From Cephalotus follicularis (lineage: Eukaryota > Streptophyta > Magnoliopsida > Oxalidales > Cephalotaceae): 64,000 nucleotides of DNA. The stretch is from contig BDDD01000888.1 of the NCBI GenBank assembly GCA_001972305.1, positions 1-64,000 on the forward strand, given 5' to 3'. A model generated the notes under the pieces. The model was given only the letters and a program-made list of their open reading frames with translations, was not told the origin of the DNA and searched no databases. Below, one piece after another: positions 1-64,000 of this stretch; within the stretch, counting starts at the first letter, position 1; the number at the start of each line of letters is the position of its first letter. A program made the translations under genes and the position numbers.

Positions 1-229
1 TCATACCTCGTAGTGTTGTATTCCTTTTGTGTAAGGATAATTGTGGTTTACCCGCACGTAGTATGGGATGCGTGCGGAAGGCTTATTTTATATTCCGGCT
101 TATCGAATGCTTCCACAATTTTAATTATGGTTAATAATTGAAGTGCTGGAATATTAGTATTTATGCTTATTTCTGATATCACCACATATGCTAGTCCATT
201 GTACGTGAATGGAAAAACGGGGTGTGACA
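1..229 (+). repeat. 3' end fragment of a long gypsy LTR
   Basis: The fragment ends in CGGGGTGTGACA, the same terminus as lone LTR F at 28530 and, inverted, the left end of G at 37910. The stretch before it (a conserved GCACG..GTATGGGATGCGTGC block, then TTCCAC and AT-rich DNA) also resembles the last 180 bases of F. It is followed by CATCA at 230-234, where the left LTR of element A resumes at the position matching 7783 in A's other LTR. So this is the end of an element of the F/G group that inserted into A's left LTR; its beginning lies outside the window. Confidence 0.75.
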
Positions 230-2279
230 CATCAGGTTGGTTTCCATGTTGTTATGTCATGGGTGATTGGCTTTATATTGCTGTCTATTGAATTCGAATG
301 TTATAGGTTGCTAGAGAAGGAATTGTCCTACATTCTGCCTTCTTGCTTTCCTGTCAAATAAGTTCTGTGTTTATAGCAATATGTAGACATCTAAGAAGTG
401 TCATATAATCTGGTATTAGGAATTGACAATGGTAATTTGACAGAAAATTTAATTGAAATTAGTATCCAATGGTTTGCTCCTCTTACTCACAACTCATTAA
501 TCGCTGTCAATGTATCTAAATCGAATTTAGTATTATGGTGCTGTTTTTAATACCCTATGGAGTCCTTGTAAGTGTTGGTAGCTTCCTAGTATTGAATGAA
601 TTGAGTTTGGGCAGCAAGATTTCACCAAACTGTCATATTTTTGTTTTCTGTCTCCCAGAACAGTCGACTGCCCATATGAACAGTCGACTGTCTAGTTTGA
701 GTAGTCGACTGCATTGGGCAAACAGTCGACTGTCTTGTGTTGAGTACTCGGCTGGACCCCTGATTCAGTCGACTGCTTGCATGCCCAGGTTAAGTAGTCG
801 TCTGGCCCTGTTGTGTAGTCGACTGCCACCCCTTGATTAGTCGACTGGGTTCTTGAAACAGTCGGCTGGTTTGTCCTGTAAGCTTCTGTTTTCATCCGTT
901 TGTTCTTCCGATGATCCGGGTCTATTCTAAACATCATTATGATTCTGTTTTATGTTCAAAATGAATTTTAGACCCTTATTTGAACATTATTATGTTGTTT
1001 AGATTATTGTGCTACGTGAAGCAAATTAAATTTACCTGATATTCGTAAGTTAGTCTGTGATCGCACAAGGTATGGATTTTCGTTCCTTGATAAACTCTTA
1101 CTGATTCAGTTCTGTTTTGAGAATAAATACAGATTCTTTGTTTTGGGTTATTATTCGGTTTTATGAATATGTTCCCTTTTGGTTTATGAACTCCGTTATA
1201 TTTGGATTTTGAAAATTAAGTCACTTGATTTTTTATGAGGTAAATATTTCTGACTTTATGAATTCAGTTATGATGTGTCTACGAAATGTTATGCAATCAT
1301 CTCTTTATCGTGAAATTAAATGAGTTGATTTTTCCGATTATGAAAGCATGTGTTTATATCGTTTGAGAACGATTTATGATTATGTTTGGGAAATCTTTCT
1401 ACGTATTTTAAATTGATTTGATGAAATCAAGTTTTTGAAATGGTGAAATACTGAGCTTTTTATAACCACCTATGGGGGTACCATAGGCATGCTGTGAGCC
1501 TGGCACGGGGGCATGACACTTTCCGTAACGGTGTGATTTGTTTACAGCGTCTCTCTAGGATATCCTTGGATAGGATTTGTGATAGAGGCGTATGAATCGA
1601 TCCTAGTTATATGTTTTTGGGATATGTTTTGGGATATGGGAATTGTATGTGTAGTGTCGTATACTGCAATTCCATTTGGCAATGTGGGAATCGCGAACCC
1701 CTTGCTACTATGTGTTTCCGATATGTTATGGGTTTTGGTGCTCAGTTATGGAACCTATGTTTTGTAAAGGTATACTTTATGGTTTAAAGTTATGAACTTG
1801 TTTTATATGTTTTGCCGTGGGCATTTACAAAGTATGTTTTACATTATTTTATTGCTTAAGATTTCTGCTTTAAAGTACTTTTGAAATCTTCTTGCTTTAA
1901 AATATCGTTTACTGTTTTATATTCTATATCCGTACTGAGGTTCGCTCATCCGCGTTTTTTTTTTCATGCGGCAGGTTATCAGGAGCAAAGGGGCAATGTG
2001 TGATGAGAGTGACTCCCACATGTTTGAGGATCATCTAGGAGCTGATCCCTTTATGTTTATGTGGTCGTAGTGGGGCCCGTTTAATAAACAATATGTTAAT
2101 TTTATTTTATGACTTTTGGGATTATGAATAAGTTCCAGTTATGATCGGTTTCAGTATGTTTTTTATTATGCTTTAAACCATCACGTTTTTAATAAAGATG
2201 AACGTTTTTAATCTGATATGTTATGTTAAGTTTCCGTTATATGCACCTGTGGCGATTTCCACAGATCGGTGGTGTTACA
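230..2279 (+). repeat. Element A 5' LTR, first 706 bases missing
   Basis: It aligns almost base for base with 7783-9654, then continues through the part missing from the right copy, ending GGTGTTACA at 2279 directly before the primer-binding site. A full LTR would be about 2.75 kb. It contains a phased CAGTCGACTG array (661-868) and an AT-rich downstream half. Short reading frames inside it are chance. Confidence 0.9.
661..868 (+). promoter_or_regulatory. Phased CAGTCGACTG array, A left LTR
   Basis: Ten copies of the 10-bp palindrome CAGTCGACTG or one- to two-base variants start at 661, 681, 702, 723, 745, 766, 795, 816, 838 and 859. Intervals are 20, 21, 21, 22, 21, 29, 21, 22 and 21 bases. 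The 10-12-base spacers show no resemblance to each other, so this is not an ordinary tandem repeat. Function is unknown; spacing near two helical turns suggests protein binding on one face of DNA. Confidence 0.85.
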
Positions 2280-2280
2280 G

Positions 2281-2297
2281 TTTATGGTATCAAAGAA
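2281..2297 (+). other. Element A primer-binding site
   Basis: TGGTATCA at 2285-2292, followed by an imperfect AAGAATAG, lies five bases inside the LTR end. It resembles the TGGTATCAGAGC complement of initiator Met-tRNA used by most plant LTR elements, but its 3' half is mutated, so priming would be weakened. Confidence 0.75.
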
Positions 2298-2448
2298 TAG
2301 TCTTTGTTCCTTAGAAGACCTAACTAGGTTTGACCTGTGAGCTTGGGTAGACTTGGGTTAGGACTGTTATGTTTCGGCATTTCTGATATGGTTTCTGTTT
2401 TGATTTTATGTTTCGGTTTGATATCACGTGTTTGGGTTTCCTTCGTAG

Positions 2449-3540
2449 ATGGTACGCACAAGAAACACTCCTCAGAGAACTACACCAGCTGGGGCTCGAA
2501 ATGAAGTTGGAAACGAGCCTTCTGTGGAAGAGTTGGTTTGTCAGGCAGTTGCTCAGGAAGTGAATCGTGTGATGCAACAACAGAATCGGGAACAAGTTGT
2601 TGAAAAGAATGCTCCAGAAGATGTTCAGAGGGATATGGAAACTGGGGATAGGCATGGCACACCTACTCATATTTGGCTTGAGCGGTTTCAGAAATAGAGG
2701 CCGCAGTCTTTCGGTTCAGCTTCGACACCTGTGGAAGCTGAACACTGGGTAGCACACATGGAGAAGATCTTTAGTGTACTGAGGTGTGATGATCAGCAGA
2801 AGGTAAGGTTGGCGGCTTACAAACTCGAAGGGGATGCTCAGAAGTGGTGGAATACTCTGAATTTGGCTAAGGGTGAAGGTTATGCTGATGCTCTGTCATG
2901 GTCTGAGTTCCAGGAAGTCTTCTATCAGCAGTATTTTCCCACTGCTGATAAGGAGGCCTATGCTAGAGAATTTGTGAACACCAGGCAGAGGGATGGAGAA
3001 ACAGTTTCGGAGTTCTTGGCCCGTTTCACTAGATTGGTTGGGTTTTCTGGATCCGCGGCGGGGTCAGCATCAGAGAAAGCTGAAAAGTTCTAGTGGAAGC
3101 TGCATTACCAGTTTCGGGGAAAGCTGATAAACTCCAAGTTTACAGATGTAGCTGAAGTTGCAAATGCTGCGAAAAACATTGAGTTGGAGAGATTGGATTT
3201 TCAAGCAGCACGCTAGGAGGGGGATAAGAAGCGGTATAGGAATGAATAAGATTCTGGACTGCAGGGCAAGGGTCAAGGCAGTTCATGGAACAGGGGTAGA
3301 GGAGGTAAACAACATAAGAGGAATCACAAGCAGAATAAATATGGTAATCAACAGCGTCAGCAAGGAAATGATCAGAAGAATGCACAGGGAGCTGATGGGG
3401 GTAACGCCGACGTTCAGATTGCTAGATGTGATGCTTGTGGTAAGTATCATCTGGTCGGTACCTGTTATAAAGTCAGTGGGGCTTGTTTTGTATGTGGACA
3501 GATGGGACACTTCGCGAAGGATTGTCAGGATCCTCGTGCT
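2449..3540 (+). pseudogene. gag: Element A gag (capsid and nucleocapsid), stops
   Basis: Gag would coat the element RNA in cytoplasmic particles. The start is the ATG at 2449, 170 bases after the LTR and opening MVRTRNTPQ. A Retrotrans_gag-type core follows (2731-3093, with AAYKLEGDAQKWW and QQYFPTADKEAYAREF), then a basic Gln/Asn-rich stretch and paired zinc knuckles: an altered CDACGKYHLVGTC (3427 on) and a canonical CX2CX4HX4C, CFVCGQMGHFAKDC (3484-3525). Stops interrupt the frame at 2695 (TAG), 3091 (TAG), 3214 (TAG) and 3247 (TAA), yet the frame never shifts. D carries a close relative of this gag. The copy cannot make full-length Gag. Confidence 0.9.
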
Positions 3541-3999
3541 AAGGAAAGGAACGGTAACGGTGCGAATGCTGGGCAGCGCAATGTGGGAGGCCGAGTCTTT
3601 GCAATTACGACTCATCAGGCAGCTAATGCCCCAGGTACGGTTTCGGGTTTTATTTCTGTTGGTAATCGTAGAGCTTATGTGTTATATGATACTGGATCGA
3701 CGCACTCGGTTGTAACGAGATCTTTTTTTCGGCATCTTGGGATGCCTTCGCAATTGTTTGATACAGTTTTGGTTCTTTCTACCCCTATGGGGACATTCGT
3801 TGTGATATCTGAGTGTTTTTATGCTTGCCCGCTTGTTTTTGATGATCGGATTCGTGATGCGAATCTTTTTCCTATGGATATGTATGATTTCGATATGATT
3901 TTGGGGATGGATTGGTTGGAGTGCCATCAGGCTACGATTGATTGTGATGCTCTGAGGATTCTTTTAGGAGATGTGGATCGACCTGATTTTGTTTATTAG
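3541..3999 (+). pseudogene. Element A aspartic protease
   Basis: This domain would cut the Gag-Pol polyprotein. It continues in the gag frame after the second zinc knuckle. The active-site LYDTGSTHS has its Asp codon at 3688, and the later ILGMDWL motif is typical of plant gypsy retropepsins (RVP_2). The region VGGRVFAITTHQAANAPG just before it is shared with D, which breaks off here. A TAG at 3997 separates protease from RT in the same frame. Confidence 0.88.
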
Positions 4000-4011
4000 G
4001 GTTCACGGCCT

Positions 4012-5500
4012 ATGAAAGATGTCAAGATCATATCAGTTATGAAAGCTCAGAAGTTAGTAGCTATGGGCGTCGAAGGGTTTCTAGCTGTTGTGAAGGATGT
4101 CTCAAGGGTCGAGCCTCGTATTGAAGATTATCCTATCGTTAGAGAGTTTTCTGATGTGTTTCCAGAGGAGTTACCGGGTTTGCCACCGCAACGGGAAATG
4201 GAGTTTACCATTGAGCTCATTCCTGGGGCGGCACCTATATCTAAAGCACCGTATAGGATGGCACCGCTTAAGTTGCAAGAGCTGAAGGAGCAGTTGCAAG
4301 AGTTGCTAGATCGGGGTTTTATCCGGCCCAGTGTTTCGCCGTGGGGAGCTCCGGTTTTGTTTGTGAAGAAGAAAGATGGATCTATGAGACTGTGTATTGA
4401 CTATAGAGAACTAAATCGGATCGCTGTTCGTAATAAATACCCTTTTCCTAGGATTGATGACCTATTTGATCAACTCCAAGGTGCACGGTATTTTTCTAAG
4501 ATCGATTTGAGGTCTGGATATCATCAGTTGCGGATAAAAGATGAAGATGTGCCTAAGACCGCTTTCCGCACATGGTATGGGCATTATGAATTTCTGGTGA
4601 TGCCGTTTGGGCTTACGAATGCACCGGCAGTTTTCATGGACCTAATGAATCGGGTTTTTCATGAGTTTTTGGATCGATTTGTGATTGTGTTCATCGACGA
4701 TATCCTTGTGTATTCGAAATCGATGGAAGAACATGAAGATCAACTTCATATAGTGCTTGGTATTCTGAGGAAGAATCAGCTATACGCGAAGTTTTCGAAA
4801 TGTGAGTTCTGGTTGGAATTGGTGGCGTTTTTAGGCCATGTGGTTACAGGGGAAGGGATTACTGTGGATTCTGCTAAGGTTGAAGCTATTACTAAATGGC
4901 CGAGACCTACTGCAGTATCGGAGGTTAGGAGCTTTTTGGGGTTAGCTGGTTACTATAGGCGGTTCGTGGAAGGCTTCTCTTCTATAGCCTTGCCACTGAC
5001 TCAGCTTATGAGGAAGGGAGCGAAGTTTGTGTGGAATGATGAACGGGAAGCAAGCTTCGAGAAACTGAAGAACGGTCTTGTGTCTGCACCGATTCTCCGC
5101 TTACCATCTCGATCGGGAGGATACCAGATTTATAGTGATGCTTGTAAAAAGGGTTTGGGTTGTGTTCTGATACAGCATGGTCATGTGATAGCATATGCTT
5201 CGAGACAGTTGAAGCCTTACAAGTTGAATTACCCTACACATGATCTCGAGTTGGCGGCAGTTGTGTTTGCATTGAAGATTTGGAGGCACTACTTGTATGG
5301 AGAAACTTGTGACGTCTTTACCGATCATAAGAGTCTCAAGTACATCTTCACGCAAAAGGAGTTGAATATGCGTCAGAGACGTTGGTTAGAGCTTCTGAAG
5401 GATTACGATCTGAAAATTCAGTACCACCATTGTAAAGCAAACATGGTAGCTGATGCTCTGAGTAGGAAGAGTTCTGGGAGTGTGGCAGCTTTGGTTACTC
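4012..5500 (+). pseudogene. pol: Element A reverse transcriptase and RNase H
   Basis: RT copies element RNA to DNA and RNase H removes the RNA strand. The RT carries the gypsy signatures [51 protein letters not shown] and the catalytic box FIDDILVYS (Asp codons at 4696 and 4699). RNase H follows from about 5100 with [11 protein letters not shown] (Asp codon 5137), [16 protein letters not shown] and FTDHKSLKY. This is the best preserved part of A: 4012-6219 is open for 736 codons. It is marked as a pseudogene because the polyprotein is cut upstream and downstream. One visible oddity is Trp in [10 protein letters not shown], where E has Arg. Confidence 0.93.
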
Positions 5501-7023
5501 AGTCACATTTGATAGCAGATATGGAGCGATTGGATTTGAATCTCTTTGTTCGGGGTTCAGATGGATATATGGCTGGCATCTGTATGGAGCCTACCCTTAT
5601 ATCTCAAATTAAGGCAGCTCAGAGTGATGACGGTGAACTTTGGGCCTTGGTTGAGAATGTTGAAAAGGGTAAACAGTCAGAGTTCCGTGTGGATGAGCAT
5701 GGAGTGATCTGGTTGGGTAGTCGGTTGTGTGTTCCGACAGACACTTCTATCAGAGATGCTATCTTGTCTGAAGCGCATAGCTCTCCATTCTCTATACATC
5801 TGGGTTCTACAAAAATGTACAGAGACTTAAAGGAGAATTTTTGTTGGAGTGGAATGAAAAGGGATGTAGCAGAATTTGTCGGGAAGTGTTTGGTCTATCA
5901 ACAGGTTAAGATCGAACAGCAGCGAGCTAGTGGTTTGTTACAGCCCTTAGAAGTTCCGGTATGGAAATGGGAGAGTATTGCGATGGATTTTGTTACAGGT
6001 TTGCCAAGAACTTACAGGAGAAATGATGTTATTTGGGTTGTTGTGGATCGGTTGACCAAATCAGCTCACTTTTTGGCAATCCGAGAGGACTTTTCTGTGG
6101 ACCGCTTGGCGGAGGTTTTCCAGCGGGAGATTGTGAGACTTCATGGGACTCCTGTATCTATTGTTTCGGATAGGGATCCCCATTTCACTTCACGGTTTTT
6201 GAAGGGATTTCAGAAAGCTTAGGGTACGAGGCTAAATTTTAGTACAGCTTTCCATCCACAGATAGATGGACAGACCGAGAGGACCATTCAGACCTTAGAA
6301 GATATGTTGAGGTCTTGTGCTTTGGAATGGACTGGGAGCTGGGACGAGTATTTGAGCCTAGTAGAGTTTGCCTACAATAACAGTTGGCAAGCTAGTATTC
6401 GTATGGCTCCGTTTGAAGCTCTTTATGGGAGGAAATGTCGAGCTCCGACATGTTGGAATGAAGTCGGAGAAAGAGTTATCGAGGGGCCAGAGCTAGTACG
6501 AGTCACTACTGAGAAAGTGGCTATATCAAGGGAGAGGTTGAAGACAGCTCAATCTCGACAAAAAAGTTATACAGACAAACATCGAAAGGATTTAGAGTTC
6601 AAAGTGGGTGAACATGTGTTCTTAAAACTTTCACCTTGGAAAGGCGTCCGACGATTTGGGTTGAAGGGAAAGTTGAGTCTTCGGTTTATAGGACCATTTG
6701 AGATTCTGGAGAGGGTTGGCGCAGTTGCGTATCGATTAGCTTTGCCTCCACAGTTATCTCATGTTCATGATGTGTTCCGTGTGTCCATATTGAGGGGTTA
6801 TCAGTATCATCCCCTACACGTGGTCCACTATCCTCTGGACAACATTCGGGAGGATCTATCTTATGATGAGGAGGCGGAGGGTATTCTGGATCGACAGGAA
6901 CGGGTTATGCGTAGCAAGACCATTTTGTTTGTGAAGGTTTTATGGAGGAACCATCCCGAACGTGAGGCTACTTGGGAGATGGAGGAGCACATTCGGGAAC
7001 GATACCCTCGTTTGTTCGTTTAA
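5501..7023 (+). pseudogene. pol: Element A integrase with C-terminal chromodomain
   Basis: Integrase inserts the cDNA; the chromodomain is thought to guide it to particular chromatin. The N-terminal zinc domain has His codon 5776 ([10 protein letters not shown]) and Cys codon 5887, but the second Cys of CLVCQQV is Tyr at 5896. The DDE core is visible: Asp 5986 (AMDFVTGLP), Asp 6169 ([11 protein letters not shown]) and Glu 6277 (GQTERT). A TAG at 6220 splits the core between its second Asp and its Glu without a frame change. The tail contains GVRRFGLKGKLSLRFIGPFE, LSHVHDVFRVSILR and the chromodomain-like EATWEMEEHIRERYPRLF, ending at TAA 7021. Confidence 0.92.
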
Positions 7024-7037
7024 GGTATGTGTATGTT

Positions 7038-7076
7038 AAGATTTCGGGACGAAATCTTCTTTTTAGGGGGGGTGGA
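7038..7076 (+). other. Element A polypurine tract with upstream palindrome
   Basis: AGATTTCGGGACGAAATCT is an inverted repeat about the central GGGAC. It is followed by a pyrimidine run, an AGGGGGGGGTGGA purine tract and the TG of the 3' LTR at 7077. The purine tract would prime plus-strand DNA synthesis. D has the same block inverted at 21310-21346, and C and E have diverged versions. Confidence 0.85.
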
Positions 7077-7248
7077 TGTAATACCCTGCTTGCCTGTACG
7101 TATTTTTCTTACGTGTTTTATCTGTTTTCGTTTAAGTAATTGTATGTTTTTCGTTGGGTTTATGTTTTGGGCTGACGGATACCAGCCTTAGTTTTGGGTT
7201 TGTTAGTATGGACTTTGTTCATGGGTAAATTAGTCATATTATTATTAT

Positions 7249-7480
7249 TATATATTCCACAAATCAAATATTTTAAAAACCTTTTAAAATACCACCTTTT
7301 ATTTTATTCTTTTCCTTTTCTTTATTTTCTTTTATTTCCTTTTATTTCTTTTCAAACTCTCCCTCTCTCTCACGACATCTCTCGTCCTCTCAAACTCTCT
7401 CTCTCGTATCTCTATCTCCTTTCCTTCTTCTCACCCCAAAAATCATCCCTTTTTCCTTATCCAGCAGATTGGATTTTCCC
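7249..7480 (+). promoter_or_regulatory. Putative LTR promoter and pyrimidine-rich leader of A
   Basis: TATATATT at 7249-7256 lies about 50-70 bases before a long CT-rich tract (7310-7470, with repeated CTCTCTCTC and TCTCGT). That is the usual look of a plant transcription start and leader. The corresponding part of the left LTR was lost, so only the 3' LTR keeps it. Prediction only. Confidence 0.5.
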
Positions 7481-8212
7481 TTTTTGCTATCCTTTCCCCG
7501 TTTGGTCTCTTTTGCTATATATGTATGTCAAAGTTATTGTGTCAGCCGTCTCTCTCTCTTTGTTGTGGTTGCTGCCGAACCTGCCATTGGAGAATCATTG
7601 TGTTTTTGGTGTTCTTGCTTCATCAATCAGGTTAGTTTCTTCATGGTTTCAATGTAGGAATCGTTTTTGCAATGTTTGGCATTGTTGGCAGGCTTTGAAC
7701 TCTTGATATCTTCCTCTTGTTTTCCTTTTTGATCAGCCACTGTGTCCTCCGAATTGGTGTTTCTGCAACTGTTTTTGACATCCATCAGGTTGGTTTCCAT
7801 GTTGTTATGTCGTGGTGATTGGCTTTATATTGCTGTATATTGAATTCGAATGTTATAGGTTGCTAGAGAAGGAATTGTCCTACATTCTGCCTTCTTGCTT
7901 TACTGTCAATTAAGTTCTGTGTTTATAGCAATCTGTAGACACCTAGGAAGTGTCATATAATCTGGTATTAGGAATTGACAATGGTAATTTGACAGAAAAT
8001 TTAATTGAAATTAGCTTCCAATGGTTTGCTCCTCTTACTCACAACTCATTAATCGCTGTGAATGTACCTAAATCGAATTCAGTATTATGATGCTGTTTTT
8101 AATACCCTATGGAGCCCTTGTAAGTGTTGGTAGCTTCCTGGTATTGAATGAATTGAGTTTGGGCAGCAAGATTTCACCAAACTGTCATATTTCTGTTTTC
8201 TGTCGCCCAGAA

Positions 8213-8422
8213 CAGTCGACTGCCCATATGAACAGTCGACTGTCTAGTTTGAGTAGTCGAATGCATTGTGCAAACAGTCGACTGTCTTGTGTTGAGTAGT
8301 CGGTTGGACCCCTGATTCAGTCGACTGCTTGCATGTCCAGGTTGAGTAGTCGACTGGCCCTGTTGTGTAGTCGACTGCCACCCCCCTTGATTAGTCGACT
8401 GAGTTCTTGAAACAGTCGGCTG
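8213..8422 (+). promoter_or_regulatory. Phased CAGTCGACTG array, A right LTR
   Basis: This is the second copy of the array at 661-868. Its first starts are 8213, 8233, 8254 and 8275, so intervals of 20-22 are kept; the last start is 8413. Several cores have drifted (TAGTCGAATG at 8254, a CGGTTG variant near 8297), and a small indel near 8385 alters one spacer. Confidence 0.85.
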
Positions 8423-10180
8423 GTTTGTCCTGTAAGCTTCTGTTTTCATCCGTTTGTTCTTCCGATGATCCGGGTCTATTGTAAACATCATTATGATTCT
8501 GTTTTATGCTCAAAATGAATTTTAGACCCTTATTTGAACATTGTTATGTTGTTTAGATTATTGTGCTACGTGAAGAAAATTAAATTTACCGGATATTCGT
8601 AAGTTAGTCTGTGATCGCACAAGGTACGGATTTTCGTTCCTTGATAAACTCTTACTGATTCAGTTCTGCTTTGAGAATAAATACAGATTCTTTGTTTTGG
8701 GTTATTATTCGGTTTTATGAATATGTTTCCTTTTTGTTTATGAACTCCGTTATATTTGGATTTTGAAAATAAAGTCACTTGATATTTTATGAGGTAAATA
8801 TTTCTGACTTTATGAATTCAGTTATGATGTGTTTACGAAATGTTATGCAATCATCTCTTTATTGTGAAAGTAAATGAGTTGATTTTTCCGATTATGAAAG
8901 CATGTGTTTATATCGTTTGAGAACGATTTATGATTATGTTTGGGAAATCTTTCTACGTATTTTAAATTGATTTGATGAAATCAAGTTTTTGAAATGGTGA
9001 AATACTGAGCTTTTTATAACCACCTATGGGGGTACCATAGGCATGCTGTGAGCCTGGCACGGGGGCATGACACTTACCGTAACGGTGTGATTTGTTTGCG
9101 GCGTCTCTCTGGGATATCCTTGGATAGGATTTGTGATAGAGGCGTATGGATCGATCCTAGTTATATGTTTTTGGGATATATTTTGGGATATGGGAATTGT
9201 ATGTGTAGTGCCGTATACTGCAATTCCATTTGGCAATGTGGGTGTCGCGAACCCCTTGTTACTATGTGTTTCCGATATGTTGTGGGTTTTGGTGCTCAGT
9301 TATGGAACCTATGTTTTGGAAAGGTATACTTTATGGTTTCAAGTTATGAACTTGTTTTATATGTTTTCCCGTGGGCATTTACAAAGTATGTTTTACATTA
9401 TTTTATTGCTTAAGATTTCTGCTTTAAAGTACTTTTGAAATCTTCTTGCTTTAAAATATCGTTTACTGTTTTATATTCTATATATGTACTGAGGTTTGCT
9501 CAGCCGCGTTTTTGTTTCCATGTGGCAGGTTATCAGGAGCAAAGGGGCAATGTGTGATGAGAGTGACTCACATATGTCTGAGGATCATCTAGGAGCTGAT
9601 GCCTTTATGTTTATGTGGTCGTAGTGGGGCCCGTTTAATAAACAATATGTTAATTGATTATGCGGAAAATAACCACATCTTTTTAAAATTAAAAACAAGA
9701 AAGATAATAGCAATCAAAAACACACAAAGCAATAAAATAATTTGCAAAATAAAGAGCAAGGGATGGAGGATGCAAACTATTATATAGTGGTCCAGCAAAC
9801 CGTGCCTACGTCCACTCTCCCAAGCCGCACTTGAGGTTCCATTAGAATGTAATCCCCTGATCACAAACAACGATTCTGGATTTTTACAAGTTTAATCCCA
9901 ACTTGAATTTTTTCGAGCTAAATTCTAACTCGGACTTTCAAAGCTAAATCCTAACTTATAGAAAGGTACTAAGGACCTTCTTATTACAACAAATGTATGA
10001 ATTGAGTATTTGTGTAATGTATTTGTAACCTTTAACAAGGCTGATATATCAAATATAAAGCTCAAAAATCTCAGACAAAGAACTTTGCGAAAATAGCTTT
10101 GAAAACAACTCTTGTATTGCTTGGATATTGCTTGTTTGATTTCTTGCGTTGGCTTGATTTTTTCTTCATGGCTTGAGCCT

Positions 10181-10190
10181 CTATTTATAG
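10181..10190 (-). promoter_or_regulatory. TATA box of B LTR
   Basis: CTATAAATAG on the minus strand, repeated at 17249-17258 in the other LTR. The phased GTTGAC array lies 130-570 bases upstream of it, in the U3 region. Confidence 0.7.
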
Positions 10191-10319
10191 TCTTCAGAGA
10201 CATATAGCCGTTGCTAGACTCCAGGAATTGTTAGAGAGCCGTTTGAATCAAGAATTGAAAGGATCACACCATTTCAGCACCTTCATTCTTTGCAGATCTC
10301 ATGTCTGGCTGTCATTGGC

Positions 10320-10757
10320 ATTGACGTGTATGAATGGCGTTGACGCCTATCCTCTTATGCGTTGACTCTTGTAGCTTTCTGTGTTGATAGTCGAAGCTCT
10401 TATTCAGTTTCTGTTCTATTTACGTTGATGCGCATCCATGGCGTTGACGTGTAAAGTGAAGATGTTGACGCCTCAATGTATTTGCGTGAACGTCTAAACC
10501 TACTGTCCGAAATGTGCACCATTTGCGTTGATGTCGTGATATGGAGTTGAAGTCGATATACAAGATGTTGACTCCACTTGTTTTCTGCATTGATGGTCAA
10601 GTCGTTAACGTTGACGTCTTCTTCAAGGCGTTGACGTAAATCATAATTTCCCAGAATGTTGATGTAAATAGAGAATGACGTTGACGAGAATCATCTTTGC
10701 AAACCCAGAACATGAATCCATTCCCAGCACGTTGACGCGTAGAACATAGTCATTGAC
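10320..10757 (-). promoter_or_regulatory. Phased GTTGAC array in B LTR (U3)
   Basis: About 18 copies of GTTGAC or close variants (ATTGAC, GTTGAT), often inside GCGTTGACGT, start at 10320, 10339, 10361, 10383, 10424, 10443, 10464, 10486, 10527, 10546, 10567, 10589, 10610, 10630, 10658, 10680, 10731 and 10752. Most intervals are 19-22 or about twice that (41). Spacers are unrelated. All lie upstream of the LTR's TATA box. TTGAC is the core of WRKY W-boxes and TGACG of TGA-type bZIP sites; binding by either is inference. Confidence 0.85.
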
Positions 10758-10891
10758 GCCAAAAGTACTGATATTAAATTTTAGCTTTCTTGCAACACAA
10801 GTTAACTTAAATAATGATTCCTTCACATCAAGCAAACACATTAGGTGTTTTGTTATCATCAAAACAATGATTGTAACAAATAATGTCAACA

Positions 10892-10906
10892 ATCCTCCCC
10901 TTTTTT
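10892..10906 (-). other. Element B polypurine tract
   Basis: AAAAAAGGGGAGGAT on the minus strand sits directly before the 3' LTR start (TGTTGACATT). A second copy, with the last 66 bases of the LTR, stands at about 12551-12635 because of the tandem duplication. Confidence 0.8.
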
Positions 10907-11471
10907 ATGATGACAAAACATACACAATAAAAGTATAAAAATGCATAAACAACAGATGCATGTCAACAATCTTCAACATATATAGAATATACCAATTTAG
11001 AAGTAAAATTATCCCATTGGAACTATATCCATAATCCTCACTTGTAAGCATATACCTTCTTCCTTATAAGCATTCATAAGTCTACTACCATTCATAAAAG
11101 TTTATAAAAAGCTACCATTTATAAAAGTTTATAAAAAGCTCATATATCTTCAACATATGTAGAACTATACTACTCGCCCTTTTTGGAAATCATCAAAAAA
11201 GGTTGAGTAACTAAAAACACCCCTCGAAAAGATGCATATTATCAAGAAAAACATGAGTCATTAATCCATTAAAAACATCATTAATAGAAACATCAAAAAA
11301 TGATTTCTCCCCCTGAAAGTTTCAATCCAGGTTCCAAAACACATATAGCATACATTGATTATAAAAATATCATCACAAACATCATTGTATCAACAACATA
11401 CCACAATACAAACCAAAAACATTAATAACAGAAAATGTCACAAAGTTTTTGAAAAACAACAAAAAAAAAAT

Positions 11472-12530
11472 TCATTTCGCTTGAGTTCCTTCTTCTTCTT
11501 TACCAGTGTTTTCTTCTTCTTCACCGGATGAGGAGATGTCACTAGCTTCATTGACTCCCTTTGCTACGAGCTTCTTCTCTAGCCTTCTTTGTCTGCGTCT
11601 TTGATCATCGAAGAGATCCAAACACTCTCCTCGCAAGTTGTCCATTTTGATGTCTATTTTGTTCATTTTGGTATTGAGTTTCTTTATCTCATCTAAAATA
11701 TACTCCAAAGATAGAGAATAGCTGCTACTGCTGGCTTGATGTTGTGGGGCATGGGTAGTTCTAGGCCTCTGAGGTTCACCTTGCTCCTCAGCATTTTCTT
11801 CCTCAATCCTTCTTTTCCTTCCACCTTCTTTAGGCAGCAACACATTGCCTTTTCCAGCTACAAATTCTCTCTTCCAACCCATTCTCTTCAAAGAGGAAGC
11901 ATTATACACATCTCCCACATCAATCCTTGAAGGTACTTCATTTCCGGGCAAAATACCAAAATGGGTAATAATCTTAGTGATTACCATTCCATATGGTAAT
12001 GCACCATCTACCTTAGAAGAGGCCCTAAGCATATTCTTCCAGATCAAATGGGGTAAATTCAGAGGTTTTCCAGTTACGGCATCCGACATAATGTATAAAT
12101 CCTGCTAATTAATCTTCTTATGCCCACCGGAGGTAGGTAAAACATGAGTGGCGACAATGTGGTGGAACACTCTATGCTCAGCACCTAGAAAATTGGTAGG
12201 CTTCGCCATGCCTCCTAACACATTTTCATTTGGGTAGAAAACCCTTAAATAGTCTTCCAAAACCAATTCTGGATCTTTCGGCCATTTCTTGATCTGAAAA
12301 AATCTAGACCCATCAGCAGGTACTCGTAGAATCTCACTTTACACTTTATCATCAAACTTAATCACATTTTTACTAACTTTAGTCTTAATCTCCAATTTAT
12401 CACAGTCATCACTGGTGTTGAACATGTTGCTATAGAACTCTTTAACAAAGTCAACATAATAAGGAACATTGATTGTGAAATAGTCTTTCCATTCTAGAGC
12501 AGAAAACCATTGTTCTAAAGAGAAATTATC
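11472..12530 (-). pseudogene. Truncated copy 1 of the plant-transposon-protein ORF
   Basis: The reading starts within the equivalent of residue 41 of copy 2, because the duplication breakpoint removed the N-terminus and promoter. The N-terminal part (12530-12110) has further decay. The same TAG as in copy 2 stands right after GGHKKIN (12104-12106). Downstream, 11472-12089 is open for 205 codons: a conserved helical part (NLPHLIWKNML, LPYGMVITKIITHFG), a basic linker (KEGGRKRRIEEE), a probable coiled coil (LEYILDEIKKLNTKMNKIDI) and a Ser/Glu-rich acidic tail. It has no visible promoter of its own. Confidence 0.75.
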
Positions 12531-13201
12531 ACCAGTTGTAAAGAGAAATTATCACATCAAGCAAACACATTAGGTGATTTGTTATCATCAAAACAATGAT
12601 TGTAACATATAATGTCAATAATCTCCCCCTTTTTTATAATGACAAAACATACACAATAAAAGTATAAAAATCCATAAAACAACATATGCATGTCAACAAT
12701 CTTCAACATATGTAGAATATACCAATTTAGAAGTAAAATTATCCCAGAAGAACTATATACATAATCCACACTTGTAAGCATATATCTTCTTCCTTATAAG
12801 CATTCATAAGTCTACTACCATTTATAAAAGTTTATAAAAAGCTCATATATCATCAACATATGTAGAACTATACTAATCCCGCTTTTTGGAAATCATCAAA
12901 AAGGTTGAGTAACTAAAAACTCCCCTTGAAAAGATGCATATTATAAAGAAAAACATGATTCATTAATCCATTAAAAACATCATCAATAGATTAAAAACAT
13001 CATTAACAGAAACATCAAAACAAGATTTCTCCCCCTGAAAGTTTCAATTCAGGTTCAAAAACACATATAGCATACATTAATTATAAAAATATCATCACAA
13101 ACATCATTGTATCAACAACATAAACATAATACAAGCCAAAAACATTAATAACAGAAAATGTCAAAAAATTTTAAAAAAAAAAAAAAAAAAAAACATCATT
13201 G

Positions 13202-14368
13202 CTATTGAGTTCCTACTTCTTCTTTACCAGTTTCTTGTTCTTCTTCACCGGATGAGGAGATGTCACTAGCTTCAATGACTCCCTTTGCTACGAGCATCTT
13301 CACGAGCCTTCTTTGGCTTCGTCTTTGATGATCGAAGAGATCCAAAAACTCTCCTCGCAAGTTGTCTATTTTGATGTCTATTTTGTTCATTTTGGTATTG
13401 AGTTTCTTTATCACATCTAAAATATACTCCAAAGACAGAGAATAACTGCTGATGCTAGCTTGATATTGTGGGGCATGAGTAGTTCTAGGCCTTTGAAGTT
13501 CACCTTGCTCCTCAACATTTACTTCCTCAATCCATATTTTCCTTCCACCTTCTTTAGGCAGCAACACATTACCTTTTCCAGCTTCAAATTCTCTCTTCCA
13601 ACCCATTCTCTTCAAAGAGGAAGCATTATACACATATCCCACATCAATCCTTGAAGGTACTTCATTTCTGGGCAAAATACCAAAATGGGTAATAATCTTA
13701 GTGATTACCATTCCATATGGTAATGCACCATCTACCTTAGAAGAGGCCCTAAGCATATTCTTCCAGATCAAATGCGGTAAATTCAGAGGTTTTCCAGTTA
13801 CCACATGCCACATAATGTATAAATCCTGCTAATTAATCTTCTTATGCCCACCGGAGGTAGGTAGAACATGAGTGGCGACAATGTGGTGGAGCAGCCGATG
13901 CACAACACCTAGCAAATTGGTAGGCTTTGCCATGCCTCCAAACATATTTTCATTTGGGTAGAAAACCTTTAAATAGTTTTCCCAAATTAATTCTGGATCT
14001 TCCGGCCATTTCTTGGTCTGAAAAAATCCAGACCCATCAGCAGGTACTCCTAGAATCTCACTTAATAGTTTATAATCAAACTTAATCACAGTTTTACTAA
14101 CTTTAGTCTTAATCTCCAATTTATCACAGTCATCACTAGTGTTGAACATGTTACTATAGAACTCTTTAACAAAGTCAACATAATAAGGAACATTGATTGT
14201 GAAATAGTCTTTCCATCCTAGAGCAGAAAACCGTTGTTCTAAAGAGAAATTATCACCTGCTTTAAAGCCAAAATACACAACCCTTCCACAGAGAACCTTC
14301 TTTCCAGCAAAGCTTCCGTTATATCTTGAACCAGAAGGATTCGTGCTTCCAATGTTCTTCTTCGGCAT
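13202..14368 (-). pseudogene. Plant-transposon-protein-like ORF (PF20167-like), copy 2
   Basis: About 385 codons starting at ATG 14368 (MPKKNIGSTNPSGSRY). The layout FSALGWKDYF, VKEFYSNMF, LLSEILGVP, VHRLLHHIVATHVLP, GGHKKIN and NLPHLIWKNML resembles the domain I know as 'putative plant transposon protein' (PF20167). That domain has no established biochemical role and is often found in plant retroelements. A C-terminal coiled coil (LEYILDVIKKLNTKMNKIDI) and acidic Ser/Glu tail follow. One in-frame TAG (13826-13828) splits it, and the frame is otherwise open. It lies in the same direction as B's gag, in the place of pol, and has its own TATA box. Start chosen for the leader and promoter; Pfam assignment is from memory. 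Confidence 0.7.
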
Positions 14369-14466
14369 GATTGAAGGTGATCTTGGTGAAAACTTGAGTT
14401 TTTAGGTTAAAAAAGCGATTTTGCAGAGGGAAAAATGAGAGAGGAAAAACAGGGATGCAAATAGGT

Positions 14467-14735
14467 GTTGACGAAAAGGCCCAATTCTATATATATCTGG
14501 TGTTTAAGCATTGATGTCTAACATGCACGTTGACGTTGATCGTGTACATACTCTGTACAGGGGATAATAACGTTAACGTCATTGTTGACGTGAAAGCATA
14601 AACGTTAACGCTAATATGTAGCGTCGATACTAAAAGCATAGAATGAGAGAACATTTTCATTAATGCGTAAAAAACAAAAGGTCGTATAAACGTTAACGTG
14701 TATATTAAAGTTAACGTTAATATATAGCGTTGATG
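14467..14735 (-). promoter_or_regulatory. Promoter of the B extra ORF with GTTAAC/GTTGAC array
   Basis: A minus-strand TATA box, GATATATATAGAAT (14484-14497), lies about 120 bases before the ATG at 14368. A pyrimidine-rich leader lies between them. Upstream of the TATA box are cores GTTGAC, GTTAAC, GTCGAT or ATTGAT at 14510, 14529, 14572, 14584, 14604, 14623, 14692, 14710 and 14729, many 18-20 bases apart and flanked by AACG..CG. One more is at 14467. The same motif type fills the U3 region of B's LTR. Confidence 0.65.
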
Positions 14736-14998
14736 TGAAAATGTTTTTAAAACATGAAAACTTGATTTTTCAAAACTCTTTCCTTCAATATATTTAACAC
14801 ATCAAAGTATTGAGAGATATGGCATATTTAACAACAGCAAACAAGATATTACATACATAGTTATTCAAGCATCAATATGCATAAGTAATTCATCTTTTTC
14901 AAAAACAACTTAATCATGTATCATTTCAACAACCAATTAAAAGCAATATACACTTACAATGTGTGTGTGCTTGGATCATATTCATGTCCAATTCCCCT

Positions 14999-16630
14999 CA
15001 AGCACACCTACAAAACAAAAGGTTCATCTTTTCGGTACCCAAAAGGTTTTGGGTCCATTTGCATTAGTAGGAAAAGTTCCTTTCGGAATCCATATCCTTT
15101 TTACCTTTGTACTTGTTCTTTTAAACCAACAATTATAAGTAGAATGTCCAAAATTTCCACAAAAATTACAATTAACCACGTTCTTTTTCTTTCTATCTAA
15201 TAACTTGTTCAAATGTTGTACTTTGTTCATTTCATCAAGGCCTAAACCAGCTTTGTCAAAAACACAACGTTGCATACTTAGCCACTTATCCAGTTTATTA
15301 TTACTATTTGAAAAGTTTGAAAAGTTTTCCTTAAGGCACCAATTTCAATTTTCAACTCAGAATTTTCTTTCTCTAAAGTTGAATTTTTCTCAATCAAACA
15401 TTCATCTTTTTTCATATTCAAAATATGATTTTTCAATTCCATATTTTCTTTAGCTCTATCCTTAGCTATTTTCTTTAAAAGTTGATATTCTTTAAAAGTT
15501 GATATTCTTTATTAAGATCATCCAAGACATCAATTAACTCGTTGTATTCACTTAGAAGATCATTATAGCTAAGAGAAGTATAGCATACCTCATTGTCATC
15601 TTCCATAGCCATAAAGGCTATATTGGAAATTTCTTCATTTTCGTCCTCGTCCGAACTTGAATCGTGACTATCGCTCCAAGTTGCGATCATTGCTTTCTTC
15701 TTGTCCTTCTTTTTCTTCAATTTTGGACGGTCCAACCCTATGTGACCCAGTTTGTTGCATTCGTAACATATTACCTCTTTTTCTTCTTTGTCACTTTTGC
15801 TTGAATCTCTTTTTGATTGTAACTTCTTCAATTGCTTCTTTGAGAAGTTTTTCTTGTCAAGTAGAATTCTTCTAATACTCTTTGTGAGTAAAGCCATTTC
15901 ATCTTTATCTTCATTGCTTTCTTTATCTTTTGATGCTTTCAAGGTGATCGTCTTCTTCTTTGGCCCATTCTTTGTTTGGTCATTCATTCGTAACTCATGA
16001 GTAATCAACAATCCCAACAAATCTTCTAACGGAAGAGTAGAAAAGTATTTTGCTTCTTCTATTGCAGTAACTTATGGTTCCCAAGACTTCGGGAGGCACC
16101 TGAGAATCTTGCTCACAAGTTCATGATTAGTATAGACCTTTCCAAGGCCTTTTAACGCATTTATAATATCATTAAAGCGAGCTTACATACTATAAATGTT
16201 TTCATTTTCAAGCATAGTAAATAGCTCATAATCATGCACTAATCGGTTTATCTTAGTGTCCTTTACCTGGTTGATTCCTTCATAGGTAACCATTAGCCTA
16301 TCCCACATTTCTTTTTCATAATCAAGGGATGAAACATGATTAAATTCACTAGGACTCAAAGCACAAAATATAACATGCTTTTCCTTAGCATTCAATTGAA
16401 GTAACTTATAGTCATGATCATTAAACTCGTTATTCATTTTCAGAATCCTTTGACCATCAACTAATTTAGTAGGAATTTTAGGACCATTTGTAATAATGTT
16501 CCATAGTTGATAATCTAATGATTGAAAAAAAAATAGTCATACGAGTTTTCCAATAACTGTAATTGTTTCCATCAAAGGTAGGAGAATTGTTAATAGATTG
16601 ACTAACATTATCATGGAAAAAGGTTTCCAT
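14999..16630 (-). pseudogene. gag: Element B copia-type gag, broken
   Basis: ATG 16630 opens METFFHDNVS, about 40 bases after the primer-binding site. The stretch PTFDGNNYSYWKTRM and the following DYKLLQLNAKEKHVIFCALS and EMWDRLMVTYEG identify a UBN2-type copia capsid. A frame shift lies near 16530 in a run of eight T and A bases, and stops near 16184 and 16072. Two zinc knuckles remain: CYECNKLGHIGLDR (final Cys is Arg) near 15750 and an intact CNFCGNFGHSTYNC near 15150. The reading ends shortly after GPKTFWVPK (15030), where protease should begin; everything downstream of that in pol is missing. Known copia elements need pol in trans to move in this state. Confidence 0.85.
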
Positions 16631-16670
16631 TAGAATCAAATGATCTCAATTACGATTAATGATAACAACT

Positions 16671-16684
16671 GCTCTGATACCAAT
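16671..16684 (-). other. Element B primer-binding site
   Basis: The minus strand reads ATTGGTATCAGAGC immediately after the LTR end CCTATCA. This is a perfect match to the initiator Met-tRNA site typical of copia elements. Confidence 0.9.
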
Positions 16685-17573
16685 TGATAGGTCCACAAAA
16701 GCAACCAAGAGAGGCTGGTGAATTGGTTATGCGGAAAACAACCACCTCTTTTTAAAATTAAAAACAAGAAAGATAATAGCAATCAAAAACACACAAAGCA
16801 ATAAAATAATTTGCAAAATAAAGAGTAAGGGAAGAAGGATGTAAACTATTTTATAGTGGTTCAGCAAACCGTGCCTACGTCCACTCTCCCAAACCGCACT
16901 TGAGGTTCCACTAGAATGTAATCCCCTGATCACAAACAGCGATTCTGGATTTTTACAAGTTTAATCCTGACTTGAATCTTTGCGAACTAAATTCTAACTC
17001 GAACTTTCAAAGCTAAATCCTATGTTATAAGAAGGTGCTAACGACCTTGGGTTTACAACAAATGTATGAATTGAGTATTTGTGTAATGTATTTGTAACCT
17101 CTAACAAGGCTGATATAACAAATATAAAGCTCAAAAATCTCTGACAAAGAACTTTGCAAAAATAGCTTTGAAAATAACTCTTGTATTGCTTGGATAATGC
17201 TTGTTTGATTTCTTCCTTGGCTTGATTTTTTCTTTATGGATTGAGCCTCTATTTATAGTCTTCAGAACCATATAGCCATTACTAGACTCCAGGAATTGTC
17301 AGAGAGCCGTTTGAATCAAGAATGGAAAGGATCACACCAATTCAGCACCTTCATTCTTTTCAGTTTTCATGTCTGGCTGTCATTGGCGTTGACGTGTACG
17401 AATGGCATTGACGCCTATCCTCTTATGCATTGACTCATGTAGCTTTCTACGTTGATAGTCCAAGCCCTTATTCAGTTTCAGTTCTATTTACGTTGACGCG
17501 CAACCATGGCATTGACGTATAGAGTCAAGATGTTGACCCCTCAATGTATTCCCGTGGACGTCTAAACCTACTG
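16685..17573 (-). repeat. Element B 5' LTR, part 1
   Basis: Starts TGATAGGTCC on the plus strand and matches 9655-10505 of the other LTR until CTAAACCTACTG, where element C begins at 17574. The last five bases, TACTG (17569-17573), are the target-site duplication of C. It includes the TATA box at 17249-17258 and the first cores of the GTTGAC array. Confidence 0.92.
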
Positions 17574-18629
17574 TGTTACGCCCCATTGCACTTTAGGGAC
17601 TTTTTATATGGAGTATAATTTTTTTTGTATGGGCTGTGGACTTAATTGAGTAAGAGAAAAAGGTTAAGTGTTGTTAAGTGTTATAAGCCCAAGTATAAGG
17701 CATGATTAGTGGAAGTTAAGGGACTAAAGTGCAAAGCTTGTTGGGGAAGCATCCATATCCCGAGACGTTTGATGGCTCATGTTGGGAGTTGTGGAGATAT
17801 ATCTGGTGATGTGGTCTATCCTTTCTTCTAGTTTATGCAAATTAGAAAGTTTTAGAGAGAGTTTCAGAGAGAGAGCTTTAGTTCTTCTTCTTCTTCTTAT
17901 TCTTCTTCTTCTTCGTTATCGTTAACGAGCGGGAGGAGAACAGCAGCTCGAAGCTTTCCAAGTGTAGCAAAGAAGTACCCAAGAGCTGTACCAGACAAGG
18001 AGAAAGAGGAGAAGTTCTCGTCAGAGAAAGCCAGTAAGAACGCAGCCAAGAACTGTGAGTGGGGCATCCTTTCTATGTTTCTAGTTATTTATTGATGTTC
18101 TTATTGACTCTTTCAGTTTCTAATCCCCAGTACAGTGAGAGCTTTATAACGGGAATTTGTTTCCCTAGCGTTTTTGTATGTTTCTTTTGACAAAAGAGAG
18201 AGAAAGAGAGTGTCCGGAGCACTATAGCTCAAGTTCTTTAAGTTAACTAGTCACTTTCAAGTAAGGTAACACGTAAATGCTCAAACAAACTCCTCGACCA
18301 ACTATTGTCGATGATGGGAAGTCAAGCGAGTCTGCCCCCAGGTCCTACCTAGATCTCTTTTACACTATTGTCTATGATGGTGTTTAGGGTATGAGTGCAG
18401 CCGAGCACTACGTACATAGCTCCAACCCCCTCGGTCTACTATTGTCTATGATAGGAAGCCGGGCGAGACTGTCCCTGGGTCCTACCTGGATCTCCTTTAC
18501 ACTATTGTCTATGATGGCGTTTAGGGCTTTAGTACAGCTGAGCTAAGTTTCTAAAAGTAGAGATTAGAGCCTTTCAGTAAGTTTTCTAGAGGAGGACTTT
18601 GTCCTCGACAGTCATGCCATTGGCATCAA
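17574..18629 (+). repeat. Element C 5' LTR, part 1
   Basis: Matches 44704-45710 of the 3' LTR. Visible parts are a GGGACTTTTTATATGGAGTA block near the start, a TTC microsatellite in a GAGAG-rich leader (17885-17920), a donor-like GTGAGT (18055-18060) and four loose repeats built on ACTATTGTCTATGATGG (18300-18515). D interrupts it at 18630. Confidence 0.9.
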
Positions 18630-21309
18630 TGTAACACCCCCTGAACGGCGGGAGTCATTACGGATCCTAATCCGAGACTAAGCATAACCGATCTTATAAC
18701 ATGGCTCAATTTTAATCCTTTTTATCAAAATATTAACTTAGCATATATTTCCTATTTAACTGTAAATCATGGTTCGCCTTTATTCTTACTATCAAATTAT
18801 TAACTCATCCATAATTCAAATTGCGTGATGGTCAATATATATATATAATCTAATAATGGTCTAGCAATTTTAATCAAAATCTAAAAACATGGTCTAGAAC
18901 TTTATTCATAAAATGAAAACTTAAACATAGTCCAAACTTAAACATAATCCAAAGCTTAAACATAATTCTAAGTCAAAAACTGAAAAGCATAATATTACTC
19001 AAATAGGGGTTCTAACATGACCATAAAATAACTAAGCATAAACGAGTCCATCTCCTAAGTGATCCTTATCATAGGTGACATCTCGCTCATCACACATTGC
19101 CCGGATGCTGTCCCAGAATACCTGCCGCTTGGAAACAAAAACGTGGCTGAGCAAACCTCAGTACGGATATAGAATCATAAAACATAAAACAATAATTTAA
19201 AAGATAGAAAATACCTGAATCTTTAAATGTCATATACCTTATGCATAAAATAACTTAATATGATTTTCAAAAGCAAAAGTAAATAGTCACACAATCAATT
19301 CAAAACGAATATCTAGTTTTCAAAGCGTTATTCAATTTCAAAACATAAACCAAGTTCAACACAGTATCCAAATCAAACGTCAAGTTACTTTAACATCAAC
19401 CAAGTTAAAGATTTTAAAATAGAAACTTATCCGATTCCATAATCTCATCATAGAGAATCCAAACATATAACAGAGACTTATCCGATTCCGAAATCTCATT
19501 ACCGAGATCCAAAGCGCATACACATATGCGAAGTTGCAAGGGGTTTGCAAGGCCCACATGCCAAACGGAAAGACGTGTACGGCACTACACAATCAATCCC
19601 CAAAATCCGAATCCTTAACATAACAAAAACTAGAGTATACCCAAACGCCTCTATCACAAAATCGGATCCATAAATCCACCTCATGGGATTTATTCAAAAC
19701 AAAGAGAGACGTCGTAGTCAAATCACACCGCTACAGAAGTGTCACGTCCCCGTGCCAGGCCAACGACGTGCCTATGGTACCTCCATAGGTAGGAAATATC
19801 TCTGTATATATCCTTTTTCAAAAACATTGCTTTATTTCTAAAAAAAATTTAAAAACGTAAACACATTTTCTAAACATTTTCTGAACATAGCAAAAATCAT
19901 TACATAGCATCAACTCATTTATTTTTCCACTATAAAGAGATGATCGTATCATATTTCTTAACATATCATAGCATAAGAATAAAGTCAAGAACATTTACTT
20001 CGCAAAATGTCAATTGACTTTTATTTTCAAAATCGTATCGAATCATAAAAACATAGCCAAGTTCATAAAACAACAGGAATCACATTTGAATTCATTTCAG
20101 TATAACTGAAGGAATAAGCCAAGAACAGAAAATCCGTACCTTAAGCGATCACAACAAAGATAGATGAATTGATCAACAATTTTAAAAGTCCCTCGAAGCA
20201 CAAAAATCTAAAAGATGCAATATCATTCATATAAGCATTCAAGTATCACTTCCAAACATCAAAACTTTTCCAGATAACCTTAAACACTTACCTAGGTCTT
20301 ATGTGACTTAACAGTTACATTTAAACATCCAGAATCAAAAGTTCATGCAATGGGTGATCTTTCTTTAAGGAGAAGCAATTTCAATTTATTGCATACATGC
20401 TTATATGATCAAGTTTTCTGTTATTAATCATTATCCTTAATCAAAACCAGTATATATCATTTACCTAATGCATGTTGACAGGTCCAGTATCCATGGTTGA
20501 TGAAATCAAACAAACCACACTAGCAACCAACATGGACAGGCAACCAACACCCAAGTTAAACCATAACAATAGAGAAACAAACCTGATATGATGATCAAAG
20601 GAGAACAAAACGAATTCTAATCTTGCAGGTTCGGGTCTTAGGCACAATGACACAATGGAGGCACAAACAAAGAGCATATATCATATATAACCAAGAATTA
20701 AGGCAATTTAGTTCATGATAAGCCAAAAAGGAATCCAAATTCTGATAAAATGTGGAAAGGGGGCATAATTTCGGGGTTTGAGGGAGAGGAAGAAGGAAAG
20801 AAATCAGTTTTGTGAGAGGGAGAAGGAAGAAAACGGGAAAGGGAGGGAAGAAAAAGGGAAAAATAAGTTTTTAACCAAAAATACAATTTTGTTTCTTAAT
20901 AAGATAATTTGGCCAATAATAATAATAAAACTGATTTTAAAATTAATTTACAATACAATAAAATTAATTCAATTAATTTTACTTATTCACGTGCATAGTC
21001 TAACCAATATTCAACAGCCCGAAATTAACGTCTTTAAGCCTAAAACATAAAAGCCCAAATTAATAATTCAAAAACTGATTTTAAAATACAAAACAATTAA
21101 CTTTTATTTTTCCATAATCCTTATTATCTTATTTTATCAAAAGCCCAAAGGTTATAATATTTAGCCTAAGACATAAAAGCCTAAAAATTATATCATATAG
21201 TCCAAACACAAGAGTCCAAAAATTTAACATAGGCCAACATAATATAACAAAGTGAAATAAAATAAAATAAAGATCCGAAAATATGCACATGAACGAATGG
21301 GGTATTACA
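18630..21309 (-). repeat. Element D 3' LTR
   Basis: Plus-strand ends are TGTAACACCCCC (18630) and GGTATTACA (21309), length 2,680. Sections such as 19130-19180 match A's LTR inverted (AACCTCAGTACGGATATAGAAT). Unlike A, it shows no CAGTCGACTG array. A purine-rich block at 20760-20870 on the plus strand is the CT-rich leader of the minus-strand transcript. Confidence 0.88.
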
Positions 21310-21346
21310 TCCTTCCCCCCCTTTAAAAGATTTCGTCCCGAAATCT
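21310..21346 (-). other. Element D polypurine tract and palindrome
   Basis: The minus strand reads AAGATTTCGGGACGAAATCT, then a short purine run with AAAGGGGGGGAAGGA, then the LTR. It is the same arrangement as A at 7038-7076. Confidence 0.85.
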
Positions 21347-21438
21347 TAACATATATCAATCCAAAACAATTAATAGCAAAGACACACCAAGATGCATAAC
21401 AAATGAGTCAGTTACCATAGCATAAGCTGACTTATCAG

Positions 21439-22615
21439 TCAAACAAACTCCTCATGATTACCAAACAAAAACAAAACCAAAACAATACCTGGTGCATTCG
21501 CAGTCTGATGTGTTGTTAAGGCGAAAACTCTACCTCCCACATTACGTTGCTCCACATCATATCCATTTCCTCCTTTGTTTCTCGTACGAGGATTCGGACA
21601 ATCCTTAAAGAGATGACCCTTTTTTTCCACAAGCGAAACATGCCCCAGTGGCCTTGTAACATGTCCCAATCGGATGTCGCTTCCCACACGTATCACACAC
21701 GGAAATCTGAACATTGGAGTTACCCCCATCCTTATTCTGATTATGATCCCTTTTAGGCTGTTTACCTTCACCTTGTTGTTCAGAATTCTGTCCTCGAAAA
21801 TCACTCCTATTCTGTTTCTTTTCTCCTTCTTTCCGGGCTGCCTGAAAGTCCAACCTCTCCAATTCAATATTATTCGCAGCATTTGCTACTTCCACCACGT
21901 CAGCAAACCTGGAGTTTATCAGTTTCCTTCTAAGCTGGTAATGCAATTTCCATTTGAACCTCTCTGCTTGCTCCAATGTAGACCCCGCCGCGGATCCAGC
22001 AAAACCCGCTAACCTAGTGAACCTTGCCAAAAACTCGGTGACTGATTCACCATCCTTCTGCCTAGTGTTAACAAACTGCCTTGTGTAAGCTTCCTTGTCA
22101 GCAGTGGGGAAATACTGCTGATAGAAACCTTCACAGAATTCAAACCAAGTCAGGGCATCAATATAGTCTCCTCCCTTAGCCAATCTCAAAGTTTGCCACC
22201 ACTTTTGAGCATCCCCTTCCAATTTATAAGCTGCCAACCTTACCTTTTGTTCGTCATCACATCCTAACACATTGAAAAATTTCTCCATGTGCGCAATCTA
22301 GTGTTCAGCCTCTACAGGGGTGAGGGCCGAACTAAATGACTGCGGCCTTTGCTTTTGGAAATGCTCAAGCCAGACATATGCAGGAGTGTCGGGCCGGTCC
22401 CCAGTTTATCTATCAACCTGAACATTAGCCGGTGCATTTTCCGCCGTGACTTGCTCTTGGCGTCCTTGCCCTTGATTTTGCATAGCATGAATCAGTCGAT
22501 CTATTTCTTGAGCAACTACCTGTTGCACTAACTCTTTGACCGTAGGCTCAGTTCGCACTCCTTCACGAGCCTCAGTTGGTTTGTTTCCTTGTGGGGTATT
22601 CCTTGCTCGTACCAT
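21439..22615 (-). pseudogene. gag: Element D gag with start of protease
   Basis: Starts at ATG 22615 (MVRARNTPQG). Stops lie at 22406-22408 (TAA) and just before 22288 (TAG, in VEAEH*IAHMEKFF). The capsid core AAYKLEGDAQKWWQTLRLAKGG and QQYFPTADKEAYTRQF is close to A's. Zinc knuckles are CDTCGKRHPIGTC and CFACGKKGHLFKDC. The second crosses a one-base frame shift at a run of seven A (near 21626), so the frame changes there. After RVFALTTHQTANAPG the sequence leaves the A pattern before the protease active site. It encodes nothing of pol. Confidence 0.88.
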
Positions 22616-22770
22616 CTACGAAACATAAATCCAAAACATAACACAACAACAAAGAAACCAAGGTCGAAACAACAAACACGTCAGAAAGATCGCAACAAAA
22701 GATCCTAACCCAAGGTCTGCCCAATCTCACAGGTCAAACCTAGACAGGTCTTCTAAGGAAAGCAAAACCT

Positions 22771-22788
22771 ATGCTCTGATACTATCTC
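22771..22788 (-). other. Element D primer-binding site
   Basis: The minus strand reads TAGTATCAGAGCAT next to the LTR. It is a slightly altered initiator Met-tRNA site, closer to the consensus than A's. Confidence 0.8.
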
Positions 22789-23223
22789 AGTAACACCCCC
22801 CGAACGGCGGGAGTCGTTACGGTTCCTAATCCGAGACTAAGAACATCCAGAATCAAAAGTTCATGCAATGGGTGATATTTCTTTAAGGAGAAGCAATTTC
22901 AATTTATTGCATGCATGCTTATATGATCAAGTTTTCTATTATTAATCATTATCCTTAATCAAAACTAGTATATATCATCTACCTAATGCATGTTGACAGG
23001 TCCAGTAGCCATGTTTGAAGAAATCAACCAAACCACATTAGCAACCAACATGGACAAGCAACCAACACCCAAGTTAAACCATAACAATAGAGAAACAAAC
23101 CTGATATGATGATCAAAGGAGAACAAACCGAATTCTAATCTTGCAGGTTCGGGTCTTAGGCACAATGACACAATGGAGGAACAAACAAAGAGCATATATC
23201 ATATATAACACAGAAATAAGGCA
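22789..23223 (-). repeat. Element D 5' LTR with 1.64-kb internal deletion
   Basis: The first about 55 bases match 18630-18684; the sequence then jumps to the equivalent of about 20323 and follows it to about 20703. The terminal TG is AG here. The last about 600 bases of the LTR are missing at the junction with C. Confidence 0.85.
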
Positions 23224-23268
23224 TTACTGCCAAGCAGGATTTGGCCTAGATCATCTTAGCGCCACTAT
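23224..23268 (+). repeat. Element C 5' LTR, part 2 (between D and E)
   Basis: These 45 bases match 45822-45864 of C's 3' LTR. The last five, ACTAT, are the target duplication of E, repeated at 35762-35766. This scrap proves that D and E both sit inside C's LTR. Confidence 0.9.
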
Positions 23269-23348
23269 TGTAATGGCCCAAATTTCCATTAAAGATGTTA
23301 ATTATGGAAAGATTGCTATTGTGTAAATTGACAAATAGTTCAAGGGAC

Positions 23349-23455
23349 CCGTAGTATGACCCTAGGCTCGGGGGGTTCGGGGGTTCCGCTCCCCGGTGAG
23401 TGGACAGGGGGTCCCACTGCCCGGTTAGTAGGCAGGGGCGCGAGGGCAGCGCCCC
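23349..23455 (+). repeat. G-rich, hairpin-prone block in E LTR
   Basis: Runs of five or six G alternate with CCCC tracts, and GGGGCGCGAGGGCAGCGCCCC is a strong hairpin. The block is repeated, with changes, at 33570-33657 in the other LTR, where G runs are longer. It lies about 80 bases into the LTR. It stands out because the surrounding DNA is AT-rich. Confidence 0.75.
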
Positions 23456-23528
23456 TGCAAGAAAATTGAAATTGGCTATTTGTTTTGGATGAATGTCATG
23501 TTGAAAGCGTCTATCTACAAGTTTAAGA

Positions 23529-23762
23529 GTTGACAAAGACGTCTAAAGCGCCGACGGTTTTATTAAAAGAGTCGACACTTTGGGCAACGGACGACGCTCT
23601 AATTGTAAACACCAACACGTTGAAGTCAAGTGTGTCAGTTGACCTGGACGAGACTTAAAGCGGCGACGCTTTGTAAGAAAGCATCAGCGCTTTTGTTAGG
23701 ATAGAAGTTGGAGAACTCAGGACAAGCCCGTGACCAGCGACGCTTTTGTAGAAAGTGTCGAC
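23529..23762 (+). promoter_or_regulatory. Phased GTCGAC-core array in E LTR
   Basis: Cores GTTGAC 23529, GCCGAC 23550 and GTCGAC 23571 are 21 bases apart; further cores follow, ending with GTCGAC at 23757. In the right LTR the same cores are at 33729, 33750, 33771, 33790, 33811, 33936 and 33957, mostly 19-21 apart. Several stand in the palindrome AAAGCGTCGACGCTTT or halves of it. The array is upstream of the purine-rich leader. Confidence 0.8.
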
Positions 23763-25566
23763 GCTTTGAGCTATAGACAAATTGAAAAATATGACTTTTT
23801 GGCATTTTGTGAGTAAAAATCTTTAATTTTGGACACTTGTCAGGCCAAGGGAGGATGATTTGAGATGTTATCTGATGATCTAATGAGTGTCATCACTTGG
23901 ATTGGCTGAATTTGAGCACATGGGCTGCCAAGAGAGGGAGTTGAGTTATGTGAGAGGGGGAGAAGACTTGCCTCCCAAGTAACCATTCTATTTAATGACA
24001 AAGAAGGCTGAACTCAGTCATTTTGGCTGAGGATGAGAAGTGGTTTTTCCTGGGAATAAGTGGAGATTTCAGTAAAGGAAAGAGAGAAAGAAATTCTAAA
24101 GCAAAGTAAGGAAATTCTATACCCATTTATGTCAAAGCTTCCTTTGTTTTGATTCAGAATTATGCAGTAGATTGTTCTATTGATATCTTGCTCAATTCTT
24201 GATGAATTTTCGAATGGTTGAATGTTATATAAACATTAGGATGTCCTATTTAATTTATATGCGTTGCACGTTTCAAGATTCTATCGATTTCTTGACGAAA
24301 ATCCATGTTTTAAATTATTGTTTGGGTACTGTTTTATTCCTCGATTATGTAGAAAATTATTTAAATCATATCTTGCTCGTTTCATGACAAAAAATTAAAT
24401 GGTTTGATGTTTTGAAAACATTAAGATGTCCTCTTTAATTGTTATGTTTTATGTATCTCGAAATTCTGTCAAATTCTTGATGAGAATCAATGCTTCATTT
24501 TACTGCTCATGCCCTATTTTCATATGGAACCAGCCACTTTCAAAAATTCATAACGGATTCAATTCTCAACCAATTGTTATGATCTTGAGTTTTTTAAAAT
24601 CTTAAAGATGTCTACTTTAATGTTTATGCTTTAAGTTTTCTTTGAAAATGCTTATTTCTATATGAATTATCAGTTTTAGCAAAGCTATGCAAAACTGTTT
24701 TATGAACGCATTTGAGTCAATTACTCAAATGAAGAGAAAGGTTTATGAATTGTGAAAGAAATGTTACGAAATGATTTTTATGAATGTTTTGATATGATCA
24801 CTCAAAGTATTGAGGAAATTTTTTATGAAATGATGAATGAACCACCCTTGGATTGCGATCCAAGGGGAATGGAGCGAGATGCTCAATGTTAATGGAGCGA
24901 GATGCTCACGGACTTGCATGTGATGTAAGGATAGTAGTCGGGGAGTGCACAGAGCCCCGGTGAAGCGGTGTAAAAGGGTTCATTGAAGTTTTTATGACTT
25001 TCATGTTTACGAAATGATCTAGTTATGATATTAACTAGAAAAGTGATAGATTTTATGAAATGTTTTAGTCATATATTTTGACTAGAAAAAGGTTACGATG
25101 AAATGTGTTTGCAGTAAAAATACCTTACTGAGCTATTTTGAGCTCATTCCTTTCAATGTGTGTTTTGAAATAAAATATTTTCAGGAAATGATTGAATGGA
25201 GATTACGATCTTAGAGGGAGCTCTTAAGAAGGAGTTTTTTTGTGAAAGAAAGGCTATGCGATGATGCTGCATTAATGTTTTGATATGTAATAAGATAATG
25301 TTTTCTGCTGTATTATATGTTATCATAAAGAATGATCCTGTGTAAATTTAGACCAACGATATGGTTATGACATCTTTATATAAGATGATTATGTGTAAAG
25401 TTTGAATTTAAGATTATGTATGATGTTGCAAGACATGAGTTTATGATATAATGTACTTTTAGAGAAGAGTACCAAAGGATGTAACGTTTCACACCCAACG
25501 TAAGGCACCCGATCCTCGAGGTTCGCTTTGAACTATTAGTGAGCTCGGGTCGGGGACGTTACACGA

Positions 25567-25580
25567 ATTGTATCAGAGAG
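25567..25580 (+). other. Element E primer-binding site
   Basis: ATTGTATCAGAGAG begins three bases after the LTR end. It is a degraded initiator Met-tRNA site. Confidence 0.75.
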
Positions 25581-25984
25581 ATAATTGTGATACATGTTGA
25601 GGATATGATTTGTGTATTTGCTAACCTATTTTTCAGATGTCAACAATGAGCGAATCCAACTCCAATTCTAGTACAGGATTCTCCCGTTGTGGGTCATCCA
25701 AAATGGTACACTGGCGAGTACCAACCCTGATAGCTGAAAACCAAAAATTACGCGAAGAAAAGGAAGCGTTAAGACAAATGGTAGCAAATAATAAAGAGAT
25801 GTAACGCCCGAGATTTCCCTATGTTGTAATTTCACAATGTAATGTGTTTTTATTGTGGAATTAATAAAAGAATTGTTTTCCCAGGCTTTGATGATGTTTT
25901 CCAAACCCTATTAATGTTAAATTTTGGAATAAAATGTTAAAGGAATGTTTAAAGGGTGAAACGACGTTGTTTTTGGAGAAACGT

Positions 25985-26108
25985 GTCGACGCCTTTCGGA
26001 TCACATCGACGTCCTTGAGGCGAAGGAGCGCACGTAACTGCATGCACATGCACATTGATGCAGGCGAGGACATCGACGCCCTTGTGTAAAAAGGGAAAAG
26101 ACGTCGAT
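25985..26108 (+). promoter_or_regulatory. F LTR motif array 1
   Basis: Cores GTCGAC 25985, ATCGAC 26005, ATTGAT 26054, ATCGAC 26072 and GTCGAT 26103, often followed by GCC or GTC. It lies upstream of a likely leader near 26460. Confidence 0.6.
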
Positions 26109-26850
26109 GCGTTAACATCAAATGTCAGGCACGTCACTTTGCTGACAAATAACGTGCAAAGGGGAACTTTTGATGGCCTTTTTGCAGGCGCCTTGGGACG
26201 TGGACAATACGTGTTGAGCATGCTAGCTTGATGCCAGGCATGCAGATGCTAGAATGGAAGGAAGGGCATGACACTTGGGTGTGCATGCAGGCTGTGGTGC
26301 CACCTTCAACGTCTGCTTCTGCAAAAGAAAGGAGGCAAAGCTAGGAAAGAGAAAAGAATGTGAAATGGAGCCTATGAGATACATGCAACGGGCCAGAGAG
26401 GGAAGAGGGATGTGAGACTTGCCTAAAACGCCTCCTTTATTCATCCCTGGTTTGGTTAAAACACCAGTGTAAGAAACAGAGAGTGAAGGAGAGCCATTAT
26501 TGAACTGAGTTGGAGCTCGGAGCTTGGAACTGGTGGCTTGCAGCAACGGGAGGGACCTAGAGGCTGCCGTGACCAATTTGGAATGCAAAGAGGTGGACTT
26601 TCCAGTTCCTAACGTGGAAGAAAAGGTAGGGGAAGCCATAACTGTAACCTTGAGATGAATATTCATGCATGGTCTATGGTTTTGGTGTATGAAATGCATG
26701 ATTTCTGAGTTGATTTTGTTCACTGGATTGATGCCATAATATGCTAGATATGTGATGTGTATCTGCATGTGGATTTACTGCCTTGATTACATGTTAATTT
26801 GCATGTATATGGTTTGTTATGGCTACTGTCTGTTGTGTCATGAGGAAGAA

Positions 26851-27190
26851 GACGACTGATACGCGAAACACGTCGACGCATTTTTATAACATCGACGTCT
26901 TTTGATCATTTGCTGGGTTACTGATGTGAAATGGATCGACGTCTTTGGAAAGACATCGACGCCTTAGAATATCTGCCTGGGTTTTGACGTGTTACATGTC
27001 GATGCCTAAGGTTCCCACCTTAACACGTCGACGCTGTAAGCAATACGCTGACGTTTTAAGGTTCCAGACCTTGAGCGTCGATGCGTATGATGGACATTGA
27101 CGTCTTTAGACAGTAGAACGCGCTGACACTAAGGACTTAGACATCGACGTTAATGGTCAAAGACATCGACGCCTTTTGATTGACATTGAC
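26851..27190 (+). promoter_or_regulatory. F LTR motif array 2
   Basis: Fifteen cores (GTCGAC, ATCGAC, ATTGAC, GCTGAC) at 26851, 26872, 26891, 26935, 26955, 26983, 26998, 27027, 27047, 27077, 27096, 27122, 27143, 27165 and 27185. Intervals cluster at 19-22 and 28-30. Spacers differ. G has an array in the matching part of its LTR but built on another 10-mer. Confidence 0.7.
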
Positions 27191-28971
27191 GTCTTTTGGG
27201 TACTGTTTGGAGGTTTCTTCATCTAACGATACGAAACGATCACGATTCCTGTTAGGGTGCATTTGAGCATTTGTATGCATTGCACATACACTGTTTACTG
27301 CCTGTTTGTGTACTGTTTGTAAATTGTTTATGATTTCTAAAGATATGATATTTAGAAATGCATATGTGAACTCGGAATGTGCTATTTTGAGTATGAAAAT
27401 ATGTATTGGTTAATAACGTATTTTCAAGCGAACTGATAAACGATTTACACTACTGATTTGTTCAAAGTAATTCAGCTACTGAAAAATACATTTTCAAATA
27501 TTATCACTTTTAACATATTTGAAAAGGGAACTGCATGTTGTCGATCTAAACGTTCACCACTGTACTGCTACTGCACTGTTTACTGCCTGGATTCACTGTT
27601 TGCTCTGTGTTGCTCTGTGAATTGTACTGTGTTGGTGCTTGATCCACTAGTTGCATGGTGGAGCCTTCCAGCGCCGGCTAGTGGTATGGTTGACCTAGGG
27701 GCTGGGAGTTGGCTGGGTAACTCACTGTACTGTACTGTTGCCTCGCTTGGTCGCCTGGAGCAGGGACCGAAGTGGGAGTGTAGCGTGGGGCCAGGAGTTG
27801 ACGGCGTTACACATACTGCCTGACTGTTGTGGTCCTTTGTGGACATACTGTGCTGCTTGTTGGTCCTTTTCGGTCATTACTGTGACTGTGGATGTGATCA
27901 TGGCCGGATCACTACTGTACTGTTCTTGCATAGATATATTTTCTTATATATGTACCCATTGTTATTTTTACTGTACTACAAAATATATATATTCCTCATA
28001 TATATATATATATATATATAAACTGGTATTTCCAGCACTGCATCATTTATGCATACATTACATGACATGCATTTAATGTTGATCCCGAGCTACCTTTATG
28101 ACTTAGCCGAGTGAGGACAAAGGCTAACCCCTACTGTACAGATTGATGCAGTGGACCGGTTGGACTGGCAAGGGCGAAGGACAAGATGTTATGATGTTAT
28201 GTTCTTGGTTTTACTTATTCTCCTGTTTTGTAATAAACCGGATTTTGTTTAAGGACTGCTGATGTATCGTTCTTATGTTTTGTTAACGATGGGATTTATT
28301 CTTGTACTGTAATCACACTCTGTCTTTGTGGGCTTTTAACATGATGGACTTGTTTTGGGTAGCGTGCAGTATGGGATGCACGTTACATGTGTTTCCACTT
28401 ATGTATCTTATGCTTCCGCAACTGATATCTGTTAAAAGGTTTTAATTTTATGGTATTTGGATAAGCTGGATTTATATGTTAATTGCCTTTATCACCTTTA
28501 TGTGTGTCTACCAGAATACGGGGTGTGACAGCAATTCTATACACACATTTACCAGGTGGAGGCAGAGTACCACCAAGAATTAGAAAGGAAAGACGAAATC
28601 CTCAGAGAAATTAAATCTAGCCTTAGGGTACTTATGAGATACATTTGGGGACTTAATGACATTGTGATGACTGGTGTTAGAGAGAACCTCAGAATGATGA
28701 TAAGATGGATCCAACAAGAAATACCTGACGATGACGTCCCTAGTGATGAAGACTAGGGTAACGATAAAGAAGTTTTGTAAAAATGTTTAAATGTGGACAT
28801 GTGAAAATGTGACATAAGTGTGAAATGAAGTGTAGGAAATGTATAAAGGTTTATGAGATAGATAAAGCAGTTAGTTTCTTGTATGATCTTGAGCATTAGA
28901 ATTTAACTGCTTTACCTAGCATATGAGTAGAATTGCTTAAGATTAAGAACTAACCTATGGATTCTAACTAG

Positions 28972-29950
28972 ATGGCCGACGCGAGAAGAGGAAGAGGACA
29001 AAGAAGAAATGGAAATGCACGAAACAATGAGGATGATAATTCACTGAGTGCGATTCTAAACAGATTGGCTCAAGTTATTGCCGACAACAACGGCAATAAG
29101 CAGCAAGAGCATCCACCATCAAGATCGACGCTAGAGTAGTTTGCGAGGCACAATCCGAAAATCTTTGTGGGAACAACCGATCCTTTGGAAGCGGAAGCAT
29201 GGATCCAAGGGAATGAAAAGATTTTTAGAGCGTTGGATTGCACAGACCGACAGAAAGTAGAGTTTTCAATATACAAGTAAGATGGAAAGGCGGATCAATG
29301 GTGGTGTATGATTGAAAGGACAAAGACGCGTCGAGAAAGAGAAGCCATGACGTGGGAAGGGTTCAAGGAAATATTTATGAACAAATATTTTCCGCAAGCT
29401 TTGAGGGATAAAATGGAGGAAGATTTTCTCCAACTGGAGCAAGGTGAGTCCGAAACAGTGGCTTAGTACGAAGCAAACTTTGCTAGAATGTCTCTTTATG
29501 CGACTCATCTGGTTTCAACAGAAGAAAGAAGGGCAAACAGGTTTTGCCAAGGTCTGAAATCTTATATCCGAAGGCTGGTGATAGCGCAAGACCTACATAA
29601 TTATGACGCAGTTTTGAGGTGTGCACTGAGGATAGAAATTGATAACCAAAGATATCAGCAAAGACGGGCTGAACAAGGGCAAGGGAAGAGGAAAACAGGT
29701 GAATCCTCTAACAGTAAGCATAAGAACGCAAGGTCCGATGGAGGATAGGACTCAAAATTTTGTCAAGAATGTGGGAAAAGACACCATGGGAAATGTTTAT
29801 AAGGGACGGGAGTGTGTTACAAATGTGGAAAGCAAGCACACCAAGCTAAAGAGTGTCGACATGGACAGGACCAAACTCCAAATCAAAGGGCAATCAAATG
29901 CTACAACTGTGGACAGGAAGGACATGTGTCCACTCACTAAACCCGACCAA
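28972..29950 (+). pseudogene. gag: Element E gag, multiple stops
   Basis: ATG 28972 opens MADARRGRGQRRNGNARNNE. The capsid core includes FVGTTDPLEAEAWIQGNEKIF and the ADQWW signature, then FPQALRDKMEEDFLQLEQGE. Zinc knuckles follow at about 29760-29930: CQECGKRHHGKC, CYKCGKQAHQAKEC and an incomplete CYNCGQEGHVSTH. In-frame stops are at 29137, 29278, 29464, 29746, 29797 and 29938, with no frame shift. It is a plant Ty3/gypsy gag of ordinary length, non-functional. Confidence 0.9.
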
Positions 29951-30453
29951 AGAAGGGAGGGCAAGGAGGAAACGGAGCCCAGCAACAAAGAGCACCAGCA
30001 AGAACTTATGCCATGATGGCTGACGAGATGGAAAATCCCAATGACGTGGTGACAGGTACTTTTCCCATATGTTCTAAATCTGCATATGTATTGTTTGATA
30101 CGGGAGCGACGCATTCTTTTGTGTCATTATCTTTTTCACGATGTTTAAGTACCCCATCACAAGAATTGGAGATAGGTTTAGCCGTTGAAACCCCAAGTGG
30201 TAATACTTTGGTGGCTGATAAAGTACACAAGTCTTGTGACCTAATATTATGTGATAGGATGATGCTAGTAGACTTACTACCTCTAGCAATCCTAAAGTTT
30301 GATGTCATACTAGGCATGGATTGGCTTTCGGTGAATCATGCTAGTGTTGACTGTTTTAAGAAGGAAGTTAGGTTTGCTATACCGGAACAACTTGAGTTTG
30401 TTTTCCAAAGCATGGGAGCCAGTGAACCCTTAAAGATCATATCGTCGATGTAA
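29951..30453 (+). pseudogene. Element E aspartic protease
   Basis: RVP_2-type retropepsin with LFDTGATHSFV (Asp codon 30097) and ILGMDWL. It is open from 29941 to 30450 in the gag frame and ends at TAA 30451. The active-site triad DTG is intact. Confidence 0.9.
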
Positions 30454-30477
30454 GCAAAGCGATTGTTGGAAGGATGC

Positions 30478-31900
30478 GAAGGATATCTTGCCTATGTAAT
30501 GGATACCGATAAAGAGAAGATCAAGATAGAAGAGTTACATGTTGTTAAGGAGTTCACCGATGTTTTTCCTAAAGATTTACCGGGTATGCCACCAGATTGA
30601 GAAGTGGAGTTTACTATTGATATGGTACCAGGAACAACTCCTTTTTCAAAGAGCCCTTTCCACATGGCACCAGCTGAGCTGAAAGAGTTGAAGGATCAAT
30701 TACAATAGCTTTTGGATAAAGGATTTATCCGACCGAGTGTATCACCATGGGGTGCACCGGTACTGTTTGTGAAAAAGGACGGGACAATGAGACTCTTCAT
30801 AGACTACCGAGAGTTGAATCGAGTCACCATCAAGAACAAGTACCCACTACCAAGGATTGACGACTTGTTTGATCAACTTAAGAACGCTCGATACATCTCG
30901 AAGATTGATCTTCGATCGGGCTACCATCAAGTGAAAGTCAAGAAAGAGGATATACTGAAAACTGCTTTTCGGACAAGATATGGACATTACGAGTTTTTGG
31001 TGATGTCATTTGGATTGACAAACGTACCAACAGTATTTATGAGTTTGATGAACAACATATTCAGTGAATATTTGGATCAATTCATGATAGTCTTTATTGA
31101 TGACATCCTAGTATACTCAAAGAGTAGAGAGGAGCACGAGGAACATTTAACCCGTGTATTACAGGTACTGCATAAGGAGCAGCTCTACGCTAAGTTTACC
31201 AAATGCCAGTTCTGGATAGAAGAGGTATCCTTCCTAGGACATGTGATCACACGGGAGGGCATCTCTGTGGATCCCGCTAAGATAGAAGCGATAAGAGAAT
31301 GGTAGAGACCTACCTTAGTAGCCGAGATACGGTGTTTTCTGGGACTAGCAGGCTATTATCGAAGGTTTGTTGAGAATTTCTCTCGTATTACGAAGCCGCT
31401 CACAAGGTTGACACAGAAGAATGTAAAGTTTGAGTGGTCTGACCAATGCGAGAAGAGTTTCTTGGAGTTGAAAGAAAGACTGATGAGTGCCCCGATATTA
31501 GCATTACCGACGGAATCAGAAAGTTTTGTGGTGTATAGTGATGCATCTCACAAAGGACTTGGTTGCGTGCTGATGCAACAAGGAAAAGTGATTGACTATG
31601 CTTCCAGACAGCTTAAAGCACATGAACAGAAATATCTTACGTATGATTTGGAATTGGCCGCAGTTATCTTCGCGCCAAAGATTTGGAGACACTATCTATA
31701 AGGAGCGAAGTGTGAAATCTTCACCGACCACAAAAGCCTCAAGTATATTTTCACCCAAAAAGATTTAAACATGAGGCAAAGGAGATGGTTAGAGCTTATA
31801 AAAGATTATGATTGCACCATTCAATACCATCCGGGTAAAGCAAATGTTGTGGCAGACGCCCTAAGTCAAAAAAGTACGGGGAACTTGGCTATGATGATCA
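30478..31900 (+). pseudogene. pol: Element E reverse transcriptase and RNase H
   Basis: RT motifs [40 protein letters not shown] and FIDDILVYS (Asp codons 31099 and 31102) are present; RNase H has [11 protein letters not shown] (Asp codon 31540), ELAAVIF and [11 protein letters not shown]. Stops lie at 30598 (TGA), 30706 (TAG), 31303 (TAG) and 31699 (TAA), the last inside RNase H. The catalytic residues seen are all kept, so decay is by nonsense changes rather than loss of the active site. Confidence 0.92.
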
Positions 31901-33438
31901 CTACACAGGAAGAATTGATAAGAGATTTCCAATGGATGAACTTGGAAGTGATAAGACAAGGAGAAGGGGCTTCCCTATTTCAAGTCATGGCACAACCTTC
32001 TCTAGTTGAGAGAATAAAGCAAAATCAGTTTGAGGACATGGAATTTAAGGAGATAGTAGAGGGAGTAAGGAATGGAAAAGTATCGCACTTGAACTTGGGA
32101 GCCGACAACGTATTGAGATTCGATACAAGATTATGCATTCCAGCTAAGGCAGAATTGAAAAAGGAACTAATGACGAAAGCACATAGTTCAAATTTCTCAG
32201 TACACCCTGGAAGTACAAAGATGTATAGAGATTTGCGAGATCTCTATTGGTGGAATAATATTAAAAGAGAAATTGCGGACTTTGTGTCAAGATGTCTTGT
32301 TTGTCAACAAGTGAAAGCTGAGCATCAGTTGCCGAAAGGAACCTTACAATCGCTTCCCATACCATAAGGGAAGTGGGAGAATATTAGTATGGACTTCGTG
32401 AAAGGACTTCCAAGGACCGCTAAAGGGAATAATGCAATATGGGTAGTTGTGGACCAATTAACGAAATCTGCGCATTTTCTACCAATCGAAGACAGTCATT
32501 CATTGAATCAACTAGAAAGGATTTATGAACAAGAGATTATCAGATTACATGGTGTACCACTATCGATCGTTTCGGATCGAGATCCTCGTTTCACGTCACG
32601 CTTTTCGAAGAGTTTACAAAATCCTTTGGGTACAAGGTTGAATTTCAGTACGGCCTACCATCCGCAAACGGACGGGCAATCAGAACGGACTATACAGACA
32701 TTGGAAGACATGTTACATGCTTGTGTTATAGATTTCCAAGGTAATTGGGAGCAGCATGTCACTCTGATTGAGTTTGCTTACAACAACAGTTCCCAAGCAA
32801 GCATACAGATGGCACCTTTTGAAGCTCTATATGGACGGAGGTGTCGAATGCCAGTGTGTTGGGAAGAAGTAGGAGAACAGAAGTTATTGGGACCAGAAAT
32901 GGTACAAGTAACTACCGAAAAAGTAAAACTGATTCGGAAATGCCTCTTAACGGCCCAAAGTAGATAGAAGAGCTATGCGAACAAGAGACGGAGAGAACTA
33001 TAGTTTGAAGTGGGAGATCGCGTTTTTCTTAAGGTATCACCATGGAAAGGAGTGATGCAGTTTGGCAAGAAGGGAAAGCTTAGTCCTCGATACATTGGAC
33101 CATATGAGATTTTGGAAAAGATAGGAGAAGTTGCGTATAAGCTTGCCTTGCCACCAAGTCTATCTCATGTACACAACGTATTCCATGTATCTCTACTACG
33201 GAACTATATGGCCAACCCATCTCATGTTCTAAGAGTTAAGCCTATTCAAGTGCATGAAGACTTGTCATACAATGAGCAGCCAGTGGAGATCCTGGATTAC
33301 AAAGAACAAGTCTTGCGGACCAAGACCATTATGTTAGTAAAAGTTTTACGGAAAAACCACGAAGTTGAAGAAGCCACCTGGGAGTTGGAACACACCATGA
33401 GACAAGAGTACCCTCATCTTTTTAAGTCTAATGTATAA
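31901..33438 (+). pseudogene. pol: Element E integrase with chromodomain
   Basis: The zinc domain is intact: His codon 32182 ([10 protein letters not shown]), Cys codons 32293 and 32302 (CLVCQQV). The DDE core is complete and free of stops from 32389 to 32964: Asp 32392, Asp 32575 ([11 protein letters not shown]), Glu 32683 (GQSERT). Stops are at 32365 (TAA), 32965 and 33001 (TAG). The C-terminus carries KGKLSPRYIGPYEILEK, LSHVHNVFHVSLLRNY and the chromodomain-like EATWELEHTMRQEYPHLF, ending at TAA 33436. Confidence 0.92.
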
Positions 33439-33439
33439 C

Positions 33440-33476
33440 AAATTTTGAGGACAATATTTTTGTAAGGAGGGTAGAT
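33440..33476 (+). other. Element E polypurine tract
   Basis: AAATTTTGAGGACAATATTTTTG, a weakened form of A's ATTTCGGGACGAAAT palindrome, is followed by TAAGGAGGGTAGAT and the LTR at 33477. Confidence 0.75.
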
Positions 33477-35761
33477 TGTAATGACCGGAATTTCCATTAA
33501 AGATGCTAATTATGGAAAGATTGCTATTGTGTAAATTGGCAAATAGTTCAAAGGACTCGTAGTATGACCATACGCTCGGGGGGTTCCGCTCCCCGGTGAG
33601 CCGACAGGGGGTCCCGCTGCCCGGTCAGCGGGGAGGGGCTCGGGGGCAGCGCCCCCGAAAAAAAATTGAAATTGGCTATTTGTTTTGGATGAATGTCATG
33701 TTGAAAGCGTCAATCTAAAAGGTTAAGAGTTGACAAAGATGTTTAAAGCGCCGACGGTTTTATTAAAAGAGTCGACGCTTTGGGCAACGAACGACGCTCT
33801 AATTGTAAATGTCGACGTGTTGAAGTCAAGTGTGTCAGTTGACCTGGACGAGACTTAAAGCGGTGACGCTTTGTAAGAAAGCGTCAGTGCTTTTGTCAGG
33901 ATAGAAGTTGGAGAACTCAGGACAAGCCCTTGACCGGTGACGCTTTGGTAGAAAGTGTCGACGCTTTGAGCTACAGACAAATTGCAAAATCTGACTTTTT
34001 GGCATTTTGTGAGTAAAAATCTTTAATTTTGGACACGTGGCAGGCCAGGGGAGGATGATTTGAGATGTTATTAGATGATCTAAAAAGTGTCATCACTTGG
34101 ATTGGCTGAATTTGAGCACATGGGCTGCCAAGAGAGGGAGTTGAGTTATGTGAGAGGGGGAGAAGACTTGCCTCCCAAGTAACCATTCTATTTAATGACA
34201 AAGAAGGCTGAACTCAGTCATTTTGGCTGAGGATAAGAAGTGGTTTCTGCTGGGAATAAGTGGAGATTTCAGTAAAGCAAAGAGAGAAAGAAATTCTAGA
34301 GCAAAGTAAGGAAATTCTATACCCATTTATGTCAAAGCTTCCTCTGTTTTGATTCAAAATTATGCAGCAGATTGTTCTATTGAAAGCTTGCCAAATTCTT
34401 GATGAAGTTTTGAATGGTTAAATGTTCTGGAAACATTCGGATGTCCTCTTTAATTTATATGCTTTGCACGTTTCAAGATTCTATCGATTTCTTGACGAAA
34501 ATCTATGTTTTAAATTGCTGTTCGGGTACTGTTTTATTCCTGGATTATGCATCAACTTCTTTAAATCATATCTTGCTCGTTTCTTGACGAAAAATTAAAT
34601 GGTTAGATGTTTTGAAAACATTAAGATGTCTTGTTTAACTGTTATATTTTATGTATCTCGAAATTTTTCAAATTCTTGATGAGCATCAATGTTTCATTTT
34701 ACTGCTCATGCCTTGTTTTCATATGGAACCAGCCACTTTCAAAAATTCATAACGGATTCAAATCTCAACCAATTGTTATGATCTTCAGTTTTTTGAATTC
34801 TTAAAGAAGTCTACTTTAATGTTTATGCTTTAAGTTTTCTCTGAAAATGCTAATTTCTATATGAATTATCAGTTTTAGCAAAGCTATGCAAAACTGTTTT
34901 ATGAACTCATTTTAGTCAATTACTCAAATGAAGAGAAAGGTTTATGAATTGTGAAAGAAATGTTATGAAATAATTTTTATGAATGCTTTGAGCTGACCAC
35001 TCAAAGTATTGAGGAAATGTTTTATGAAATGATGAATGAACCACCCTTGGATTGCGATCCAAGGGGAATGGAGCTAGATGCTCAATGTTAATGGAGCGAG
35101 ATGCTCACGGGCATGCATTTGATGTAAGGATAGTAGTCGGGGAGTGCACAAAGCCCCAGTGAAGTGGTGTAAAATGGTTCATTAAAGTTTTTATGACTTT
35201 CATGTTTTCAAAATGATCTAGTTATGATATTAACTAGAAAAGTGATAGATCTTATGAAATGTTTTAGTCATATATGTTGACTACAAAAAAGTTACGATGA
35301 AATGTGTTTACAGTAAAAATACCTTACTGGGCTATTTTGAGCTCATTCCTTTGAATGTGTGTTTTCAAATAAAATGTTTTCAGGAAATGATTAAATGGAG
35401 ATTACGAGCTTAGAGGGAGCTCTTAAGAAGGAGTTTTTGTGAAAGAAAGGCTATGCGATGATGTTGCATTAATGTTTTTATGTGTAATAAGAAAATGTTT
35501 TCCGCTATATTATATGTTATGATAAAGAATGATCCTATGTAAATGTAGACCAACGATATGGTTATGACATCTTTATATAAGATGATTATGTGTAAAGTTT
35601 GAATTTAAGATTATGTATGATGTTGCAAGACATGAGTTTATGATGTAATGTACTTTTAGAGAAGAGTACCAAAGGATGTAACATTTCACACCCAACGTAA
35701 CGCAACCGATCCTCGAGGTTCGCTTTGAACTATTAGCGAGCTCAGGTCGGGGACGTTAAAA
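33477..35761 (+). repeat. Element E 3' LTR
   Basis: Matches 23269-25563 throughout, including the G-rich block (33570-33657), motif array (33729-33962) and the ATCCAAGG hairpin near 35045. It ends at 35761 directly before the target duplication ACTAT. Confidence 0.93.
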
Positions 35762-37321
35762 CTATAAGTTGGCAAGTATATATTATGTAACCATCAGGCT
35801 TCGGCCTAGACCAGCATAGCAGAGAAAGCCAGTTCCTAGCTTAGTTGTTCTCCTCGGGTGTTTAGCCAGGAAGGACCCCAGTTCTTTTACAGATACCTTC
35901 CTTTTAATGAGTTGTATCTTAAGTTCTTTTCAGCTTTTATGAACGTTCTAGAACCATCTAAGCAGTGATATAGTAAGCTTTTCTTTTAAGTACCTTGAGC
36001 GTTTCTTTATTGTATGGCATGACATATGCTTTGTTACAGTCTTTTCCTCAGTTGGGACAGTTTTTCATGTTCATGGTAAGCTTTCTTTCAGCACATTCAT
36101 TTATAAGAATGCATCAGAGGATGTTTCATTCTCATTCACTTAGTCAGTTGGACTAATCTCCTCACAGACTGTTTTACAGACCAGAGAGCTGGAGGAGACC
36201 CTCTAGCTCAGCAGTAGAAAGCTTAGCAAGGTAGTTTTTGAGCTCAGCACCGTGGAGCACCAGCTCGGGCGTTAGCTTTGCATAAGATGGGCATACCTTG
36301 GGGTTTGTTAACCCTTTGCTGTAGTAGACTAGGTTTTCTTTGTAAGCTTGTTGTTCTTTAGCCTACCAGGGGAGGCAGTGTGTGTATACCAGAGGACACA
36401 TATGTAATAGTTTTATATTTTTAAGTTATGTTATGGATGTTTTAAGTTCACAGATGTGTTCATCATGTGTTTTTATGAAGTTTTCATGTTTTGAGTTTCG
36501 TGATCCCAGGCCAGACGGGGGAGCTAGAGAGTCCCCGGGCTAGTTCAGCGGAGAAGAGCTTAGCGGGGGAGTATGGTAAGGCTAAAGTGTTTGCCTTAGG
36601 CTTTTGGAGTATGACCCCGGGAAGGAGTCCTCAGGCATAGGCCAGGGAATGTTGGTTAGAAGAAGGCTCAGGTCGGGCATAAGTTTTGATGTAATGTTTA
36701 GGTTAAGCTGTGCGTTTTGATCTTGTTGTTGTTGAGTTGAGCAGGGTTGTACACCCGAGAACAACATGTGTATGCGTGGTCACCAGGGGAGTTAAGTGGG
36801 CACGTGTGGGGTGCATTGGTTTTTCCCAGGGCATTAATAGATGCGCAGTGTTTGAAGCTTGTGCTAAGGACATTTAGCCAGGGGAGAAGGAAGACCTGAG
36901 GACAAGGAGTGTCCCCAGGCATGTTGGTTTAGTAGGCTCGTGAGTGGCACGTGTGTGCTCTCCCCAGGGCCTGCTTTGTGCATTATGTTAAGTCCATGTG
37001 AGGAGCACGTGGAGCTTAAGTAATGCGGAGCATTTTGGAGTTTAAGTTATGTGAAGATTTTTGCTTTAGTGATACAGCGCGTTTGGACTTTTGGTTTAAG
37101 TTATGCGCGGGGCATGAGCAGGAGAGGAGTTAGCTCCTCTGCCCTTTGGTTGCGCGCCCAGCCCAGCCCAGGCTTTCTCCTCGGGCTTTTGCGTGATAGT
37201 TTCCCTTGGAGTTTTAAGACAGCTCCTTGGGCAGTTCCGGTTTTAGAGGGTTGTTGGCAAGTGTAGTGCCTTCCACGGTCAGTGAACGTGTCCCATAGAG
37301 TTAGCGGGAGCGGTTCTGTCA
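35762..37321 (+). repeat. Element C 5' LTR, part 3
   Basis: Matches 45860-47424 of the 3' LTR; ends GAGCGGTTCTGTCA at 37321. The first five bases are E's target duplication. Open frames here (for example 37051-37266) recur in the 3' LTR with differences and show no coding signal. Confidence 0.92.
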
Positions 37322-37324
37322 AGT

Positions 37325-37337
37325 TTTGTATCAGAGC
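37325..37337 (+). other. Element C primer-binding site
   Basis: TTTGTATCAGAGC lies three bases after the LTR. One or two changes from the initiator Met-tRNA complement. Confidence 0.82.
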
Positions 37338-37460
37338 GAAGGTTTGAGTTTCCTTGTCCTTTCCTTGTTAGTTAGTGGGGTATCTAGTTGGGTTGCATGC
37401 ATGCATTACATATAGGTTGCAATGTTTTTGTGTCACGTTAGCATGTTACTGTAGAAGACG

Positions 37461-37909
37461 ATGCCACCCAAGACGCCTAGCGGAGGTCGTGAAGATCGTG
37501 GTAGAGGTCGTGGCAGAGGAAGAGGAAGAGCGATTCCTCGCCAGACAGTGGAACAAGAGGTTCTGATGGAAGTGCCAAAGGAGCAAGAGCATGTGGAAGT
37601 TGAAGATCAGGTAGCACAGCATGTACCGGAGGAGCCTATTCCAGTAGCCCAGTCAGTTGTGCGTACACCTCCTCCAGCACCTACCAGTGGACCTACAGAG
37701 ATGATGCATGCGATGATGACATGGGCTCAAACTATGGGTTTGGCCAGACCTTATCCTCTTCCAGTGGAATGCATGCAACGGTTGGGAGCAACATCCTTCG
37801 AGGGAACAGGAGACCCCATGGATGCAGATGCATGGTTGAACCACCTAGAAGAGATCTTTGTTCAGCTGGAGATAGCAGAAGAGACGAGGGCAAGGAATGC
37901 GTCTTTATT
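37461..37909 (+). pseudogene. gag: Element C gag, 5' part
   Basis: ATG 37461 opens MPPKTPSGGREDRGRGRGRG, a basic Arg/Gly-rich N-terminus common in plant gypsy Gag. A Pro/Val-rich linker follows, then the start of the capsid core: LGATSFEGTGDPMDADAWLN and LEEIFVQLEIAEETRARNAS. At 37910 the minus-strand element G begins, so the frame runs into its LTR and ends at 37931. The gag continues at 43651. Confidence 0.85.
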
Positions 37910-39111
37910 TGTCACACCCCGCTTGCATTAACAACATACAACATGGCAATTTAACAGATATCCAGCTTATACAAAGAACGATAAAATTTAAAACTTTTAA
38001 ATGGACATCATCTTGCGAAAGCATTTGTATATAAGCTGAAAACAAACGGAACCATGCGTCCCATACCGCATGATTCCCACAACATCCACGATAAAACATA
38101 GTTAAAAAGCCCACAAGCGGAGCATGGTCCAAAGTTGATACAACAACAATAGCAAAACATTAGTACATAAACCAAAGCACAACATGTTCGCTACACTGCT
38201 TCACAAAGCACTAAAGGCATAAAACTCTGTCACATCACTGTCCAACACGGCCATGCCCGGCGATATCCAAAACGCAGCATCAATCTGCAACACTAGGGGG
38301 TTAGCCTTTATCCTCACTCGGCCAAAGTCATAAAAACAACATAAGATCAATAAAACCAAAGTATGAAAGCAGCATGATGCAGTACATACTATATCTCGAT
38401 GCATATATATATAAATATAGATATGCATATGCCAGAACACGATGTCACGATATCACAGTATCACAATGTCACAATATCACGATGCACTATCTCAAACAAG
38501 TCCAAAGGACTACACAATACTCGGTTCACGGTTCACGGTGGGTACGAAGAGCGTCGCCAACTCCTGGCCCCGACGTCGTACATCCCAACATCGGCCCCGA
38601 CTCCGTACGATACGAAGCAGGTCACAATACAGTAAGTCACCCAGCCAACTCCTGGCCCCTGAGTCGACCCGACCACTAGTCATCGCTGGCATCTCTGCCA
38701 CGCAACTAGTACGACCACAATCAAAATCACAAACAGCAATCACAGTCAAGCTCAATCACAATCACAATCATCTCGATGCTCAAAACAGTTTTCCAAGTAG
38801 TTTATAAAACAAAACACCTGAAAACAAACTAATTTTTCACGATGTCACGGTTCTCGGTTCTCAATGTCACAAAAATCAGTTCGCGGTGTTTTTGGAAGTC
38901 ATTTTCACGGTTCGAAAATATATATTTCTCAAAACATACATTTCGTGTAAGGTAATGATTTTTCATTAAACTAAAATGCACTTCCAGAAAGGTGATATAA
39001 CAGTTCAAACTCAATAATCACAATGCTCAAAACAGTTTATAAAGCTTCACAAAGCAAAACATCACAATACACGATGCATACATATGTTCACGGGCATAAC
39101 AGGACCCCCAA

Positions 39112-39421
39112 CAGTCGGCTGCCTCCCACTGGCAGTCGGCTGTTCCCCTCAAAGTAGTCGGCTGCCAATCCCAGGTAGTCAGCTACACAACCAGACAGTC
39201 GGCTGTCTATCAAGACAGTTGGCTGCCCGTACTCGACAGTCGGCTGGCCCTCAGGACAGTCGGCTGTCCACACCCCCACAGTCAGCTGCTGACCTACAGC
39301 AGTCGACTACGCAACCTCTGCAGACATTTTTCTGGAAACAAACATGGGTAGTCGACTGGCCTCCCAAGAACAGTCGGCTGGACCCATAGGCAGTCGACTG
39401 CCCAAGGTGGGCAGTCGGCTG
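39112..39421 (-). promoter_or_regulatory. Phased CAGTCGGCTG array in G LTR copy 1
   Basis: Fourteen copies of CAGTCGGCTG or variants (TAGTCGACTG, CAGTTGGCTG, CAGTCAGCTG) start at 39112, 39133, 39155, 39176, 39196, 39216, 39237, 39257, 39279, 39300, 39349, 39371, 39391 and 39412. Every interval is 20-22 except one of 49. Spacers of 10-12 bases are unrelated. LTR copy 2 keeps nine of them (42633-42838) at the same intervals. Confidence 0.88.
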
Positions 39422-39951
39422 GGTTCTGCAGCAGGTGTAAAAACCAGCTGCTAAAACAGCCACAATCACACACCCAACACAACCTAAAATGACGTATTTA
39501 TGCATATACACGTTCCAAGCTCACAATATGACATAAACATGCATTTTATTCCATCAAAAACATTAACAATTGAAATTATGATGCAAAAATGACTCCCCCC
39601 TACCTTAGAACTCCAAGTTAGGAGCTGCAATCCACCTCTTTACGTCCAAATCCGAGGTCTTTGCACCCCCTACACGTCCAGCAACCTTCAACAGGTCCGA
39701 ACTCCCACTGTCAAGCCTCCAAGCTTCCGGTTTCCTCACAAACCCTTTGTTCCACACAAAACACACACACACGTTCACTCTCAAACTCACAAACGCCCTT
39801 GGAAAATGCAGAGAATGATGGAGAAAGAGGAGAGAAAGGCTGTGTTTTATGGAGAAAGACCCGACCCCTCCTCTGACATTTGCCATAAAAACCAAAACAC
39901 CCCACTTTATGTCACTTAAGGCAGACAGCACACGGGCTGTCTGGCGCATGG

Positions 39952-40052
39952 CAGTCGACTGCCTTGGCTTGGCAGTCGGCTGTTTCTGCCGACACTCCCA
40001 CCAGCCGACTGCTTCCTCACAGGAGCTGGCTGCCACGCCTGGCAGTCGGCTG
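39952..40052 (-). promoter_or_regulatory. Second phased array in G LTR (upstream of leader)
   Basis: Copies start at 39952, 39973, 40002, 40023 and 40043: intervals 21, 29, 21, 20. Copy 2 of the LTR has them at 43370, 43391, 43420, 43441, 43470 and 43491. On the minus strand this lies upstream of the CT-rich leader. Confidence 0.8.
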
Positions 40053-40054
40053 TT

Positions 40055-42325
40055 TGTAGCGCCCCCGACCCGAGTCCGCTTTAAGCTCAAAGCGAGCTCC
40101 GAAGATCGGTGCGTTACGTGTGTGTAACCTTTAACCGTTAAATCGTTTAATCATTTAACGATCCATTTCATATCATATAATCTTGGCTTAGATTTAAAAC
40201 CTAACATTATTACTCAATAACTTCACAGGATCGCATATGCTTACATCTTTGAAACATCAATTTCAAATATCATATTCTCATTATCATGGTCATTCCTAAT
40301 ACCCTTGCATTTCGTATATCATTTACATGTAGCCTTACACAGCGGAAAAACGTAATCTTATCACCTCATAAAAATAATCATATACTCGCCTTTTTCCATT
40401 AACATCTCATAAACTCAAGTATGTTCAATAACTCTTGATATCATTATCTTACATAAAAACATCATAATCTATAACATTTGTTTCTATACTATAACATCTA
40501 TACACCGTCTATCATAAAACATTACACAGCGGAAAACATACACATATGACATAAAAGATAACTTCATAGCATATCATACTTTATTTCCTTACTCTTCCTT
40601 CGCGAACTTCCACTAAAGCTCGCAACTTCACGTTCAACGTTTCCTGGAAGATTAATTTGAAAACAAGACATTGAAAGGAGTGAGCTTTTAAGAGCCCAGT
40701 AAGAATTATAGTTATAAAACGTTATCGAAATTCGTTACTTTTGATAATTTATATCAAAACATTTCAACATCATACTTTTCAAAATATCTTTGGAAATCAT
40801 TTTCTAGTTTTATAAAACCAGAACATTTCTAAAATCTACCTTTTCTGGTATATATAACCAGCATATTTGTAAACAATCAAAACGTTTTCCGTTTATACAT
40901 TCTTGTGGCAGATATCTCAGCCAAACTTGAAAACATACTTTCATTGAAAACCATTGTCTGGTCATAACCAGAACCTTTCATAAAACTTGTGGTTTAAAAA
41001 CCCTTAATGAACCCATTTACACCGCTTCACCGGGGCATTGTGCACTCCCCGAATACTATCCTTACATCACATGCATGTCCGTGAGCACGCTCGACTCCAT
41101 TAACTTTGAGCAATCTCGCTCCATTCCCCTTGGATCACAAACCAAGGGCGGTTCATTCATCATTTACTTTGAGTGATCAGTTCAAAGCAATCATAAAATC
41201 ATTTCATAACATTTCTTTCACAATTCATAAACATTTCTCTTCACTTGAGTAATTAACTCAAATGCATTCATAAAACATTTCATAAAAACATTTATAAAAT
41301 AGCTTTGTACAACACTTCTAAAACTGGTTTCTCATATAGAAACATTAATTTCATTTCATTTTACAATCCATAAAGCATTTTCATTACTTTGAGTAATTTA
41401 ACTCAAAAACCTTTAGAAAACAGTTTTGCATAACTTCACTAACAAAGATATTTCGTATAGAAATAATAACTTTCATAGAAAACTTAAAACATAAAAGTTA
41501 AAGTAGACATCTCAATGAATCTATCGAGATAAAAATCATAAAATTCCATTGAGAAACGAAGCTGCAATGAATTTTTAAAGTTGCGGTTTCCTTTTGAAAA
41601 CAGTGCCTGAGCAGTGGAAGAAAACATGGATTTTCATCAAGAATTCCATAGAATTTCGAGATGCATAAAACATAACAGTTAAAGTAGACATCTTGAGGTT
41701 TAAAAAACATTAAACCATAAAAAATTTCGTCAAGAAATCAGCAAGATATGAATTAAAGTATCTGCTGCATAATTTTGAAGGAAAACAGAGGAAAACTTTG
41801 ATGAAATGGGTATAGAATCTCCTTACCTCACTTGATCTCCTTCTCTTCTTCTTTCCCAAGCATCCTCCTCTGTAATCTCAGCAGAAAAGCAGCCCTTCAT
41901 CAGCTGAGAAAGCCCACATATATAAAGAAAAAGGAAACTTGGAGGCTAAGCTTGGGTGGTGTCATCCATGACCTCACCCATGTGAGCTTGCCTCCATGTG
42001 ACTAAAATTCAAACAATTCAGCTGATGCCACCTGCCTTTATCTTGCAAAATATCATAATTCATCCATTCCTTGCTTGACACGTGCCCTACAAACCATTTA
42101 AATCCTCCAAAATGGGATAAAAACTCATAATTCTGCACCTGACACAGGGCAAAGCGTCGACTCTTTACCTCTAAGCGTCGACCGTCACAGCCTTTTCCAG
42201 CGTTTTTCACCTCTATCCCGACTAAAGCGCTGACGCTTTCCTACAAAGCGTCGACGCTTTAAGTTGTCTTCCAAGTCAACTGACACATTAATCTTCAACG
42301 CGTCGACGTCTAAAATTTGGATACA
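40055..42325 (-). repeat. Element H: E-family LTR, inverted, inside G
   Basis: Starts TGTAGCGCCCCCGACCCGAG and contains the inverted counterpart of E's LTR landmarks: the CACCGGGGC..TGCACTCCCC block (41020-41060), CCTTGGATC (41140) and GTCGAC cores at 42156, 42177, 42250 and 42302. Its far end, AAATTTGGATACA, looks like the E LTR start (TGTAATGGCCCAAATTT inverted) after a deletion of about 300 bases. Flanks CTGTT and ACATG do not match. Confidence 0.75.
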
Positions 42326-43645
42326 ACATGTTCGCTACACTGCTTAGCAAAGCACTAAAGGCATAAAACTCCGTCACATCACTGTCCAACACGGCCATGC
42401 CCGGCGATATCAAAAACTCAGCATCAATCTGCAATAGTAGGGGGTTAGCCTTTGTACTCACTCGACCAAAGTCATAAAAACAACATAAGATCAATAAAAC
42501 CAAAGTATGAAAGCAGCATGATGCAGTACATACTATATCTCGATGCATATATATAAATATAAATATGCATATGCCAAAACACGATGTCACGATATCACAG
42601 TATCACAATGTCACAATGTCACAATATCAAGATAGTCGGCTGCCCGCACTCGACAGTCGGCTGGCCCTCAGGACAGTCGGCTGTCCACACCCCCACAGTC
42701 GGCTGCTGACCTACAGCAGTCGACTAAACAACCTCTGCAGACATTTTTCTGGAAACGAACACGGGTAGTCGACTGGCCTCCCAAGAACAGTCGGCTGGAC
42801 CCATAGGCAGTCGACCGCCCAAGGTGGGCAGTCGTCTGGGTTCTGCAGCAGGTGTAAAAACCAGCTGCTAAAACAGCCACAATCACACACCCAACACAAC
42901 CCAAAACGATATATTTATGCACATACGCGTTCCAAGCTCACAATATGAGATAAACATGCATTTTATTCCATCAAAAACATTAACAATTGAAATTATGTTG
43001 CAAAAACGACTTCCCCCTACCTTAGAACTCCAAGTTAGGAGCTGCAATCCACCTCTTTATGTCCAAATCCGAGGTCTTTGCACCCCCTACACGTCCAGCA
43101 ACCCTCAACAGGTTCGAACTCCCACTGTCAAGCCTCCAAGCTTCCGGTTTCCTCACAAACCCTTTGTTCCACACAAAACACTACACACACTTTCACTCTC
43201 AGACTCACAAACGCCCTTGGAAAACGCAGAGAATGATGGAGAAAGAGGAGAGAAAGGCTGTGTTTTATGGAGAAAGACCCGGCCCCTCCTCTGCCATTTG
43301 CCATAAAAACCAAAACACCCCACTTTATGTCACTTAAGGCAGACATCACATGGGCTATCTGGCACATGGCAGTCGACTGCCTTGGCTTGGCAGTCGGTTG
43401 TTTCTGCCGACACTCCCACCAGCCGGCTGCTTCCTCACAGCAGCTGGCTGCCACGCCTCAGCAAGGGTCCAGTCGGCTACCTCCCCGTGGCAGTCGGCTG
43501 CCCCTGCACAAAAACACATAACAACACACTTCCTTGCAACACTTCAACACACAAAAGAGGAAAAACACGATTCTCATTAACACAAGGTGTAAAATTACAT
43601 TGGGAAAAGCAATAGTACACATCAATGAAAATCCTGGGCGTTACA
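42326..43645 (-). repeat. Element G LTR copy 2
   Basis: Resumes at the equivalent of 38183 of copy 1, lacks a further block (equivalent of about 38480-39215), and continues to the intact terminus GGGCGTTACA. Remaining sequence is very close to copy 1. Confidence 0.82.
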
Positions 43646-44523
43646 TTATTCCTTGTTAAGGGTGCACGAAGAGGGTGGGATGCTCTTGTGGCTAGGCAGG
43701 AGAGTTCGGCAGAGATCACGTGGGAGAAGTTGAAGTAGGAGTTTAGGTAGTACTTCTTCCCACCCACGTTCGTTAAAGAGACGAGAAAGGAGTTTTTGTA
43801 TCCGCGGCAAGGTAATGGGACTGTATCATAGTACGGGTATCATTTTATGGACTTGTTCCATTTTTCTCTAGCCTTGGTAGCAGATCAAGAGGAGCGATGT
43901 GAGAAGTTTCTGGAGGGCCTTAGACCCGAGATCAGGCACATGGTGTCAGTCACCCCATGGACAGTGTTTGGCGACTTGGTGGAAGCTTCCAAGAGAGTGG
44001 AGTCGAGCCTAGCAGACCAGAGGAAGCGTCAACAGCAAGGACGGAAGAGATCCTCAGCCCACTCCGAGCAAGTAGAGAAACCCTCCAAGGTTCAGAAGCA
44101 GTGGGGACCTCAGTCCTCAAGCAACGTCAGAGGAGGAGCTTCTCAGTAGACACAGACGGCTCCAGTTGCTAGCAGTGTTCAGGGGAGTTCTTACCAGAGC
44201 AACAAGGTGCCTCAGTGTGAGGTGTGTGGGAAGCTGTATTCTGGAGAATGCAAGAAGGGAAGCTCTGCTTGTTAGAGGTGCGGCGAGGAAGGACACATGA
44301 AGAGAGATTGCCCTCAGCCATATCTGAGTGAAGCGATGACGCCTGTGGCAGCAGCACTAGTGAGGAATCAGACCACGGCTAGTGGTAGGGCCTAGTCATC
44401 TCAGCCATCGGGAGCGTAGAGAATGAGTTATACAGCACCCCACACCAGTACAACCAGAGCTAGTGGTAGCAGACCAGGGGCTACAACAAGAGTTTACTCT
44501 CTTCACAGAGGGGTAGATATGAC
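43646..44523 (+). pseudogene. gag: Element C gag, 3' part
   Basis: Continues the capsid core after G: ARRGWDALVARQ, AEITWEKLK and FLEGLRPEIRHMVS, then a basic Gln/Lys/Ser region. The zinc knuckle region CEVCGKLYSGEC..C*RCGEEGHMKRDC (44216-44310) has a stop inside the second knuckle. More stops lie at about 43738, 43747, 43829, 44147, 44394, 44419 and 44534. Sequence stops at a protease-like lead (TTRVYSL) and passes directly to the polypurine tract. No pol sequence was found. Confidence 0.85.
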
Positions 44524-44675
44524 AGCACCAGAGTAGCTACCAGGTGAGATCTCACGTTCTGTGTTTCTTCTTTAGTAGGATAAGTTTAGTTATAGTATCT
44601 GTTAGTTGAGCATAGTTGCAGAGTAGCCAGAGATGATAGAACAGTGTTCCCTAAGGAGTGACTTAAGGAATTTTG

Positions 44676-44703
44676 AGGATAAAATTTCTTAAGGTGGGGA
44701 AGT
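44676..44703 (+). other. Element C polypurine tract
   Basis: AATTTTGAGGATAAAATTTCTTAAGGTGGGGAAGT precedes the 3' LTR. It is a diverged form of the palindrome-plus-purine block of A and D, closest to E's. Confidence 0.78.
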
Positions 44704-47424
44704 TGTAACGCCTCGTAGCAGTTTTGGGACTTTTTCTATGGAGAATAAATTTTTTTGGATGGTCTTTGGACTTAATTGAGTAAGAGAAAAAGGTTAAGAG
44801 ACTAAAGTGCAAAGCTTGTTGGGGAAGCTTCCATATCCCAAGACGTTTGACAGCTCTTGTTGGGAGTTGTGGATATATATCTGGTGATGTGGTCTATCCT
44901 TTCTTCTAGTTTCTGCATATTAGAAAGTTTTAGAGAGAGTTTTAGAGAGAGAGCTTTAGTTCTTCTTCTTCTTCTTCTTCTTCTTCTTCTTCGTTGTCAT
45001 TGACGAGTGGGAGGAGAACAACAGTTCGAAGCTTTCCAGGTTTAGCGAAGAAGTAGCCAGGAGCAGTAGCAGACGAGCAGAAAGAGGAGAAGTTCTCGTC
45101 AGAGAAAGGCAGTAAGAACGCAGCCAAGAACTGTGAGTGGGACATCCTTTCTATGTTTCTAGTTATTTGTTGATGTTCTTGTTGACTCATTCAGTTTCTA
45201 ATCCCTAGTACTGTGAGGGCTTTCTAATGGGAATTTGTTTCCCTAGCACTTTTGTATGTTTCTTTTGACAGAAGAGAGAGAAAGAGAGTTTCCTGAGCAC
45301 TAGAGCTCAAGTTCTTCAAGTGAACTAGTCACTTTCCAGTAAGGTAACGCGTACGTGCTCAAACCAACTCCTCAGCCAACTATTGTCTATGATGGGAATT
45401 CAAGCGAGTCTGCCCCTAGGCCCTACCTGGATCTCCTGTACACTATTGTCTATGATGGTGTTTAGGGTATGAGTGTAGCCGAGCACTATGTACATAGCTC
45501 TAACCTCCTCGGTCTTCTATTGTCTATGATAGGAAGCCAGGCGAGACTGTCCCCATGTCCTACCTGGATCTCCTTTACGCTATTGTCTATGATTGTGTTT
45601 AGGGCTTTAGTACAGCAGAGCTAAGTTGGTAAAAGTAGAGATTAGAGCCTTTCAGTAAGTTTTCTAGAGGAGGACTTTGTCCTCGGCAGTCATGCCATTG
45701 GCATCAATGCCTTGGTTCAGAGGAAAGCTCTGTCCTTGGTAGTCATGTCACCAACCCAGTTAAGTAAGAAAAGCAAAGAATAGCAAGAACAGAAGGGAAA
45801 TGGGTTCTCGACAGTTACTGCCAAGCAGGCTTCGGCCTAGATCAGCTCAGCGCCAGTATAAGTTGGCAAGTATATATTATGTAACTAGCAGGCTTCGGCC
45901 TAGACCAGCATAGCAAAGAAAGCCAGTTCCTAGCTTAGTTGTTCTCCTCGGGTGTTTAGCCGGGAAGGACCCCAGTTCTTTTACAGATACCTTTCTTTTA
46001 ATGAGTTGTATCTTAAGTTCTTTTCAGCTTTTATGAACGTTCTAGAACCAGCTAAGCAGAGATATAGTAAGCTTTTCTTTCATGTACCTTGAGCGTTTCT
46101 TTATTGTATGCCATGATATATGGTTTGTTACAGTCTTTTCCCCAGTTGGGACAGTTTTTCATGTTCATGGTAAGCTTTCTTTCAGAACATTCATTTATAA
46201 GAATGTATCAGAGGATGTTTCATTCTCATTCACTTAGTCAGTTGGACTAATCCCCTCACAGACTGTTTTACAAGACCTGAAGCCGGAGGACACCCTCCAG
46301 CTCAGCAGTAGCAAGCTTAGCAAGGTAGTTTTTGAGCTCAACACTGTGGAGCACCAGCTCAGGCATTAGCTTTCCATAGCATGGGGCATACCTTGGGTTT
46401 TGTTACCCGTTTGGTGTAGTAGAGTAGCTTTTCTTTGTAAGCTTGTTGTTCTTTCGCCTGCTAGGGGATGCATTGTTTGTATACCAGAGGACACATATGT
46501 AATAGTTTTATGCTTTTAAGTTATGTTATGGATGTTTTAAGTTCACAGATGTGTTCATCATGTGTTTTTACGAAGTTTTCATGTTTTGAGTTTCATGATC
46601 CCAGGCCTGGCGGAGGACCTAGAGAGTCCCCAGGCTAGTTCAGTGGAGAAAAGCTTAGCGGGGGAGTATAGTAAGGCTAAAGTGTTTGCCTTAGGCTTTT
46701 GGAGTATGACCCCGGGAATTAGTCCTTGGGCATAGGCCAGGGAAGGCTGGTTAGAAGAAGGCCAAGGTCGGGCATAAGTATTGATGTAATGTTTAGGTTA
46801 AGCTGTGCGTTTTGATCTTGTTGTTGTTGAGTTTAGTAGGGTTGTACGTCGGGAACAACATGTGTATGCGTGGTCGCCAGGGGAGTTAAGTGACCACGTG
46901 TGGCGTGCGTGGGTTTTTCCCAGGGCATTAGTAGATGCACAGTGTTTGAAGCCTATCCTAAGGACGTTTAGCCAAGGAAGGAGGAAGACCCGAGGACAAG
47001 GAGTGTCCCTGGGCATGTTGGTTTAGTAGGCTCGTGAATGGCACATGTGTGCCCTCCACAGGGCCTGCTTTGCGCCTTATGTTAAGTCCATGTGAGGAGC
47101 ACGTGGGGCTTAAGTAATACGGAGCGTTTTGGAGTTTAATTTATGTGAAGCTTTCGGCTTTAGTGAGACGGCGCATTTGGACATTTTGTTTAAGTTGTGC
47201 GCGGGGCATGAGCAGGAGAGGAGTTAGCTCCTCTGCCCCGGCTGCCCTGTGGCTGCGTGCCCAGCCCAGCCCAGGCTTTCTCCTCGAGATTTTGCGTGAT
47301 TGTTTCCCTTGGATTTCTAAGACAACTCCTCAGGCAGTTCCAATTTTAGAGGGTTGGTAGCAAGTGTAGTGCCTTCCCCGGTCAGTGAACGTGTCCCATA
47401 GAGTTAGCGGGAGCGGTCTTGACA
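44704..47424 (+). repeat. Element C 3' LTR
   Basis: Intact 2,721-base LTR from TGTAACGCC to CGGTCTTGACA. It includes a TTC microsatellite (44956-44993), donor-like GTGAGT (45133-45138), four loose repeats of ACTATTGTCTATGATGG (45380-45600) and CAGGCTTCGGCCTAGA twice (45827 and 45889). It serves as the reference for the broken 5' LTR. Confidence 0.93.
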
Positions 47425-47852
47425 TACTGTCCAAAATGTGCACCATTTGCGTTGACGTCTTGATATGGATTTGAATTCAATATACAAGATGTTGGCTCCA
47501 CTTTTTTTCTGCGTTGATGTCTTCGTCAAGGCGTTGACGTTGATGTCTTGATATGGTTAAGTCATTGACGTTGATGTCTTCGTCAAGGCGTTGACGTAAA
47601 TCATAATTTCCCAGAACGTTGACACGGATATAGAATGAAGTTGATGAGAATCATCGTTTCAAACTCAGAACGTGTATCCATTCCCAGCACGTTGACACGT
47701 AGAACATAGTCGTTGATGCCAAAAGTACTGATATGAAAGTTTTAGCGTTCTTGCAACACAAGTTAACTTAAATAATGATTCCTTCACATCAAGCAAACAC
47801 ATTAGGTGTTTTGTTATCATCAAAAGAAGGATTGTAACATATAATGTCAACA
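47425..47852 (-). repeat. Element B 5' LTR, part 2
   Basis: 47425-47429 (TACTG) is the second copy of C's target duplication. The rest continues the B LTR from where 17573 left off and ends ATGTCAACA at 47852. A short local repeat of GTTGATGTCTTCGTCAAGGCG (47515-47590) is absent from the other LTR. Confidence 0.9.
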
Positions 47853-48587
47853 AAGACTTATTGGCATAAGTTAAAATAAGAGTAAGACAATTCATTTAAC
47901 TTCACTTCACTCGTTCTTCCATACTTTCGGCCGAAGTAGAGAGAAAGTTAGAAAGAGTTCTTCTTTCATCTCCAGGCTTGGAACAAGAAGAAAAGAAGGA
48001 GATCATTTGGTGTGGATCATCTCTAGAGGACTTCCTACACTTGAAAGCTAATATTGAATCAAAGGGAACTTGAAGGAAGGAGTGACTCCATCTTGTGAGT
48101 TCTATTCTTCCTTCAATATTAGAATTTATTTATAATGCATGACAACTTACTTAAGCATCAATGATCATTGGAGAAGGATTAGTTTTGTAATGAACATTTT
48201 TGAAACCTAATTTTCTATCTAGGCCAAAATTTTACTTAGGGTTTCTTTCTAAAACAAATCCAATAGAATGATATTGTCACCGACTGTTATTGACTTTGAT
48301 TGTTTGATTAACTACAACATAGGTGCTTAGTGAATTCTGATCGAGCCGACCATAAGAGGATTGTATGTCTATCTGCTTCCACTGATAGATCTCTGCCGCC
48401 TATTAGGTTTTACTATGGACATGTACTTGACTTTTAGTGACTTTATTTGATTGTTGTTATCAGAGCTATCTCGTGACTCTAGCCGGGATGTGAGATGACC
48501 GTTTTTACCGTCTACTCTCCATAATTTGATCATCACCAGCTTTCGGCTCTATTACTTGACTTGATCCCCTTCGGCGATACCTACCAC
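47853..48587 (+). repeat. LTR K, left part
   Basis: Unique AT-rich sequence with an AAGTAGAGAGAAAG leader-like stretch and donor-like GTGAGT (48095-48100). It borders B at 47853 and is cut by I at 48588. The parts on either side of I look like one LTR: similar composition, repeated TACTTGACTTGA, and an LTR-type end at 57687. Its beginning was not seen. No gene found. Confidence 0.5.
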
Positions 48588-49399
48588 TGTCACACCCGAC
48601 CCAACCGAGATGGATGTCACCATCACGTGGCAAGCCTCCTTTCGGAAACCTCCATGTGATTAGTTAAAACCTGTTTTGAAACTTCTTAAAACCATCATAA
48701 AGTTGACGTTTTTGCACAAACTTGAAAATTTTACCAACTCTTAAAATTTTTACGAAAATCGGGCATGTAGTATCCGTTTATCGGACTATGCCCCCTGTAA
48801 TGAAAATGCAGTTTATAAACCACACTCCCGAAGGAGGAATCAGCAGGTATAATTGGGCTAAGCCCTCCTCAAAACACAATTTGAAGCAGCAAAAGAAAAT
48901 ATATAGGGCTCGACCCCATTCTAAAAACAAAACCATAAAAGCAATTCACTTATATAAAAACATAATTAAATGCGTAATTTAAATGCTGATGTAGTGATAT
49001 TGTGCATGTGTGGAAACAGTGGAAGCATGCCCGGCTCTCGTGGTCCATCCTCTACTGATTCTGACTTAGCAATTGCTCGCCGTCATCTGAAATAGAAAAC
49101 TGGGAGGGGGTTAGTCCAAATGACTATGTGAGTTCAGACAAGTCATTCCTTGTTACATCCATTAATAATCGGATGTGCTGAAAGAAAATGACATAGCATT
49201 GACCAAGAATATAGAAAGCAATAATTAAGGCAGAACTAATCAACAAGACTTCAATAAAAGTAACTCAGCAATGAAAGGTACTGAACGAATCTCAAAACTT
49301 AAACTGGTACTACACGAGTACAATAGAGTCACAATAAGAACAAAGTGCAAATCAAATATCAGGAATTACGAATATGATCAGAAATCAGAAAATAAGAAA

Positions 49400-49925
49400 T
49401 GTGCCCATATGATATAATATATGGAATACTGACTCATCTATACTATCTGGAATACTAACACACCTATCCTATCTGGGATGCTGATATAACTCTACAATCT
49501 AGGATGCTAACACAACTATGGTATCTGGATGCTGACACAACTGTACTATCTGGAATACAAACACAACTGTGATATCTGAATGCTGACACAACTGTGATAT
49601 GTGGAATACAAACACAACTATGATATCTGGGATACTGGCACAACTGTGCTATCAGGATGCTGACACAACTGTGCTATCTGGAATACAAACACAACTATGC
49701 TATCTGGGATACCGGCACAACTGTGCTATCTGGATGCTGACACATGTGTGCTATCTGGAATACAAACAAAATTATGCTATCTGGAATACTGACACAACTG
49801 TGCTATCTGGATGCTGACACAACTGTGCTATCTGGAATACAAACACAACTATGCTATCTGGAATACTGGCACAATTGTGTTATTTGGATGCTGACACAAC
49901 TATGCTATATGGAATAGTGGATGAT
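49400..49925. repeat. 25-27-bp tandem array in I
   Basis: About 18-20 copies of two alternating units: GCTATCTGGAATACAAACACAACTAT and GCTATCTGGATGCTGACACAACTGT. They share a GCTATCTGGA core and ACACAACT tail, giving a higher-order period of about 52. The open frame across it is a by-product. Confidence 0.85.
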
Positions 49926-50099
49926 GGTACAACTATGCTGTCATCAACATATATTTGTCAATTCCCAATATATCCGTCAATTCCATATATCCGTCAATTC
50001 CCATCTGGCCATATCTAATAGCAATACTAAACCTGGCTGCAGCAATACTATCTGATCCATAGGCTACAGGACTGTACCTATCCCTCATACACCGATGCA

Positions 50100-50350
50100 G
50101 AGTGCCTAAGGATAAATCTGGTGCACGAACTGGTGCACAATATCTGAATCTGGTGCACAATATCCAGTACACAAATTCTGGTACACCATCACTGGTGCAC
50201 AAAATCTGATACACCATCACTGGTGCACAAAATATGGTACACCATCACTGGTGCACAAAATCTGGTACACCATAATTGGTGCACAAAATCTGGTACACCA
50301 TCACTGGCGCTCAATATCTTGTACACCATAATTGGTGCACAATATCTGGA
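50100..50350. repeat. 28-bp tandem array in I
   Basis: About nine copies of TGGTGCACAAAATCTGGTAC followed by ACCATCAC or ACCATAAT. The GGTGCACA core can pair with itself. The flanking sequence is not repeated. Confidence 0.85.
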
Positions 50351-53300
50351 ACTGGGTCCAAGGGGTAGGCCACAGAGCAGCTCTGTTGCACTCACACTCA
50401 ACATACCATCATAGACAATAGTATGCTGCAGATCCAGGTATGGAACCCGAGGGTAGATCCCACATAACACCCCATCATAGAGCAATAGGCCTGCTAAGGA
50501 GAGTTGAGCGTCGAATGTACACCTCACCCTGGACCAATAGCTAATCTGACATATCACCGGTACCAGCATCAGAGTACAAATACGATATCACAAACACAAT
50601 GATAGGTAATATTGGAAGGTGGTTTAGCCACCAAGAATCTGGCACATATAATCAACAAACATTCTCAACATAAGACATGTCAAGATTCAAATCCCACTCA
50701 AATAAACCATTATTACTGTCACAGACTATATAAAACCCATCATCTGAATACAAGTATAATGGCAAGATCACAATATAACACAATATAAGAATGTGAACTA
50801 ATCACTCAAAATCATATCAAGCCAAGAAATATAGGTTACTAAAGACGTACCGAGCATACAAATCCCGACCGAATCATAATATAACAGACAATAGGGCACA
50901 TGTAATAAACAAGAATCTCAGAATAATAAGGAAGGGAATGTCCCACTCACTGTATCAATGTTCAATCACCCCCACAGACTAGCCCCTCGATGCTCCGGAT
51001 CATCCACAGGATCCTCGTCTCACCGAATCTTAAAAACTAATTCGGCTATCGTATTCCACGTCATGGACTAGAAACTCCACTATCATCGATCAAATCCTTA
51101 ACTCTACATGAATACACGTGTGAGATACTTTATGCATTGCGATGTTTTTTGAAGTGAAACTTTCCAAATCATATTTAAAATATTTCAGTAGTCTATCATT
51201 CAAAAATCGAGTGAAGCCGACAAGCTAAGCTCTAGTCTCCTTTGTAAAGTCATTGTTAAATGACCTTTCTGCAAAAGCAAAATTAACACCCTTTTTACCA
51301 TTTTCAAAGATCCAATGGAGTTGAAACTTTGGGAAAGTTTTGTTTTCCTACCCAAGAGTCTACCACTAAAAAATAAACTCAAACTGATGACCAAAGCTAT
51401 GAGCTACTTTGAAAAACTAAGGTTTGAACTATTCTTTCGTAAAAACTGCAAAAAGGTGACTTTTTGGCCAAAATCATATCTATTTTGCACCAAAAGTTCA
51501 GGAATATGTTTAAACATATCTAAGAGTCTACTTCTCAAAAATAAATTCAAACGGATAAGCAGAGCTATAAGCTCCTTTGTAAAATCACCATTTCAAAATG
51601 ATTTTAGCGTAACTTAACACTTTTTCGTCCAAACCAAGTCTGTTTGGCATGAAACTTTACATATGATATTTAAACCTATCCTAAGGTTTGCCATTAAAGT
51701 TTCAAGTCAATCGGATAACTCTAGGTCAGAAAAGTGACTAAAACGCCATTTTCGCGATATGACGGCTAAAATTGCCGATATCAACCAACACAATAATACT
51801 TCATTTACTAACAGAATATGCTCACATAATCCATAAAATCAGTTGCAATCTCTAAAAAGAAATACTGTGTACTCATACAGAGTTTCCCCATAACACATAT
51901 ATTAATCATCTCAATATGCATATTCATACAAACCAATTCAAACAATCCATACAATTATTCAAAATGCATAATGCAAAACAAGTAGTATAATCCTACCTTA
52001 CTAAAATTGACAGCTTGCAACAATGGAGATTCCACTGCCAACTCTTCTTTATACTACCGAACTCCCTATTTCCACTCCACTATCGAATTGTCGACTGCCA
52101 GTTCCTCCAAGCTCCAATTGTGTCAAACCGAGCTTCTCTCCTTCAACAATCACGGCAGCAGAAACAGGTGTCACCAAATGGAAGCTCTAAGCTTCGGTAT
52201 TTAAGGAGAAGTGAGAAAAGAGGGAAGAGGAATTACCATCGTTGTTATCCGTGCTTGCCATCTCTGTGACAACGCTCTCTTGTTCTCCCGCTCTCTCGCT
52301 GTCTTCTTCCATTCCAGGAAACGAACCTGTGAAATGAGAGTGTCGAACTATCCCCCATCCTCTTTTCTCGGTCGACCAGAAGCGTGGAAAATGGCCATTG
52401 CGCCACTGACACAGCAACGGTTCCTCCTTGCGCCCCCGAGATTCCACTGTGCCAAACCCACCAATTCGCCTTCTCACTTGGCGCAAAATTTATGGGCGAC
52501 AGTGGCTGCAAAGAAGAAGGAGAAAGCAGGAAAAAAAAAAGAGGGAGGAGAGGAAGGTACCTTGCAATGGAGATCGTCGTCCCTCTCTCTTACCAGTCAC
52601 AGGCGCTTTGCCCAGCGTCTTCTCCGGTGCCATCTTCTGCCTCTATCTCTCTATTGCTCCCTACCATTTCTTTTTTCATACGGATGCTTCTGTCATGCCC
52701 CGAACCACGGGAGTAAACCCCCACTATCTGACGCGTGATATTCATTCTCTTTAGTCATTCAATCATGTATAATCATGCTCCAAAAAGTGCTACAAATTTA
52801 AAACTTTAAATCAAAGTCATATAAGTGGATGAATCATATACACATCAGCAGAAGTAATCAATCCAAATAAAAACTAACTCTTAAAATCTCCCGAAATTTT
52901 GGCATGAAGTATTTGTTTATAGGAGTAAACCCCCGTAAAGGAAAACTCAACTTATATCTCAACACTCCCGAAGGAGGAAACAGCCGTTTATATACATATA
53001 CGGGCTCAGCCCTCAGCAATCATAACTAAACCAGTATCAGATCATTCTAATGCCTCAAATGATGGGCTTGTCCCTGTTTAATACATCAATACACATATCA
53101 TAAGCACTGCCACATGTTGCCAGGTCGATAGCTGAATAAAACATAACTATAACATCTTTATATTTGTCTCTTATACATAACCAATCTAACATATCAGTAC
53201 AGTTCATTTATAACTCGTGGCCCTTTTTACAACTCATATAAACAAACTCATATCCTTTACCATAAGTAAGATCATGTACAATAGGGAAAATCAAAATATG

Positions 53301-53889
53301 CTATAAAGAATCCATCCGTCTCAGCCTGTCTCATTTAATACAATTCATATACAAGCAAATCCATATACAATTGCCTGATAAAATCTGTTATAGAAAACCT
53401 GTCCTTATCAGCTTACCTCGTTGCAATCCATCACTTGTGCCTGAGCCTGACCCATTCTGCACACAGGGGAAATGGGTCAGTGACATAATGTCGTGTAGGT
53501 ATACTATGATATGCATGCAACAGTATAATGGTGTATGTGTGCAACAGTATATCAATGTATGTCATGTAGTGCATCAGCATAATGGTGATATGCGTGCAAC
53601 AATATAATATATATATGTATGGTATGTCATGTGCACAAATGACAATTGCGGACGATGTCAATATACCAACTGTCCCTAAGCAGTGGTATACTGGGCTGGT
53701 CCTAATCACATAAAAGGCCATAGGCCTGCAGACAATCCATATAACAATCAATATAAATCTTAGGGATAACCAGTCCATAGGTCTGAGTACTACTCTGCCC
53801 CTCCGGCCCGAGATAGTATTACCACCGACTACCTACCCTTTTGAGGTCGTAGCCGAGTGGGGAAGAGATAACGCTGATCACATCATGGC

Positions 53890-54035
53890 TAAGCCGTAAA
53901 AACGGTCAGAGCCTGTAAATATAGTGGTAAAGCCGTAAAAAATGGTCAGAATCCGTAGTATGGTGGTAAAGCCGTAAAAATGGTCAGAATCCGTAGTATT
54001 GTGGTAAAGCTGTAAAAACGGTCAGAACCCATAGG
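53890..54035. repeat. 38-bp tandem repeat in J
   Basis: Four copies of GTGGTAAAGCCGTAAAAATG followed by GTCAGAATCCGTAGTAT, with small changes. GCCGTAAAAACGGTC can fold on itself. A pair of longer repeats follows at 54370-54525. Confidence 0.8.
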
Positions 54036-54732
54036 CGCCAAGAACCTCCAATGATGATGTGATCGAACACCCATAATCCTCGCGATGGAAACGTAGGTTA
54101 TGGATGTGTTATCTCATAGGTCTCAAACAATAATATATATCATAGTCGTACTTTGTAATACTCGTAACCCATAACATATATTTGTTTAAAGGATAGGGAC
54201 CATTTCATAAAGGATCTCATAGGATCCACATCCATCAAATCATATAAAGATTGTTTCGTAATCATAAGCCATTTTTCATATCCAATGGCCATTTCGTGTT
54301 CATAATCCATTTTGTAATCATATTTTTTTCATATATCATTTGGTTGGTCCCTATCGAAGTTATAATGAATGGAAAGGGAGTCCAAATGGGAGTATCCGCG
54401 CCCAGATGTCCCAATGGAAGTACCTGACCATTTTGAAATCCATAAAACAATGGAAAGGAAGTCCAAATAAGATATCCGCGTCTCGATATCCCAATGGAAC
54501 TACCTGACCATTCTGAAAACCATTTAGAAACCATTTGCGTAAAACTCTTTTATTGAGTACTTTCCTTAAAACTTCACTTGAACATCGATTTAGAAATCAA
54601 AAGTGATACATAAGGATTTCCATAGGATACAAATCCTTAGGGAGGCTTTCTATGGAATTCGGTTGAAGATAAAACCATTTTGGATGGAAAACCGTGTAAA
54701 ACAGTGTGTTTGGGCGGAATAGGGCACTAAGC

Positions 54733-54967
54733 GTCGATGCTTAGCCCCAGGCATCAATAGTTTTAAAAAGCACAAGTATAAAGTGTCAACAGTTTGTTTT
54801 AAAGCATAAGGCACTGACTGTTTGGTTTAACTCATAAAAGCGTCGACTGTAAGTTTAACACATAAAAGCATCGACGGTTTTAGAAAGCATGAGTATAAAA
54901 CATCGACTACTCAGTTTAAGATATGAAAGCGTCGACGAGTTTAGTTTTGAAAGCATAAAGTGTCGAC
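54733..54967 (-). promoter_or_regulatory. Phased GTCGAC-core array in J
   Basis: Cores start at 54733, 54753, 54785, 54813, 54842, 54870, 54902, 54931 and 54962: GTCGAT, ATCAAT, GTCAAC, ACTGAC, GTCGAC, ATCGAC, ATCGAC, GTCGAC, GTCGAC. After the first pair the intervals are 28-32. Many read AAAGCGTCGAC or AAAGCATCGACGGTTT. Confidence 0.75.
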
Positions 54968-55506
54968 GGTTTTGATAGAAAATGTGGTTTGCGGAAGAGT
55001 TTGTAAATCAATGGAACTATGTCCAAAACAGTTCAAAGCCCTTTTTAAGATTCATCCCATAGCCCGTGAATTGAGAGAAGGCAAGAATTCATCTTCTCTT
55101 AATTCAACGTCGAACCCTTATATCATATGCCCTATACAGTATATATATCCATCCGTATGCTCGTATATATATATATACACAATCATGCATCCACACAAAT
55201 ACAATTCGTACACATCAATCCATATAATTATTTAGAATGCATGAATGTAATGCAAGCAATAGTATAACCTACCTCTTAGCAATTAAGCTCGTAAAGCTCG
55301 GAAATCCTCTATCCTTGATCGTTTTGCTTATCCTTGATCGGTTCCTTTATCATGCATGTACAACACATTTCTGTTATACTATACGCACGGAAACCAAGAA
55401 CAGCCATCATCGGAGCTTCGGCCAGTTCCCGGCCAACTCATTTAGCTCCGGCGAAACCCAAAAACAGGTTCCACATTGGACGATATGTTCAAAACCATCG
55501 GAGGCT

Positions 55507-55862
55507 CACCGTGACTCATCGTGAAAGGCGCTGTCACGGCCGGCAGTGAGTCAACTCACTGAGTCAACTCGCCGGTCAGCCACAGCTTTGGTCACCACTC
55601 AAAATCACCACACAATCATCAATTCTCCGCATCACTACAAGAGACTCGCCGTGACTCATCGTGAAATGCGCTGTCACGGCCGGCCAGTGAGTTCAACTCA
55701 CTGAGTTGACTCGACGGTCGTCCTCAACTCTGGCTACCACCATAAAACGCATCACAACCACAAGACAAACATGTCTAAGCCCTTAACTCGCCGAGACTCG
55801 GTGCCAAACGCGCGATCAAAGGCGACAATGAGTTGGCTCCACTGAGTCAACTCGCCAGTTCG
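55507..55862. repeat. About 139-bp repeat with GAGTCAACTC motifs in J
   Basis: Three diverged copies at 55507-55582, 55644-55722 and 55784-55862. Each holds CTCGCCGTGACTCATCGTGA or a variant and then CACTGAGTCAACTCGCC. GAGTCAACTC contains TGAGTCA-type and GTCAAC cores in palindromic settings. Confidence 0.72.
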
Positions 55863-56621
55863 AATCCGGTCGTTTCTGGCCGAATAGCGCCAAATCGGTC
55901 ATTGAAATAGGTGCAGCCAGCCTCCTAGGTGAAGACCGAACCTTCCCGCAACACTAACTGGCGGTGGAACGCTCGGCAACGCGTGACAGTGATAGCGTCG
56001 GGGAGAAGAGAGAAGAAGGAAAAGAGAAGAGGAAAGGGGTTACCGTGGGTCGTAGCACGCTTCCGGCTATCGAGCTTCGGCCGATGCCATTTCTTCTCCG
56101 GCGCCATTTTTTCTCTGGCACCATCTCTCTCCCATTCTCTCCCGATGTCTCTCTCCCACTGTCTCACTCTCTCTCCCACTCTTTCTATTTGTGAAGCGCC
56201 TGGCGCCTCTCTCTCTTTTTTATTTTTTGCTTCCTTCTTGGTATTTACTGGCCAAAATAATAAGGCCTGGGTCCCGTTTAATCCGCAAACGACAATATTA
56301 ATTATCTGAACGGGTACCAAAATAATCGTAATAAAAATGCGAACATAAGGCCTTATTGTCGCGAATTAAAAATGGGCTTTATTAATCATTTTGGGCCTTA
56401 TAATCTGCGGCTCCAATAGGCAATGCTTTTTGTTAATTCGGGCTCCATCGGCTCAATACGGCCATACACTATGCCAATATTGAGATAATTATTTATAAAA
56501 TTCCAGGCGTTACAGCTTCATGTCCCCGTATCTTTTTTTTTTCTTCAAATGGAGCCTAGCGCCTTCTAGGCGTCTCATGAGCTTTATTTTTTTGTTTTTT
56601 TGTTTTTTATAATATATATAT

Positions 56622-56660
<39 letters not shown>

Positions 56661-56684
56661 AATAATAATAATAATAATAATAAT
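56622..56684. repeat. (AAC)n(AAT)n microsatellite
   Basis: About twelve AAC units pass into about eight AAT units near the end of LTR I. It follows a poly-T tract and a short TA run. Confidence 0.95.
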
Positions 56685-56738
56685 GAATACTAGCATCTTT
56701 TGCACGTCAACCACGTAAAAGTGACATGGGGTGTCACA

Positions 56739-57687
56739 CCTACCGTCGCGTACACAATGACTCCTAATCATTTGAGGATGCACCTTATGGCACTTACCAC
56801 TATGTATGCACATGATTGAGTTTTACTACAGTGTATATGCTCATATGGCACCTTCCACTGAGTAAGCTCATAGTTGGTACCTACCACTAAGCAAGCCTAG
56901 TAGGTTTAATCTATTGATTTGAATATACTAGGCCATTGTAGTTGTCCACTCTTCAGGACTACCCTCCAGAAGTTATATTGTCATTCTACTTGACTTGACT
57001 TGTACAGATATGAGGTCACACAATCTATAGGATTCACTTGACTTGATTGTATTTGATCAGAGTGCTCGCACACTCTGCTATTGATTACTGTCGACTGTTT
57101 GCTAGATGATTGATAGGACTTATATTAGATCCCACTTCTATACACCGGTATGGGACAGTTGTATATGACTGGTACATCTCAATTGGTATTTGTGCATTCT
57201 TATATGCCATGCATTATTACTGTACACTCGATACTTGTTAATGTTCACTCACACATTTATGTCACACTGTATACATGTATGTAGCATAATCTATGCATGG
57301 GGATATATCTACTTGGCCCTACGGCTAACCCCTCCTTCGTGATAGGGATCTAAGTGTTTTCAGGTTACATTGCAGGGACAGGTTCTCGAGGAGACTGATA
57401 GTTCCTACTCTTCCGCTCATAGACTTGAAGACCATAAGGACTGGACCTTATGCTATTTCTTAAGTTTTTTTTTTTTTTGCAGCATGTATTGATTTGGACC
57501 AGGTAATATACTTGTATTTGGGATTTTAATATGTGTTGAAGAGATTGTATTACATTCAGTACCATATACGTGCTTGTAATAAAAGTTTTAATTTATCCTA
57601 TATTTTAGCATGGTACCTAGGCCCGAGTAATGTATATGATTTGTACTTGACATGATGCGACCGGTGCTCCGGGCGCGGGACGTCACA
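56739..57687 (+). repeat. LTR K, right part
   Basis: Continues after I and ends GGGCGCGGGACGTCACA at 57687, an LTR-type terminus. ACGGCTAACCCCTCC near 57320 resembles the GGCTAACCCC block seen near the ends of F and G. AATAAAAG at 57578 may be a polyadenylation signal. No gene found. Confidence 0.55.
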
Positions 57688-58273
57688 ACAATAAATTTAT
57701 AAGTCTTCTATTTCTTATGGTATCCTTCGATCTCCTGGTTAGCTACGTCCGAGATCTAAGATAAAAAATAATTGGTAAGAATGTTGCCCGAGGTGGTCAC
57801 TAGGGCTACTCTCCAATGATCAAGTTAGTTCCAATCATCGAAGTTAATTTTCCAAAAGATAATGGTATCCAGGGTACGAGATAAAAAAAATTTTAGAGAG
57901 AGAAGTACTGTCTAGTTTGGGAAAGTGCGAAATCCTTTCAATACAACAAAAATGCACTATTTATAGCATGTACTCCATGTCCGAATTACCTATCCATCTC
58001 CCCCATTAGGGTTCCTGATGCTTTCTTTATGCAACCTCCTTGGAGGTCTGGATAGTAATTGTAACATGGATTGTTACTTCTCAACTTCCCTGGAAAATAT
58101 TCTGATTTGCAGGAGAAGATCGCAACCGATTTCAAGTAGGCCTCCCGTGATGGTTTTTTGCTCTTCCTCGGCATCCGAGGTCCAAGGGTTCTCCATAAAT
58201 TCTTCTACCATTGGATTGAGAGTAATGACTTGGGTTCCTACTCCGGACGATGGGTGTTACAAGATCACTGGGT
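57688..58273. other. Unassigned sequence, possible minus-strand LTR piece
   Basis: There is no convincing gene. GCTATAAATAG on the minus strand at 57957-57967 looks like a TATA box, followed leftward by a purine-rich stretch on the plus strand (57893-57910), as in other LTRs here. No termini were found. Confidence 0.35.
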
Positions 58274-58740
58274 AGCTAACAAAAAGGTTTTGAGGTACTT
58301 GAAAGGGACAAGGGATTTTATGCTTACTTATAGATGGGTTAAGGACTTGCAGTTAGAAGGTCTTGTAGATTCTGACTGTGCTAGTTTTCAGAAGGATAGG
58401 AAATCACCATCAAGTTATACTTTTATGTTGGTAGGTGGGGCAGTATTCTAGAAAAGCACAAAACAGAAATTGATTACTTCTCCGACCATGCTGATAGAGT
58501 TCGTAGCGTGTTATGGGACAGCTACTCAGGCTATTTGGTTTAGGAACCTCATGAGGGCATTCACTGTTGTTAATTTTGTGTCTAGACCCATCCAGTTATA
58601 CTATGATAACAACTCGATTGTGTTTTTTATTAATAACAATAAAGGTATCACTAGATCTAAACATATAGAGATAAAGTAAGGAAAGTGTTATGAAAGGTGA
58701 CATCATAGTAGAGCATATTAGTACAGACCAATGGTTTTTT
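58274..58740 (+). pseudogene. Copia RNase H fragment
   Basis: The reading VLRYLKGTRDFMLTY, VDSDCASFQKDRKS, SYTFMLVGGAVF, then after a stop at 58449 a second stretch with EFVACYGTATQAIWFRN, LYYDNNSIVFF and RSKHIEIK, matches the C-terminal RNase H of Ty1/copia Pol. The second stretch is in another frame, so there is at least one frame shift between. Residual similarity continues to about 58740 (VKG, VEHIST-like). No LTR or RT was found near it. This is an old fragment with no likely function. Confidence 0.82.
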
Positions 58741-59374
58741 AAATGAGCATGGAAAACTTTAAAATCTTGTTAGCCCGTGTTACTGTTTTGATAAAAGAAT
58801 TTTGTTTTTTTAAACTATTTAAAAATTAATATAGCCCAAGTGAAAAAATGTAAGAATATTTATATTCGTCTTATGTGGGCTTATATTAATTTATCTATTT
58901 TATTTTGTTATAAACGAGCTAATTGTTTGTCTAATCAAATGGGACATCATGTATTTAATTAAGTCTAATATGGACTGACTATAGTAAACTATTGGGGTTT
59001 TGTTGAGAGAGTCTATTAGGTTTATTAAAAATGTTATATACATATCTAGGTTTTCTCCTCTAAGTCTTACCTATCACAGCATAGCGTCTATTCTATTTTA
59101 GAGAGGAGGCTTGTGCTTCCTTGTGCGTTGCGGTGTCTCATCGAGTCAGTGTTCTAGAATATTAAGGGAGTTGTATTTTGGCTAAAACAGAATCACTACA
59201 TATTTTCCGCTACGTTCTCTAATGCATCCTAAACAAAGTACACAAATCTAGTTTATTGTTTTTGTGTATTTAAATATATATTTTTCCTATCTATGGAGAT
59301 TTAGTTCGGTTTTTACTATTTTGAAGTTGAATAAAAAACATGTATTTTTACAATCTTTTTTTTTACAAAATACA
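58741..59374. other. AT-rich stretch without recognised feature
   Basis: I see no coding potential, terminal repeat or tandem array. It could be flanking host DNA or a much decayed element. Confidence 0.5.
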
Positions 59375-60018
59375 TATGACATATATTTGTTATGAGGGAA
59401 AAAAATCTATTAATACTTAGTGCCACGCGTGTCCTCTGCAGACATTGCCACGTGTATACAGGATTTAAAACTTATGTGGGTGGTAGTCAAAGGAAGCGCC
59501 TTAGCTCCAACTTTGGAAACAGGCGAGATCCTCGGTAATTTTTCAGGAGAACCTCCTCGCCCATAACATAGTAAGGCCCCAAACTTAGCCTATATTCCAG
59601 GGATTCAAAGTCTGGAAAGTTAATCCATAATAACGGCTTAGGTCCGAGTCCGGTGGAGAATTAGGGAAATCCTAAGATCCTCGGCATTTCCTCAGGGAAA
59701 CACAAATCACTTTCGAGAATTATGCCGAGGCAGTTAGAAGCCATCCCTATAAATTCCAGAATTAAAGGCTTTACAGAGGTTAGCCATTTTTATATACTAA
59801 AGCACCCTGTGATTGCATTCTTCCTTGCCTTGACTAACTTAAGCATCGGAGTGTCCTCGGGAGTAAACCCTCCTGGACCTATGATTACTTTGCTTTGCTT
59901 GTGGAAAGAACACAGTCACGCCATCAAACAATCTTCTCGGAGCATTCCTAGTGTTTCCTTCAACAAGTCAAACCCTTCCACGTAAGGAAATGTTGAAAAA
60001 AGGATTTTTGCATCAACA
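59375..60018 (-). repeat. LTR L-type, inverted copy
   Basis: The reverse complement, starting TGTTGATGCAAAAATCC, follows the sequence at 60642 on for about 640 bases (shared GGGACACTCCGA, AAAAATGGCTNACCTNTG, GGTATTTATAG-like and ATGCCGAGGATCT pieces), with frequent differences. It ends near TTTAATAAT at 59375 where similarity fades. It lies head to head with the right copy across a 623-base spacer. Confidence 0.75.
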
Positions 60019-60641
60019 ATTTGTATGAGTGATTTGCGTCTAATATTCCCTCCAAAATAATCTCCTTGTGTTGTGGTTATTTTGTTCAATTTTAAATTCT
60101 TGGTAACGAAAGTGTTATTATGTCATCGCTTAAAAATACGAGAGAATCACTTTCCTACAATTACAACTAGAGGGTTAAATAAAAATTTAAACATAGTTGG
60201 AGTTGGACATTTATTTTTGTAATATAACCTTAAAAAAACGTTATCACTGTGTGCTTACCTTGTGGCTCAATGAATGGCGAATTTAACGGAAATGCCCCAT
60301 GGGACACATTGATCCAACTATTCTTAGTTACTCTATCATCATCATCATTTCACTTGATGACTTAGATACATGTAAATAGAAAATACATCCTTCATCACAT
60401 TCGATGTCTTTTTAAAACTTATTTTTTGTACCACCATGTCTATCTCAAAAAGCTAACTCAAAAGGTTGGAAAGCCTAAAATTTTATATAATCTCGCACAA
60501 TTATTTTTCTTATTTCTCATCCTCCATCTAGTTTTTATTATACTTTTTTAACTATAACCTTATTTTTTGTATGTCGCGAACTTCACGTTGAAAAGAAAAG
60601 TCATTAGATGTTTTTAATCTTTTTAGTTAGTTTTTGAGATT
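60019..60641. other. Spacer between head-to-head LTR starts
   Basis: AT-rich, no open frame of note, no similarity recognised. The two flanking LTR starts point away from it, so it may be older host sequence or the remains of a third element. Confidence 0.5.
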
Positions 60642-62193
60642 TGTTGATGCAAAAATCCTTCCTCAACAGTACCCCCACGTGTAAGGGCTTGATTTGTTGA
60701 AGGAAATACTATAATATGCCTTAGAAGAAGGCCGGTTGGTTATCCCTGCACAAGTAGAGTAAACACATTGAAGGTCATGGAGGTTGTCCTCTCGGGGACA
60801 CTCCGACGCTCTAGTTAGGAAATGCACAGAGATTTTAGGATTCTTTAATATGCAAAAATGGCTGACCTTTGTTTAGACCGTAGAACTGGTATTTATAGTG
60901 CTAGTTTGTAACTGTTTGAGCATGAATCGCAGAGGTGATTGTTATCCCCTAAGGAAATGTCGAGGATCTCGAGATTTCCCTTATCTCCACCTGATTTTGT
61001 GTAACTACTTGGTGATTTTGCCGAGGTAACTCCTTGAAATGCTGGTTATCTTTATGACCTAATTCTGTGAAGGAGGATGAGATCCTCTGAAAAGCTGCTG
61101 AGGACCTCGGCTGGGGTCTTCTGGACAACGGCCGAGGATCCTGACTTTACTCTGCTTGGCCTTGGGAATGTTTGCTTAACTTCAGGGCCTTAACTGGTGA
61201 AGGAAGAAAGGGTCCTCTGAAATACCACCAAGGATCTTGGATGGGGTCCTCTGGAGAATGGTCGAGGAACCCTGCTAAGGTTTTCTGGAGATCCGCTTAG
61301 GATCTCTGCTGGTTTTTTGGAAAGTTGGCTGATCTTAGCACCATATTTTGTTGTGGATGTGGGGGATCCTCTGACGAAAATCCGAGGATCTCTCTTGCTT
61401 GTCCTCTGGAAACCGAGGACATCGTCTGTTTCCTTAGTTGGAGTTTAATGATCTTCTTGTCTTACGTCTATGTAAGCTTTGATCCACTTATGCACCTGGC
61501 AATGCCCACATATGACACATGTCACTCTAGGTATAGATAGATTTTTTGCCGTATCATATGCCCCCTGGTCCTTCTTCTCTGCCCATAGCTGAGGAGGAGG
61601 AACAAAGCTGAGAGTTGTTGCTCGGGCATAACTCCGTGGTAAAGTTGGACTCAAACTGGCAGAGGAGAAAAATCTTCGTGGAATCCTTTGAAGACCTTGG
61701 GCTGGTCCTATCAACGATAAGAAGCAGAGGTGGAGGACTTTGGCTCGGTGCGCACCTTGGGATATAGTTGGGCTTGCCTTAGCATTTGTGGCCCCAAACC
61801 TTGCATCCTTAGAAGGCGTATTGAACACAACCTACACGTGGCTAGTCCTGCTTGACTCCCCCTTTAGTCTCTTCGTTTCCCGCGCCAGATCCGGCAGTCC
61901 ATTTGATCTCCAGAGATCGTGTGGCTTGGATCTTTTCTTGAGTCTTTAAAAAGGTGCTTTCCTCCCCAATACATTTCCTTTTACTCTCTTCGTCTTCTGG
62001 AGGCTTTCTCACTGCATCAAGTTTCTCTGGTTTCTTGAACTGTCAAGCCAAACTCACTTCATACATCTATCTTCAAACTTCTAGGTGAGTTTTTCTTAGC
62101 TGTCTATTACTTCCGCCTGTCCTAGGTCTTTCCCTTAGGTTTTCTCAGTTTCGCATACTCCTTCTCTGGTCTCATAAATCTTAAAAGGTATAG
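60642..62193 (+). promoter_or_regulatory. LTR-like promoter and leader region of L
   Basis: Starts TGTTGATGCAAAAATCC, the same terminus as the inverted copy. It contains six or seven loose repeats of a TCCTCTGGA...CGAGGATC unit (61080-61430). TTTAAAAAGG at 61946-61955 could be a TATA box. A CT-rich leader follows. A donor-like GTGAGT at 62085-62090 and TATAG|ATGG at 62189-62196 could bound a leader intron. Where the LTR stops, and whether it is a true LTR, is not shown. Confidence 0.5.
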
Positions 62194-62890
62194 ATGGCCA
62201 GCAGTGAGAGTAATGATAGATCCCCTAGCACTAAGAATGTCACTCCCTTGGCGATGGTGGTACCTGTCACCGAGGGCTCCCGTAGCTCTGAGGGAAGTGT
62301 AGGTACTGCCGTGGGAGCCCCTGATGCTCCCACCGTGGAAGTCATACCTCAGAGCTCTGATGACTATCTTGAACTAAGTACACTTTCCTGTGGAAAAGTA
62401 TTAGAGCTTCCAAAAAAAATACTGTTTTCCTGGGGGCGTAAAATTTAACAGCCTCCCCTCCACCCCCCCCCCCCCCCCACCCCTCCCGTCAAAACCCCAA
62501 ATGGATATAGAGAGCAGGCCTAGCCTCTTCGTGCTATTTGAGGACGCCCTCTCACATGGTCTGATAATACCAGTGCCCCCTCTTTTCCACTTTGATCCTA
62601 AGGAGTTTCAGCTTGCACCCCACACTCCTCCAACCACAGTCCTGGAGCTTTGTAATGGGTCATAGGTCACTGCCACTGTGGGATTATTCAAATCCCACCC
62701 TGGTGCCCCAAAACTGCTAATAAAGCCTACCCAATCCATCATGAACTGGAAGAGGAGGTATGTCTTGATAAAGAATCATCCTGAGTTCACTGCCCCCCAC
62801 TGGTGTGACACATTAGATACACCACTCATGAATAAGAGGTCTCATTTGTCCTCGAGAGAAAAAGTGGACCTCGGCAAGATCTTAGCCTAA
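62194..62890 (+). pseudogene. Gag-like coding region L, first part (Transposase_28-like)
   Basis: ATG 62194 opens MASSESNDRSPSTKNV, an 84-codon Ser/Val-rich N-terminus ending at TAA 62446. After a poly-C tract, ATG 62501 opens MDIESRPSLFVLFEDALSHG and continues in one frame to TAA 62888, with a TAG near 62663. LFVLFEDALSHGLIIPVPPL, WKRRYVLIKNHPEF and the following residues resemble the 'putative gypsy type transposon' domain (PF04195). Its role is thought to be gag-like but is not proven. The two pieces are in different frames, either because of the C run or because an intron is not recognised. Family assignment is from memory. Confidence 0.6.
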
Positions 62891-63154
62891 GAGGCCGAGG
62901 AAGTGAAGTCCGCGGTGCTTTAGGATCATCTGATTTGAGTTGGGTTGAGCATGATTCCCGGCCAAATTCCCCACTGGGGTGATTCCAAGGACACCTCAAA
63001 AAGGCAAACGTCTATGGGAAAAGAGTGCAGGATAGATCCTCGTCTAATGAGCCGGAGGAAAGCTGTATTAAGCCTCCATCTCCTCCTTTAAATTTATTTC
63101 TTCCAATTCCTATTTCAACTCTAACTATTTTATTTCCTTGTCACTTTTTCAGCA

Positions 63155-64000
63155 ATGGCTCCTCGACGCGTCTTTTTTGACATCCTCAAGGCCACTGACA
63201 AAAAGAAGCTTGCTGCAGAAGGCTCAAAAGAAACGGGAAAGGCTGCTGAGATCGAAGGGTCAAGGCAAAACCCAAGGCTCCCGACACCTCTAGGGGTGCT
63301 ACTGTCTCCTCTGCTGTTGAGATGAGGAAAGATGGGAGAAAGAGGCCCATTGAAGAAAGCTCCCCAGTGAGGTCGATGTGCTCTTGAGGAAGAAAAGCAG
63401 AAATGGGAAGGGTACCGAGGAGGTTGTCACTCTTGGCGCAAGTCCTGAGGAACCAATCGTGCTCCCCCCCCCCCCTCCCCCCCCCCTTTCGAGATGTTGA
63501 GAGCATGCTCAAGGAGGTCGACTCCTTTGATAGCTCCAAGATACACCTGAACGCCCCCGGGGTTCCCAAAGCAGTCAGCCAACTGGTCTTATTTCCCAAG
63601 GAAATGCTTGGGAGGAAAGATTGGAGCAACGGGGAGCTGGTGACCCAGTGTCTTCAGTGCAACCTCATGGTAAGAGATTTTTTTCATCTCCTTTCATACA
63701 CGCTTATATACATTCCTCTAACCTGTATGTTCCTCTAACAGGCAATGAACAATATTCAACTACTAGCAGAGAACTTCTCGGCCATTCTAGCCAGAGATGC
63801 GAAGCTGAGGGCAGACAGGGCAGTGTTGGAGGAGACTGCCCGCTCTGCCAAGGCTCAATTGGACAAGGTCCTCAAGGCTCAGGAGGTTATGGCTGAGGAG
63901 AAGAGACAAGTTGTCAATGACTTGGGTGAGGAGAGGGCAGAGAGTAAGGCTATGGCTGAGGAGCTTGCTCGCACTAGGTAGAGGTGCCTTGAGTTGGAGG
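63155..64000 (+). pseudogene. Gag-like coding region L, second part (coiled coil), runs off window
   Basis: A pyrimidine tract ending TTTTTCAG (63152) precedes ATG 63155 (MAPRRVFFDILKATDKKKLA), so this is likely a downstream exon. The frame stops near 63321. Reading resumes in another frame across a C run (63462-63486) with FRDVESMLKEVDSFDSSKIH and PKAVSQLVLFPKEMLGRKDW. It passes a GT-AG intron (63670-63741) in phase, then AMNNIQLLAENFSAIL and a long heptad-rich Lys/Glu/Ala stretch, a clear coiled coil, with a TAG at 63979. The arrangement of gag-like domain plus coiled coil is common in plant retroelement ORFs. It appears broken. Confidence 0.6.
63670..63741 (+). other. Predicted 72-bp intron in L
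   Basis: GTAAGAG donor, T-rich middle, CTCTAACAG acceptor. Removing it joins NLM to AMNNIQ in phase 0 without a stop. Read through, the frame would end by 63738. Confidence 0.7.

Follow-up and report, generated by a model that had tools for sequence, protein, structure and literature searches.

Why do the LTRs of several retrotransposon families in Cephalotus follicularis carry regularly spaced clusters of one short palindromic core, GT(C/T)GAC? An earlier note had reported such clusters in the 64-kb window (the whole stretch of DNA analysed here), and we found the arrays in place and the core in excess, with 93 GTCGAC, GTTGAC or GTCAAC sites compared to 35.0 ± 5.5 expected from 300 block-wise dinucleotide shuffles. 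GTCGAC alone was counted 43 times, compared to 11 for ATCGAT, 7 for CTCGAG and 10 for TTCGAA. The dominant interval of 20-22 bases also held: 10 site pairs were that far apart, and 300 such shuffles gave a mean of 0.06 and a maximum of 1, i.e., no such peak. When one array per family was used (A5, G3, B3, F3, E and J, with the second copies A3, G5, B5, Bc and F5 omitted), 35 of 52 adjacent spacings were 19-22 bases; random placement gave a mean of 7.4 and a maximum of 16 in 5000. Array E by itself was not significant (2 of 4 spacings, P 0.07). None of the 7 spacings of J fell in this range, and its intervals of 28-32 and 52 bases bore out the 28-32 bases reported for that array.

The best-fitting helical period was 10.3-10.45 in A, G, B, F and E, and 9.9 in J. 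A spacing of two helical turns, as had been proposed, is thus compatible with the arrays; however, it is no proof of phasing, because tandem duplication of ~21-base units yields the same spacing equally well. Nor were the arrays universal, since five stretches of the LTR or LTR-like families C, J35 and K in the window had 0 or 1 site each, and K lacked arrays although its LTR is related to that of element A. The window was also scanned for Rfam families and tRNA genes, and neither turned up.

Gypsy element A has two LTRs on the plus strand (225..2101 and 7776..9655; 96.3% match), each with 10 sites. Those of array A5 (662..868, plus) are of (C/T)AGTCGACTG type and spaced 20-22 bases, once 29, and array A3 (8214..8422, plus) keeps the same register. 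The LTR of A yielded no strict TATA box. The pol region, in two ORFs (4000..7020, plus), had Pfam matches to RVT_1, RNase H, the integrase zinc domain (H2C2), SH3_Tf2-1 and Chromo (PF00385, 25.4 bits compared to a cut-off of 25.1). The chromodomain follows integrase in this gypsy-type pol, the arrangement that marks the Tekay/Del chromoviruses (Del and Tekay being the same), and element A is probably of that lineage. Gypsy element G carries array G5 (39196..39421, minus) with 10 CAGTCGGCTG/CAGTCGACTG sites and array G3 (42633..42838, minus) with 9 sites in the same register, near which TATATATA occurs at 42555 on the minus strand. An LTR-like start near 43646 points to the minus orientation of G5. 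The A and G arrays gave weak matches, e.g., 68% over 121 bases at E 2e-8, in the arrays only, which common cores may explain.

The LTRs of gypsy element F (23267..25561 and 33475..35758, plus; 93% match) contain array F5 (23545..23767, plus), with 7 scored sites of AAAGCGTCGACGCTTT type at up to 6 of 16 mismatches, and array F3 (33745..33967, plus), with 8 scored sites. The first strict TATA box in F lies ~460 bases beyond the array. In the F frame at 33004-33435, SH3_Tf2-1 was found and Chromo had no match at E 0.001, an absence that is not firm because the frame is broken. Array E (42151..42312, minus), homologous to F, has 5 scored sites of the same type, spaced 21 and 52 bases. Array J (54728..54972, putatively plus) has 8 scored sites and alignable spacers, and no second copy was found within the window.

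In copia-type element B, the 3' LTR (9656..10892, minus; ends inferred) has a polypurine-like tract directly past 10892 (near 10893); a second tract like it, near 12621, lies inside a 1.7-kb tandem duplication. Array B3 (10318..10758, minus) consists of three ~103-base superunits and has 18 sites with at most 3 mismatches from GCGTTGACG (shuffled mean 4.0); the B cores are CGTTGACG plus CGTTAACG, CGTCGACG and similar variants. The first part of the 5' LTR array occupies 17386..17574 (minus, 8 scored sites), where a nested insertion cuts it at 17574, and sequence shared with B suggests that it continues past the nested block at 47449..47718 (minus). Remains of a copia-type gag occupy 15478..16536 (minus), with PF14223 in 16186-16536 and no Pfam match in 15478-16071, and no frames of at least 110 aa were seen between gag and the accessory ORF in the window copy. 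This ORF (13832..14401, minus) matches PF20167 (Transposase_32, putative plant transposon protein); all 81 homologues among the matches listed were from Cephalotus follicularis, and the predicted structure of the protein was unusable (pLDDT 39).

Element B has 14 sites in its 1237-base LTR and 7 in a 275-base stretch upstream of the accessory ORF; the remaining 5550 bases of the interior have none. In the LTR, the 14 sites with at most 1 mismatch clustered upstream of a TATA-like TATAAATA at 10189, minus strand. In the second array (14466..14735, minus), where the 7 sites have at most 1 mismatch from CGTTGACG, 6 precede TATATATA (14495, minus) and 1, at 14466, follows it. The array upstream of the accessory gene was also present in all 10 other B copies examined, each with 4-9 sites (71 in total compared to 1.1 expected), and 8 of these copies, as a raw count, had a TATA-like word at -101 to -121. 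These data suggest that one word marks two separate promoters in B.

The families had been called unrelated. This proved too strong for E and F, the LTRs of which are homologous (69-83% identity), and for A and F, both gypsy, which are related in pol at 67%; apart from A-F pol, A, B and the E/F group had no mutual match of at least 100 bases at E 1e-10. Likewise, the count of six array-bearing LTR families is sound for A, B, E, F and G, where arrays stand as reported, and less so for J, a putative LTR without a second copy in the window.

Across the whole genome of Cephalotus follicularis (1.58 Gb), there were 44,692 GTCGAC triplets compared to 170 for the reversed pattern, and GTTGAC triplets numbered 2328 and 2361 compared to 37 and 38, with each overlapping triplet scored separately. 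Spacing beyond the window was judged from the listed triplet rows, in which GTCGAC triplets spanned 46-50 bases by eye where 34-50 were allowed, and from an independent 200-kb sample, in which 18 of 20 GTCGAC pairs within 35 bases were spaced 20-22. In the same sample GTCGAC was the most over-represented palindromic hexamer (91 compared to 16.3). A common core was found in 12 array groups without any mutual 150-base match at E 1e-15. Some arrays mixed GTCGAC with GTTGAC, GTCAAC or GTCGGC inside the same flanks. There were at least two flank classes, CAGTCGACTG and AAAGCGTCGACGCTTT, and the sites may accordingly be read by more than one factor; GCCGAC presumably resembles the DRE core, and GTCAACG a W-box. 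In viral contigs, the class I and class II pair patterns had no match, and in a gypsy RT search of such contigs one stretch fitted a pattern and a relative was confirmed for none. The three-site class I pattern occurred at 17 loci in prokaryote genomes; these were rejected as comparable arrays, as their spacers looked alike by eye (one printed stretch each) and the loci therefore seem to be ordinary tandem repeats.

The earlier statement that the spacers share no sequence was wrong in degree. Spacers aligned better than shuffled ones in A (P 0.001), in G (P 0.006, one long spacer dropped) and in B (0/1000, three dropped). Tandem Repeats Finder reported part of A3 (21 bases, 62% matches), G5 (20), the B piece at 47.5 kb (26) and J (28). 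Units were alignable in J and plainly so in the superunits of the relative L046, and weakly alignable in A, G and B. Since the B array is a triplicated ~103-base unit, its regular spacing is of duplication origin.

Cores and spacers nevertheless diverged unequally between subfamilies (11-13% compared to 35-51%). Array A5 differed from L038 at 12 of 90 core and 45 of 116 spacer positions (P 4e-5), and from L029 at 12 of 90 and 58 of 114 (P 1e-8). F5 differed from E at 7 of 64 core and 17 of 46 spacer positions (P 0.002) over four aligned sites, a comparison that left out three F5 sites, four F3 sites and the E site at 42312; this E site shows less conservation than those compared (by eye, 5 of 16 bases differ from F5 and 3 of 16 from F3). 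Among six copia LTR arrays, 73 of 125 core columns were invariant compared to 94 of 328 spacer columns (P 9e-9). Core columns were set on one member per comparison, which somewhat favours cores in these tests. After insertion, in contrast, decay was equal, with changes at 26 of 364 core positions (7.1%), 28 of 447 spacer positions (6.3%) and 263 of 5039 in the rest of the LTR; CpG had changed at 16 of 51 places in cores and 58 of 143 elsewhere. The best reading of these sequence comparisons is that cores are under selection between subfamilies and neutral once inserted.

At a probability of roughly 60%, we therefore regard the arrays as U3 enhancer modules bound by a sequence-specific dsDNA-binding protein, most likely a host transcription factor. 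The binding platform proposed earlier fits best because cores are held while spacers diverge and the B word stands at two separate promoters, the binding itself, like the host origin and dimeric state suggested for the factor, being putative. The GTYGAC-type palindrome would be the site for a protein that reads dsDNA, either one host transcription factor or a few related ones, and site clusters would drive transcription of the element; in copia B, the second promoter with its cluster would drive the accessory gene. Tandem duplication of ~21-base units and larger blocks would multiply the sites, after which spacers would drift, cores would be maintained while the lineage is active, and inserted sites would decay neutrally. 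Binding to the arrays, activation by it and a single factor common to copia and gypsy are each putative. It is possible, though rather doubtful, that many gypsy and copia families of this genome have converged on one host factor or factor family with a GTYGAC core, which would make it a single regulator of much of the mobilome. In a bolder form, the factor would read T and 5-methylcytosine alike, such that GTTGAC would equal methylated GTCGAC and methylation would leave the enhancer unsilenced.

Alternatively, the arrays could be targets of an element-encoded, VANC-like regulator, with the accessory PF20167 protein as candidate in B. That the LTR of B and the region upstream of its accessory gene both carry the motif agrees with this, but a GTYGAC core common to gypsy and copia is unexpected for private regulators, no accessory gene was noticed in A or F (without a dedicated search), and we know of no DNA binding by PF20167; we consider this explanation unlikely. 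Quite improbable, in our judgement, is selection on RNA or single-strand structure, in which the palindromes would pair in the transcript (dimerisation, hairpins or small-RNA production). Sense strands folded better than shuffles in A (z -5.8), F (-2.6) and E (-2.6), as did all antisense strands (A -4.4, B -3.3, F -3.9, E -4.0, G -5.4 and J -3.1, the orientation of J being putative), and palindrome-rich LTR regions of maize Sireviruses are small-RNA hotspots (PMC10760457, PMC5311732). However, this proposal of the earlier note is weakened by the sense strand of B, whose folding did not exceed that of shuffles (z +0.5), and by that of G, where the excess was weak (z -1.3); these sense strands carry GTCAAC and GCCGAC, which self-pair incompletely, yet B cores are conserved, and palindrome arrays fold well regardless of function. 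Ordinary tandem repeats from slippage, decaying without function and with only apparent core conservation, are very improbable despite the superunits in B and L046, the tandem repeats covering portions of A3, G5, B and J and the residual spacer similarity, because between subfamilies the cores show 2-4 times fewer differences than the spacers despite CpG in the cores, this contrast is gone after insertion, and the 12 non-matching array groups carry one core. The contention that the arrays are not ordinary tandem repeats thus probably survives through the contrast between core and spacer, although the units are partly alignable.

The enhancer reading has partial precedents. The LTR U3 regions of Tnt1-type elements reportedly contain tandem cis-activating boxes, in few copies and in one family; they share with the Cephalotus arrays a tandem arrangement in a plant LTR and differ in sequence and in their restriction to one family. 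Closer are the repeated motif (RM) boxes of Sireviruses (Ty1/copia), palindromes that vary by element and number 8-32 copies; most sit in the upper LTR half, upstream of its TATA box, and more lie upstream of the ENV gene (PMC2829016). Element B is similar in its LTR cluster upstream of a TATA-like word and in its further cluster upstream of a third gene, which in Sireviruses is ENV (PMC2829016) and in B is the PF20167 ORF, a putative counterpart. However, 12 of 13 Sirevirus motifs have a CGG-CCG core, which B lacks, and the motif was termed Sirevirus-specific, whereas the Cephalotus core is GTYGAC and also occurs in gypsy LTRs; the Vitis Sirevirus motif CGGTCGACCG does include GTCGAC (PMC2829016). 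The Cephalotus arrays have a regular 21-base spacing and a contrast in selection, neither of which appears in the parts of the Sirevirus account drawn on here (PMC2829016).

The target motifs of VANC, an anti-silencing protein encoded by VANDAL DNA transposons, which it binds, are short, dense in non-coding regions, tandem-duplicated and family-specific (PMC5735166). The Cephalotus motifs are likewise short, dense, duplicated and different by family; unlike VANC targets, the arrays share a core between families, and their binder is putative (PMC5735166). Del LTRs, probably of the same gypsy lineage, resemble the Cephalotus arrays in having a CpG-rich, fast-evolving 5' part, with plastic 5' CpG islands that the eudicot Del groups of that study reportedly lack; the text of the paper contains none of the terms "palindrom", "tandem repeat" or "repeated motif" (PMC4029996). 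The assertion that such arrays had no earlier description thus fails for copia, where RM boxes have the same architecture (PMC2829016), and stands for copia and gypsy jointly, as no account joining the two was found among open-licence papers. One core common to both retrotransposon classes looks new.

If families of both superfamilies that do not align with each other have one core in common, a single host regulator could control how a large share of the transposons in this 1.6-Gb genome is transcribed. Whether transposon families converge on common host factors would then become testable, and constraint before insertion compared to neutrality after it offers a simple way to test LTR motifs for function from sequence, usable in other plants.

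The arrays of GTCGAC, GTTGAC, and near-variant cores that an earlier note had placed in LTR-type repeats were present in the window sequence where it had located them. When scored with fixed consensus words, allowing at most 3 mismatches or, for the long word, 6 of 16, 10 sites were found in each of the paired arrays of A (A5 and A3), 10 and 9 in those of G (G5 and G3), 7 and 8 in those of F (F5 and F3), 18 in the 3' LTR of B (B3), 8 in its 5' LTR array (B5) and 12 in the likely continuation of that array (Bc), 5 in E, and 8 in J, compared to means of 0.25-4.0 sites in shuffled array regions. GTCGAC, GTTGAC, and GTCAAC occurred 93 times in the window vs 35.0 ± 5.5 in 300 shuffles. The proposed 20-22-base peak was not reproduced by shuffling (10 core pairs vs 0.06), and 35 of 52 adjacent spacings, with one array per family, were 19-22 bases compared to a mean of 7.4 under random placement. 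G has an additional, looser cluster of CAGTCGGCTG/CAGCCGACTG sites at 39946-40052 and 43370-43500, near the repeat end. Tandem arrays at 49413-49916 (26/51/77-base), 50147-50349 (14/28-base), and 53891-54034 (38-base) lack the GTYGAC core.

Element A is classed as a chromovirus-type gypsy element because its domain set (gag, protease, RT, RNase H, integrase zinc domain, and SH3_Tf2-1) includes Chromo, slightly over the cut-off; we take its lineage to be Tekay/Del. The pol of F (RT, protease, integrase, and SH3_Tf2-1) is akin to that of A, and the domain search found no Chromo match in F. E, which is homologous to F, comprises part of an LTR; the end sequence of G, an LTR-like repeat, indicates minus orientation; and J has no second copy within the window. 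B, with remains of a PF14223 gag on the minus strand, is assigned to the copia type; its LTR start and a polypurine-like tract are at 10892, and TATAAATA is at 10189. Its 5' LTR is interrupted at 17574 and appears to resume at 47416, with about 30 kb of nested elements between; both halves adjoin edges of other repeats. B also holds a tandem duplication of 1.73 kb (10823-12556 and 12552-14279, 90.6%), in which 70 bases from the start of the LTR are repeated together with part of its accessory ORF. A stretch of about 20 bases (GGCCTAGATCA...AGCGCCA) recurs in nearly identical form ahead of element F (23242-23266) and ahead of the second LTR of J35, a family without arrays (45832-45856). Arrays seem to have been gained or lost among related LTRs, since a relative of the A LTR at 19033-20705 (66-71% downstream) has one core-like site and no array.

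The arrays are a real feature at genome scale. Across the source genome (1,577,397,061 bases in 9746 contigs), with each overlapping triplet within an array scored separately, GTCGAC triplets with gaps of 8-16 numbered 44,692 vs 170 for the reversed pattern, and GTTGAC triplets 2328 and 2361 vs 37 and 38. In a sample of twenty 10-kb stretches, drawn from as many contigs, GTCGAC was the most over-represented palindromic hexamer (91 vs 16.3 expected; ATCGAT, 71 vs 41.4) and occurred at least once in 16; 18 of 20 GTCGAC pairs no more than 35 bases apart were spaced by 20-22 bases. Clusters of at least 4 sites of a wider set (GTCGAC, GTTGAC, GTCAAC, GTCGGC, and GCCGAC) were found in 10 of the 20. 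Arrays from 10 sampled stretches, 4 loci of contig C1 (3 being one place), and the 6 window arrays formed 12 groups with no 150-base match between them at E 1e-15, although G may have joined E and F through adjacency, a laxer threshold might fuse some groups, and LTR position is established for only part. Seventeen prokaryote loci carry AGTCGACTG-type tandem repeats with spacers alike in appearance.

The claim that spacers share no sequence did not hold, as spacers of A, G, and B align better than shuffled spacers. The spacings in B (19, 22, 22, 41; 19, 21, 22, 41; 19, 21, 22) form three superunits of about 103 bases, superunits are plainly alignable in the relative L046, and J consists of 28-base units with alignable spacers. 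The regular spacing is therefore inherited, at least partly, from tandem duplication. VANC motif arrays likewise expand through tandem repeats, according to PMC5735166. J has a best-fit period of 9.9 bases and the others (A, G, B, F, and E) 10.3-10.45; these values are compatible with the suggested placement of sites on one helix face, but do not prove it.

If the sites were idle repeats, CpG-holding cores would be expected to decay no more slowly than spacers. LTR pairs of A, B, F, and G showed substitutions after insertion at 26/364 core, 28/447 spacer, and 263/5039 other positions (core vs spacer, P 0.67). Between subfamilies, core vs spacer differences were 12/90 vs 45/116 (A5 and the A-type array L038), 12/90 vs 43/116 (A3 and L038), 12/90 vs 58/114 (A5 and L029, also A-type), 7/64 vs 17/46 (F5 and E), and 8/64 vs 16/46 (F3 and E); the E-F comparison used 4 sites, and a fifth, omitted site showed weaker conservation, E differing by eye from F5 at 5 and from F3 at 3 of its 16 bases. 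Among 6 copia LTR arrays (B3, L042, L043, L045, L046, and L047; near-duplicates L044 and L048 dropped), summed pairwise differences came to 319/1885 (cores) and 1853/5101 (spacers), and 73/125 core columns were invariant vs 94/328 spacer columns (P 9e-9). Core positions were set from one member of each compared pair or set, and columns are non-independent. Core constraint between subfamilies with equal decay after insertion is the pattern that purifying selection would give while an element is active, ceasing at insertion.

Sites within 1 mismatch of CGTTGACG in B number 14 in the LTR, 7 at 14466-14735, and none in the other 5550 interior bases. The second cluster is upstream of the accessory ORF (13832..14401, minus strand; PF20167), with 6 of its 7 sites upstream of TATATATA at 14495. 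Ten further B copies, hand-picked among 150 listed, had 4-9 sites each in the 450 bases upstream of this ORF (71 in total vs 1.1 expected), and in 8 a TATA-like word lay within -101 to -121. At about -125, those B copies that carry a site have CGTCGACG, CGTCAACG, or CGTTGACG. Because one word marks two putative promoters of B, a transcriptional role is favored. All 81 homologues of the accessory ORF among the matches listed are from Cephalotus follicularis; a sunflower Athila accessory ORF also partially matches PF20167, according to PMC11728184.

Site tables, preselected at up to 3 mismatches and with B left out, gave two flank classes around a common GTCGAC: CAGTCGACTG (59 sites, 7 arrays; chief variant GTCGGC) and AAAGCGTCGACGCTTT (52 sites, 9 arrays; variants including GTCAAC, GTTGAC, and ATCGAC). 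The GTCAACG variant is presumably WRKY-like, and we take GCCGAC to be DREB-like. Arrays of near-palindromes tend toward good folding, and antisense z was -3.1 to -5.4 in every array, but sense-strand RNA structure is not the common denominator, as sense z varied from -5.8 (A) through -2.6 (F and E) and -1.3 (G) to +0.5 (B); J had -2.6 on a strand taken as sense though its orientation is not established. A protein binding double-stranded DNA would fit better than RNA structure as the putative reader.

No account uniting gypsy and copia arrays under one core was found in searches of the open-licence literature, and to that extent the assertion of no earlier description stands; the architecture itself is known from copia Sireviruses. 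PMC2829016 describes RM boxes, termed Sirevirus-specific, as LTR palindromes in 8-32 copies upstream of TATA and also upstream of ENV, with stress-factor sites suggested. These share the architecture of the Cephalotus arrays in copia elements, and the Vitis motif includes the same GTCGAC. According to PMC10760457 and PMC5311732, maize Sirevirus palindrome regions are small-RNA hotspots, and PMC4029996 describes plastic 5' CpG islands in the LTRs of Del, except in eudicots. The best reading of the Cephalotus arrays is as putative U3 enhancers; what is new is the core common to both superfamilies and the contrast before vs after insertion.
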